Below, one piece after another: positions 1 through 64,000 of a stretch of DNA of 64,000 bases. Source of the DNA: Tetradesmus obliquus (Eukaryota; Chlorophyta; Chlorophyceae; Sphaeropleales; Scenedesmaceae); NCBI GenBank assembly GCA_030272155.1, contig CP126200.1, forward strand, positions 5,096,001-5,160,000, given 5' to 3'. How positions within the stretch are numbered: position 1 is the first letter of the stretch; every line of letters begins with the position of its first letter. A program made the position numbers and the translations under genes. The notes under the pieces are model-generated. The model made no database searches and had not been told where the DNA came from. It saw only the letters and a program-made list of their open reading frames with translations.

Positions 1-43
1 GACGCTGCTGCATGAATGCAACCAAACACTACCGTGCTGCTTC

Positions 44-189
44 TCAGCCCCTGCTCCTGCGCAGCCGAATGATCTAGCTGCTCTTCACTGTAAGCTCATC
101 CCGCAGCGTAGACTTCTCAGCCCCTGCTCCTGCGCAGCCGCATGATCTGTCCGTTCTTCACTATGAACTCATCCCGCAGTGTGAACTTC
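44..189 (-). repeat. 73-bp tandem duplication of the 3' coding end
   Basis: The last codons of the NTF2-like gene (117-189) are followed directly by a diverged copy (44-116) read in the same frame. The copy keeps the LRDE...RLRRSRG-stop pattern, but the Gln codon CAG of the true end is TAG in the copy, and IMR has become IIR. It lies just beyond the true stop, so it would be 3' UTR unless alternatively spliced. Confidence 0.85.
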
Positions 190-1094
190 CTCAGGCCCCA
201 CTTGAAGGTGTACTGAGCCACCACCAGGCTGGGTTTAGCCTTGGGGTCTGGGCAGGTCACACTCAGCAGCGGCTCAGGCATGCTGCTCGCCAGCTCAGCA
301 GCTGCTGCTGCTGCATTGCTGCTGCTGCTGCTGTCTACTGCATTTGCTGCCACCATCTTTACGAGCTGATCCATGCCTGAGTTTAGGCGTCGGATGATAG
401 CTGTCTTGCCTACATACAGCTGCTTGTCCATCCCCAGCATTTTAGCTGCCTCATGTAGCAGCTGCGAAACAGCTGCATCTGAGCCCCACTTAGTGTTGCC
501 AGTTGCCAGCGCCGCAAGAAATGCATCTGCAAATGCATTTGCAACTGCACAGCTGATGCCCGGTGAGTTGCCGCTGCCAATGAAGCTACCGCTGCTATTG
601 CCTGCAGCCGCCAGGTTGCCGGCACTGCTGCTGCTGCTGCTCATGCTGCTCAATGCACCGGAGCTCGGGTGCCCCTGCAAGCTGCTGCCAGCAGCAGCAT
701 TTGGTACTGAGCTGCTTCTAGCCGCCAGCTCGCTGCCACCAAAGCTGCTGCTGCTGCCACCACTCATCAGTGCTGCAGATCCACCCTGGCTGCCACGCAG
801 TGCCGGAGACGACTGAGATGAGTGCATTCGTGTAACCGCAAGTGCCACCAGCGAACCGCCGGTTGTCGAGCTAGCAGCACCCAAGCTAGTTACTGAGCTT
901 CCCGTAGACTGTGTCTCAAGCGCTGCCATGCTCGCACTGTGTGGCAGCTGCCTGCCTGCATAGCTGCTGGCAGCAGATAGCCCAGCTGTGGTGGCAGTGC
1001 TGGCGCTGCTGCTGCTGAAGCTGCTGACAGTGCTGCCGCACACTGCTGCTGCAGTGCCCTTGCGCACAACACTGCCAGGGCCCGGGCTGCCTCC

Positions 1095-1138
<44 letters not shown>

Positions 1139-1906
1139 AGTTTGGCGGCAGGGGCGGCAGGCTGCGACTGCTGCTGCTGCCAGCTGCACCAAGCGCTGCC
1201 TGCTGATCTTGCAGGCTAGCAGACACTGCATCGGCTGCAGCTGACATGTGATGGGGTTCAATTACGCTGACATGGGCGCTCCTGCTCCTGCGAGGGGTGC
1301 CACTTTTGCTGCCGCTGCTCTTGGCATCAACTGCGCTGTGCGCTGTGCTGCGCCGCAGTATGCCCCGCAATCCCTTGCTGCTGCTGCCTGCGCCGTTGCT
1401 GCTGCCGCTGCCTGCCGCTGCATCCTCGTCCGCTGCCGCTTCTGCTGCTGCTGCGGCGGCTGCCGTGTTACGGTTGAATGACCCCATCGACACTGCCATG
1501 CGCAGCTGCTGCAGCTTCTCTTTGGCGCTGCTGCTGCCGCTGCCGCGGTTGCTGCCTCCATCCATACTGCATAGGCTGTTGGCAGAAGCTGAGGGGCGCA
1601 GAATGCGGTGGCTGCTGCATGTGGATGAGGTTTCAGGGTCCAGCACTTCAAAAACCTGGGGTTCAGGGGCCAGGGTTGTAGACGATGCTGCCCAGCTGAT
1701 GCGGGTGCTGCGGGGGGTGAGCCCTGCAGGCGATGGAAGGGGGCTGCTGTGGAAGCCTGCTGCTGCTGCTGCTGCTGTTGTATTGACACTGCCGCTGCTG
1801 CTGGCACGGCTAAATGCAGCAGTGCCAGGAGCAGTGCCATTGTATGGCAGGGACGCGTAAGACAGAGCAGCTGAGCTGATAGACGGCATGCTGTGGCGCA
1901 GCTCAA

Positions 1907-1941
<35 letters not shown>

Positions 1942-3516
1942 AGCTGCTGCCTGAGGGACTTGGTGTTCATTAGGGTGGTTGCCACAGCCTGCTGCAGCGT
2001 TAGCTGTGCAAAGGGTGACGTGGCAGCCTTGTTGAAAGGAGACAGCGCATTGCTGCTGCTGCTGCTGCCGGCGGCTGGTGCGGATGATGGGCTAGCAAGC
2101 GCTGCTGCTGCCGCTGCATTGCTGCTGCTGCTGATTGAAAACTGAGGGTCAGACATGCGGAAGCTTCTGCCGGACTCCAGCCGAGGCAAGCGGTAGTTGG
2201 CTGGGGGCAGGAAGCTGCTGCTGGCAGATGGCATAGCTGGGAGCACGCCATTGGGCTGCCACTGGTCCTGCTGCTGCTGCTGGTGGTACAGTTGGCCCTG
2301 CTGCTGCTGCTTATCGTGTTGAAGCTGCAAGGGCTGCAAGGTCTGCTGCTGCTGCTGCCAAGGTGGGTTGGGGCTGTCGGGTGGGCCTGAGAAGCACAGA
2401 CACAAAAGAGGCAGACAGGAAGAGAAGGGTTGGTGAGCATATCAAGTAGGAGCACAACCAAGGTGGAGTGCACCCAAGCATCATTTCAGCTGCACGTCCT
2501 GTTGTGCAAGCACTGTGCTGTACTGCTGCTGCAGCCTGTGTGCAAGAACGCCTATCAACCTTCAAACGCATTCAGCAGATCATCTGTTCAAGCGTCGCAG
2601 CTGTTTTGAACCCACCTGCTGGTGCCGCTGCCTGCCGTGAGCTGCCAATTGCTGCTGCCGTTGCTGCCATGCTGCTGCCAGCTGCAGCAGCGTCTGCAGC
2701 TGGGCCATGCACCGAGCTCTCACTGACGCTGACAGATGCAGCAGTGGCATGGCAGCTGTTGCTGGAGCTGAACTGCTGCTGCAGCGGCTCCTGCAGCAGC
2801 ACACTGCTCAAGCTCCCAGGCACGCTCTGCACCCCTCTGGCCTGCTGCTGCTGCTCTTCCTGCTGCTGCCGCTGCTGCTGCTGCTGCTGCTGCTGCTTGC
2901 TCTCTGAGCTGCTTGCAGACACACTGCGTGTGCTGCCTGCTGCCTCGCCGCTGCGCTCGCAGCTAGTCCCATAGCTGCTCAGCACCTTTTGCTGCTGGAA
3001 CTCGCTGTGAATTTCAGAGGGTGAATCTCCGGTATCATGGTGCCTGATTGCGCCTCCTGCGCGCTGGTACGCTTGCACGCCTGCTGATGCTGATAAGCTG
3101 TGGCAGCCGACAGCAGCAGCAGACAGGCTGGTGCTAGTCAGGGGTACGCTGCAGCTGCTGCTTAATGCGCAGCGCTGCAGTGCAGGGTTAGCGGCTGCTG
3201 CAAGTGCTGCAGCATCCAAGCTGTGCCGATGCTTGTGATGCTGAGAGGCGGAATACCGTGGCCGCCGCTGCTGCTGCTGCTTGGCGTCTGCCGCGCCATC
3301 AGCTGCTGCTGCTGCTGTGGCATGGGCGTGCTGCGGCGGCGGCTGTCGCCGCCAGCGGCTCCAGAAAGCTGTGCTGCCAGGCTGCTTCTGTGCGCGGCCG
3401 TCTGCTGGCACTACACGGCTGCTTGCTGCGTTTTTGACAGGGGAGTCTGCAAATGCGTCAGCAGCTGGCGCAGCTGTGCAGCATGACAGTGGGCCTGAGA
3501 GTTTCAGCCGCATCAT
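117..3516 (-). CDS. Gln/Ala/Ser-rich protein with C-terminal NTF2/SnoaL-like domain
   Basis: Two exons (3516-2616 and 2386-117, joined in phase 1) give 1,056 residues ending in TGA. The start is ATG ATG at 3516, preceded by ACC; further upstream exons are not excluded. Most of the protein is low complexity, with runs of Gln, Ala and Ser, among them about fifteen Ala near 1096-1138. The last ~150 residues are different: an alpha-helical stretch around FADAFLAALATG, then YVGKTAIIRRL, then beta-strand-like VAQYTFKWGLRKFTL and EFIVKNGQIMRL. This order of helices followed by a curved sheet, with a YxGKxAI motif, is typical of SnoaL/NTF2-like domains, which occur in many algal proteins of unknown role. 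No catalytic residues can be assigned. It is divergent from the protease gene. The function of the long disordered region is unknown. Confidence is high for the gene and moderate for the domain. Confidence 0.72.
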
Positions 3517-4711
3517 GGTAAGCTGCAGAGGGGCCTGCTAGCTGAGCTGCACCTCCAGACTGCACTGCACACTGACTGCTAAGAGCTGGTTGCTTTTCTG
3601 CCGCACTACAGCGAAGCTCCGTGCATCGCCTGCTCGGTGAAGGGCCTGCCACTGATTTCTGGGTGAGGGTTGTCTGACCTGCCAGCGGCCTGCTGCACGA
3701 CAGGAGTTGCAGGTTAGCCCAGCGCCCGCTGAAATGCCTAAGCAAATGAAATAAATAAGATACATCGTCAATCCATCATCTGGCAGTGTTTCTAGCAGGC
3801 TAGGCAAGGAACTGACGCACGTCCTGCATTTCACTGTCGGGGATCGCGCGCAGTTGCGGCCTATCCCACTTAGCACATCGTTGCAGGCTGGTACGTGTTG
3901 TTGAGCGCTAGGACAGAGGAGCTGCGGTCCCAGCTGTCGCCCCTTGCTGATCACCAGCTGGCTCTGCCAAGAAGTGATCAAGCTACAGGCGCGACCCTCC
4001 TACTTAATATGGACGCAAAGCTGACTTGCCTGTTCACTCCAGCACTGCTTCAGAACACGATTGTGGCCGCACACCCGTCGATCAGCGCCACCAGGCCGGT
4101 CAGAGCAGCAGTGACCTATCCAAGGACTTGCAAAGACTGTTTGCTAGCAACCAAAACAGCATTTAACAGATGATTTCTGAGCCATTCGGCACTGAAATCT
4201 GGGATGCATCAGCGTCTGGCCCCTGGCTGCAGCGGAGCGAGTTTGACCACTGTCTGCCTCATTTCATGCGCATTGGCAGCATACGTCTAACCTCAGCCGT
4301 TTGCTGACTCTCAGTCCCACAGAAACCGAGAAGTGAGAAATGCTCACCGGCGTACCTTGGCCGAGTGCACCTGTGACCGACGTCGAAACCTTGGCCGACA
4401 GCTCAACGCTTCTGGCGGCTGCTTAATACATGGATCTGATACTTTTACGTATTTTCAACTAGTTTTGGTTGGCTCTTGCTGGCCTCCGTGGCTGCAACGC
4501 TCCCAACCGTTCAGCAGTGCTGACCAGGCTATGACACCTGCCAGCTGAGAAGTGCCCAAGGACAGCACCACGGAAGGTGCGTTCGTTTCCGGACTCCACG
4601 TGCAAGGTCGAACATTGCATCTGCAGTGTGTCTGCATCAGGGGCAGGCTTCGTGCACCATATTGTACTGCTGCTCTCCTGCCAGTACGCATTGTGAATTG
4701 ACGCAACCAGC
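3517..4711. promoter_or_regulatory. Divergent intergenic region, ~1.2 kb
   Basis: This region separates the start codons of the minus-strand NTF2-like gene and the plus-strand protease. It should contain both promoters and 5' UTRs. It has fewer triplet repeats than the genes and an A/T-richer patch near 3740-3770. A minus-strand open frame (3538-3981) has no recognisable similarity or good splice context and is not called. No clear TATA box can be assigned. Confidence 0.4.
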
Positions 4712-5645
4712 ATGGCGGTTACTAGCAGCAGCAGTGCGCTGATGGTAGTTGTAGCATGTGTGTGGTGGTCTGCAACTTCTGTGGCTGGGGTACAGGCCGT
4801 GGAATCGGGCAGTGTGTTGCCAGCAGAGCTATCAGCATGGCGGCAGTTGCAGCAGCAGAGGAGTGGCAGGCTGTCTACTTTGCTGCAGGTGAAAGAATGA
4901 CAACAGAACATCATATCAACATCAGTGCGCATAGTGGGCTGCTGAAAATGTTCAGTCTGACAGCAGCTTCTGCATCTGCATCTTGTTGTTCTTGCGCGAG
5001 CTGATCAAACAACATGTCTGGAGGGTGCCAGCTGTGGTGGGTTCACACGCATGTCTGCAGATCGCATTTCAAAGTTGCAGCCACAAGCACTACAACCCCA
5101 TATGCTGCTTGTGTGACTGCCACTCCTTTCACTCCTTTCCTGCAGGTGCTGAGTGCAGCTGGGCCGTCAGCAGCAGCAGCCAGCTCAAAGCTTGCTTGGT
5201 ATGTGTCCAGCCAGCGGCCGCTTTTTGCTGCGCAAGACATGCAGCAGCTGCTCAAGGCCAACAGCCAGGCAGCAGGCGCAGCAGCACTGCAAGAGGGAGG
5301 CCTGCAGTATGTTGGCCACGATCTGTTTGACTTCGGCAGCAGCAGCGGCAGCAGCGGCAATGCAGAAGGCGACAGCTTGCTGTCAGGGTCACTGCAAGGT
5401 GGTGAGCCACCTGTGCTGCTGCACTCACTGCCAGATGCAGATGCATATGCAGAAGCTTATGGAGATGTCTATGCAGATGTCTCTGGAGATGTCTACGGAG
5501 ATGCCTATGCAGATGCCTATGCAGATGACAGCAGCAGGAGCTACAGCTACAGCTACAGCGACAAAGACTTTGACGCATTTGTAGATGCATATGCGCAGCA
5601 GGAGCAGAAGCCGGCAGCAAGCCGCCGCATGCTGCTGGATGCTGC

Positions 5646-5680
<35 letters not shown>

Positions 5681-5787
5681 CATCAGTTTTCGGCATCCCA
5701 GGGTTCTCAGGCATGGCTGGCAACGATGGTGTCTGGAGCAGCATCAGCCAGATAGCAAGCGCACAGCAGGAAGCAGTCAATGCGGCA

Positions 5788-5821
<34 letters not shown>

Positions 5822-8800
5822 TGGCAGTGCCTGCTCGTGCTGGCCAGATCCCAAGGCAGCAGGACTTCATGATTATTGGGGGTGCTGAGGCGCCCAGGGA
5901 TAGGTGCGGCTGCAGTAATGTGAAGTTGCAGTTTCTAGGCATGATAAATGCACAGCTGCGCACCTGCAAGCAGTGCTGGACCAGAAGCCCCCTGCCCTAA
6001 GGCTCCTAGTGTTTGCTGTGCGTTTTCCCTAGGGGCTGCTAAGCAGCGGAACAGTCTGCTGACAGTGTGGCTGCAGTCCAGCGTGATATGTGGCCAGCAT
6101 TTTTGCTTCTTTATGCATGTGTTATAATTGCAGTGGTACTCGATTGGTGCCAATGCTGGGATATGATGCTGCTGTTGCTGCTGCTGCTGCTGTGTGCGGC
6201 AGGTACGACTGGATGGGCTCGCTGCGAGGCACAAATTACTTCCACTTTTGCGGCTGCTCGCTGATTGCGCCCAACGTGGTGATGTCAGCAGCACACTGCC
6301 TGGATCAAACCGACCCTGCACTGCGCCTGCCGTGGGTGGAGGTGAGATTAGGACATTGTGGTGCTGCTGTCTTAAAAGCAGGCAGCAACAGTAGGGTCAC
6401 CAGCAGCAGCAGCAGCAGCAGCAGCAGTGCACTGTCTGGACCATGCCGGCCCTTTGCTGTGCCTGCCGTGGGTGGAGGTGCACGGATTTTAGTGTGTACA
6501 CCTGTAACTATGTGCAGCATAAATGCATCTGGCGTGTGATGAATGGCGTTACGCAACATAAGTTGTGTGATACCGCAGTGCCCAACAGCTGCGCTGCCAC
6601 GTCTAGCCGCAAAGCATAGCAGGCGAGGCAATTGTGGGCGCCGGCGCCGGGACAAAATGTGCGGCACCTGCCCACGTGTCGCTTGAGGGATGGGCAGATG
6701 CGGCCAAGCGCCTGCCGCGCAATCAAGGGCCCCATCTACAGTGCTCATAAATGTTGTCCAGCATTCAGCATAACCTGCCTGCTTTCCTGTGCAACCACTG
6801 CAGATCGGTCGCTACTACCTGGCTGGCGCCAACACCACCTACAACAGCTATGAGCGCATTAAGTGTGAGAAGAGTGTGGTGCACCCGGGCTGGTCAGTCA
6901 AGCACGGCCGCAACGACATCTCGCTCTGCTTCCTTGCCAGCGCCTCTCGCTTCACGCCAGTGACGCTTTCCAAGGGTGAGCAGTTTGAGGGGTTGCAGGA
7001 AAGACATTGCATATCGCGTTTGTTTACAGAGGATTGTGTGAAGCTGCAGTGTGACAGCCTGTACGAGGGCTGTAGAAAAGAGCAGACAGCGTATGTACGT
7101 GCCAGATATCTGGCCCATCCCTCCCAGCTGCGCGCTATTCCAGCTGCCAGCAAACGCTGCAGTTGCAAGTGCGCATGGAGCGCGCGCAGGGCGAGAAGGC
7201 GGATGCTTTAGAAGCACAGGACTGAGCGCATTTGGCACACAGCTTGCACAACACCATAGCCAACTGCCACCGCGTATGTGCATCGAGCTCTCCATGCTAT
7301 GTCAGGCGCTGCTTGCCGCTCAACCTCTGTTATGGCCGTGGCTTATGCTGCAATCATGGGGCTGTTGCTGCCTGTGCTGCAGATGGCCAGACCCCTGGAA
7401 CTGGGACCCCTGTGACGGTGAGAGCCAGAGTTGTGCTGCTGCTTCAAAGCTTTCTGCACTGGTGGACATTGACGTGCAAGCTGCAGAAGCATACAGTGTT
7501 GAGGTTAGGCAATGTGCTGCACCAGGCATCTGACATCAGCGTCGCCGTGCAGCACAATGCTCCTGCTGTGACACTGGTTACAAGCGGTCACCAGCATACT
7601 GAGATATGCTTTATGCTTGCTGTCGTGCTTGACACACTCACAACAAGTCATGGGCTGCGCCGCTTGCAGCTCCCAGTTTGAGGTCGCCACCAATATCCGA
7701 TATCGGTTGAGTCAACGTGCCTGTTGAAATGTAATACAATGATGCTGCAAGTACTGGTGTGCCTGCTGCCATGCTTGCCATGCACACCTGACTACAGTAT
7801 ACTCTGCAGGTGATGGGCTGGGGCTCCTAGAAGGAGGGCGCCACCAATGCAGACACATTTGTAACATAAAGATGCTTGTTGTATGGTAACATGGTGATGA
7901 TAAACATGCTGGTGTGTCTGCTTCCATGCGCATCATGCCCTGCTGTATACAGGTGATGGGCTGGGGCTCGCAGAGGGAGGGTGCCACTAATGCAGACAGC
8001 CTGCTGGAAGTGTCAGTGGATGTAACAGACCTCGGGGCCTGCAACACGACCTTCAAGGGCAACTTGCGCTCAACACAGATCTGTGCGGGCATCCCAGAGG
8101 GCGGCAAAGGTGCGTCAACAGGCAGATCACAGGAAGATCAGACTTGAATGCATGCAGGCTGGCTGCAGACCTGCGCGGGCGTCGCAGAGGGAGGCAAAGG
8201 TGCGTCGACAGGCAGATCACAGGGAGAAACATTTGAATGCATGCAAGCAGGCTGGCTGCAGATCTGCGCGGGCATTTTGGAGGGCGGCAAAGGTGCGTCA
8301 ACAGATTATAGGGAGAGCAGAGTTGGATGCATGCAAGCAGGCCTGGCTTCAGATCTGCGCGAGCATCCCAGAGTGAGGCACAGAGGTGCATGGGCTAGGC
8401 GACTGCAGAGCCAGATGCTGCTGCTTGCTGCATTGCTGCATGCTGCAGCTGCTGCAGCATACGTACAAGGGCCAGGTCTGGCCAGGGCGGGTGTCATGTA
8501 TCTGCACATCAACGTACAACTTTGCTGCTGCTGCTGCTGCTGCTGCTGCCACTTACTGTTTGGCGCTGCAGATGCCTGCCAGGGTGACTCTGGCGGCCCA
8601 CTCATCCTGCTGGGCGACAAACCCGCAGACGACATGCAGGTGGGGCGGCATGCAGCACACAGGAACATTGGCACAGAACATGGCCTGTAGCGCTTGGAGA
8701 CACCTTGCCTTAGCAGCCGCAGTGACTGTTGTAGATAGATCATCCAAGAATGCTTGCTGTAGACGCGTGGCACCAGCCTGCGTCACTCGTAGTCCATTGC

Positions 8801-10285
8801 ACCACCAAAAAGCTGTGCCATCTGCTGTTTCAGCATGCTGCCTTGGCTAGTGCTGATATACGCGCGGTTCCGTACTGAACAACCAACCACAAGCCCGTTG
8901 CCGCCTTGTGTCCTGTGTTCTCTGCTTGCAGGTTGGCATCGTCTCGTATGGCGTGGGCTGTGGCCGGCCAAACATCCCTGGCGTGTACACTGACGTGTCT
9001 CAGTACAGGGACTTCATCACGCGGACACTGCTGGTGAGAGCTGTAACCAATGCAAGAGCAGCAGCAGCAGCAGCAGCTAGGCATGCTACGTAGTATACTA
9101 TCAGCACCAGTTAATGACAGTGTATAGCTGTTGTCCGCTGCGTGTGCTTGCTCCTGCCTTTCTCGTGTATGCATGCTTATGCCATGCGTGTGCTGAGTGC
9201 AGCCATCTTATGCGCTGCTGCTGCTGCTGCTCGTACTCTGCAGGCCAACGGAGTAGAGTACGAGCCTCTGACAGGGAATGCCAAAGCACAGCCAGCCGCC
9301 ACCCCAGCCCAATCTACCAACACCACCGCCAGCAGCAACGGCAGCGACCCGTGCGCCTGCTCCTCTGACGGCTACAGTGGAGGCAAGTTTGTGGGGCTGG
9401 CGCTGACCGGCTGCAAGCAGCATGGCCTGGACTTTGGAGACAGCAGCTTCTACTGCTACGCGCAGGCTGGCAGCGCTTGCACGGGCGCCACCACGTCAAA
9501 CGCCTACCCAGGTGTGCATGGTTGAGGTTTGAAGAGCATACAGCGTGCTTAGTATGGAAGATCACATACTTGCTGTTGTCCAGGCTTGCGGCCAGTGCAT
9601 GCCGGCCTGCACATGTCACATGTTTCATTGTGAAGCAGGGAGCAAGCCTGCTTGTCCTTCGCTTGCCAGGTGGCAGAAGCATCTGTAAAGATGGACAGCC
9701 TACACGACAACATGAAAAGGGCAAATCTGTGCACCTTCAAGCAGTGCTCGTCCAGGGGACCCCCAGCGCTCCTAGTGGGCATCTGTGCCTGGGCTGATGG
9801 GGCAGTGCCTCAGTACTGCTGCAGCCACCAGCGCTGCCACTGGCTGAGCGACAGACCTCTTTGCTGGAGCTAGGCACTCTCCAGGTGCTGCACTGCTTAC
9901 TTTACATGAACTTGAAATGCATATTGCATAGCACAGGGCTGCGCAGTAGCCTGGCACATGCACTACCACCACAGGACCATGCTGTGCGCTTAAAAATGCA
10001 GGAAATAAGGATGTTGCTGTGTCCGCTGCTGTCTCTCCTGCAGGCGCTGCGTGGCTCAACTGCACACCCAGCACCAAGGAGACGCCAGCAGTGCAGCAGA
10101 TGGACGGCAGCAGCGCGGCTGGTGTTGTGCCTGGCGCAGGCACTGGCATTGCTGGCGTGCTGAATGCTCTGCAGCCGTGGTTTTTCAACTCAGCTGACAA
10201 CAGCAGTTCGGGCAGCAACAGCAGTTCAGCAGGAGCCGCGCAAGCTGAGCAGCCTGCAGCAGTGGCAGCAGCTAGGGGACCATAG
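4712..10285 (+). CDS. Secreted trypsin-like serine protease (S1 family) with pro-region and Cys-rich tail
   Basis: Ten exons: 4712-4888, 5146-5903, 6203-6341, 6804-6975, 7383-7417, 7953-8109, 8572-8639, 8932-9033, 9244-9511 and 10044-10285; 705 residues, stop TAG. Residues 1-27 look like a signal peptide (hydrophobic core [10 protein letters not shown]). A low-complexity pro-region of ~270 residues follows, with an acidic DAYA/GDVYAD repeat and a poly-Ala run. The protease domain begins at IIGG (Ile302). His343 lies in SAAHC, Asp396 in RNDIS and Ser486 in GDSGGP. Asp480, six residues before the serine, predicts cleavage after Arg/Lys. After the domain come a Thr/Ser linker and a tail with regularly spaced Cys ([11 protein letters not shown] ... 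[10 protein letters not shown] ... AAWLNC), which I recall as a small module of secreted algal hydrolases. The residue before IIGG is Met, not Arg/Lys, so activation is not by simple tryptic cleavage. The substrate is unknown; it probably acts outside the cell or in the vacuole. Confidence 0.9.
5433..5529 (+). repeat. Acidic DAYA/GDVY tandem repeat in protease pro-region
   Basis: About ten 9-bp units of the form GATGCNTAT/GGAGATGTCTAT encode alternating Asp, Ala/Val and Tyr residues (about residues 155-187). The repeat remains perfectly in frame. It precedes a Ser/Tyr-rich SYSYSYS stretch. A disordered, highly acidic pro-segment such as this could act as an inhibitory or targeting sequence, which is an inference. 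Confidence 0.75.
6282..6482 (+). repeat. Donor-side echo of protease exon 3
   Basis: The end of exon 3 (CTGCCGTGGGTGGAG followed by GTGAGA at 6342) reappears downstream in the intron at about 6462-6480, as the same string followed by GTGCAC. A CAG-rich run lies between the copies. Only the last ~40 bp of the exon and its donor are copied. Confidence 0.7.
7740..8003 (+). repeat. Acceptor-side echo of protease exon 6, with TAG
   Basis: The true exon starts at 7953 after a CAG. About 143 bp upstream, at 7810, the same acceptor and the first ~45 bp of the exon are repeated together with a similar intron tail. In the copy the serine/glutamine pair is TCC TAG instead of TCG CAG, so inclusion of this copy would truncate the protease just after VMGWGS. 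Confidence 0.85.
8055..8390 (+). repeat. Donor-side ladder of protease exon 6 (four copies, ~92-bp period)
   Basis: The end of exon 6, encoding [11 protein letters not shown] and followed by donor GTGCGT at 8110, is repeated three more times in the following intron (about 8155, 8248 and 8350). Each copy carries an intronic part with GATCACAGG and GAATGCATGCA. Copies 2 and 3 retain the donor GTGCGT; copy 4 has GTGCAT. The copies read [20 protein letters not shown] and ICASIPE-stop. This is a clear higher-order tandem repeat centred on a splice donor. Confidence 0.9.
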
Positions 10286-10974
10286 TTTTTTTTGGGATGA
10301 TCATTACTAATGGGATCTGTCGGAGCCTTCACCTTCATTGGCTGCTGCCTCGGATTTTGTCGTGGGCCATTCCTTTTGCAAATGGGTTTTGTGGAGCTTG
10401 TACGTCGGCTGTGTTTGTGATACTTGGGGTTCTGTCTGTGGATGTGAGTACTAGGCTGGCACTTTTTTTGCAGTGCAGCATGTGGAGGCTTTCAAAAAGG
10501 CTGCGTCGTGCCTTGGTAACCCGAAGGTTTCCAAGAACTTATCATGGCGATGCGGCCGTGGCAGACACAACGTGCTGCCCACAGGAAACTTGGTTAATTT
10601 TTTTGCCATGTGCTGCATGCACTGGACGCTCCGGGCCATGGACAACGTGCTGGGCTGTGTTGGACCGTCCAGTTTGATGATAAGTTATGCAGCGTGTGTT
10701 ATTCACGGACTCCGCTTTGTGGCGGACTACCGTAACCTTGACAGCTGCACACTGTTACAAGAGAGCAAAGCCTGTCACCCTAGGGTAGGCCTATGTCACC
10801 TACAGCGTTTGGCAGCAAACCAAGGAGTGTTCTAGGGGCCAACACGAGTCTGTGCCATTTGAATGGCAGGGCTGCCGCTAGCCGGCGGAGGCGGCATTCT
10901 CACAAAAAGCTGGGCAAGGTCACCGCCATCTGCTCTCTGCACTTGAACACAGGCCTGTGTCACAGCAAACGCAG

Positions 10975-11008
<34 letters not shown>

Positions 11009-11058
11009 TCCACCTGTCAAGCTTACCACCACCGCCAACAACAACAACACCAGCAGCA
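10286..11058. other. Convergent 3' region between protease and p34-like genes
   Basis: This holds the protease 3' UTR (with a T-run just after the stop) and the far end of the p34-like transcription unit. A minus-strand TGTAA, the usual green-algal polyadenylation motif, is at 10759-10755, downstream of all four copies of the p34 last exon. No protein-coding gene was recognised. Confidence 0.4.
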
Positions 11059-11888
11059 TCACTTGTTCTTCACGCCCAAGTGCTGCTGCCCACCCGCCCG
11101 TGCCGCTGCTGCCTCCCCTGCATCATCATCGCTGCCCTCGCCCTCCTGTCCCGCCAAGCCACACATGCTGGACATCACTTGCGCACGTCCAGCTGTTGCT
11201 GCCCATCCGTGCGTGCCGCTGCTGCCTCATCACCATCTTCGCTGCCTTCCGCCCCCAGGCCCCACATGCTGGCCAGCTTCATCGCCATGTCAGCAGCGGC
11301 GCTGCGCGAATGCAGCGAGCCCTGCCTGCTCACTGCGCTGAAGTGAAGTGCGTGATCAGCCCTGTGTCAAAGCGACTGCAGCACTGTAGGTGCTGCTGCT
11401 GCGCTGCCATAACCTTCCAGCTAGGCAACAACAACCACAACAGCAGCATCATATGCTCTTCACATCCAGCTGCTGCTGCCCATCTGCGCGAGCTGCTGCT
11501 GCCTCTTCATCATCATCGCTGCCCTCCTCCCCCAGCCCCCACATGCTGGCCAGCTTCAGCGCCATGTCAGCGGCAGCGGCTGCGCACAGGCAGCACTGCG
11601 TGCTCACTGCGCTGAAGGTGAGCGTATGGCACCCGGCCAGCCCTGTGACAAACCAGCTGCAGCCCTGCTGTTCTTTCTTCCGCGTGATCGGCAGCGACCG
11701 CAGTACTTCACTTACACACGTCCAGCTGCTGCTGCCCATCTGCCCGTGCGGCTGCTGCGCCCCCTTCATCTTCATCTTCGCTGCCCTCATCACCCAGCCC
11801 CCACATGCTGGCCAGCTTCAGCGCCATGTCAGCAGCGGCGCTGCGGCGCTCATCATCCGGCAGGTGCGACAGCCGCGCACGCATGCCT

Positions 11889-11890
<2 letters not shown>
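11059..11890 (-). repeat. Four tandem copies of the p34-like terminal exon
   Basis: Going downstream on the minus strand there are four related blocks, each ending in its own TGA: stops at 11710-11708, 11451-11449, 11177-11175 and 11061-11059. Each encodes versions of MALKLASMWGLG followed by an acidic stretch and ARADGQQQLDV, but with different ends: VCK, VKSI, VRK and (fourth, most diverged) VKNK. Copies 2 and 3 retain a CAG acceptor close to the conserved AAADMA start. All lie upstream of the only TGTAA motif seen (10759-10755), so all may be within the primary transcript. Confidence 0.88.
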
Positions 11891-11950
<60 letters not shown>

Positions 11951-12267
11951 TAGTGCACTGTTGTAACCTCCGCATGGGGTCAATAAGGGCACAGCCAGTG
12001 ATGCCAGAGGCCATGCATGCACTCACGTAAGACCTGGCAACTGCAGTCGCAGCAAGCTACATGCAAAAACAAACATTCATCAGTACTGGGCTGTGTGCAG
12101 TGCAAGCATATCATGTCAGCTAAATACAACACAACAGCCTGCAAGCAGAAGGGAGTATGGCCAGTTGGTGTTGCTGGAAACAGAGTTTGACAGCTCACCC
12201 TGCAGCTGCTTCATCATCTGCTCAAAGTCATCCAAGTCAAGGTCGGCCTCATCCTCATCAGCAGGCG

Positions 12268-12304
<37 letters not shown>

Positions 12305-13213
12305 ACCGTGCTGTGGCTGCCGGTGCGGCGCTGTTTTGCCCCCAACTGCGCCACTGCCTTGCAACAGCTGCATGTCCGCATGCTGTTGCTCCTGCTGCTG
12401 CTGCTGTTCATTTGATGCAACCATGCTGCCGTCTGCTGCTGCCGGTGCTGCAGTTGCGGGTGTCGCACCAGCAGTGCTGCCTGCTGCAGCATCTACAGCA
12501 TCTGCTGCTGCTGCAGGAGCCGGGCTGCCCTGGTCCTTGCTGCCGCTGCTGCTGCTGCCAACACCAGCACCAACTGCTGTTGCTGTTGCAGCGCCACCCC
12601 CGACATCAGGCAGCACCCTAGGCTGCCAGTCCTTTTGCACCATGCCTGGCCACATGTGTGCCTGCAGCACTGCAAGCACACGTGCTGCTCCTTGCTGCTC
12701 TCCATCCAGCTGCAGCGCTATATCCACTGCTGGCTTGCCTGCTGCTGCTTCAACATACTCGTAGCCTTCATCAACACACCAGGCCATGGCTTCCTGCAGC
12801 CACTGCGGCCTGCAGGAGAGGGCTGATGCGCCAGCTGCTGAGTGCTGCTGCAGCGAGTCCGCTTTGTTGGCGACCAGCAGCTTGACTTCTATGCTGTCTG
12901 TATCCCTGGCGTTTGCCCAGCTCTGTACGCTGGCAAATGATGCCTGGCTGTTTGCATCAAAGACAAGCACGAGCGCCTGCAGCTGCTCCCAGGCATCTGG
13001 AGGCAGTTGCTGTTGCTGGTCCTGCTGCTGTGTAGTGATAGCACGGACAGCCACATCTGCTGTGTAGTACTTGGTGTCTAGCCTGAGGCTGTAGTTGGCT
13101 GGGGAAGGTGACTTGGGCTCCGTACATGGCTTGAGAGCACGGATCAATGTGAATTTGCCCACATCAGGGGCGCCAACAAACAAACATGTCGGGTGTGGTG
13201 ATGTTCCCTCCAT
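11708..13213 (-). CDS. AAGAB: AAGAB/p34-like alpha/gamma-adaptin-binding protein
   Basis: Two exons (13213-12199 and 11886-11708, phase 1) give 397 residues, stop TGA. The N-terminal half is a Ras-like GTPase fold. It has a P-loop-like GAPDVGK at residues 14-20, where the usual Ser/Thr after Lys is Phe; DTKYYTADV near 46; VFDANS at 84-89; and the guanine-specificity motif NKAD at 116-119. The order KYY-A-V, VFD, SVQSW, AMAWC-EGYE and a C-terminal LxxLPxxER helix is that of p34/AAGAB, the cytosolic chaperone for assembly of AP-1 and AP-2 adaptor complexes. The middle is Gln/Ala/Ser-rich and disordered. The gene lies head to head with LTN1 only 323 bp away. The C-terminal exon is one of four tandem copies, so the tail used in vivo is uncertain. 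Loss of the P-loop hydroxyl residue suggests weak or no GTP hydrolysis. Confidence 0.82.
11890..11950 (+). repeat. (CAG)n microsatellite, about 20 units
   Basis: On the coding (minus) strand of the p34-like gene this is a CTG run ending directly in the CAG acceptor of the last exon (11887). It therefore takes the place of the polypyrimidine tract. Confidence 0.9.
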
Positions 13214-13536
13214 TTCCAGCTGGCTCTGGCAGGATGACTGCTGTGCAACGATGTGTGCGTAGCAAGTGCAGCTGCAATGCAGTAAAACTGGGTGGGAACG
13301 CAGTTATGCAGTGCCTTGCATCCATGCGCCGAACGAGGCCAGGGCTTTGTGACAGAGCGTGTCACATGACAGTTGCAGTTAGCAAAGCGAGAGAGGACAA
13401 TGAGAGACGTCCTTACCACCTGCTGGTACATCAGTCACTTCCCGTAAGATTGAATGTTCCAGCTACAGTAGCGGGCCGTACTGCAAACGATGCGTGGTGG
13501 GCGGTTGCATTGATCAGTGATCAGCAAGTAGCCACC
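13214..13536. promoter_or_regulatory. Short bidirectional promoter, p34-like gene / LTN1
   Basis: Only 323 bp separate the ATG of the minus-strand p34-like gene (13213) from that of LTN1 (13537). The interval must carry both promoters and 5' UTRs unless there are unseen 5' exons. The LTN1 start has an excellent context (GCCACC before ATGG). No TATA box is evident. Confidence 0.55.
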
Positions 13537-15654
13537 ATGGGAGGCAACAAGGGAGACAGAAAATCTTACAAAGCCACCAGCAGCGCCAAAGCTGCTGAGG
13601 CGTTGGCTGCCAAGGGTGCCGGGACTGCTGGCTTTGGAGGGTACGTGACAGCAGCAGTAGCAAGTCACACTGCCAGTCACGACGCTGCAGAAGCGCCTGC
13701 TTATAGCGCCATGATGCCACCATGACCTTAACTCATAGTATTAATGGTTGGAGTGCGCCTGCAGGTTCTCAGGGCTGCGGCCCGTGGCAGGGTTTGGCTT
13801 TGGGGCACCAGCGGCAGCTGCTGCTGCAGGAGGCGCAGCAGCAGCAGACCCCCTGGAGCTCTCTGCACAGCTGGATGGTGATTTTGCGCAATGCCTGCGG
13901 CATCTGTCCAAGCGGGACACAACCACCAAGATGAAGGCGCTGCAGGTGAGCAGCCACAGTGCAGCATGGCGGTTACGTATCGCAGTTGATGCGCACGTGT
14001 ACTGCTCAGCGCAGCAGACGTCCTGTCTCATCGCAGTAACGTCTACATCGCTCCTGATTTTCTACCTATACTTGCAGCAGCAACATCTGCACAAATCATC
14101 TGTGGTCCGTGCTGGCACTCCTGTTGTTTGTCACTCTTGTCCACAGCGCCCACCCTCCAAACCTCTCCCTGCAAAACCCCTGCAAAACCCTCCTGCAAAC
14201 CCTTCCTGCAAACCCCACCACAGAACCTCCGCGAGCTCATCCCCCAGAAGACAGCCGCTGACCTGGCGCTGCTGCTGCAGCCCTGGGGCTACCAGTTCAA
14301 AAAGCTGCTGCTGGACCCCTCAAAAGCAGTACGGTCAGAGGCAGCAGCCATCATGGCAGCTGTGGGCTCTGCAGTGGGCAAAGGCTTACTGCCTCAACTA
14401 AAGGGCTTACTGGGGCCATGGTACCTGGCGTACTTTGATCCTTATCCTGATGTTGCGGGTGCTGCCAAGCGCTCGCTGGCAGAGGTGTTTCCTGGCAAGA
14501 AGCAGGCGGACGCGCTGCTGTATTGCAGGTGAGCAGAGAGAGGGGGTTGAGGGTGGGTGAGGTTGCTGCAGGTGGGGTGGCAGAAAGCAGCGGACGCGCT
14601 GCTGTACTGCAGGTGAGCAGAGATTGAGGCGTGGGGGGTGCGGGTGGGTGAGGTTGCTGCAGATTGGGTGGCAGGAAGCAGGCGGATGCTTTGCTGTACT
14701 GCAGGTGAGGGTGTGATGGGCTGGGCTGAGGGATGGGCTTTACTTCCACAGGCTGCATGTTCCTCAAGATCAAATGCCATCTTCATGTGACCCTGTGGGG
14801 GTAACAAAATCGCCAGTGACCACACGCCTGTACTGGAGCAGAAGGCTTGCATGGTGGCAGGTGGCAGGGGTGGGGCTGTGCGGCATCTTTGCTTTGGCTG
14901 GAGCAGTACTGCAACTGATGTCCACTCCGTGTGCTCACAACAGCAGTTGTCTGGCGGCCACTTTGCACATCTTCCATGCTGGAGAAAGCCAGAAGATGGG
15001 GCCCGCAAAAGCCTTGTGTTGCTGAGCGTTGCTCCTCTGCCACATGCTGCTTGCTGTGCTTGCGTTGCCTGCCTTGCATCTGTCTGAGGTCTGGGGTGCT
15101 CAGCCATCAGCAGCTGCCTGCTAAGTAATGCCCAGAGGTTGGGCCATGATAAGCCTCTTCCTGAGTGTTGTTCATGTGCCACATGCTGCTGGGTGTCTGT
15201 GCTTGCCGCAGGTCTGAGGTGCTCGGCCACATCTGCAGCTGCCTGGCAGCAACCCCCCAAAGCTTAGGCGATGCCCGCAAAGACACACCAGAGGAACTGG
15301 AAGAGCGCCACGAGCGCATCACAGCAGCAAGCCTTTCGGCAGCAGCAGCACTACTCAGCACGCTGCAGCAGCAAGAGCAGGAGCAGCAGCAGGATGCGGC
15401 TGCATCCGCAGCAGCGGCAGCAGCGGTGGAGGAGGTTTCCTGCAAGCTTGATGAAGTCTTGCAAGCACCTGGGTTCTTCAAAAAGCAGCTGGGCTCGAAG
15501 AGTGTGGTGGTGCGGCGTGCAGCGTATGGGCTTGTGCGCAGCTTGGCTGCTGGCACGCCGCAGCTGCTGCGCGGCTGCCAGGCTGCTGCTGCGCCTGCTG
15601 TGCTGGGCGCTCTGCAGGTGCGCTGGTACTGGGAGTTAGGCAGGCGCTGCCAGG

Positions 15655-15686
<32 letters not shown>

Positions 15687-16320
15687 ATGTGAAGCGTGTG
15701 CGGTGCTGCAGAAGGGGGTGGCTTGCATGCTGCAGCAGCTCTGGCATAGTGGCATGTGGCCTGTGCAGTTCCTTGCCTTGCTGTGTTGGTTTAACTCGCG
15801 GCGATGTCGCCACACTTGCGCGCTACAGCTAGCATACATTCCTCTATGTGGCAGATGCTACGTGGTTACAGCCAAACCACTAACGCTGCCCTTGATGGTG
15901 CCGCTCCTGCTTGTTTACTGTAACAACGTTGTGGCTTTCTGCTTGCAGGAAAAGGACGCCAGCAACCACCCAGCCATGTGGGAGATGCTGCTCGCCTTCA
16001 TCACCAGCCAGCAGCCAGACTGCTGGGCAGCCATCAACATGCAGAAGGCCTTCTCGCCGCGCCTGCTGGCCCTGTTACGGCACGGCTGCTACGGATCTGC
16101 AGCCAACTCACTGCCCGCGCTGCTGCCGCTGATGGCGCTGCTGCCGCGGCAGCTACCTGGCTTCCAGCCGCTGCTGCTGCTGGATGCGGTGCTGGAGGCA
16201 GTGTGGGCGGGGCTGCAGCATTGCTCGGGTAGTCAGGCTGCAAGGGCGGCTAGCGCGGCAGCATATCAGGAGGTGCTTGCGTGGGGCCTGCGCAATGCTG
16301 GCAGCCTGGCGCAATCTGGC

Positions 16321-16355
<35 letters not shown>

Positions 16356-19300
16356 GGAAGAAGGGGCTGGTGATGCAGCTGGAGGCCTGAGGGGTGCTTG
16401 CCAGCAGCTGCTGCTGCAGGGTCACTTTGTTAGCCTGCTGGACTTGGCAGTTGGCGGCAGCGGGGCAGATGCCCAGCTAGCTGCAGGCATTGTGCAGGAG
16501 CTGCTGCTGGCTCAGTGCAGCAGCAGCAGCAGCAGCACAACAACTGCAGCAGCAGCAGGTGACGGCAGCCTGGAGGGTCAGCTGCAGCAGCTGTCATGTT
16601 CAGAGCAGCAGCCTGTGCAGTTACAGGTGCTGCTAGATGCTCTCGGAGCAGCAGCAAGCAAGCACCTTATCGCAGCTGTGGATGCAGCACAGGGCGCAGC
16701 ACATGACGGCACGGGCGCAGCACCAGCAGCAGCTGCTGCTGCTGCAGGTGGTGCCAGCAGCGCCGCCACAGTCTGTGCCAGGCTGCAGCAGCTGTTTGAT
16801 GCGCTAGCTGATGCTGGCGGGTCAGCGCTACACAGCCAGGCAGCTGCCAGCAGCCTTGCGGGCTGCTGCTGCGCTGCGCTGCTGCCGCTGTTGCAGGCTG
16901 GCCGGCCACTGCCTGCTGCTGCGAGTCAACTGGCTGCGCGACTGATCAGGGAGTACCCATCAGCAGCAGCAGCAGCAGCAACACCTCTGCAGCCTGCTGA
17001 TGCATCAACAGCATCAGCAGCAGCCAGTGGTGACAGCAGCATTGCAGCACTTGTGCGCATGGGCTTAGCCAGTTGCCGCAGTGGCAGCCAGCTGTCGGCT
17101 GCTGACTCAGACCTGCTGCTAAGCTGCATTGCAGGCGCCACAGACACAGCAGCAGCATGGGGTGCAGTGCTCAGCCTGATCACTGCAGATGCAGAGGCAT
17201 CTGGCAGTGCTGTTGCGGGCTGGAGGTTTCTGGATGCCCTGCTGCGGGGTTTTGCAAGCAGTGCAAACCCTGCAGGGGCTGCAGACCCTGGCTGGAGCCA
17301 TCCGCAGCTCGATGCGTTAGTAACGCAGCTGACACAGCAGCTGTGTGCAGCAGAGGTGGCAGCAGCAGTGGAGTGGTCGTCGCACAAGCAGCAGGCGGCA
17401 GCAGCCTCCTTGCTGGGCTGCTGCCTAGGCGCAAATGAGCAGCAGCAGGTGCTGCTCAGTCACCCTGCACTGGAAGCAGCTCTAGCTAATGTAGCAGCAA
17501 CACTAGGGGCGGCACAGCAGATGCTGCAAGAGGGCTGTGCCAGCCAGGATCAGCAGGCTGTTGCCGAAGCAGCAGCCGTATGTGTTTCAGCGCTGCGTAT
17601 GGCACTCGCGTCCAGCGGCCGCGCACAGGACCGCAGCAGTAGCAGCAGCAGCACGCGCAGCAGCAGCATCTGGGCCCTCCAGCCGGCGCAGCTGGTACAG
17701 CTGCTGCTGCTGCTGGCTCAGCTGTCTTGGGGAGGGCGTGATGAGCTGCGTCTGCCAGCTGGGCAGTATGAGGAAGATTGTGAGGAATCAATCGGTGACA
17801 GGTCATCAGATGAAGGCGGCGGCAGCAGCAGTGCAGGCAGCAGCAGCAGCAGTGATGATGACAGCAGCAGCGACCTTGGCCTAGATGAAGATGGTGCTGG
17901 CAGTGAAGGGGATGCAGTAGGTGCTGCTGCAGCTGCTGCTGATGCAGCCGGAACTGGTACAGTTAGCGGCAGCAGCAGCGACAGAAGCGCGTGGGGAGTG
18001 CTGCAGCAAGCAGCAGCGCGTGTGTGGGATGCAGATCAGCTGTCATCTGCGATTGATGACCTCCCTTCTGAGCAGGGGCAGCAGCTGGTGGCGCAGCTGC
18101 AGCAGCTGCTGCAGCAGGGCCTATCAGCAGCAGCAGCAGCAAGTGGAGAAGCAGCTGGAAGAATAGCTGCAGCAGTCGAGTCGGGCCTTAGGTGCGGCAA
18201 CCGGGCAGCTGTTGTGCTCTCAGGCTTGGACGGCAGGCAGTGGCAGCAGCAGGAACTGGTGCAGCAGCTGCTGGCAGCCGGCAATGATTGGCAGCGCTGG
18301 GGCAGCAGCAAGCCTGAGGTGCAAGGGCACCTCAGCAGCAGCAGCAGCAGCAGCACGTACGGCGGCATAGACAATGCAGTGCAAGCACTCATGGTCACGT
18401 TTAGCTCAGTGCTAGTGCTGAATGTTGGATGTGCAGTTATGCTGCCGCTGCAGAGCAATGTTAGCCACAGTAAAGAAAGCAGCAGCACCACTCAGTGGCT
18501 GCTCCTGGAGCTTCTGTGCACTGCAACAGCCCTGACAGCAGCAGGCAATGCAGCAGCTGCACATCAGCATGAACAGCTGCTGCACTGTGTGCCTGCAGCA
18601 GCGGCAGCAGCTGAGCAGTACCTGCTGCGCAATGCATCCAGGGGTGGCAGCAGATCAGCTGCAGCAGCAGCCAGAACTGCGCTTGCTGACACTCTGGCAT
18701 CGCTGCTGTCAGCAGCCCAGGCAGCAGCAGCAGCAGCAGCAGGATCCAGCAGCGATGGCAGCGACACCACCTGCACGGTGTACTGCAGTACGCTGACTGC
18801 GCTGCTGCAGCAGGCAGTGGAGGCTGTGACTGTCAGGCCAGCTGCAGCACAGCAGTTGCTGCCTGTCCTGCAAGCATTCTGCAGCAGCAAGCTTGCTGCT
18901 GCTGCAAGCAGCTACACGCAGGTTCCAGAAGCCTCCTCCTCTTCAGCAGCAGCAGCAGCAGTGAATGCGCCTGCCCCAGCATGGGTACTCACTCAGCTGC
19001 TTGAGGTGCTCTCAGCAGCATTCAGGTTTGCAGGGCAAGAGTGTGTGACAGCAGCAGGGCTCAGCCAGCTGTCAGTAGGGTTTGTCAACAAAGCCCTCGC
19101 ACTAGACCCTAGCGCAGCACAAGATGGCAGCAGCAGCAGCAGCAGTGCGCAGCAGCATCTGGAGCTGCTGCAGCTGTCAGTTGCTTGCTTTCCCTTGCAG
19201 CACAGCCATGGTCAGGGCAGCCATCACCACCACCACCACACACGGCAGCAGCAGCAGCTGGCAGCTGGCAGCAGCACTGCACTGGAGCGACAGGCACTCA

Positions 19301-22213
19301 CAGCGCTGCTGCGCCATGCCTGCAGTACAAGCAGTACAACCACATCAAGCAGTACAGCTGGCGGTACAGCTGGCAGTACAGTTGAGCTGCTGTGCCGGCT
19401 GCAGCTGTGCTGTGTGTGCTACTGCTGGCAGGACATGTCAGCAGCAGAGTGGCACGTGGTGCTGCGCGACTGCCAGTCAAGGCTGTCAAGCACTCGGCGG
19501 GAGTTTGAGCGAGCGGCTGGCAGCTTAGCTGGTGCTGCATGTGCAGCAGCGCAGCAGCTGACAGCCGCAATAGCATCGGACGGCGTTATGACGCCCGCTA
19601 CGGCGGTTGAGATGTTACGGAAGCTTTCAAGCCGCGGTGTGCTGCAGCGACAGGCAGCTGTTTCAGGACAGCTGGCAGCAGCAGCGCAGCAAGCCGTAGA
19701 AGGCCTGTCGCTGCCGCTGCTGCGGCTGGGGCTGCAGCTGCTGGCAGCGGTGCTGCAGCTTCAGCCGCAGATCCAGGCTGCAGGCAGGGCGCCGCAGCTT
19801 GACCTTGCATTGTCATCTGCTTGGCGCGAGCTGCTGCTGATTGTGCTGGCGTTAGGTGGGGCGCTTGCAGTTAGCAGCAGCTGCGGCAGCGCAGTGTCTG
19901 GCGTGCTGATGCAATGCCTTGAAGGCCAGGCAGCAGCATGGCAGCTGCTGTCTAGGTGCTGCCCTGTCGGCACTGAGCAGCAGGAGACAGTAGCGCAGGT
20001 GCTGGCAGCAGCAGATGAGCGGGCTGAGATGCTGGGAGTGGATGGAGTCAGCAGCTGCCTTGCCCTGCTGCAGGCGCCGCTGCAGCATCACGCCGCTGCC
20101 CCCAGCCAGCTGCAGCAGCAGCAGGCTGGTGCTGCTGCTGCAGCAGACAGGCATGCAGTGGAGCCTTTGCAGCAGATGGCATGGCAGCTGCTGCTGCACC
20201 CGGCCAGCCTATTCGGCATTACGCATGCAGCAGCAGCTGCCGAAACTGACGCCGCAGAGTCTGAGATCCTCCCAGAGTTTGGTGTGAATGATGATGCGCT
20301 TGCATTCCTAGTGCAGGTTGGGTTGCGGCCGGGTATGGCAGCAGGGCTTACACACGTTAAGCCCTGGCAGGGGCACCTGCTGTGCTGGGCGCTGCTGCTG
20401 GCACACATCGCGCAGCTGACAGCACCAGGCAGCAAAACCAAGAGCTCGGCCGCTGCGCAGAGGAGCCTCACACAAGCGCTGAGAGATGTGCCGGAGTTGG
20501 TGCCTCAGCTGCTAGATAGGGTGGTGAGCTTAATGGGCTTAGGCGGCAGCAGCAAGGCTGCTGCTGCTGCTGCTGCCGCTGCTGCTGCCGCTGACCCAGC
20601 AGCAGCAGGAAAAGATGGCGGAAGCAGCAGCAGCGCGCTTGCAGCTGTTGATCCAACAGCAGGAGCTGCAGCAGCTGGCCTGTCTGTTGCGCAGCAGGTG
20701 GCGCTGTCAGCAAAGCTGCAGCAGCTAGGTACTGGATCAGCAGCAGCAGCACTAGCAGGTGACACCTGGGAACTTGCTGCTGCACTGCGGGCCCTGGGGC
20801 TGCCCCACACACACTCAAGCTGGCGGCTGCTGGCTGCTGCGCTGTACCGCTCAGTGCTGCAGCAGCTGCCAGCCAGCGCACGGCTGTGGTTCAGTGACTT
20901 GCGGGACCGCTCCCGGCTAGCTGCAGTCGAAAGCTACACTACGCGCTTTGAGTCGCCCGCGCTGCTAGCAGCAGAGTTTGCGGCGATTCGGCGCGATGCA
21001 GGGGGTGCAAGTGGCGAGGTTGGCGGCAGCTGCAGCTTCAGGGTTCGTGCCAGCCCTGCGGCGCGTGAGGTTACTGCTGTGCTTGAGATTGAGGATGGGG
21101 CAACGCTGGAGCTGCAGGTCAAGCTGCCTGCTGCTGCGCCACTGCGGGCGGCGGAGGTGGAGTGCAGGAACAAGGTGGGTATTTGATTGTGTGGTGGGGT
21201 TTGGACGTGCGTTTGTAGCAGTGATATGCACGGGTTGTTTGGTTGCTTGTTCTGCACGGGGTGTATTGCTGTCACATGCCGTCCTGCTGCTCAATTTGCC
21301 GCATACATGCTGAATAGCGCAACCTCCTGCAGGGGGGCATCAAGGGCGGCCGGCTGCGCAAGTGGCTGCATCTGTTGCCTTGTGCACCGTCCTCCTTGGT
21401 GAATCCGCCTTCAATCAGTTCTCTTGCCGCATTCATCTTGCCTCGCGCCTTGCAGGTGGGCATCAAGGACGGACGGCTGCGCAAGTGGCTGCTGAGCATC
21501 GCGGTGTTCCTGCTGCCAACCACTCTTGCTTCACTGCACACTGTTGTCGCATCTCATATGCCGAACCCGCAGGTGGGCATCAAGGACGGGCGGCTGCGCA
21601 AGTGGCTGCTGAGCATCGCGGTGTTCCTGCGCAACCAGAACCAGGGGCTGCTGCAGGCGCTGGCGCTGTGGAAGGCCAACCTGGCGCAGGAGTTTGCGGG
21701 CGTGGAGCCCTGCCTGGTGTGCATGTGCGTCATCTCCACAGTCAACGGCCAGGTGAGGAGGCTGTGTGCTACTGTCTGCTGTGCTGCTATGTGTGCTGTG
21801 TGTGTGCTGTATGAGTGCTATGTTCTGGCCCTGCCTGGCGAGCATGTGCGTCATCTTTGATTGTTGACGGCCAGGTGAGGGTGTTTCTGCTGCTTATCTG
21901 TTCGCACCAGCTGGCACTGCCACTGGCGTCTGTGTTAGGGAGCATTGGTTACAGCACGCGCAAAGCATCTTCAGGGCTGCAGCCCACCATCATGTGTGCA
22001 GCACAACGCATTATGTTCTGTTGTATACCGCTTCTGAGCTGAGGCATGTTATCTGCTGCTGCTGCTTGCTGCTGCTGCTTGCTGCTGTGTGTGCTGCAGC
22101 TGCCGCGGCTCAGCTGCCGCCACTGCCACGTGTCCTTCCACCCGGCCTGCCTGTACAAGTGGTTTAGGTCCTCCGGCAAGTCCAACTGTGTGCATTGCCA
22201 GAACCCCTGGTAG
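13537..22213 (+). CDS. LTN1: Listerin E3 ubiquitin-protein ligase
   Basis: Seven exons: 13537-13640, 13765-13945, 14224-14528, 15212-15617, 15949-21174, 21573-21752 and 22100-22213; 2,171 residues, stop TAG. The N-terminus matches listerin: MGG start, a GFGG turn, then LRHLSKRDTTTKMKAL, LIPQKTAA and a run of HEAT-like helices. Exon 5 (1,742 codons) is the HEAT solenoid, heavily interrupted by Ala, Ser and Gln runs. The C-terminus has the RWD-like linker and a RING-CH-type finger with Cys2121, Cys2124, Cys2140, Cys2143, His2148, Cys2151, Cys2164 and Cys2167 in the listerin order (FHPACLYKWF between). Listerin binds stalled 60S subunits and ubiquitinates the nascent chain. The protein is several hundred residues longer than plant or animal listerins because of the inserted homopolymers. 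Introns 3, 5 and 6 carry exon echoes. Confidence 0.93.
14495..14715 (+). repeat. Donor-side echoes of LTN1 exon 3 (three copies)
   Basis: The exon end encoding KKQADALLYC plus the donor GTGAGC (14529) recurs at about 14583-14613 and 14672-14705. Both copies end in CTGTACTGCAG followed by GTGAGC or GTGAGG. The intervening intron sequence (GTGGGTGAGGTTGCTGCAG) is part of the ~91-bp unit. Splicing from a downstream copy would add a frame-dependent insertion. Confidence 0.88.
15039..15275 (+). repeat. Acceptor-side echo of LTN1 exon 4
   Basis: The end of intron 3 and the start of exon 4 (GCCACATGCTGCT...TCTGAGGTGCTCGGCCA, exon from 15212) are preceded at 15039-15135 by a diverged copy with the same order of blocks (GCCACATGCTGCT...TCTGAGGTCTGGGGTGCTC...AGCAGCTGCCTG). 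The copy has lost its clean AG and has a frameshift, so it looks older than the exon 6 echoes. Confidence 0.7.
21318..21885 (+). repeat. Echoes on both sides of LTN1 exon 6
   Basis: The true exon 6 starts at 21573. Upstream copies of its acceptor and first codons begin at 21456 (VGIKDGRLRKWLLSIAVFL, differing from the real exon in this stretch only by GGA for GGG) and at 21333 (GGIKGGRLRKWL, then diverged). Downstream of the true donor (21753) the exon end is echoed at about 21842-21873 (GCATGTGCGTCATCT...GACGGCCAG, then GTGAGG). One exon thus has three acceptor-type and two donor-type copies. Confidence 0.9.
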
Positions 22214-22447
22214 CACTGAGGCCGTGAGAGGAGGCCTGTTCAGCAGCTTAGCTAAGCTATAGTGGCATTGGGCCGTCTGCTGGCACAGCGGCCAGTTGAG
22301 CGCAGCCGTTGGGTGAAGCGGCTTGCTGCTGTGTGTGGCTGGTGCATCGTTTGCTTGCGGTGTGCTTGTGTGCGTGCCCATGCCTGTCTCTGGCGACCTG
22401 GCGCGCTGCTTGTTTTGGCAGCATTGCAGGTTACTGGATGAACCATG

Positions 22448-22452
22448 TGTAA
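22448..22452 (+). terminator. LTN1: TGTAA polyadenylation motif for LTN1
   Basis: The TGTAA pentamer is the common green-algal polyadenylation signal. It is placed about 235 bp after the LTN1 stop codon. Confidence 0.5.
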
Positions 22453-22868
22453 CAACTGTATTGTTTGGCGCAGCTAGCTGCTGTCAAGGTTTAGGATGCT
22501 CAACAGAAGCTGCAGTGAAGTTACGCTTAGCGCTAGACCTAGAAGCGCACCGGAGTATCCTTGGCCGAAAGTGCTGCAGTGTGACTCCTTGGAAGGTCAT
22601 CTAGACAGCTGGAAGGTCATCGCCAGGTCACCCGCATGCCATGTGTATACATGGACCTGGTGATCAGGTCAGCTGTACAACTAAATACGCGAAAGAAAGA
22701 ACAGCCCGGCATCAACGGAGTCTGTGTACCCCATATACCAGCTACTTGTGAGTCAGGTGCATACCAGCAGTGGCGCTGTAAATGGGGTGGATGACGCTGC
22801 CGCAGCGTGTATGGAATCCACACACCATATGACCGCAACATGCCAGCACATGCCAGATATGCAGCGTC

Positions 22869-22873
22869 TTACA
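22869..22873 (-). terminator. TGTAA polyadenylation motif for the TMEM132-like gene
   Basis: TTACA on the plus strand, so TGTAA on the transcript, about 290 bp past the stop at 23159. Confidence 0.45.
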
Positions 22874-23158
22874 GTTTCACACTGAAACGTGCCAAATACA
22901 GAATGAAAAAAATCAATGATGCAGGCGAGTGTAAACAATAAGCTGACAAGTGCTAAATGGTTATAAAGTACTTGCAGCAGGCCGCTGCATCTGTAGTTTG
23001 CAACTGCTTCACTTCTGAAAACCCCCCTTCAATATGCTCAAATGTATAACTATGAAAATGCAGCAGTCTAGGCATGGAGGAAAGGCAGGATACTCATTGT
23101 ACGAGGGTTTAGGTGCATGCATCGCTTATGCTGCTGCCGCTGCAAAAATGCAACCGCC

Positions 23159-25087
23159 TCACATCACAACCTTCAAGATGCTGATGTCTGTGGTATGCCC
23201 ATACACATCAGTCATGTTGTACCACATTGCATATGCAGTGCCTGGCACCAGCTGCTGCCCATTGCACTTGCGGCTGACTGCCACCTGCTGCTCTGCAGAT
23301 GCATCCGGGACAGCAACATAGCCATTCGCTATCTCAACAGTCACCTGCTCCACAAGCCGCCACTGCACCAGCCCAGGCTTACTGGTCTGGAAAATGAACA
23401 CCAGGCTTGCACCGGTGCTGTTGATGCTGGCCTGCACAAACCCAGCCGCCACAGGATCTGTAACAGTTATAACGCCCTTGACCGGCTGCAGCTGCGGCCC
23501 GGCTGCTGCTGCATTGCTCAGGTCCACGGCTGCAAACGGCGGCGCCTGCTGGTTGACCTGCTCCGCTGCTGGCGGCGTGTTGATGCAGCGGCCGATGGTC
23601 ACGCGTGCGCAGGGCCCTGGTGGCTCTGGGTCAGGCAGTTGCATGCTGCAGTTGCTGCTCCAGCCCTTGTAGGTGGGCAGGTTGTCTTCTGCCAGCAGGT
23701 AGACTGACTGCTGGGTGGGCGCATACACCGTGCGCGAGTCTGCAGCAGGGACACGGCACCAAAATCGTTTCTGTGACAGAGGTAAGGAATGCAGCACCAC
23801 AGCACCAGCTGCATGCAAGATGCAAGCTTCCTCTACAACTGCCAGCGTCCCTAGTGACGCAGAGGCCTCTGCTGCGGGAGGGGCTTCATAAGCAGCTGGC
23901 TGCAACACATGCAACCCTAGTTTTAATATTGATACTGTACTCACAATTGGTGCAGAAGGTGTCGGCCGGCAGATCATCAAACACAAAGGCTGGGTCAGTG
24001 CCGGCAATGGACACCTTGTCGCTGGCTGCTGCCGCAGTGAAGGGCAGCACGCCAGCAGCAGCTGCAGCGCAGAAGCGGCTGGTGCAGTTGCACTTGTGCA
24101 CATCTGCCAGGTTGACGCCGGCGATAATCTCAGCAGCCGTGGGGTCAGCTGCACAGCAGCAGCAGCAGCAGCAGCAGGCAGGGCAGATGCAGCGCGTCAG
24201 TGCTGCGCAACGTACCAGCATGCATTATACAAGCGTCTGTTGTGTAAAGACATGCCGGTTCGGCGCCGCTGCATCAGCGCTGAAGTGTGTTGGTGCACCA
24301 GTGCAGGCCAAGTGGCAGACCCGTACCTGTGATGCACGAAGGGTTCCCATACACTGCGTAGAACACCCTCCCCTGCTCGTTGAGTCCCAAGTCCATCTGC
24401 ACCGTGAAGCGTCCGGGCTGCGCAGCCGTGCGTGCAGCAGACAGCACTGCGCTGTGTGTGAAGCTGGGTGCTGTGGTGTCAGGCACAAGGATGCCTGTGA
24501 GTGCTGTGACGCCTGGCGACAGCACGGACAGCTGGCGCACTGCTGTGAGCAGCGTGTAGTTGGTGCCGGGGGCGAGGTTGGCTGCTGTGGCTGACAGGAA
24601 GAAGGGGCCAGAGGCTGGCTCAGCTACCAGCGTGACACCTGCAAGAGCAAGCAGCAACATGATTTGGATGCAGCAGGCAACTTGCCCTTGGTATGCAGCG
24701 ACAGCATCTTATAAACCCAGGTGAATTTGTTGGACTGTATGTGGCAACCTGCAGTCTACTGTCCCATTTGGCTCAAAAATCCCGCAAGCCCACCTGCTGT
24801 GTTGATGTCACTGGCAGCAGGTGGCACAGCCACCAGGTCCAGCTGAGAACTGGGAACCAGCTGGTAGGTGACGGTGAATGCCTCACTCATGTTGGCTCGC
24901 ACCACGACCGAAGTGTCACTGACTGCTGCAGCTGCTGGCCATGTGGGCAGGTATGTGTCTTTTGTGGTCACTATGATGGCACGAGACATGCTGGTGGCAC
25001 TGCCATTGTTGAACACAGCAGTGACAGTGGTGCTGCCGGCAGTGAAGGGAACAAGGCGATTGCCCAGCAGCGGATAGCTGGGGTAGT
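23159..25087 (-). other. Exons 27-30: C-terminal ectodomain modules
   Basis: Exons 25087-24794, 24638-24327, 24148-23945 and 23739-23159. Further beta-sandwich modules with the variant motif strands MSEAFTVTYQLV, LNEQGRVFYAV and TSKPGLVQWRLV, and a Cys-containing insert (HKCNCTSRFC ... DTFCTNC). The protein ends soon after DVYGHTTDISILKVVM with no second hydrophobic helix, which excludes a C-terminal type I anchor. Confidence 0.75.
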
Positions 25088-28000
25088 CTGCAAGGAGCAA
25101 AGCCGAATGCATAGCATCACACAAATTGTCAGCTAACTTAGCAGACACAACAGACCAGGGGCTGCTTCAACACCGACTCTGTGTGTCAATACACACTCGC
25201 AACAAGGTGTCACCGCATCTACCATGTCATCGTATGCTGCCATCATCAGCGCTACGACTCACTTGCATTCGGTGGCGGGTATGCTGCCATAACCTGTGCA
25301 ACTGCTGGGTTGCTGCTGGCCAGGCTGGTGTACTGCCTGTTGTTGAGGTCCACCAGGGGGCAGCTGCTGCTGTCGCTGCAGTTGCTCAGCACACCCATGC
25401 TCCACAGCGTCCTCTGCAGCACACACAGCGGGCATGTTTGTTTGAGCTGTTGCGATGGAGCAACAGTCCAGGCATGGTTGCTTGCACTGTTGATCTGCTG
25501 AACAGAAATGCATGTGCAGCGCATAGTGCAGGGTCTGATGCATGAGCATAACACATTTGATAGCTCTCGCACCTGCTCGTAGTTGGTTGCATCACACTTG
25601 AGGAGCACCAGGCTGTCCCCAGCCAGCAGCTGGCTGTGCAGCAGCGGCTGCGGCAGCGCAATCGTGTTGTAGTCCAGCGCAGCAACTGCCAGGCTGGTCA
25701 TTCCCACCACAAAGATGGTGGCTGTGGCAGTCAGGATGCTGCTGTTGGCAAAGGCAACTGTGGCTGTGATGACACATGGGCCTGCCGCTGTGGGGCCTGT
25801 CGCAGCAACCTCAGAGCTGCCATCTGCAGCTGCAGGCAGACACACACATGGGGACACAGCAGGTATGGTGAGCACAGTATAATGCTGTCTTGAGCAGCAA
25901 CTGTCATCTCGTGTCAAGAGAGAGTGAAGTCTGCACAACCACGTTGGTAAACATTTATTTGCAGCACTACGTGCACTGGTCAGACGACCTCAATCCTGAC
26001 ATTTCTACGCATCTCAGTCGCATGCACGTCCTGTGATTGCGTACCCGCTGCAACTGCACACGTTGAAGAGCCGGTGGTGACTGCAAACGTGGTCCTGGCA
26101 TCCCTGCTGAAGTCCCTGACACTGCCATCACTGAAGGACACCAGCACAGACAGCCTGCTGGCAGTCGGCAGGCCCACCGGCACCTGGCTAGCTGCATTGC
26201 CGCTGCTGGCAATGCTGACAGGTGAAGCAGTCATGTTGGCAATGGATGTCGGGCTTGGCAGCTGCACCCGCACGGCGCCTGTGCCGCTGCCCAGCGGTAG
26301 GGAGCAGACAGTCCATGAGGCTTGCAGGTACTGCTGGCAGCTGCTGTTGGTGCCAACCTGCAATCACGAGCAGTACACAGAGTCACGATGTGATCCACAG
26401 GTAGTCCACCAGTACAAACGGGCAAGCACAATTCTAGTAAAGCTGTGACATAACCAGTCTGTACTGTGCCATGCGTGCACTTGCGCCCCCACTTGCTAAG
26501 CACCAGCGCCTACCTTTGCAGCCACGTTGACTGTCTGCAGCTGAGTGCTGTTGTCAGTCACGAGGTTGAATGGCAGCGCGCCCGTCACTCCTGCTGGGAC
26601 AGCAGCAGTGACGGCTGCCCTGCCGCTGACGTCCATGACACTGCCATCTGTGAACTGCGCCAAGCTCAGCACCATGGCAGTAGAGTCCTCCCAAACCAGA
26701 TCCTGCCTGGCCTCCCATGGAATACTGGCTTTTACTGCAGGCTTTGCAGGTGAGGCTGCGAGTGCTGCTGCAGCTGGAGCTGCTAGCGCTGCTCCTGTGG
26801 TTGCCAGCACGTGCAGCTGCTTGAGGCAGACCGGCTCATTGGTGACTGTCAGAGAGAGCTTGAGTGAAGCAGCAGCAGGCGTGGTGATGGTGGCAGTGCC
26901 AGGCCGTACTCCCTGCAGGCACAACAGGACAGACCTAGCACGTCAGCTCAAGTGCGCAACTCACATCACTACTACCACTGCTTCACATGCAGCATGCTCC
27001 ATCCATCAACATGACGCAGCACTTCAACAGCTGCAATCTTTTAAAAAAGGTTGTAGCGCACCTTTGCCAAGGCTCCTGATACTTGCACCACATTGCTGTC
27101 ACTGCTCTGGAAAGCCACAAGGTCTGTCACATCAGCACCAGGCAGCTGGTCGGTGGTGTTGGCACCACCATTGCTCCAATCAGCTGTCAGCCTGAGCAGC
27201 GTCGATTGGTAGGTGTCCATGCAGGATGAGCTCACTGGTGCTGCATTAACTGGCAGTACGCTGTTGAGCGTTGTGTCGGCAGCTGACAATGTGAGGTTGG
27301 TGGGGTACCAGATGTTCAGCTTGACCTGCAGGCATACGAGATGCACACATGTGGTGAGAGCACCAGCCTGCTGGCATACTAACTCTTACTATTTGTCACC
27401 ATGTCACGAGTTGATTGCAGCTGTACACATTCAGCAGGAGCAGGCTGATGGCAGGCAACATATGCAGACTATGGTTTTCGTGGAACTAGTGCAAGCACCG
27501 GGCAGCACAAAGCCTCAGCCCACCTGTGTTGAGGGGTCTGGTGGCGTGCCGGCTGCAACAGCCACCGTCACAGCCAAGCCCTTGGCTGGTGCCGTGTTGA
27601 CAGCGTTGACATGCAACACGCACACGGCATTGGCATTTGCCAGCGCAGCAGTTGCCTGCAGAGCGCCACCTGGCAACATGCAGCTGCTGAGTGCATCTCC
27701 AGAGTTGAGGTTCGGGCTGCCAGCAGCATAGCTCTTGACTGCCATGCCTCGTACTGTTGCTGTCACCTGCTGCCCTGTCAGGGCAGCTGTGTTGAACACA
27801 TCATATGAGTCTGCCCAGGCCCACATGCCAAGCGTAGAAACAGCAGCAATGTTGAGCGAGCCAGTCAGCCCAGCGCCCGTTGCACTGTTGAACTGGTAGG
27901 CAGGGTTTGACCAGCTGGGGTTCAACGAGAAGGGGCTCAGGCCAGGGTTTACTGACAGCAGGGCGTTTGATGGGCCTGGGATGCTTGTGGCCACTTGGAA

Positions 28001-29598
28001 GTACACATCAACCAGAGGTATGCTGCTGCTGGAGCGATACCTGCAAACACACAACATGGTAAACGTTGTCAGCAAGCGGCTCCGACAAACAAGCAACAAA
28101 CAGAAGTGCACTGCATGTATGTCTGCTTAGGCAGGGTCCTTACACTGAATGCCTAATGCAGCTGTGCGCCCCAGTGTGTTTATGCATTCTGAGCCTAGTG
28201 CTGCTTGCAAGCAGGCCATTGCCACTCACGATGTGTCAGGGTTGTTGCCTGCCCTGCCGGCCACAGAGATCTCCACCACATTGTAGCTGCCAATTACACC
28301 ACGCTGATTGACAGCCACTGGCAGCCACAAGTTGGAAGCCACAGCCCTCACAAAGGTGAGGCGTGCCGTGTCAAACCGCAGAGGCAGCACAAAGCCAGTC
28401 ACGCCTTGAGTCAAAGGGTTGACTGCTTCAACAGTGACCTTGATTGGCTCGCTGAAGTGCACTGGCCGGTACGGCAGTGTGATGAGGAGGCTTGGTGACG
28501 TCGGGGAGAAGGCAGCAATGGCAGGCGCTGCCTGCAGCTGAATGGCTGCTGCTGCTGACGTGTATAGCTCAGTGGACCTGCATGCACAAAGCCAATGTGA
28601 CAAACGAGCATGGCAGGCTGGTTGTCTTTGTCACTATGGTGATGCAAAACTTTGATCTGATGAAGCTGTTGGCAGCAGCTGACTTAGTATAGAGTGCAGA
28701 GCATCACATGACGTCTGAGTTGCATGGACATCGCACACATGCTCATGAATCGTTGATTTGTACATCAATCTGCCATTTCATGGCAGCCAGCTTGATGTGC
28801 TACTCACCCAGCAAGGATTTTCAGCACCACATTGGCCTCCAAGATGCCGCTTTTTGGGAACAACCTGCCAGCCACTTCGACCGCGCACTCGCCCACCCCG
28901 CTGCTCTGCCCGAACCCAGCCAGATCACAATCTGGCAGCACATTGTTTGCTGCATTGGCGCCAGCCGGTGGCGTAGCGCCAACAGCATAGCTGAGCACAG
29001 GCCGCACTGTCAGCCCCGCTGTATCCACCTGTGCCCTGCCTGCTGCATCTTGGAGCTGATAGCTGATGGCCAAAGTAGAACCGTCTTTAGAGTTGGCATC
29101 TGGGACCAGCAGCGTCCGCCGCACTATGATTGTCACTGACGCTGGTGGATGCCTGCAGCACACAGCACGATAGACACAACACTGGTCGGCCTGGCACTGT
29201 TGATGTCCATCATAGCACAGTGCGCCACCAACACAAACATCAGCTGTGGCATCAAGCCGGAGAGTAAGATAACTCGCTGCCTGTCACAGCAACCAGACCA
29301 CTTACGGTTTCATGTTGAGCGTGATTGCACCCGGCAGCCGTACTGCTCCCGCCTTGGCCAGCAGCTGCGGCTGCTGCAAGCTTGATGCATACATCATGCC
29401 AGCTGCTTCTTGCTGCCAGGTCACACCGGTGTCTGTGCTGCTGCTGTTCCTGCCGCCCAGCATGAAGCCTGCCACACCGCAGCCTGGACACGTGGGGTCG
29501 ACAAATGACAAGCTGGGCTGCAGCTGCTGCAGGAACACTGAGGCAATGCAGGAGCTGCCAAAGTTGGCGGGCTGCAGCTGAACAACAGCGCTGCGGTG

Positions 29599-29634
<36 letters not shown>

Positions 29635-32600
29635 ACAACAAAGTGTGTCCGCACGGAACTGTTGGTAGCCCCGTGATAGCAAACAAGCACAGCAGTTGCA
29701 GCGTAGGCACTTGTGTTGCTAGCAAAACCTTGAAGAATGTCTTGCACTGGCTGACGGTTTGTATGCATGCCTTGGCACTGAGAATGTTGCTGTTGTGGCA
29801 TAGCAAGTGAGCAAGTGCGTTCTTGGCTTACCTGCTGACTGGGCTTGTGTTGTTGCTGCGGCCTGGCCACAGTCCCTCCCTGTCCTGTGCCACAGCATAC
29901 ACCACCAGCTGGTCACCATCTGCAACACAGGTGCTGCCGACAACAGCCGTCAGCGCAGCAGGAACATCCATCACCCCCGTGAAGTTGGCAAGCAATGGAT
30001 CCTTGGACTCCCATGCACTCAGCACCTCTTGCAATGTTGGTGCTGGCGAGCCAACCTTGCGGGGTGCGTACAGCAGCCTGCCAGGTTCGCTGGTGTTGGC
30101 AGTGATGGTGAAAGTCATTGGAGGCGTGAAGGTGGCTGTGAGGCTGTGGATCACAGGAGGGACGCTGTCGGTGGTGCGCACACGCCTGCAGGCATAACAG
30201 ACAGCAGCACATGGCGTGAGCCAGTCTGCCCCGCCTCCACTCACGTATATCTGACATGCTGGCCTTGTGCACGTGTCACCTGCCAGCAAGCAGATGCTGA
30301 CAGTTCTAGCGTAGCCATGCAGGAACATCACATGCAATGACCTAAGCAGGTTTGCGTGACAGCGCGAGGGGTGCGGCTGTAGCAACATACGTGAAGTTTA
30401 GCACCGCGCTCTGCAGGTTGCCGGCTGGGCTGTCAGCCGCCACCAGGTACACATCGTAAAATCGGCCAAGTGCCAGGCCCGTGGCTTGCAGTTGATTGGC
30501 TGTTGCAGCTGCCACAGTCAGGTTGCCAGCTGCAGCAGGTGCAGATGCATTGGCACTGCTTCCAGCAGCCACCTACGCAGAGCATGTTGGCACGCTTGAC
30601 AGTGTAAGCATCTCATTGGAACCGCCGTCATGAACGATGTGGAATGAACACATTAAGGGTAAATGCACGGCCCCTGTCGTTGCTGCTGTAGGGTTTTGCA
30701 CGCGTCGCAAGCTGCTTGACGTAACACAATTGTAGATACCTTGCTGGCCCTACATCACCAACTTGCTGGCTGTCACAAAATTACCCTGTACACACATGTG
30801 CAGGCGTAGGCAGGCCTGAAGGGTGCTCGCTGACCACGTAGTAGGCTATGCTGCCTTCATTCAGCGTAGCACTCAAGGTGATGTTGGTGTCACCAACGCT
30901 TGCCAATGCAGTAGCTGCAGAGCAACATGCATAACATCAGTTGTCAGAGGTTTGAAGAATGAACAGCAGGCAGTACTACTTTTGCGGCTGGTTGCCACCA
31001 TGCACGCAGTTCTCTACGCATGTTGACTACAAACGGCGCTGCAGCACTCATTTGTGCCACGCAACAAAACTCAGCTCAGTTGGCATGTAGAGTGCTATCT
31101 AATCCAACACGCACCAGTGAAGGTTGGTGGTGTCACGTCTGGTGCCGGTAGTTGCAGCTGGATAGGCTGCTGCACGTAGTTGGGCACCGGCGCTGCATCC
31201 CGTGCTGCTAGCACCAGCACATACGCTGTCTGACTTGGCAAGTCAGCAGCTGTAGTGCTGGCGTTCACCGTGTTGATCATGCCATGAGCAACTCCAGCCA
31301 AACTGCTGCTGGCTGACAGCAGCTGCTGCGGGGTGAGCAGTGTGGTGTTGCTGCCAGCTGCAGGCAGCAGCATCCATGCAACCTCCCCAGGCTCGCTGAG
31401 TACTGTGTTGAATGTGAGGGAGCATAGGAAGCTGGTCCTGCAAGCAGACAATAACAGGAACACAAAGTGAATGTCCGTCAACCGGTGGCAGTAGTAGCTG
31501 CTGTGGTATTTGCAGCCAGCATGCTACGACGTCACCAGCCCATCATTCCAACGAGCTTTGCACACACGATAGGGCTAAAAGCGGCTTGAGTATGCTGCTG
31601 CAGCTGCAGCGGCCCCTGTCAATCAGGTAGCACCCACCTGCTGCATGTGAAGTTGCCATCAGTGCCAGGTGTTGGCATTACCACAAGGTTGGGTGGAGTG
31701 ACATCAAGCGTCCTGAAGTCCTTATAGCTGACAGATGGCTGCTTGTTCTGCAGCCTTGTCATGTCAGCTGCCACCACGCAGGCCCTGTAGGAGGTTTCAC
31801 TGCGCAGACCACTGACGGTCGGCCCTGCTGCTGTGTTGGCCAGTGCAACTGAGAAGTTGCCGAGTGTTGAGGTATCAGGCAGCGTGGCTCCAGATGGGAT
31901 TGTCAGTGCAAAGAGCTGCGGCACACGACCAAAGGAGACAGGGCTGAGTTTGAATTGCTGCAGCAGAGGTACTTGCATGTCAACGGCCATGTGCATATTG
32001 GCGTTGCCACCCACACAACAGCAGTCAAGAGATGTGCCAGAGAGCATGGTTGCTCAGATTTATTTTATCATGTCGGCAACAGCTCATCCGGCAAACATGT
32101 AGAACCGTCAAAGCAACGACACTGCTGCACATTTGTGTGCACACATTTGTGTGCACACATTTTGTGTGCACACATTTGTGTGTCACACCTGCTCTGCAGC
32201 TGGACATTCTCCTGGCCCCGTTGGGCCGTGCGGCAGCACAATGAAGTATGCTGTGCTGGGCTCGTTCAGTGTCAGCTGCAGCTGCCCAGAGCTGCCTGTG
32301 ATGTTGGCGACATCCAGTGACAGGGTGTCTGGAGGGACATTGTCCAGCGTGTGAACCAGCAGGTCGGTGAACGTCGTCTGCATGGCGCAGCGCACAAGCA
32401 GCAAAAACACAAACACCTCTCTGTTGTGCAGGACAGTTGCCTGTCATCTTTGCAAGGGCTGCTACAAAGTTTGCCACAGGTGCCCTAGCTGTGACTGTAG
32501 CAACACCTTGATTGTGCCTGCAGCAACAGCGGCCCATTGGTTTGCAACGAGCCAATATTTAGGCGGCAATCAACACCACATCCCCTCCACCCACCTGACA

Positions 32601-35600
32601 GTTGCCATAAGCATCCACAGCAATAAGTTTCAGCAGGTAGTCTGTGTTGGCGACCAAACCAGAGTCAAACGCCAAAGCCACTGCCTGGGAAGCGGTTGCT
32701 GCTGGGAGGCTCAGCCGCCCAATGACAGGACCCTGCAGGTAGGTAACATACAATGACATTCACTTTGCTGGATTTGTGAGCTAAGCACTGCACTAGCAGC
32801 AAGCACATTACATCCAATGCACTGGAGTGCCCAGGAGATTGCCAGCAACAGAGCAGCATGGCTGTATCATATACAAGGTTGATGCTGCTGTGATGATTGC
32901 GCAAGGAGGAATACTACCATAAAGGCGCCTACACATGCTACAGGCCAGGGCTCCCCACCGTGAACTCTGGAGGGCATCTGGCAGTAGCAGTCACTGCCCC
33001 TTGGTCAGACGCCAGCAGCAGCCCTGCATACACTGTGCCAGGCTCATTCAGCTGCACAGACACTGAGAACTTGTTGAAGTCTGGCGGTGGTGTGTCCACA
33101 ACTGTCAGCACTGGTGGCATGAGGTCATGGGTGCGCACAAGCGCACTCAGAGTGTCCTCATTGCCATACAGGTCAGAGTGGACTGTTGTCACCCGGTACA
33201 GTGTGTCGTTGACCAGGCCAGTCACCAGAGCATCAGCCGCCGTGCTTATCATGGGAAGCGGCACACACTTCTGGAACGCGACAGCCTCGCTGGCGGTGTT
33301 CACATATGCGCCGACATTGTCCAGGGTTGTGCAGGGCAGCTGAGTCGCACATGGCGGCATGAACAGCGACCCCACAGCTGCAGCTCCAGGCTGGGGAGGC
33401 AGCACCAGCACGCCTTCGCTGGATGCTGGCGCCAGCAGGTGGCGCATATGGCGGTTGAAAGGCGTTTCAAGCAGCTGCCGTGTTGCTGCTTTGTGCTGAA
33501 AGGCTGATGCTGATCCCGCAGGAATCTGCGGCAGGTAACATGAAGACGTGTGATGTCAAGTGGCAGCAACATTTTGCATGTAATGCAATGTCTAGGGTTC
33601 AAGGAGGCTGCAGCCACAGGAGCCCCTGTACACCCCAGCCCAACAGATTGCACATGCGCACTGCCCGTGCACGCTTTGCATGCTGTGCTTTGGATCTGAT
33701 GATGTGTGTAATGGGGCTTGCAGCAGCCAGCAACATTGGTCGGCCAAATGTAAGAGGTGCCAGCGATGCCTCACCTGTGTTGCCTGGTTGTTGGGCCTTG
33801 TGACAATCACGTGCACCATGCCAGGCCTGTCCTGCTGCACCTTCTGGATGGTGAAGCGGTCTGGGCCCACCAGAGGGTTGACAGCCATGTCAGGTGATGG
33901 CGTTGGTGCTGTTGCGGCAGGTGCTGTCGTGAAAGGTGGCAACTCAGCAGCTGTGCCGAAGTCGGTGCCGTCCAGGCTCACAGGCACAAGGAGCACCTGC
34001 ATGAGCAGCAAAGCATGATGTCACACTGGTAACGGACCCTGAAACAACAGTTCCTGCTACGCATGGCAGAGTGTTGCAAACATGCACATGATGGGAGTAT
34101 TGAACAGCACCATATTGTACGTCACGCAAACACGACATTCCCAGGTAGTCTGCACTGCTAGTGGGCATCCTGCAAGCTGCCACTTGCAAGATACCTTGTA
34201 TGTTGTGTTTGGCACCAGAGCCACCTTGCTGTAGTCACACAAGCTGCCAAAGCAGCTTAGCTCCTGGCTGCATTCAGCGGTAGGGCTGCAAGAGCAGCTG
34301 CCACCAGCGCTGCCTCCAATCAGGCAGGTGTGCTGCGTGTTTGCCTGCTTGACAGTGATCTGGCCGCGTGCCACAACGCCGTCATGGAAGTTGGTCCTTG
34401 AGCTGTACAGCAGTGGCATGGCGTCAGGGACCTGCCAGCCAGCATGGCCACAGCCAAAGCACCAAAGCAGTCAATGGCAGTAGAAGCCGCAGCTGTTTGC
34501 TTAAGGCTCTATAGCGTACGTAGTGGGCAGGGAGCCTTCTACAATTCACAATGCAGCATAGGAGGCAGCATAGATCACGATCACACGTAGATGTCATTGC
34601 TACTTTGCATGCGGCACCTCCATGTTGGCCACTCACCACATTGTCATACACAGCATAGTTGTTGCCAAATCGTGCATACATGTTGGCATGAACCACCAAA
34701 AACTTGATGGAGGCAGCAGCATCCAGAGAGAAGGTCAGGTTGAAAGCCGACTCCCCAGCTGCTGCAACCCTGGCAACCGGATCGGAGCTGCTTTTTAAGC
34801 CAGGGGCCGAGCCAGTCCAAGCAGGCAGCGTGCTGGCCTGCAGGAAGACAGGCAGCAGCAGAGTCGTGCACACTTCAAATGAACTCAGCATACACCAAAA
34901 AGTGCGGTGCATTGCTGCAGCTGGTGGGCGCCTCCAAGCGTGTGCACGCGTTGACGGCAGGAGTAACGTAAAGTTCAGGCCAAGTGCCAGCAAGTATATG
35001 ACAGCAGAACGCTTCGCCCACCTGCACATGCGCGATGTCCCCTGTGCTGTTACTGTCGCCCAACACCAACAGGACGTCGTACGTCACTGAAGGTTTGAGC
35101 AGTGGACAGCGCGAACAGCTCACGGTCTTGGCACCTGCTGCCAGCGCTGCATGCTGCTGTGTGCACTCTCTGTTGCTGATGGTCTCTACCGAGAATGTGA
35201 CATTGCTGTTGGCTGCGCCCACGTACACGCTGCCACATGCTGCAGTTGAAGCCTGCAGGCACATGCAGCAAGCACATGAGTTTGAGGAACGCAAACAGAT
35301 GCGGCAGCAAGCGTCATTGACACAGGAGCAACACAGCCGCCTGCGGCAGCCGCAACTGCAGAGCTGAGTGTTGGGGATGCAGATGCAGTGTGACATCTGC
35401 ACAAAACAGACATGGATGGTCACATGCCTCCCTGTCCAGTCTAATGATGTGCAAACCAGGTGTCTCACCTCCGGTGGTGTGGTGCCCCAGCCAGCTGCTG
35501 CTGCCCGCAACTCTGCTGCAGTGTACTGTTTCCAGGTTGCTGTGCTCTGCTGCAGAGACCGCCTGCTGCTGCCAGCCTGCGGAATCAACACATAGTACAG

Positions 35601-37311
35601 GGTAGCTGCCTGGTTGAGCACCACCCTGAAGTCCAGCGAACTGTTTGTAGCACCCACGAGCTCTGGCGCACCAAGCAATGCGGCTGCTGACTTCTGCCCT
35701 GTAGGCACTGTTACTGCTGCTGCTGGTGTTGCCAATGTTGAAGGAGCCGCACACACAGCAGCTGCGTGCTTCCAGCTTGCTACTGCAGACGGTATGACTA
35801 CGATCAGCACCAGTGCTAATATCAGCAGCAGCCATCTGCATGGATGCCGCCGCCACGAGTGCTTGAGAGCTGCCCATAACCTGTTGGCGCAACACAGCAG
35901 AGCAGAATCAAGCAGAATGTGAACGGCCATTCAACTTGCTGCAGATGATGCACATGGCAAGGACAGGACCGCATGCTGTCTCCGCACGTGCTGCCAGACT
36001 TGTTGCGCGCGTGTCCACCCGGCAACTGCAGCTCAGAACTTACCCCAGCTCCATATGGCTCTCCTGCATGCCATCTGGAGCCTGCTGTTGCCTGCTGCTG
36101 ACCAGCTGCTGTATGATCTGTTCCTTCTCAGCAACCTGCTGCTGCAGTTGACTGCAGAAAGCACGAACAGGAACAGCATGTCATGAGAAGTACAATGCAC
36201 CGTGCGCCGCATTGGCACAAGCACGCGTGTTTGATCTTACGGAACGACAGTTCTAGCTGTGGGCGAACATCTGCTTGTAGGACAGCACAGCTGCAGCACA
36301 ATATGCACTGCTGCTGCTGCTGCTGCTGCTGATAATACACACCAGCAGCTGCTGCAATGTCTACCTTCATCTGCAGACGAGCCCACCCACCTGATGCCCT
36401 GCTGGTCATCCTGGTACAGTGAGTTGAAGTACTCTACCAGGTCATCCACCTGCTTGATCATGCCCTGCTGCACATCATCATGTCGCTTCTGCTCATCAGC
36501 CTGCAGATGATCTATCTCAATGTCCTCCTGCAAGCATAAAACGTCAACAAGAGGCACACACGTTTGCTGGATAGACCCAAACGTCGCACGGCAGCGCCGG
36601 AGCACAAGTATGTATACATCTACACTTGTGGCAACTGCATGTGACTGCTGTTGGAGACAGTTTCCTGCAGGCCACAAAGCAGAGCAGGCGCAATTGTGAT
36701 GCACCGCCACGCAGCACTTACCACTGCTGCACCAGGCGGGACATCCTCCTCCACGTGTATGAATTCCGGCAACACCGGCGCTGCCCGCTGCACACCAGGT
36801 GACCTTGGCTGCACATGGTTGAGCCGCAGTCGTGTGCGGGGGCTGCCATCGCCCCTGCCATTGCCTTCACCAGCTCGGCTTCCGCCATTTACTGACACGT
36901 ATGCAACTGCTGTTGCTGCTTCCTGCTGTTCCGACGGCATTCTGCTGGCTATGCTGTTAGGAACGCCAGCTGCTGCCATGCGGCTGGCCATGGAAACACA
37001 CATTGGGCTGTAAGGTGAAGAACCTGCACAGCACAGCAGTGCAAGCATCAGCATTGTGAAGCTGCAGATCAGCTGCATGATGTGCAAATACATGCAGCAC
37101 AGTTGTTTTGAACAGTTGCCAACACAAGCACACATGATGACCTGCACTGGCGCTCCTTACTTGAAGCTGGGGTTTCATCTCCTTGCTGCCCATCTGCCGC
37201 AGCTACTGCAACAGCCGACAGCCGGTGCTGCTGTGAATGGCCAGAGGAACCCCAGGTTGTAAAACGTGGGCCAATCTCATTTGTTTCTGGTCCTGCTGAA
37301 CCAGGCTCCAT
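23159..37311 (-). CDS. Giant type II membrane protein with TMEM132-like cohesin/Ig core
   Basis: Thirty exons from ATG 37311 to TGA 23159 join in frame to 2,820 residues. Residues 1-247 have no signal peptide and contain a coiled coil. One hydrophobic helix, WLLLILALVLIVVIPSAVAS (about 248-267), preceded by RRHPCR, is a signal anchor, so the ~2,550-residue C-terminal part should be lumenal or extracellular. That part has many NxS/T sites and paired Cys. It consists of ~100-residue beta-sandwich modules, each with an 'L-N/S-E-P-G-x-x-x' strand, and a central block resembling the cohesin plus Ig-like middle region of animal TMEM132 adhesion proteins. Likely role: cell-surface or wall-associated adhesion or sensing, by inference only. 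No exon echoes were found in this gene, unlike its neighbours. Details of segments are given separately. Confidence 0.85.
25263..27325 (-). other. Exons 22-26: Ig-like (BIG) block similar to TMEM132 middle region
   Basis: Exons 27325-27062, 26912-26514, 26357-26045, 25829-25573 and 25413-25263. Exon 22 opens with VKLNIWYPTNLTL and AADTTLNSV, then a Cys and YQSTLLRLTADW, then VTDLVAFQSSDSNVVQVSG, and exon 23 follows with VRPGTATITTP. This order (W-xP-x-LxL-x-xDxxLxxI, YQxxxVxxxA, VT-LV...S.V..V.G, G.PG.a.i) is the distinctive signature I associate with the TMEM132 Ig-like middle domain. Exons 23 and 24 each contain a FxDGSVxDxS motif (AQFTDGSVMDVS and VSFSDGSVRDFS), also typical of that family. 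Confidence 0.65.
27524..29590 (-). other. Exons 18-21: cohesin-like domain
   Basis: Exons 29590-29306, 29152-28808, 28577-28230 and 28040-27524 (about residues 1398-1896). The segment contains a GFVLPLRFDTARLTFVRA strand pair after an amphipathic strand (PIKVTVEAVNP) and later VEISVAGRAG and VDVYFQVATSI. This order (two strands, 'FxLxxxFDxxxLxF', then IxVxG and VxFxV) is that of cohesin-type beta sandwiches, and in TMEM132 it precedes the Ig-like block as it does here. Confidence 0.6.
29597..29633 (+). repeat. (CAG)n run at the 3' splice site before exon 18
   Basis: On the transcribed (minus) strand this is a CTG run immediately upstream of the TCACCGCAG acceptor of exon 18. It replaces a conventional polypyrimidine tract. 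Confidence 0.8.
29832..35880 (-). other. Exons 5-17: membrane anchor and N-terminal ectodomain modules
   Basis: Exons 35880-35469, 35252-35022, 34837-34637, 34431-34195, 33996-33775, 33525-32959, 32732-32595, 32377-32189, 31957-31638, 31437-31115, 30914-30796, 30572-30391 and 30185-29832. Repeating pattern: D(V)TPP at the start of a module, then a strand with LNEPGTVYAGL, LNEPSTAYFIVL, LSEPGEVAWML, LNEGSIAYYVV or TSEPGRLLYA, then a strand such as LVNDTLYRVTTVHSDLYGN or LPSQTAYVLVLAARD. This resembles fibronectin-III-like modules with an internal 'E-P-G' turn. A Cys-rich insert lies in exon 8 (SCSCSPTAECSQELSC). Confidence 0.75.
32124..32188 (-). repeat. Four-copy CACACAAATGTGTG-type repeat after exon 12
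   Basis: Directly downstream of the exon 12 donor (minus strand), a ~15-bp unit containing TGTGTGCACACA is repeated about four times. Each unit is itself close to palindromic. The donor GTGTGA merges into the repeat. Confidence 0.75.
36044..37311 (-). other. Exons 1-4: cytosolic head and coiled coil
   Basis: Exons 37311-37161, 37023-36722, 36527-36391 and 36151-36044. The first ~150 residues are polar and disordered with Arg/Gly and Pro. Exon 3 (EDIEIDHLQADEQKRHD...DDLVEYFNSLY) and exon 4 (QLQQQVAEKEQIIQQLV) have heptad spacing and predict a coiled coil just before the membrane anchor, so the protein may form oligomers. Confidence 0.75.
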
Positions 37312-38239
37312 GCTGCTGCTGCCAACTGGCAGTATTATTTTTACCCGGCACAGTAGAGGGTGGTGCTGCCCTCAGGCTGCTGCATAATCTGCTCCTGCCG
37401 AGTTTGTGCTTGTAACACTACCGAAATCTCCCTGAGAGTAACCAGAGATTCCAGCTGAGCGTTTTACAGCAGATTGAAAGGACCCAATCTGTTCTGGGCG
37501 GAGCTGTCAATTTGTGCTACCAGTCAATTTTTGATGGCCATCGACAACCAGGCAACTGAGTGACCAGATCCACAGCTGCCGCTGCAAAGAAAACCAAGCA
37601 AAAGCAAAGCAATTGACTAAAGCCAATTGCAAGGCGTAAGCGTCAAAGGCAGGCAAGGGCGCCAAAGCTCATGTAACCTGGAACTTATCAGGTGCGGGTC
37701 GCTTATGTGAAACATCACGTTTGAGTCAATCTGAGACGTTTTGGTGCTGGGAAGCAAGTGGTGTTCTTAGCAAAAGTCCCGAAACCCTTGCCAACATGAC
37801 ACCGACGCAAATACGTTAATGCTGTGCCAATGACTGACATTCTGGTGGTCATTTAATTCGATCGTCATTGTGTCGAGCCTATCAACCGTAAACACACCAC
37901 ACTGGATCGCCTCGCCCGTAGCAGAGCGAGCTCTGCTTGCGTGTCTCTTCAGCCTCGCTTGCCTGGCTCCTACACGTCGGTGCTTCCTGCACAACCATAT
38001 CAAAGCTGCTTACTTTGCATGCATACAGCGTGAGGTGCCTGTATGCAACCGGCAGCAGGAGCCCTGGTGCAGCTTCTGCTGCATAGAGGGTCTCTCCTTT
38101 TCTTGTGATAGTACCCCATGCAAGTGTGTCGCTGGCTAGCTGGAGTGCTGCTGGTTTGACCACCATGCACGGGACGTAGGCAGCCCAGTGTGCAGACCTA
38201 GTCAGCAACTTCAAGGTGCAGTGCAACCCAAGACAGCAG
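37312..38239. promoter_or_regulatory. Divergent intergenic region, TMEM132-like gene / TBC gene
   Basis: 928 bp between two divergent start codons. It is low in triplet repeats and A/T-rich around 37580-37650 (GAAAACCAAGCAAAAGCAAA). It should contain both promoters. Several short open frames exist but none has support. Confidence 0.45.
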
Positions 38240-40598
38240 ATGGAGCAGCAGGGCAGAGTGGGCAAGGGCCGGCCCTCACCACCCCGCAGGAGAGGCTTCC
38301 TGGCAGGCATTGCTGCTGACTTGGCTGAATTTGCTGAGTCAGTAGGCAATGTGGTATCCAGTGCTGGCGAGCTGCTGTTGGACAACGAGTTGAGGAGGTG
38401 TGTTTGCCGTCAGCAGCGCTGATGTCCAGCCCGATGGCTGATGATGCGACTGTGGAGCAGCACTGTTTGCATGTTCTTGGTACCTGCAGTCTGTTGAGGC
38501 AGTTGCGCGCATGCACCCTAAAAAGCGTGTTGCATTTGGCACAGGTGCTTGCATCCATGCAAGCTGCATGCGTGCAACTGCTGCATACTGTGCTTTGCTG
38601 CTTGCAGGAAGGGCGCAGACGTGATCCGGCAAGAGGCATCCAAGACCATCAATGAAGCACAGCGGGGTGAGCACAGCAAGCAGCAGCAAGCAATGGCAAG
38701 CAGCAGCTGCAGCGCTTAGTGAGCAGGCAGCTGCACACAGGAAGCAGCTGCAGGACTTGCTGTGTCATCTGTTTGGTGCTGGCAACTCCTGGCAATCACT
38801 GTGCTTGGATGCGAGCAGGCATGCATATGTCTTAGCTTTCTTGCATCAGATGGGCAGTGGGAGCCGGTGTCCATGCTGAAACCTCGCGGCGTGCAATTGT
38901 TTGTTGCAGGCTTGGAAGCTGGAGCTGGAAGGGTGCAGCAAGGGGCGCGTGCACGGATTGGGGCAGGTGCCCAAAAGCTGCAGGTGCGCACCAGCAAACG
39001 CTCACGGACATGAGGTTCATTTGCAGCTTCTTCACTCATGGTTCGTGCCGCACAGTGCATAGCTGCATGCTGACGGATGCGCTGCTGCCGGCTGCAGTAA
39101 TGCACTTGCTGCATGCTTGTGTAGCCTGGCGCTGTACATCGCAACGTTGCGCTGCACAGCATCTTTGAGCTGCTGCAAGCAACACTGCATCCATCAAAGA
39201 ATCACCAACAGGCTGATGTACGAACTTGCCTATGCCACCCTGCACATGCAGTCGGTGCTGCGCAACATCGAGCGCCAGATACAGGACTTTCAACGGCAGC
39301 AGCAGCAGCGGGACCTGCAATCTGAGCTGGAGCACCACCAGAAGCTGCCAGTTGACATTCAGATTGGGGACCAGGTGCGGGGCTGACTGTTTTGCTGGTG
39401 CTGCGGACACCATAGTTGGTGGCCTGGATTGTCTGATGATGCTATGGCAGGAGCTTGCATCTAGGCTGATGCTTGTAGGGCCAACCAGCTAAGCTGCATA
39501 CAGCAATGGCTCCTGGAATCATCAAATGCCAGCGCATTCGCTGCCCAAATGCATCTTGGGTTGCCAAGTCCCTAGCACAGCACGTGCATGCTTGCGCCGA
39601 TGCTCCTCCCTGGCAAGTTGTGCACTCTTCTGGCATGCCTCGGCTGCTGTGACCTGACACCTGTGCCGCCCTTCCATACCTTGTGCTGCGCAACACCTGC
39701 GCCAGGTTTACGAGGACATGCCGCAGGAGATGCGCAGCCGCTTCTGGTATGTGCTGCTGGAGCGGCCAGACCTGGTGCAGGCGCTCTCGGTGAGGCGGCA
39801 GCTGCCTCGTTGTATGAATGCGACAAGGCGATTTTACACAGTAATTGCAAGGCTGCGCACCTCGTTGTGCTGGCAGTATGGAAACAAGATCAGCCAGTTC
39901 CCAGGCAACAATATGCACCCTGTCACACAGTCAAAACACCTGCTAACGTACTGCAAAGTCGGCGTGATTTGGTCATATGGCAGCAGCCAGTGTGTGCCTG
40001 GTGCCTCGTTGTGGTGTGCTGTTCTTGGTGACAGTGCTGACAGAACAGTGCTGATTGGCGCATGTGCATGTGTGTGTGCAGAGGCGGGGACATATCCCTA
40101 GCCGGCCAGGCTCAGTAGCTCCCCTTTCGGCCAGCGCTGGGCCTTCAGCGGAAGGTGGCAGTACAGCAGCAGGCGCAGCAGCAGACGCAGCTGATGGTGA
40201 GCATGCGGACGCAGCGCCGCACTTCACAGCTGAAGCTGCTGCAGCAGCAGTAGCAGCAACCATAGGCCCAGACGCAGAGGTGGAAGCAACTTTTGCTGAA
40301 GAGCAGCAGCCAGCTGCTGAAGCTGCAGTTTCAAGCAGCAGATTGGCTGCTGATCCAGCAGAAGCAGCAGCAGCCGAAGAAGCAGTACCAGCTGGAGCAA
40401 CACCGTTTGCAGCCTACAGCAGCAGTTCTGACGCCCAGCAGTCAGCACCAGCAGTTGTGCCATCAGATGCAGCAGCAGCAGCAGCAGGACCTCAACAGGA
40501 CAGCACAGCTGTCAGCCATCAAGCCACCGAAGATGCACCAGACATTGACGATTTGCTTGCACAGCAATCAACCAGTGTGCTGGTGGAGTCAGCAGTGC

Positions 40599-40632
<34 letters not shown>

Positions 40633-43600
40633 TGGCAGTAATGCTGCTGGTAACACCCGCAGTGGGGCAGCCGATGACAGCAGCAGCGTGTGCAGCAACG
40701 GCAACTGCGCAGCAACTAGTGCGTTGGGTTCAGCTGTCACCGTGCCCTCTGCACCGAGCCCTTGGCTGTCAGTGCATGCCCCCAGCAGTTGCAACAGCAG
40801 CAGCAGCTCGCTCAGCAGACCTGCAGCACCGAACCCATGGGAGCTGCTGCAGCCTGCAGCATCAAGTGCATCAGGATCTTCAGCAGCAGCAGCAGCAGCA
40901 GCAGCAGGAGTGACAGCAGCGGGCGGCGTGCCTGGTGTAACTAGTGCCGCTGCTGTGACGTCACCCAGCTTTGGTGCTGGTGAGACGGGTGACGGCTGGG
41001 AGATGGTGTCCGAGCATGTTCCCTGTGAAGCTCTGCCTGCACCTGGCAGCAGTGACACAGACACACTGCAGTCCCTGGTGGAGCACCTGTCACAAGGTAA
41101 GCAAGCAAGCAAGCCTCTGTGGTCCATTGCTGACGTGATGCTCTGGCAGCTCCACATGCAGGTTTGTTCCTCCTCCCCAAAAGGCAGCACCATGTGTGCT
41201 CAAATCTCCTCCGCACTGCTTTGGTTGCTGGGTTACCTGCATCAGGTTGCTGGATTGCCTGGGTGCCAACTATCTTCTTTTACACCTGCGTGCTCATGCT
41301 ACTCCTGCCTCTGTCTCACAAGTGCAATGATGCCTCTGCTGGTGTGCGCAGTGTCGCTGGATGCGTCCCGTGCCGCGCAGGCGTCTGTGTTCCAGGCCAT
41401 GCTGCACGAGGTGCCCTGGGTGCAGGGGGAGGGCATGCCGCAGGACATCGACCCGCACGGGGAGTACGCGCAGCTGCTGGCTGCAGGTGCGCAGGATTTG
41501 CAGTGGGGCAGCAGTCAGAAGAGTTGCAGTTCTTTGCGTCACGAAGGCGTTGCAGAGAGAATGCAGAGAGTGCATTCACTTCTTCTTATCAACGAAGCGG
41601 CTGCAACGCTGTGCAGCAATGCATGCTGTTTCCCCATGCCACAGCATAGAGACGGAAGAAAGCTGGTTGAAACACGTCCTAGTGAAGACGGTTGTGCTGC
41701 ATCCGCTGTGCATGCAGGTTGTGGCGCTGTGGAGGATGTGATTGTGCGCGACGTGCCGCGCACGTTCCCGGAGCACCCGCTGTTCGCCACGCGGGACGGC
41801 CAGCAGCGGCTGCTGCGGTTGCTCAAGGCGTACGCGGCAGCTGACCCTGAGGTACTCCCCAGCTGTTGATGCTTTGTATGAGGATGCATAATTTGCTGGT
41901 GGCGCTGTGCGGCTGCTTGGCAATAGTGCGCAGATGAGTGTTGCGATACTTAGTGTGAGCACACTGTCTAGCAGCCTGCAAGCATGCCTGCGTGTGTGTT
42001 GGGCTGCAGGTGCTGAGGGATAGACGTGATGGTGCATGCATTTACAGTGCTGGTTGTGCTTTGTATGTGCTGCAGGTGGGCTACTGCCAGGGCATGGCCT
42101 TCCCTGCAGGCGTGCTGCTCATGTACCTGCCGGAGGAGCATGCATTTAGGTGAGGCCTGCATATGTGCAGCGCCAGCACGCTGCGGAGGAGACGCACAGG
42201 AATGCATGTGGATGCACGTATACATATAGCAGCAGCAGTTGTCAGGGGAACAAGCCGTGCAGTTGGTTAGGCATGGTTGCAGCTTGCCTTGCAGAGTAAC
42301 GCAGTGCGGCTGCTGCTTGCAGTGATGCGTCTTGTCTCCAGAAAGGCCCCTGGCATGCTATTGCCAGCAGGCCATGTTGACAGAGCCAACGAACTTGACA
42401 GTGACACTAACAGAGAGGGACACTTCTGCATGCCTGCAACATCTGCCCTGCAGGCTGTTCCAGCGCATGATGCTCAGCGGGCCCACGCTGCGGCGGCTGT
42501 ACCTGCCAGGCCTGGACTTCCTCAAGGTGACTTGACCTGCAAGCTGAGCAGCTGCTGCTGGCTCGGCAGCTTATCCAGCACTATGCAGCAACAATGCATG
42601 CAGTACGCATGCGCCAACGCTTGCAGGAATGGGTGGCAAGTTGCGTGCTCGCGCACTCACATGAAGCCAGTTTGGCACCACTCGTCCCATTCTGCTGCTT
42701 TTTGACCTGCTCCTGCTGCTGCTGCTGCCAATGCGCTGCAGCTGGAGCTGAGCCGCTTCGAGCTGCTGCTGTCCACGCACGCGCCGCAGCTGCACCAGCA
42801 CCTGCTGGATGCTGGGCTGCCAGCGCTGCTGTATGCGGCGCAGTGGCTCATGACGGCCTACGCATGCCCCTTCCCAATCCATGTGGCGGCGCGAGTGATC
42901 GATGTGCTGCTGCAGGTGCGGCAGGGGCCGTTTCCGATCGCACCACGCCTTACACTGGTGGTGAAAGCCATGGATGGCGCACTGCTGCATTCTGCTGTTG
43001 CGCAAAGGCCCCAAGATGGATGCGATGTAACTGAATAGGCTGCAACGCAGATGCAATGCCGCACGCTGAACCTGTGCTTCCCGCGGCTGGCTCCCTGTCA
43101 TGAAAAATGCGACAAACAGAGGCAAGAGCAGGCATCAGTATTTCGAGAATACCTTTGAACTGCGCTGCAGGCTGATGACGAGGCGGTGCTGCTGCGGTTG
43201 GGCCTGGCCGTGATGGCTGCGCTGCAGCAGCCTGTCTGGATGTTAAACTATCTCCTCTTCACATCACTAGAGCTTTTTGGCATGTGGCTGCGCTGCAGGC
43301 TGATGACGAGGCGCTGCTGCTGCGGCTGGGCCTGGCCGTGATGGCTGCGCTGCAGCAGGGGCTGCTGGAGCTGGATGACTTTGAGGCGCTCATCACACAC
43401 CTCAAGGTGGGGACAGGGACAGCTGCTGCTGCTGCTGCTATCGCTGCTGCCGCTTGGATGCTGTTACCCTGCTGCATTGTCAGCCCTCTGGGCAGCTGCA
43501 CCAATCTGTAGCGGCCTCAACCTTGAGTTTTGCTTTCATTGTTCGACCGTAATCTCTGTGTCCCGGCGGTAGGGTGTGGCAGTGACCTGTGCTGCTGCTG

Positions 43601-44368
43601 CAAGTCACGCTCCGGGCAGGCTACCGTGACAGCTAGTGCTGTGCAGTATTGTCAGGTTGGTGTTCACTTGCCCCGTGCATGTCCTTCCTTTCACAGCACA
43701 CCCCGCCGCTGTCTTTGACGGTACTATACTGTTGTTTCACAGCGGCAATGAATGGCATGATGGCCTGCACGCGTTGTAACACATTCGTATGTACATTGTG
43801 CCTGCTGCAGGTGAAGCCGCTGTCCTGGCCCATGCACATGCACCGCAAGGTGCTCAATGAGGCGCTGCACAGCCCAGCCAGCAACGCGGAGCTGGAGGCA
43901 GCAACAGCAGCAGTGCAGGCAGAGTTTGCGCGGCTAGGGCGATTCTCCTCCTTCAGCAGCCACCAGCTAGCTGCACAGCCGGTGCAGCGCCAGGAAGCTG
44001 CAGCAGAGGCTGCTAGTGATGGCAGCAGCAGCAGCAGTGGCGGCAGCGGGATCAGGCTTGCGCTTGTGCCAGGTACCATGGGGCCCCGCACGCAGGCATC
44101 TGCTGCTGCTTTGGAGGCGCTGGAAGCTGCAGCGGCAGCAGATCCAGGCAGCAGCAGCAAGGCAAGCGGCACTCAGCAGCATGAGCAGCAGGCACAGCAG
44201 CAGCAGCAGCAGCCGTCACAGGAACAGGAGCAGCCTGGTGACACAGAGGGCAGTGACAGGTCAGTGAGCGGCGTGCTGTGTGAGATGGATGCTGCGCTGC
44301 TTGGACTGATGCAGGATCTGGACATCATGTTGCCACATGAATCTGTCGCAAGCAACACGCAGAGCTGA
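38240..44368 (+). CDS. TBC-domain Rab GTPase-activating protein
   Basis: Thirteen exons: 38240-38397, 38608-38666, 38910-38983, 39252-39374, 39706-39789, 40082-41096, 41352-41486, 41718-41851, 42076-42149, 42454-42526, 42742-42915, 43299-43406 and 43811-44368; 922 residues, stop TGA. The N-terminus has an amphipathic helix (FLAGIAADLAEFAESVG) and a Gln-rich coiled coil, then VYEDMPQEMRSRFWYVLL, the usual entry to a TBC domain. A ~330-residue Ala/Ser-rich disordered insert (exon 6) splits the domain. The catalytic dual finger is present: Arg564 in IVRDVPRTFP and Gln599 in GYCQGMAF. Later TBC helices include FQRMML, YLPGLDFL, FPIHVAARVIDVLL and LLRLGLAVM. TBC proteins stimulate GTP hydrolysis on Rab proteins in membrane traffic; the Rab partner cannot be told. 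The start is the first ATG in frame, at 38240. Confidence 0.88.
43161..43380 (+). repeat. Acceptor-side echo of TBC exon 12
   Basis: The true exon starts at 43299. A copy of the acceptor (TGCGCTGCAG) and the first ~60 bp begins at 43171, 128 bp upstream, and reads ADDEAVLLRLGLAVMAALQQ against ADDEALLLRLGLAVMAALQQ, with no stop. The copy then continues as unrelated intron. Confidence 0.92.
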
Positions 44369-45859
44369 TGGTACACATCAGTGTTCAGATGCGGCAAAGC
44401 ACTTGCCACTGTTGTGGGATAGTCCGTGATATTCTGGTAGGATGGCCATGGCACTCAGTAGCCATGTGAGCCGTCCACAAGGTGGTGGCCTGCGTGTGGT
44501 GGCTTTGTTTGAAGAGTAGATCATGTCTCAATGCAGCCAGTGGTGTGCAGTAAGGCATGTGCTGCAGCGCTATGCAGCAATTGCTGCAGTTGCAACTGCT
44601 GTTGCACGAGGGAGAAGGCCTCAAGGGCCCCCTTGCACCAGGCTGCAAATATGATGTCCTCAAACCTTGTTCTGGATGTAAAATGACGAATTCTATACAA
44701 AGCCAGGATACGGAAGTACGCTGGTCATGCACAGCTGCGCACCTGGATGTTGCATTGTGCCGGTTGCTTGGCGTCCATGCATCTGCAGAAGTGCTTCATC
44801 TATGCATTGTGCTGGCATGAGCAGCAAGTGTGGCAGCGGTACACATGTGCGAACGCAAAGCTCAGGGCCGCGTGGCAGCAGCCAGCAATGTGCTGGTGCT
44901 ACAGCAACTTTCAACGGTTAACCTGCTGGTCGACGCTTGGGCGCAACTGGGTGCGTCATCAGTGATGACTCATCACTGTCAATGCTGGCAATGCTGACGA
45001 AGCCTTTGATTCATTTATTGCGCTGAGGTGAGGAGGCACACGAGCAGCACTCGCACGATGCATGCATATCACACGCGCTGCTGACCTGTGATCAGCACAG
45101 GAGCAAGTCCAGCGGCAGCTGCTTCAGCAGGCATGACAACCGCTGATGCCAACGTGCATCGTGGCCACCAGCCCTCTTGAAACATTTAGGCTGTAACCTG
45201 CTGTCATCAGGACGCCGTGAATGCCTGTATGCTGCTTTCTTGATGTTGCTGGCGTCACTGGTGGCTTGCTGCTGGTGACGCCCAGCTGCTGCTAACAACG
45301 CAATGCAGCAGTGCAAGCAGTGCACGTGCACTTCTTGGTTTATGCTGCGTATCCCCTGTTAGTGAGGTACTTCAGCGTTTTGGCTTGTTCCAGCTGCGTT
45401 GGGGCCCTGGCCACTGCAGTGACAGACATGCGGCACAGTGGGGCTTGGCAGCCAGCTGGCTGGTCAGATATCATATGAATTTGGTGGGGATCATCGTGTA
45501 CAAACGCTTCAATCGCAAGATAAGGACTTCTTAGCATAATTACGTTAGTAGAGCGTCAGCGTCGTGCACGGAAACGCGTTTCTGGCGACAGTAACTGACA
45601 CTCATGCGCAGGTCAGCCCCCAAAAGATGCACCCTATGGCAACATGCCTGATTGCAGCAAGCATCAGCAGCTATAAAGTACTGTGTTTGCTAGCTGCCTA
45701 ATCAGTACGCCTTTACATCGCTCCGACCGTCCACCACGGTCCGGCGCAGCAAGAGTTGCGGTGCGGTACTACTTGAACTAAAGTAGCTGGACTATAATAT
45801 CACTTGATTGCAGCCGTCAAGGTGACGGTGATCGGATTGGCCAACGCCCCGCAGTCAAC
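44369..45859. other. Intergenic region between TBC and FAR genes
   Basis: The TBC 3' UTR, with TGTAA at 44677-44681, occupies the first part. The rest (1.2 kb) should hold the FAR promoter and is largely free of triplet repeats. An A/T-richer patch with CTATAATATCAC lies at 45792-45804, about 60 bp before the FAR start codon. No gene was recognised. Confidence 0.4.
44677..44681 (+). terminator. TGTAA polyadenylation motif for the TBC gene
   Basis: TGTAA about 310 bp after the TBC stop codon, followed by an A-rich sequence. Confidence 0.45.
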
Positions 45860-47417
45860 ATGTTCAACCCAGGGCAGGAGTATGCCGGCCAGACCGTGCT
45901 TTTGACGGGAGGGCTGGGCTTTCTAGGATCGATCATATTGGAGCAGCTACTGCGGCTCACAGAGGTGAGCCTGAGCCACCGCCTGCAAGCTTAACATCAC
46001 CACGCACTGCTACCACCGTGGCATTGCACTGTGCACCGTCCATCCTGCGAGTCCTGCATGCAAACGATAGCAAAGCATCATACCTATCCATGGAGCATCA
46101 AAAGCACGGGCATCTGATGGCCCACTGCATGCAGCAGACTGTACCATGCGCTGCAGCAGCATGCAGTGACCGTTTACCACCCCAGCATTAGCACAGCCCA
46201 CACACTCTCACAGTACCATACGTTCCTGCACGGATGCTGTGTCCCCATCATATGCACTGCTGACAGGGCTGCTGCACTGTTTCTGCTGCCGCAGGTCGAG
46301 AAGGTTTACCTGCTGGTGCGCAGCAAGCGGCAGGTCAGCGCGCAGCAGCGAGTGGAGCGTATGCTGTGCTCGCCGCTGTTCAACATGCTGCATCATGAAG
46401 TACGAAAGGTAAGGCAATGCAGTGCATGCAGCGGCGGTTTGGCACATGCAGCAGATGCCAGGTTGGATGTCACACTGCTGTCACTGCACACATCCACCAG
46501 CTGCTGCAGAACCATGTATCATGACTCATGACGCATGAGGGTACCCTCATGAGGGTAGCCAGCGGCGCATGCACGGTAATCAGCAGCTGAGCTTTACTTA
46601 ATAATTTTTTTGCAAGAGACAATAGCTGTACTGACAGGACCAGCAGTTGTCTGGCAAGTGGCTAGCAGGTGCCTGCGGGACACACACCATAAACAGCTGT
46701 AGCTCTGCATCTGTCCCTACTCCAGCAGTAGTGCATGAATGTCTGCGCTTCGGCTTCTGACTGCTTGCGTTGCAATTGCATCTGCTGCTGTGTGCCGCAG
46801 GGTGTCCGCAATGTGTTCACCAAGGTGCAGGCTGTCAACGGCGACCTGTCGCTGCCCCAGATGGGTATGAGCGATGACGACACAGCAGCAGTGCTGCAGG
46901 ACGTCACCACAGTCATCCATTGCGCAGCACACATTGAGCTGGACGCAGCAATCCACAAGACGCTCAAGTGAGCACGCAAAGCAGTCAAAACACGAGCAGC
47001 AGCTCTATGTGTATGATATAGGTAGAGCAGAACAAGAGAGAATTCTGTGCAGAGAGCAGCAGGGCGGAAAAGCACACACAGGGCGTTCCATAGTAGGTCT
47101 GGCGGCAAAGAAGCGTTGATCGTTGTGATATACTTCAGCTTTGGCTGCTGTCAGGTATGCCTGCCTGTCTCCTCATCCCTGCCTGTGCTGTGTGTGTGCG
47201 GCGTGTACCTGCAGGGCCAACTACATGGGCACCCGCAACTTGCTGCAGCTGGCGAGCAGCATGCGCCAGCTGCGCGCATTCGTGCACACCTCCACCTACT
47301 TTGTGCTGAATCACGTGCCGCGCGGCTCAGTAGCAAAGGAGGAACTCCACAGGCTGCCGCTCTCCTTCAGCGACGGTAGCACCACCGTCCGCACCAGCAG
47401 CAGCGACTCGGACGCTG

Positions 47418-47489
<72 letters not shown>

Positions 47490-50395
47490 GCAACAGCAGC
47501 AGCAAGCCGCTAGGCCATGCCGAGTATGTGGCAGCGCTGCTGGACATGGAGCCAGAAGAGGCGGAGGCCGAGGCAGCTTACCTGATGGCCAAGCTCAACT
47601 TCAACAGCAACTACGCATTCGGCAAGTTCCTCACGGAGCTGCTGTTTGCGGACACCAGCATCAAGCCTGGGGTGTCGCGCGCAGTGGTGCGGCCCTCGCT
47701 GATTGCGCCAGTGGCAATGGACCCCTACCCAGGGTGAGTGCGGGGCCTGCTGTTGACCCGCTTCTGTTATTGTTCCTGCACATGACTTCGTTTACAACTG
47801 CAGCTGTACGTTGGCTTGCTTGCTGGCTGCACAGATTCGTGGTGGTGGTTGATGTCTGTGCTGCAGCTTCCTGCAGCAGCGCTGTGCACCACGCCATGCC
47901 ATAACGCACAGCATGCCTAGGCAGGTTCCCAGGGTCACTCGCTCGACACCATTTCAACATGTGCTTGTCACTGCCGCTGCTGCTGCTACCACTGCTGCTG
48001 CTGCTGCTGCTGCAGGTACGTGTCGGGCTTTGGTGGCCCCAGCGGTTACACCATGGGCTACGCCGTGGGCTTCTTCCACAACGTGGCCTCAATCGCATAC
48101 GGCAGGTGCGCAGTGAAGCTGCTGCCGCTGCTGCTGCTGCTGCTGCTCAGGGGTCTCTTGTAGTGCTGCGCTGTTGACTCTGATGTACATGCGTTGATAA
48201 GCTGTGGTGTTGTTTCGGGGCTTCTTCCACAACGTGGCCTCCATCGCATACGGCAGGTGCGAAGCAATGCACTGCGGCCAGCTGCATATCTATAGGAGCA
48301 CGACGCTTCCAGGACAGTGTGTTGCATCTGCTGGGTTTGGCTGTGACATGGATATCATGTGCGCTGCCTTCCACCTTGCACATGCATTCACCTCTCAGCT
48401 CAAGCACTCCAGTGGGCGTTTCGCTTTGCCAACTGACTGCTGCCTTGCTGCCCTAGCACTGAAATTTTGTCATCTTGCTCTCTTACCCCTGTTTCGGCAT
48501 CCGCCGCAGTGACTACGTGATGGACTTCTTGCCCGTGCCGCCTTGTCTCTGATGTTTCTGCCTGTCATCTTCTTGTCAGAAAGGTTCTGCCTGTCATGTT
48601 CTTGTCACTTATTTACTTGTTATGCCTGCCATCTTCCCGCCTTCCCGCTTGCCGCAGTGACTACGTGATGGACCTGATCCCTGCGCCTTGGCTTCTGCCG
48701 CTTGCCGCTCTTTGCTGATGTTCTTTCTGTCTGTCATCTCGCTGTCGTGCCTCCCGCATCTGCTACAGTGACTACGTAATGGACCTGATCCCTGCAGACA
48801 GCGTGGGTGCAGTGGTGCTGGCAGCAGCAGCAGCAGCACTCGAGTCCAGCGGCAGGCCCCACGCCTCATCCAAGCTGACCATCTACCACTCTGCCAGCGG
48901 CCACAGCTACCCCTGCCCGCTGCCGTATGTGCTTGATGTGGTGGGCAAGTTCTGGGAGGTCAACCCTCCGCCGCTGCTGCTGCCGCTCAGCACACCGTGA
49001 GTTCCTTGTCACCTGCTGCAGTCCGGCTTGTGCTTGTTTTTGCTTGCCTGGTTGCTGCTCTTCAGCTGATGCCTCCCGAGTGAGTGTCCAATTGCACTGA
49101 AGCAACCCAACCTATGCAGCTGCACTGATGCAATTCAACATATGCTGTGGCTGCCTGCTCCCACACCGTTGTTGCGGCTCATGCCAACTGAGATAGTGCC
49201 AGGACCCACATGTAACTATCCTTTTGCTGTTGTGCGTGCTTGCAGGTATGCACGGTTCACCAGCGAGCGCCTGCAGCCAACACAGATCGGCATGACTGTG
49301 GGGCGCTGGATCACCCAGGTGGGCAGGCTGCTGATGCACGGTCAAGTTCAGCAATGAGGCATAGCACGTTCGTTGTTGGCAGCCAGCGTGTGACGTACTG
49401 CAAGTCAAGCATCAGCAAGGATCCCCCAAATGCCACCAGTTTTGCAGCAACTCAACAGCAAGCGCTTGACGGCGTCGCTACTGCTCGTGTTTCTGTTTCG
49501 CAGGCCAAGATCTACGCTGTCGGGTGGGTGCTGTGGGCTGCTGGCAAGACCAAGGAGGCCAACCTGCTGAAGACAGCCTTCAAGGCCTTCAACGTGTACA
49601 ACAGCAGGCGCTATGACCGTGAGTGGTCCTGCTAGCTGCTGCTGCTGCTGCTGCTCCTGCTGCTTTTGCGTCCTTGCAATCAGGACTTGCTTGCCTTTGC
49701 CTTTGCAGCATGATTGTTGGTGGCTTCTGGGCAGCCGAGGCCGCGTACCGTCCTCGCCCACCGTCCCTACCAAACGCCGCTGACGCATGCAGTACATATG
49801 TTTTTTACATAAATGTATACTATTTGGTGTTCCAACACATGCGCCCCCTGCTGCTGCTGCTGCAGGCTCCTTTGCCAGCGCGGTGGACAATGTGCGCGCG
49901 CTGCAGTCGCGCATGCCGGCCTCGCTGCGCAGCGCCTGGCCCATGCTGTGGGAGGAAATCGTCATGCCTTGGGAGCGCTACGGCTACATCGCCTGCTCGG
50001 GCATGCGCTGCCTGCTGTTCCGTGTCAATGAGGTGCCTAAGACGCACCTGGCAGGCATGAAGTTTGAGATCAAGCAGGGCGCGCAGCCGGCCGAACTGGG
50101 CCTCACTACAGCAGCAGCAGTAGCAGCGGCAAGCTCGCCGGCAGCTTCAGCAGCAGCAGCAGCAGACTCGGAGGCAGGGAGTGCAGTGTCAGGAGATGAG
50201 GTGGGGTCAGCAGTGCTGCAGGAGGTGGAGTTGGTTGATGCTGTGATGGATGTGGGTGGCGCTGCACGCCGCGCAGCAGCAGGCAAGGACCAAGCAGAGT
50301 CTAAGCTGTGTGCAGGGGCGGCTGCTGCTGCTGCTGGCGCTGGCGGCAAGCTAATTGAGGTAACGGCTGCTGCAAGTGTTGCTGTCGCGCAGTGA
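45860..50395 (+). CDS. FAR: Fatty acyl-CoA reductase (alcohol-forming)
   Basis: Nine exons: 45860-45964, 46295-46408, 46801-46967, 47215-47733, 48016-48105, 48769-48996, 49246-49318, 49504-49618 and 49866-50395; 646 residues, stop TGA. This is the NAD_binding_4 type of short-chain reductase. Its dinucleotide loop TGGLGFLG is at residues 16-23, VEKVYLLVRSK follows, then NGDLSLPQMG, VIHCAAHI, NYMGTRNLL, FVHTSTYFV, and the catalytic YAFGK (Tyr262, Lys266), then SRAVVRPSLIAP. The C-terminal FAR_C-like helical part includes TVGRW, KTKEANLLK and FNVYNSRRYD. It reduces long-chain acyl-CoA with NADPH to fatty alcohol for wax esters or ether lipids, usually at ER, peroxisome or plastid membranes; no targeting peptide is obvious. 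Oddities: 14 consecutive Asn (198-211) inserted before the catalytic Tyr, and a long Ala-rich tail. Intron 5 carries echoes of both flanking exons. Confidence 0.92.
47420..47508 (+). repeat. In-frame (AAC)n/(AGC)n run coding for poly-Asn/Ser
   Basis: Fourteen AAC codons followed by mixed AGC/AAC codons lie in exon 4 of the reductase, between the TSTYFV strand and the catalytic YAFGK helix. It stays in frame. This is the only sizeable AAC tract seen in the window; most others are CAG/GCA/AGC. Confidence 0.9.
48030..48800 (+). repeat. Echoes of FAR exons 5 and 6 inside intron 5
   Basis: The end of exon 5 (GFFHNVASIAYG plus GTGCGC, donor at 48106) is copied at 48217-48256 with donor GTGCGA. The beginning of exon 6 (CAG then TGACTACGTAATGGAC, exon from 48769) is copied at 48510 and 48658, reading SDYVMDFLPVP and SDYVMDLIPAP. 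The intron thus carries one donor-type and two acceptor-type echoes. Confidence 0.9.
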
Positions 50396-50408
50396 GGATG
50401 CTGCGGGC

Positions 50409-50452
<44 letters not shown>

Positions 50453-52090
50453 AGCATGCAACGGCAGGCTCTGGATGTGGCGCGCAATTTATTGTGTACG
50501 CTGTGCGGCGCAGCACTGGTTTCATCGCTGTGTGGTGGGTTGATGCTTGGGGCGCAGCGCGGCTGCAGTGTGGCCGCCTGGTGCGCATTAGTGGGGGCGT
50601 TTTGTTTGACATGCTCGTTTTAGGGGTGCGGATGGGTCAGTTGACGCTGAGGAAATGGATGTAGCCAAGCGCGGCATCGTCATATGGCGCGTTGAGCAGA
50701 TGCTTGTGGACTGGGCGGCCCGCCTCGACTGGTCCGATGCATTTTATTGCGTGCATTTACTCTTGATTTTGTCAGTACCATAGTATTTTGTCAGGCTTAC
50801 CAACAAGGTTGACCAACAGACCTTACCGCCGCACGGAGTTGTATGCGCCGGCACCTGCGCGCACCTGGTGCAGCGGTGCCCAACTGCCCTCTCAGCGAGC
50901 GGCTGCTGTTCCTTGGATTGTGTCATTCAGTTACCCTTTTACATAGGCCCCCGCCTGCTTTCAATGTAGGCTGGACTGCACATGGCATTCTGCAGGGAGG
51001 CTGATTCTTGAGCTCTGGTGACACTGGTGGGCTGCGGTGCCACTGGTGGGCTGCGGTGCCACTGGTGGGCTGCGGTGCCACTGGTGGGCTGCGGTGCCAC
51101 TGGTGGGCTCTGGTGCCACGGCGGGCTGCTGCGGTTGACAGTCTCTGTAGCATGCAGTGCAGTGTGCCGTCACGTGCGTGTGTTTTCGTGTGCTGTGCTA
51201 GATGTTGCTGGCAAGAGCAGGGCCAGTGTGTCGCTGCCGCCGTGCCAGATGCGTAATGCCCCTGTTGGTGTGTTGCGGCGATGCGTAGCTAACATGTGGA
51301 TGTTGCCAGGGTTGTCAGTTTCACAGGATGACATGACGGGCCTAATCATGGCCCACTTGACTACAGCCAGTGTAGGGTTGTTACAACAGCATGCCAGACG
51401 CGGTTTGCTGTGTGTCTTTGGATTTGCTTTTTGCCTCACGCGGATAATTTGAAGAAGTGCTCAGCTGCTTCGTGTGGGAGCGGCCGTTGACGGTTGATGA
51501 CCGATTGGTCTGCACTGTGACGTTCTACTGTTCCAGGGGTCTGACGCGCACCGCTTGTTGCTACGCATGTTCAGCAACTGCATGATGAGCATGATGGGGT
51601 GTGTACTCACCTCGTTAATAAACAGGCTGGCTGCCGGTTTGTGTGCTGGGTGCTGTGGTGTGATTCATTGACGGGTCAATATGACCTGGTTCAGCGCGGA
51701 TGGTGGGGCCAGGTGTAGCGGCTGTAGCTTGTGTAGAGTGACAGCAAAGACAGACGACAATGACGTGCTGAGAGCATATAGATCGCAGCAACGGGCGACA
51801 GCGTGCGCTGTGATGTCAATGGAGCGTGCGTACTCTTGGAATGTCGGATTGTGGAGGCGTATACATGTCCGGTTCTGTGAATACACCCTGCAGGGGTCGA
51901 GGATGCGGACCAAACAACAATGTGTGTGTGGCATGAGAGAGCAGCGCACAGTATCAACGTGGCTGCAGACATTGCCGGTGCTGGAGATAAGGTGGCCAGC
52001 CTTGTGCTGTGTTGGGCTGTTTCCAGCATGGCGGGGCGGCTGCTGGCTGCACATGAGATCAGCACACGCACATATCTTGATTTCAGGGGG
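50396..52090. other. FAR 3' region and gene-poor spacer with minisatellite
   Basis: Contains a CTG run (about 50410-50452) just after the FAR stop and a 19-bp minisatellite at about 51014-51120. Several medium open frames exist on both strands but none shows a family motif together with consistent splice sites. I see no supportable gene. Confidence 0.35.
51014..51125 (+). repeat. 19-bp minisatellite, about five units
   Basis: The unit GGTGCCACTGGTGGGCTGC is repeated head to tail about five times, with near-perfect central units and diverged ends. Nineteen is not a multiple of three, so the array is not expected to be coding. Confidence 0.9.
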
Positions 52091-53090
52091 TGATTGAGAG
52101 GCGGCTGCTGCTGCTGCTGCATGTTGATCGCTTCATCGGACATCTGCCGTGATACATTGCGGCAGCCGCAGGTGCTTTGCTTTGCGCAAAGCATGCATGC
52201 ATGTGCAGCAGCTCCTGCATGGCCAGGCCAGCTGCTGCAGCAGTGCTGCAGGCTGCAGCTGGGTGGGAATGATGGCGCAGGCAGGGCCCCCAGTTGCAGC
52301 TGTTACTTGTGCATCTTTACTGCCTGCATGCGGCGCGTTTGCTCTTGCATACCGGATGTCGGCGCTCGCTGTTGACAGCAGCAGCTCCAAGGTCAACTCT
52401 TGCATGCTTGTTTCCGTAGCAGTCATCTCATGGTCCAGCGTGAGGTGTGCCCCCTGTGTGCACAGCCTGTGCGTGCGCTGTTACAGTCAGACAGTTCTGA
52501 CTGGATGGGAAGGTGTGACTGCCTTGAAGATGGTGCTGCAATGTTGCAGCAGCAGTTGACTTTGTCAGCAGGCCGCCTGTGCATGTGCGCAGGGCACATG
52601 CCAAGAGCTGTTGCCTCTGCATGTCACTCGGGGCTCTCTGCAGTATCACCACAGCAGCCAATACACTGCTGTCACCATGGGGATGTTGCAGAGAGCAGGC
52701 GAGGGGCTCGTTCCATCAGCTGCTGTGCTTGTGCCTCGGCGGCAGTAATGTGTGGGTGTGACCTGTGCGGGCGCATGTCTGGCGTCTTTCCCTGCAAGCT
52801 CGCAGGAGAGCTGCTGCTGCTGTGTTGTGTTGCTGATACAGTCAGCAGAGGCATGGCATATGCTCCGGTTCTGTTGTGTGCTGGCAGCCTTGTGAGGTGC
52901 TAGGGCTGGGCACCTTGGGGTTCAGTGAACCACAGATTGTGGCTAAGGACGAAGTGGCGCTGCGCAGTGCGTGCGTGTGTTGCTACACATCACACAGGGT
53001 GTGCTGCGCACTGAGGGAGGCTTGCCGTCGCATGAACATTTCTTTCATCTGGCATGTCAGCCAGGTGCTGGCTTAGCTCACTGTTGCATG
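52091..53090 (+). other. Unresolved Cys-rich open frames (possible decayed or unrecognised gene)
   Basis: Plus-strand frames here include QREVCPLCAQPVR (52433-52475), which looks like the last third of a RING finger, followed by a Cys-rich stretch (CGCDLCGRMSGVFPC), and a separate protein-like segment at about 52885-53065 (EPQIVAKDEVALRSACVCC, then ALREACRRMNISF). There is no matching first half of a RING nearby and no consistent chain of splice sites. Minus-strand frames across 52133-52426 look equally protein-like. This is either a pseudogene or a gene I cannot parse. Confidence 0.25.
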
Positions 53091-53607
53091 TCCCCGGTGT
53101 GGCGATGCTGTGAGCTAAAATAGGCTGGTCCCACAAGCCTTGTGCCCCGCAAGCCTTGTGCCCATCATGGGCTTCAAGGGCCTTGAAGGCATGCATGGTA
53201 TGCTTTTGGAATGGGCCACGAGCATCACCTTGTTCACCTTTGATTACCCAAACATTGAGCTTTTATTTCAGATATTCTATGTGGACGATTCAGAGTCGTG
53301 TAACTCACAACAGTCATGCCTGCAAGTTTGAACATGCACAGCGGTGCCCAGATTGATGCTGGTGAATGCAATATACTGAGGCCTGCACACGGGCCTTATG
53401 AAGCAAAAGAGGGTCGACACTAGCATTATAAGTTTGTTCTCCGCTTTGGTGTGATCTCAGCAGCTCAACATGCACTCAGTTTGAGTGTCTGGGGTCTAGG
53501 TCCAGGCACCTGTCACCCAGCCCTGCCTCTTACTTTGCCCGGTGTCCCGCACCCCTCATTGTGCGACCGCTTGTCAGGGTTGTACAGATCACTTTCAAGA
53601 CACAAAC

Positions 53608-55205
53608 ATGGCCGAAGAAGCACCAGTTGACGTGCCTGTGGCCGCCGAGCCAGTTGCTGAGGCAGAGCAGCCCGCAGCAGCAGACGCACAGCTGGAGCAG
53701 CCCGCAGCAGATGCAGAGCAGGCAGAAGATGCTGAGGCAGGACAGAAGCGAAGCCGGGACGATGAGGCAGCGGAGATCGATGGCGAGCCCGAGGCAAAGC
53801 GCCTGGCTCCCGCAGATGGCGAGGCAAGTATTACCATTACTTTTATATGAGACATAAGGGTGATCATTGAAGACATCAGGCTTAGCTTGTATCTGCGTGC
53901 ACCGTGCTGCTGTCTTCTGCTCCTGCTGCCCGCACACAGGGTGGTGCTGCAGCAGAGCCAGCAGCAGTCGATGCAGGCGCAGCTGCTGCAGCAGCCATAG
54001 CAGCGAGTTTGGTTGCTGCGCATGCAAACCCAGGTGCAGAGCAGCCAGTGGTGAACGGCAACCCGGGCGTGCACGGTGCTGAGGCAGCAGCTGGAGGCAA
54101 CCCAGGTCACGGTGATCACAGCAACCCAGGTGCGCATCCTTAGTTATAAAAGTTTGCGTGGCATTGAGTGCATGTGCATGTGCTGCAAGGAAACCCGCGC
54201 TTCTTCGGCTTATCGTAGCTGCTCAGTTGCTTTGCTGGATCATATACCAGCTTCCCACGTTTATGCATCTTCCAACGATCTTTTTTTGGCTTTTCAGCGG
54301 CCTGCGCCGTACGCGCTTCCCTTGGACAGGCATCATGTTGCATCACTGTCTGGCTCATCCTTTCGTCTTCAAGCAGCAACATAACCAAGCTGCAGCTACT
54401 ACACGCCCGTCTCCACGCCTTGGCCGTACACTCTTACCCTTTACACCCACCAGCAGCACCAAACCTGCTCAGTGCATTGCATCCTCGTGCTGCCGTCTGA
54501 TCTGGGAGCTGCTGCGCTGCTGCACACGCTGGCTGAATGCGGTGGCATGGCCTCGGCCAATGCTGCAGGCACAGGAGGCAGCGCACCTCCCCCAGTGCGG
54601 GACGGCTTCCCAGTGGTGACAAACGAGGACGGCAGCATCAGCGAAGTGCTGGCCATCTCAAAGCACCTGGTGGGCAAGCTGATCGGCAAGGGCGGCACCA
54701 CCATCCAGCAGCTGCAGGCAACCACCTCCACCAGCATCCAGATAGACCAGGTGGGTGGATGATGCTGGGGTTGTGTGGTGGGACTGGTGATGGGGTGCGT
54801 GTGAGAGGAGTGAGCTGGGGAGTACAGGATGTTCATACATGCGTGGAGCTACAGCAGCAGCAGTAGGAGTAGCAGCAGCAGCAGATAATGTTGCATGCAA
54901 TGCATGTCTTGCATGGTCTGTGTGCTGCATTACTCTGTTGTAGCTGCATTCAGTGAGGAAGAGGCTTGGGTTCCACTTGTATGCCTGGCATGGGCCTGCT
55001 GAGGTGGCAACAGCAGCAGCAACTGCCATGCCAAGCCAAGCCAGGGTCCTCACACCCAGCACAGCAGCAGTGTGTGCATTGGTGCAGCAGCAGATATGCC
55101 TCCCACCTGATGCTATTGGGCCCTTGCTTGCCCATTACGTGCCAGTCAGCAGCTTCCTGCAAGAGTGCTGATCGCTCATTTGCTGCTGCTGCTGCTGCTG
55201 CTGCC

Positions 55206-55240
<35 letters not shown>

Positions 55241-57992
55241 CCTGCAGGAGGGCAATGAGTTTCCTGATGCTAAGAAGGTCACTGTGCGCGGCTCTGCTGA
55301 GAGCGTGGCCAGCGCCAAGGCCCAGATCAAGCAGGTGCGGCGCGACACTGCATGCTGGCTTTGGCTTTGATCAAATTAACGCTGGTGACAGCAGCTGCGC
55401 TACCACCGTGCGAGGTCCAGGCAGCTGCCGACATGCTCCCATCCTGGCCATTCGATCATTGTATTACTTGCTCTGTCTCCCTTCCACAGCTGCTGCATGT
55501 GCATGATCGCGTGCATGCAACCACATCCATCCCTGCATTATGCATCCTGCCCTCAACACACACCAAGATTCATCGCCAACAACCACAACCGCAGGTGCTG
55601 GAGGAGGCTGTGCAGCCTCGGGAGCTGCATGCACATTCTACCTTGTGATCCACATTACATTACTGGCCCCATCGCCGCAACTGTACCTGCCACTCCACGC
55701 AGGTGCTGGAGGAGGCTGTGCAGCCCGGGGAGGGCGAGGTGGAGGAGCGCCTGAGCTGCATGCACACTCCACTCTGCACAATACTGACCTCATCGCCTCA
55801 TCACTGCACCCTGCAATATCAACAAACAGGTGCTGGGGAGGCTGTGCAGCCCGGCGAGGGCGAGGTCGAGGAGCGCCTGAGCTGCATGCACACTGCACCC
55901 TGCACTTTGCACGCATGATACTGACCCCATCGCCTCATCATTGCAACTGCACCCCGCAACCACCACAACTGTAGGTGCTGGAGGAGGCTGTGCAGCTCGG
56001 GGAGCTGCATGCACATTCTACCTTGCGATCTGCATTATATTACTGACCCTATCGCCGCAACTGCACCTGCCACTCCACACAGGTGCTGGAGGAGGCTGTG
56101 CAGCCCGGAGAGGGCGAGGTCGAGGAGCGCCTGAGCTGCCCCAGCAGCCTGGTGGGGCGCATCATCGGGCGCGGCGGCGAGACCATCCGCAGCCTGCAGG
56201 GCGGCAGCGGGGCACACATCCTGGTGGACCAGAACTACCCCGAGGGCGCGGACAGGTGAGCGCAGCGTCGCTGTGTTGCTGCAGCAGCTTGTTCTGACGC
56301 AGTCCTGGCTGCTTGCTGTTGTGTGTGCGCTACATCATCCGTCATGTGTACGCGCCCAACAGCAATGCATCTGACGCCACTGTTGCTGCTGCTGCGCTGC
56401 ATGACTCCTCTTGCGCCTGCAAGCAGGGTGGTGGTGATCAAGGGCCCGCCTGCCAGCGTGCAGCGTGCAGCAGCCATGGTGAAGGACCTCATCAGTGGCG
56501 AGCCGGGCACAGCCAGCCAGATCATCGCCAAGGTGAGCATTGCGTTTGAACTGGCTAGATGGGGCGTACGATGGTTGCAGTGTTTCGTCAGCGTGCGGCT
56601 TGTATATGGCCTGTGCATACCAATTGCTTTGAGGGAGACTGGGTACAGCACTTCTGTTCGATTCAGCCATTTTCCAGGTGCACGTGGCTGGCAGTCGCCT
56701 GCTGGTGTATGCTTCAGCACCTGGAGGCACTTCGCTGACTTCACTTGTGCTGCACTGCCGCCCTCCTCTGCCTCCCTCTGCACCCTCTTACCCGAACAGC
56801 ACGGCGTGGGCAGCACGCTGACGCTGCAGTGCCCTCGCGGCATTGTGGGCCGCGTGATCGGCAAGGGCGGAGAGACCATCAAGGGCCTGCAGCGCAAGTA
56901 CCACGTCTCCATCCAGATTGATCAGGGAGGCGATCCCATGGCAGTGACCATCACGGGGCCCAAGCACACCAGCGAGGCATGCAAGCAGGAGGTTATGGCC
57001 CTTATCAGCGACCCAATGGGCCCGCCCTTTGGCGACATGGGTGAGTTGCACTTTTTGGATGTTGTTTTGTTTGGTTGGTGCATTGGCAGAGGGCATGTGC
57101 AGGATGTATGATGCGAAGGCTGCTTGCCACGGGCGCAGAGTGCTGTGTTGTGTTGTGAACATGTGGCAATGCACTGGCCGTACACTTCAAAAATGCTATG
57201 CGTAATCCACTCCTACTGACCATGTCTCGTGACACCGGCCTTGCCTCGCTCTGCGCCCCTGCACATGCTGCTGCAGCCCCCGCCCTGTCTGCATGCACTG
57301 CTCGCCACACCCTCAATCTTTGTGTACATACTTTTCACGCAACATTGCTGCCTGCTGCTGCCGCTGCCTCTGCAGGCCCCCGCCCAGGTGGTGGCTTCCC
57401 CCGCCCAGGCGGCTTTGGCCCACCATTCGGCGGCCCAGCACCCTACTCAGGGCCCCCCGCCGGCTATGGAGGCTATGCACCTCCATATGGCGCACCATAC
57501 GGCGCTCCGGCACCCTACGGTGCACCCGGCGGCTACGGCGGCGGCTACCCGCCCGCCGGCGGCTACGGCGGCGGCTACGGCGCGCCAGCCGGCGGCTACG
57601 GAGCCCCCGGCGGCTACGGAGCGCCGGCTGTCGGCTACGGCGCGCCAGCCGCCGGTGGCTACGGCCAGCAGCAGGGCGCGTATGGTGGCCCGGCATCTGG
57701 CGGTGCCGGCTACGGCACTGCTGCCTCACCAACCGGCCAGGCTGGCGGCGCGTACGGGCAGCAGCAGCAGCCGGCAGCGCAGGCTGGGTATGGCGGCGCT
57801 GACGCTGGCGCTGCAGGCGGCTATGGTGCAGCTGGCGGCTACGGCGGCGCAGCATCTGGCGGTGCTGCGTCTGGCGGCGCTGCTGCGGGTGGCTCTGTGT
57901 GGTCAGCCATGCAGGATGACCAGGGCCGCACCTACTACTACAACACGCAGACGGGCGTGAGCCAGTGGGAGAAGCCTGATGGCATGCCCTGA
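53608..57992 (+). CDS. C1: Three-KH plus WW RNA-binding protein, CHLAMY1 subunit C1-like
   Basis: Eight exons: 53608-53823, 53940-54129, 54569-54750, 55248-55334, 56083-56255, 56427-56532, 56800-57040 and 57376-57992; 603 residues, stop TGA. The N-terminus is acidic and Ala-rich, with a basic KRSRDD patch. Three KH domains carry GxxG loops GKGG (175-178), GRGG (254-257) and GKGG (339-342). A Gly/Tyr/Pro-rich low-complexity segment (GGYGAP repeats) leads to a WW domain at the very end (W574, YYYN, W596, P599). Three KH domains plus one C-terminal WW is the architecture of C1, the subunit of the Chlamydomonas circadian RNA-binding complex CHLAMY1, which binds UG-repeat 3' UTRs together with C3. 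Plant and animal relatives are FUBP-like. Intron 1 appears to be GC-AG. Intron 4 holds four echoes of exon 5. Confidence 0.9.
53824..53939 (+). other. GC-AG intron (intron 1 of the KH/WW gene)
   Basis: Exon 1 ends GATGGCGAG and is followed by GCAAGT, a typical GC-type donor. Frame continuity into exon 2 (GGT GGT GCT from 53940) needs a phase 0 junction, which the GC donor gives. Using the nearby GT (GTATTA at 53828) would shift the frame. Confidence 0.65.
55595..56140 (+). repeat. Five tandem acceptor copies at KH/WW exon 5
   Basis: The true exon 5 begins at 56083 (VLEEAVQPGEGEVEERLSC). Four upstream copies begin at 55595, 55703, 55830 and 55975, each directly after AG. The copy at 55703 matches the first 19 codons with only two third-position changes. 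The copy at 55830 has a small deletion causing a frameshift. Those at 55595 and 55975 share an internal deletion and then GAGCTGCATGCACATTCTACC. Spacings are 108, 127, 145 and 108 bp. Confidence 0.93.
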
Positions 57993-59100
57993 GCAGCTGC
58001 TGCTGCCTAGGCTGGTGTGGGCCTCTGCTGCTGCAAGGCGGCGATCAACCCAAGGAGCGGGGTGTGAGGGGGTGGGATGGGGTGTGTTGTATCATTGCAA
58101 GAAGTTGCTCTGAAGGGCGATCGTGGAAGAAGTTGCGTAGCTGCTGCTGAGACTTGCTTGCCTGTTTGCTGGCTTGCGCATGTTTGTGCTCTGCTGAGTA
58201 TGTTTCCTTGTGCTTGTGCCTGCAAAGGCAGCATGCTGGCTTGAGCTGTGTATGATTCGGCTGCCTTGCTTGTTCCCTGCGCTGCAGTGCGCTGAAATGC
58301 TGTGTGTGCATGTCTGCGAAGCAGCCGTGAAAGCATGCATACTTGCCACTTGTGCTGCTGTGCGTGTGTGCATTTATGCACCTGGCTGTCGCGTACTGTG
58401 CGCATGCTGCGTCATGACTGCAATGCAGCGATCGAGCGGCAACCGACAGGAGGGCCCATGCCCATTCCTGCCTACAACGGTAGGGCGCCGCAGCACTTGT
58501 GTTGCCTTGCTGCCTGACTTGGCCAAATGCCCAAACAGTACACATGCACAAGTTGCCCTGTGCTTCTGCGTTGACAGCGGGTCACGCATGTGCTGATGTT
58601 TGTTGCCTCGCATGTATGTATGCGTCTGCGCCTACTTGCATGCCGTTGCAACTTTGCTGTTTGTTTTCAAGCGCATGTGCTGCAGCAGCAGGGAAGGCTC
58701 GAGTTCGTAGCGTGCTATCAGACCAGCTTGTATGCATCACCATTGCCTGCTTATGGCATGCTTTCTACAAGAGTGCCTCTGGCAGCAATCATGTGTGCTT
58801 GTGTGCTTGCGGCGCTGCTTGCAGCTTGTGCCTCGCTTTTTATGCATGCATTGCGACATGGGCGCGTATATATGCATGCATGCATGCGCAGCAGACACTC
58901 TGTGTTGCACCTGCAGTGCGCAGCGACAAGGGACACAGCAGGGGACACACGCGCAGAGCACCGCTTGTGTGGTGCGCGGCAAGAGGTTCACAGGCAAGCG
59001 TAGCAGCAGCTCGTGCACTTGTGCAGCCTTAAGAGCAACTGTACTCAAGGCCAAGACGTTGCATTGTGTTTGGGAGCTACACTATCTGCTATTTTGTGCA
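57993..59100. other. 3' region of the KH/WW gene and spacer
   Basis: Rich in TG/TGC/TGTG stretches (for example TGCTGTGTGTGCATGT near 58298 and GTGCGTGTGTGC near 58359). Plus-strand open frames here have no recognisable family. The transcript's 3' UTR probably occupies part of it. Confidence 0.35.
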
Positions 59101-60741
59101 GTAGCATAGCAGCAGGCGTTGCTGGATTGTGACGATTTGTATTGGCTTTGTAGTGCTTTGGTGTATTGTGTTCAAAGTAACAAGCAAGATTGGCCGAGAC
59201 TTGCTGTTGATCTGTCAGCTGCCTGGATGCGTGCTGCTGGAAACGTGACATCTTTACTGGCAACGGTGCTGTGCACCAGCAATGGCACGTCAACTTCCTG
59301 TGCCTCTGTTACGCCTGGTGCTGCCGTTACTGGCAGGGCCACTGCAGCAGGCAGCAGTGCCAGCGCTGGCGCAAGGGAGCCCAGAGCAGCAGCAGGGTCC
59401 AATGCACAGGTGACGACAGAAGGCACAAGATACAGGAGGGAGCCGTCAGGCTGTTACCAACGTGTTTAGCAGCGGCAGTCCCAGGTAAGGTGCAGGGCAG
59501 GTGCATGTGACAGAGGCTATCATGCTTTGGTGTTGGTCATGGCTGTTTGGGGCTCGTCAGCTTGTCAGGTGCACAGCTTGTGCTGCAGCAGCAGGCGTGA
59601 TCAATGTGCAAAGTGGCAAGACCTGCTGCAGCAAGTGATTCCATGATAGGCACAACTTCACCAATGCAGGTGTGAACGTATGTGCGAGTTCTCCAAGGTG
59701 TCAAGGCATCGATTGTGCTGGTGACTGCACCATGTTATCTCTTGCACAGTCGATGCAGTTCATCTTGTTGCTGTGTGCAACAACAGCAGACGTGGCCGTG
59801 TCAGGCGTGACTTGCTGAATCCGACAACGTTGTAACAATGCACGAAAGTTATTTTGCAGAGAGTGGTACATCTGTACATGTCTCGCAGTCCTGAGAAGAT
59901 GCGCACACTGTGAGCAGTGGTCGGCAGCATGCTGAAGCCGCTCTGAGCTCTCGAGAGCATTGAGCTCCCTCGCCCCTTATTTGCACGCCATCAGCCAGAG
60001 AAGTGCAGAGATTGCTGAGCCCTGACGCGGTTCCAGTGATGTATCTGCAGCCACCTGCAACTCTTTTTACTGCAGTCATCACACTGCAGGCCAGGTGCTC
60101 CAGGGTCGGACAGTTCTTGTCCCGGGCCGGTAATGTTACTAAGTGGAGCTTGGAGGTAGCCTCGCTGTCACTCGCGGCCTGATCAGAGTCGCTGGTGGCT
60201 GCGCTAATGATGAATAGCAGTTTAGACCAAAGTCATGCTACGTTTCCCTGTCAATCTTCCGAATGCGCTGATGCAGCTGTGGCGATTGAATTTGAGCGCG
60301 GTGCGGCCAAGATAAGGCTGCCTCATGACAGCGTACGACACTTGCGTACACAACAAGCAACGATTTTCAGACTTAAGCTTTAACTTTGTTGCATTGCATC
60401 GGTCTGTAGTCGAGGTTGGAGGACAAAAGGCACGTGTGGAGCAACCTTGGATCCGATGCACCAACAGGTGAGTCCAATGCAGCGGTTGACTCAGACAGCA
60501 CCTGCTATCTGTGCCCGCTCGGCAGAGAACCTGAAACTCAGCTCTCGACTGATAAGCACAGTTTACTTGTTCTCGCTCGGGACGCAGGTGATGCCTGCAA
60601 CATAGTACAGAACCTGAGCAACTAACACTAGCAGGGATCACCAGTGTGGCAGGACAGCCAATTGCAAGGTACTGACAACACATTGCATGCGCCACAACGT
60701 CAATGACTACCTGACTAGCAGCTGCTGTTAGCACGACCATC
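59100..60741. other. Unresolved region upstream of the first BTB-like gene; protein-like minus-strand frames
   Basis: A minus-strand frame open from about 60230 to 59845 reads smoothly (LVTLPARDKNCPTLEHLACS ... SQDCETCTD, Cys-rich) and another lies at 59426-59172 (ALDPAAALGSLAP). Both lack convincing starts. Parts of this region (59600-59690, 59900, 60101-60130) are similar to 62510-62610, 62690 and 62830-62860, so it seems to be one arm of a diverged tandem duplication. I cannot assign a function. Confidence 0.3.
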
Positions 60742-61122
60742 ATGTCTGCCACCACCTGCAGCCTGACCCGCTAGGAGCTGGCGCAGTACCCTGACAGCCT
60801 GCTGGCCAGCATCGCAGGTGCCATCAGCGGCAGCAGCAGCAGCAGCAGCGGTGTCGACATTGACCTGGGCGACGTGCCTGGCTGGCCATCTGAGCTGGTC
60901 AAGCCAACAGAGGCAGCAGCAGTCATCACAGCCATGTACAGGTGCGATGTGATGGCCATGGTGCCACGAGATGCAGCAGTCAGTAACGAGTAATCACAGC
61001 CACGAAGGCACACATGTTGCGCACAGTGTATGGTTAGGAGCGTCCCACGTGGTCGGTGTCTGTAATGCTTCTCTACGCGGCATGACTTAGCAGGATGCCG
61101 CTGGCACCAATGCTGCCGCTGC

Positions 61123-61194
<72 letters not shown>

Positions 61195-61848
61195 AGGACC
61201 GGGCGCTTCCCTCTGGAGTGGCTGCAGCAGCAGTCGACAGCGCCAGGTACCAGCGACAGCGTGGTGTATGGCAAGCTGCAGCAGCTACTGAGCTTCTTCA
61301 ACCTGCCCGGCACTGTGCTGGGATGGCTGCCCCTCACAGGCGTGACGCTGAAGCATGCCAAGGCTTTGGTGTTTTACGTGAGGTCAACAGTCACGCTCGC
61401 CGTTGAAGGCATGCTGAGCTTCCCACTGCTCACTGGCACTGGCAGCAGCAGCAGCGGCAAGATACCGAGCGTAGCAGTGTTCCTTGCCACGACAACAGGC
61501 AAGGATGACGCGCCTCTCCAGGTGCATGCAGTGAAGTTAACTGCACCAGAAGAAGCAGCGGAAAGGGTTCCATCTGTGCTGCACAACTGCCCAAAGGCTC
61601 GGGCAAGCTCAGCCCAGCTGCACAACTATGGGGGCTTGTATCGCTGTTACGTTGATTGGGCCAAGGCAGTTGCTGCTAGCTGCAGCAGCACATCAGGGAA
61701 GGCGGCTGGTGCTGATGTGGCACCGTGTGGTGCTCATGACAGCGAGTGGGAGCTCAACGATTGGGCAGGCAGCTCATACGATGACATACTTGAGGCGGTT
61801 GTGTCTGCAGAGCACCCGGTGTTTGGTGTACCGCTGTATCTGCGCTGA
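60742..61848 (+). pseudogene. KCTD/BTB(T1)-like gene, copy 1, early in-frame TAG
   Basis: Two exons (60742-60941 and 61197-61848, joined in phase 2). From ATG 60742 the frame meets TAG at codon 11 (60772-60774), then is open to TGA at 61848. The downstream part reads ELAQYPDSLLASIAG, a Ser run, VDIDLGDVPGWPSEL, AAAVITAMYRTGRFPLEWL, then LQQLLSFFNLPG. This order (L-x-x-YPDSLL, IDxD..P, I...YRTG..P, L.FF.LP) resembles the T1/BTB fold of KCTD proteins and voltage-gated K+ channels, which tetramerise or recruit cullin-3. The ~170-residue C-terminal part is unrecognised. Copy 2 has CAG where copy 1 has TAG. It could be a pseudogene, a sequencing error, or a gene with a different first exon. Confidence 0.55.
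61126..61196 (+). repeat. (CTG)n microsatellite, about 22 units, at a 3' splice site
   Basis: An uninterrupted CTG run ends in CTGCAG, the acceptor of exon 2 of the first BTB-like gene. The second copy has a shorter interrupted CTG run at the same place (63762-63825). Confidence 0.92.
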
Positions 61849-63360
61849 TGGAAGCAACCAGCAGCTTGGGCCTGCGTGTTGGCACGGCCGCAATCAGAAT
61901 AAATGCAGGCGGCCAGATGGTTAGAACTTGGGTGTTCAGCTGGTGAGCTAGCGGTGCTGCAGCTGGGTATCAGTTCATCTGGAAGTGCAGCCGCCACTGG
62001 TGGCTTCAGATTGTGACAGTGTATCGCACCTGGCACTGCCGGATGTGGCACGACCCTGTGCGCACGTGAGGCATGCGATATGATGCATGTGTCGTATTCT
62101 GAGCTGCAGCCTGGCTGCCTGTGCTCTGACTGCTTGTCGCACTCAGGATAGGCGGTGTGTACACATGTGTACGTTGTACAGTGTATTCAATGCATACGCT
62201 GGCAGCTGCCGCTTGCAGTGCGAGCACCCAAGCTGCCGGCACTGCGTGGCAATGACATTGTTTACAGCACTCTGGGAGTCTGCTACACACAATGGTAGCG
62301 ATAGGTGCATGCAGCATGGCACGTTGCACGTGTTTTCAACACATGTTGCGCTGTGAAGAGCAGCACGGCACTATGCTGGCTTGTGATGCGTTCTGTTCGT
62401 TTGTTTGCTTAGGGCTACTTTGGAGTTTGCAGGTAATTGGTGCTGGCGCATCAGCCACATCTGGGATATTGATAGTCTCTTTGAAGCTGTGTTGTCAGGC
62501 GTGCAGCATGTTCTGCTGCAGCAGGTGTGTTTACCATGCTTGCTGGCAGCAGCAAGATCTGCTGCAAGAACGGATTCCACAACAGTCACACCTTCCACAT
62601 TGCTAGGCATCTGCAGCTTATACAGAATGCCGCGTTGAGCTCCACCATAGCAGCCTTGGAAGGACCAGCACACTCAGAGCAGTGCTTGGCAGCCATGTCC
62701 CTGCAATGGCAACAGAGTATGAGAGCTGCTCTCAACTGGTGTGCTCCCTCTTCTGTGCACACATTCTGCTGGAGGCTTTAAACCGCATCATTTTTAGTTA
62801 AGCCAATGGTCACGTTGCTTCGTGACGATCAGTGATGGGACAGCTCTTGTGCCGGGCCGGCCCGGCGCGCGCGCCGGTGCCGACCTTTCACAACCGGTGC
62901 TCGAGCTCCATGGCCGGGTAGCTCCCGCCGCTGTACACAAAGTACCTTGAATGTCACCTCTGTCATCACAGACGCATTCGCTGTACTTCTGTCCATATGA
63001 AGCTGCTGTGGCACGGTACTTGGCCTCAAGGCTGAGCAGCTAGAGCGGCGTAGATAAACCAGGGCAGTTTTTTTGCCGGGTGACAGCGTGCAACATATAC
63101 TTGCTTAACAGCATTCGTTTAAAGCTTTCAGTTGGTTCGTCGCTTTTCTATCGTTACAGCACCACCAAGGGGGAGCCAAGCAGCAGTTCAGCACCTGCTA
63201 TGCGGGCAGCAACACCCCATGTATGACTGCCTTGCAAGCCCTGCTGTACAGTTTGTGCGGTTCAAATGCCTTAGCATGACGGGTGAAAGCCACACTGCAG
63301 AGCGCATAACCATATAGCCAGGAATCGCCCTTTTGGCAGGACAGCTCAGCCTCTGCCAAC
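61849..63360. other. Spacer between tandem BTB-like genes, with copies of the upstream region
   Basis: Contains AATAAA near 61898, shortly after the copy 1 stop, as a possible polyadenylation signal. The part 62510-62860 is a diverged repeat of 59600-60130. A GC-rich inverted motif (GCCGGGCCGGCCCGGC) lies at 62851-62866. No supportable gene was seen. Confidence 0.35.
62830..62866 (+). mobile_element. Possible hAT-like terminal inverted repeat
   Basis: CAGTGATGGGACAGCTCTTG followed by a CCGGGCCGGCCCGG core resembles hAT transposon ends (CA-x-x-G start and GGGCCGGGCC core, as I recall from that superfamily). Related sequences in the same orientation occur at 60101-60130 (CAGGGTCGGACAGTTCTTGT, then CCCGGGCCGG) and weakly at 63060-63080. 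No opposite end, target duplication or transposase was found, so this is tentative. Confidence 0.3.
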
Positions 63361-64000
63361 ATGATGCTGTCAATGCAAGCTCAGTCCGCGAGTGACAGCC
63401 TGAGAGGTACTGGTGGCGCAGTCACTGCTGCCACCTGCAGTTTGACCCAGCAGGAGCTGGCCAGGTACCCTGGCAGCCTGCTGAGCAGCATTGCAAGTGA
63501 CTGCAGCGATGACAGCAGCAGCAGCAGCAACGGTGTCAACATAGACTTGAATGAGGTGCCAGGCTGGCCGTCCAAGCTGGTCAAGCCAACAGAGGCAGCA
63601 GCAGTCATCACAGCAATGTACAGGTGCGCTGTGACTGTCGAGGAGCCTCTTTGTGTGGCAGGCTGCGACAGCCTGTACGCAGCAGCGCGGCACATGGCAT
63701 ATATGCGTTTCAGAGAAGCCAGGTGCGAGGATGTCAAGTGCTGCTCTGTGATCATTGATCACGCTGCTGCTGCTGCTGCTGTTCCAATGCATCTGCTGCT
63801 GCTGCTGCTGCTGCTACTGCTGCAGGACCGGGCACTTCCCACTGGAGTGGCTGCAGCAGCAGCTGACAGTGCCGGGCAGCAGCGACAGCGCTGTTTACCA
63901 CACGCTGCAGCAGCTACTTTCATTCCTCAACCTGCCTGGCACTGTGCTGGGCTGGCTGCCGCTGGCAGACATGACAGTCAGGCATACCAAGGCCTTGCGG
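63361..64000 (+). CDS. KCTD/BTB(T1)-like gene, copy 2 (partial, runs off the window)
   Basis: Exon 1 63361-63623 (ATG ATG start) and exon 2 from 63826 to the window end, joined in phase 2. It reads SLTQQELARYPGSLLSSIA, an Asp/Ser run, VNIDLNEVPGWPSKLVKP, AAAVITAMYRTGHFPLEWLQ, then LQQLLSFLNLPGTVLGWLP. It is a close paralogue of the gene ~2.65 kb upstream, with an intact frame as far as can be seen and a different N-terminus (MMLSMQAQSASDSL). The T1-like assignment rests on the order of motifs and is moderate. The likely role is as an oligomerising adaptor; the substrate is unknown. Confidence 0.6.
   Translation, partial: MMLSMQAQSASDSLRGTGGAVTAATCSLTQQELARYPGSLLSSIASDCSDDSSSSSNGVNIDLNEVPGWPSKLVKPTEAAAVITAMYRCAVTVEEPLCVAGCDSLYAAARHMAYMRFREARCEDVKCCSVIIDHAAAAAAVPMHLLLLLLLLLLQDRALPTGVAAAAADSAGQQRQRCLPHAAAATFIPQPAWHCAGLAAAGRHDSQAYQGLA

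Follow-up and report, generated by a model that had tools for sequence, protein, structure and literature searches.

Exon edges of the green alga Tetradesmus obliquus, together with their splice sites, recur as local direct repeats in the adjoining introns, and these copies (hereinafter echoes) are best explained, with a probability of about one half, by frequent tandem duplication of units of about 126 bp combined with exchange between the exon piece and its echo. The window, i.e., the whole 64,000-nucleotide stretch of DNA that was analyzed, comprises positions 5,096,001 to 5,160,000 of contig C10 in a 104.66-Mb assembly of 17 contigs from T. obliquus or a very close relative, and its listerin exon has 60 residues identical to those of T. 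obliquus OEZ85_004072 (P0036). In addition, 200 kb of contig C1 and 60 kb of contig C4 were sampled at arbitrary rather than random places, which brought the total to 324 kb. With 40-base windows, a threshold of at least 31 matches, and offsets of 30 to 1500, the share of sequence in local repeats is 5.1% in the window, 5.5% in the C1 sample, and 4.4% in the C4 sample, compared with 0%, 0.04%, and 0%, respectively, for the same windows at control offsets of 20,000 to 21,470. The pattern is real and is present outside the window, on two other chromosomes. An earlier inspection of the letters of the window (the sequence-only reading) had listed 11 loci with such repeats, and local direct repeats are found at all 11 by TRF, self-BLAST, inspection of the sequence, the 40-base windows, and gapped alignment.

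All predicted edges come from a gene finder that was self-trained on the same 324 kb that it annotates. It returned 42 genes, 538 exons, and 496 introns (median, 257 bases), with donors that are mostly GTGAGN or GTGCGN and GCAG acceptors, and it joined neighboring genes and sometimes called an echo an exon. Pfam matches at an E value of ≤0.001 were obtained for 10 of the 20 predicted exons scanned, two of them only below the family's own cutoff, and the domains include trypsin, Ras/p34, RabGAP-TBC, NAD_binding_4, and KH. Independent protein evidence backs the true edges of the listerin gene, and for the trypsin-like and KH genes, Pfam backs the coding status of the exons only. Rfam and tRNA scans of the window returned no hits. 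The repeats of the window are as follows.

27..194, minus strand: direct repeat with a period of 73, across the predicted 3' end of ORF 117-2441 (TRF, ORF list)
6286..6496, plus strand: donor echo at offset 136 in a trypsin-like gene, with the real donor after 6341 (alignment, Pfam); also in P0031
7751..8006, plus strand: acceptor echo at offset 143, with the real exon from 7953; the intron part is homologous too
8066..8391, plus strand: donor echo array of about four copies with a period of about 90
11029..11852, minus strand: array of last-exon copies at offsets 113, 256-281, and 387-390, the lower copies lying past the stop
14485..14716, plus strand: donor echo array of three copies at offsets 84, 91, and 176 in the listerin gene
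15016..15275, plus strand: acceptor echo with a gap at offset 123-139 in the listerin gene, with the real exon from 15212
21315..21643, plus strand: acceptor echo of three copies at offsets 123, 117, and 240, the third copy (from 21573) being the real listerin exon
21694..21894, plus strand: donor echo at offset 121-122, with the real donor after 21752
43146..43373, plus strand: acceptor echo at offset 128, with 58/60 exon bases identical and an intron flank that is not detectably related (p = 0.82)
48051..48276, plus strand: donor echo at offset 151, with 38/39 exon bases identical and an intron flank that is not detectably related (p = 0.76)
48488..48807, plus strand: acceptor echo of three copies at offsets 111, 148, and 259
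55568..56153, plus strand: acceptor echo array of five copies (by eye) at offsets 108, 126, 137, 254, 272, and 380, with the real exon from 56083 (KH domain)

Two of the 11 listed loci are repeats at a gene end rather than at a splice site. The repeat at 44-189 has a clear 73-bp period and lies at the predicted end of the minus-strand ORF 117-2441, and that at 11059-11890 involves what is likely the last exon with the stop codon, from about 11886 to 11708 on the minus strand, whose C terminus is shared with the Scenedesmus sp. NREL 46B protein P0007; its lower copies lie past the stop. The locus at 15039-15275 is a repeat but the weakest of those listed (75% identity with a gap). The gene at 23 to 37 kb, with 27 predicted introns, is indeed free of echoes, as had been noted, but the suggestion that the process is thereby nonuniform does not follow, since at the sample-wide rate such a gene would lack echoes by chance with P(0) = 0.066, which is not significant.

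An artifact of assembly or of haplotypes would account for the repeats without any biological process, and the use of a single assembly leaves some room for it. However, the echo at 6282-6482 is carried, together with its exon and spacer, by P0031 (source code lgn), an ORF of another contig that is 95% identical; since two sources with differing sequences share this echo, an assembly error is unlikely there, and collapse or expansion during assembly, which the sequence-only reading had offered as an explanation, is disfavored at this tested locus. In addition, echoes of many degrees of divergence exist, as do arrays of three or more copies, and an artifact is very improbable. Recombination or misjoining of divergent haplotypes was also rejected, as the intron spacer differs little between the sources at the one comparable locus (6282-6482).

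The listerin exon is the second of the two loci that the cross-source comparison covers. Solved listerin structures align only from residues 37 to 39 of the stretch encoded at 21456-21752, i.e., from the third copy onward. In P0036, the exon that ends near 21,174 is followed immediately by a single copy, the one leading into the real exon (from 21,573), and 21,752 is joined to about 22,100; the copies at 21,318-21,572 are thus absent from that protein. P0037, from a metagenome relative, lacks an echo throughout the 51 codons that precede this exon, a comparison that would miss an out-of-frame echo. Judging from these sequences, the listerin acceptor echo may be lineage specific.

Across the 324 kb, 52 clusters of direct repeats at offsets of 60 to 400 were found, 39 at a predicted exon edge, 4 within introns only, 5 within exons only, and 4 at gene ends or in intergenic DNA. 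Among the 39 edge clusters, 34 have an offset of ≤200, with a median of 126 bp (interquartile range, 109 to 137), and the remaining five have offsets of 232 to 380. Two of the four gene-end or intergenic clusters have similar spacing (124 and 137). In a period spectrum based on 30-base windows, a peak at about 80 to 170 is present in the exon-intron, straddling, and intron-intron classes, with small numbers in the intergenic class; a few coding arrays make up most of the exon-exon class, and short periods of 20 to 60 are also found among intron-intron pairs. All classes together have 4 runs at 180 to 220, none of them at 190 to 210, and a small second rise at 220 to 280. The same spacing across the repeat classes suggests that this scale is set by the way the units are duplicated and not by splice sites. 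The copies are mostly edge pieces of about 20 to 80 bases, and a simple chaining rule counts at least three copies in 18 of 50 clusters. Inverted templated copies were rejected as a source, since only 2 clusters of inverted repeats within 400 bases were detected, in a seeded test with a lower sensitivity than that for direct repeats.

How far the repeats are bound to exon edges depends on what is compared. Fifty-base probes taken at exon edges match their own intron (score of ≥18) at 17 of 395 donors and 15 of 400 acceptors, against null rates of 0.25% and 0.1%, and probes placed 60 bases inside the exon match in 4/298 and 0/303 cases. Probes from the interior of introns of at least 300 bases match in 5 to 11 of 191 cases at the same score (null, 0.3 to 1.1%), a figure that includes the intron parts of edge units as well as minisatellites. 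This test speaks against edges being much denser in repeats than intron interiors. Among the placements that a gene would tolerate, 40%, 49%, and 57% straddle a splice site for units of 90, 125, and 160 bp, respectively; geometry thus puts about half of the 125-bp units on a splice site, and repeats can be common at edges without any targeting. The observed edge share exceeds this expectation, at 39/43 by cluster class and 37/42 by the rule used in the simulations described below. The description of the repeats as splice-site centered holds to the extent of this excess, and it fails for the repeats of similar spacing that occur between intron windows and at gene ends or in intergenic DNA.

The 32 introns that carry echoes are longer than the 464 others (medians of 423 and 253.5 bases; p = 1e-6 against others of at least 90 bases), and the proposal that local duplication lengthens introns is supported. 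Longer introns are also a larger target, and the length difference supports growth without being proof of it. Slippage at CTG-rich sequence, as proposed in the sequence-only reading, gains no support: the mean content of CTG/CAG runs is 0.041 in 25 echo introns and 0.036 in 335 other introns of at least 200 bases (p = 0.46), and a CTG/CAG link was rejected.

The anomaly is that the exon side of part of the echoes is kept while the intron side is lost. In the profile anchored at the splice site, identity on the exon side is 0.95 at the edge and declines to about 0.43 by 30 to 35 bases inside; on the intron side it starts at 0.80 (with the splice consensus counted) and drops to 0.43 at bases 5 to 10 and about 0.3 beyond. 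Homologous intron flanks were detected for 8 of 29 echo events at p ≤ 0.01. In 86 pairs of real and echo edges, whose rows are not independent, flanks are homologous (p ≤ 0.05) in 8 of the 35 rows with an exon identity of ≥0.93 and in 22 of the 51 rows below that value; when pairs are joined into loci, the figures are 5/19 and 9/21, respectively. Overall, the divergence of the flanks is not in step with that of the exon part (about twofold), although it is so in part of the loci. Hypermutability of introns was rejected as the cause of the lost similarity, since the flanks at loci where they are homologous looked roughly in step with the exon parts (by eye rather than by computation).

One account of these data is plain neutral tandem duplication anywhere, in which both copies undergo drift and edges stand out only because change is slower in the exon copies. 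The geometric share of 40 to 57% straddling units, the matches of intron-interior probes, and the loci with a homologous intron part (8/29 events; 22/51 rows or 9/21 loci below 0.93) all agree with it, as do mismatches by codon position. These mismatches, counted at 68/580, 55/578, and 99/575 for the three positions in 40 splice-anchored events (150-base probes; a few of the low-scoring events may be chance matches), fit a ratio of 1:1:1.75 (p = 0.40), and equal rates are rejected (p = 0.001), a pattern that fits a freely drifting echo beside an exon that changes silently. Neutral simulations, which assume one substitution rate, uniform ages, simple indels, and no exchange, nevertheless gave homologous flanks at exon identities of ≥0.93 in 69/76, 70/83, 46/59, 23/32, and 18/29 cases (62 to 91%), compared with 5 of 19 loci observed (P = 0.002 if the lowest prediction, 62%, is taken, and smaller for the others). 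They also gave 46 to 48% intron-only detections (78/170, 53/111, 33/70, and 136/282), compared with 5/42 by the same rule (P = 3e-6) and 4/43 by cluster class, the observed edge labels being those of the gene finder; two of the observed intron-only cases are a minisatellite (51006) and the gapped edge echo (15016). For part of the echoes, plain neutral duplication is an insufficient explanation, and the other part behaves as ordinary tandem duplication. As an account of the whole, plain neutral duplication is unlikely, being disfavored for part of the events.

Selection could preserve the echoes if their splice sites or exon pieces were used, for example, in alternative or poison splicing. Median donor and acceptor scores of echoes are 5.43 and 4.23, close to the 6.52 and 5.59 of the real sites at the same loci and far from the -0.48 and -0.84 of random intronic sites (29 each), with an upward bias of the echo scores because the gene finder called some echoes exons. 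The claim that donor and acceptor echoes retain GT or AG is true of 25 of the 29 sites and false for the rest, and conservation ends at the splice consensus. Retention of about 80% would, however, be expected anyway at a divergence of about 10%, several echoes have frame-breaking gaps, and annotated T. obliquus listerin (P0036) includes one copy only. Among the changed codons at 58 sites, some of which are two labels of one event, 67 are silent and 113 are replaced (113/180); beside homologous intron flanks the split is 30 silent to 49 replaced, and beside the other flanks it is 37 to 64. No coding constraint on the spare copy is supported, and selection on the echoes is quite unlikely to be the explanation. 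Translated echo microexons were rejected on the excess of replacement over silent changes. A few echoes have a splice-like signal at the far end. Many of the well-conserved exon pieces have a length divisible by three, in a list that is partly shaped by the gene finder and that is not relied on here, and the data are too sparse for a judgment on third codon position bias among the best-conserved cases.

A third possibility is that copying is directed to exon edges at birth, through a link to splicing or nucleosomes, and that the intron part was never duplicated. Such copying would produce the observed profile, with 0.95 on the exon side at the edge and about 0.3 on the intron side beyond bases 5 to 10, and the three echo regions that were searched have no match other than microsatellites elsewhere in the genome. 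Yet weak intron similarity is visible by eye in high-identity cases (C1 94139 and window 21318 and 55595-56140), full-unit duplications exist (C1 2618), and 25 of 29 copies include the splice consensus, which makes spliced RNA an unlikely template. We regard edge-directed copying as improbable.

The explanation that we prefer, duplication combined with exchange, would proceed as follows. Short tandem duplications, mostly of about 85 to 160 bp (median, 126), would arise often in this alga, possibly by copying at a local break or replication fault, such as fill-in of staggered ends and subsequent joining. They would persist where the protein is not disturbed, i.e., inside introns, across one exon edge, or past the stop codon. 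At an edge, one copy would stay in use and the other would become intron, so that the intron would grow by about one unit, the order of these events being our reconstruction. The shared exon pieces would then pair and exchange, which could add copies, giving arrays of three to five, and keep the exon piece and the echo alike, while the flanking intron parts would drift apart; this last step would apply to exon parts that are 93 to 100% identical beside unrelated introns. One array in C1 includes a perfect 137-bp reduplication built around an exon piece of 54 bp, and no relationship was detectable for the outer flank of that piece (p = 0.54). The common arrays, this reduplication, and the kept exon pieces are the grounds on which exchange is proposed. 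The account as a whole draws on the excess of local repeats over the distant control, the predominance of direct over inverted clusters, the narrow spacing shared with intron-intron repeats, the greater length of echo introns, the codon-position mismatches, and the possibly lineage-specific listerin echo. On the other side, pieces of 24 to 60 bp are short for homologous recombination, and exchange should also delete echoes. The sharp drop in similarity just past the splice site, over about 5 bases, would fit selection on echoes or edge-only copying as well, and probes from intron interiors match about as often as those from exon edges. A stronger version, in which a process bound to exon edges and working on a nucleosome-like scale of 126 bp would copy exon sequence as far as the splice site and would create or preserve thousands of spare intronic splice sites, is unlikely.

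If the sampled density of 39 edge clusters per 324 kb held genome-wide, it would correspond to roughly ten thousand clusters, and a single organism would allow measurement of how introns lengthen, of spare splice sites, and of the origin of alternative splicing. The well-kept exon parts beside lost intron parts are a concrete anomaly to resolve.

Several known systems resemble parts of this pattern, and the following comparisons refer to the passages of the cited papers that were consulted. Introners change introns en masse, as the algal duplications may, and form multicopy families, some with target duplications of 3 to 9 bp (PMC9860276); in contrast, the three algal echo regions searched are single copy apart from microsatellites. 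In that genome-wide search, which skips simple repeats and very common words, two regions matched only themselves and one also matched microsatellite stretches, and an introner or transposon origin was rejected. Duplication of mutually exclusive exons, in which a whole exon is copied with both splice sites and translated, was rejected as well, since the copies in the alga are mostly edge pieces with more replacement than silent changes. In mouse and human cells, small tandem duplications form at breaks with complementary overhangs through fill-in by CST/Pol alpha-primase (PMC8355091). These, like the algal repeats, are direct local duplications; they come from a break, and such fill-in is a possible mechanism of birth, although the passages concerned mention neither a tie to exon edges nor a 126-bp scale, unlike the algal case. 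The model of intron gain by tandem genomic duplication (Rogers 1989; Hellsten et al. 2011, as described in PMC4974935) also uses tandem duplication as the raw material for intron change, and the algal copies are local and head to tail. That model, however, needs an exonic unit bearing AGGT that supplies both intron ends, and none stood out in the alga: the best anchored ungapped identity over 40 bases was 0.575, equal to that of the best random pair (0.575), and introns born from AGGT duplication were rejected. A further parallel is the potato RdRp gene, which gained an intron when an intron-exon structure was duplicated in tandem (Ma et al. 2016, PMC4974935). There, too, a local tandem duplication straddles an intron-exon edge and copies the splice signals, but it is one case that gave a new intron, whereas the alga has tens in 324 kb that mostly appear to lengthen existing introns and have a narrow unit length. 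In the literature searched (titles and the beginnings of abstracts, with few subscription journals), no report of such repeats in Scenedesmaceae was found. A single edge-straddling duplication is already known from potato (PMC4974935), and no precedent for the high density, narrow unit length, and one-sided conservation of the algal repeats was found in the literature searched.

The first nine bases of the listerin intron (window positions 21175-21183) translate as VGI, and VGI is also the start of the downstream listerin exon (21573-21581). The intron is thus flanked by a short direct repeat, which makes the exact splice junction ambiguous. At the start of the window lies a further predicted gene, with a 755-residue exon for which a Pfam scan gave no hit at an E value of ≤0.001.

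Window 117-3516, minus strand: predicted gene of about 1057 residues

Low-complexity sequence accounts for about 8 to 10% of 40-base windows in the 64-kb window and in the C1 and C4 samples, and triplet runs of the CTG/CAG type make up most of the Tandem Repeats Finder (TRF) listing for the window. TRF also lists an intronic minisatellite, which is one of the four intron-only repeat clusters.

Window 51006-51129: intronic minisatellite, six copies of a 19-bp unit

Long tandem repeats occur in the C1 sample, both across predicted exon and intron sequence and within predicted coding sequence.

C1:3,083,340-3,088,597: tandem array (locus L017) with an offset of 553 bp, containing predicted exon as well as intron sequence
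C1:3,126,844-3,130,491 and 3,133,459-3,135,092: long tandem repeats (loci L021-L022) within predicted coding sequence

The best offsets of the repeats in coding sequence are 1011 and 633, and the best pair in the L017 array comprises 710 near-identical bases.
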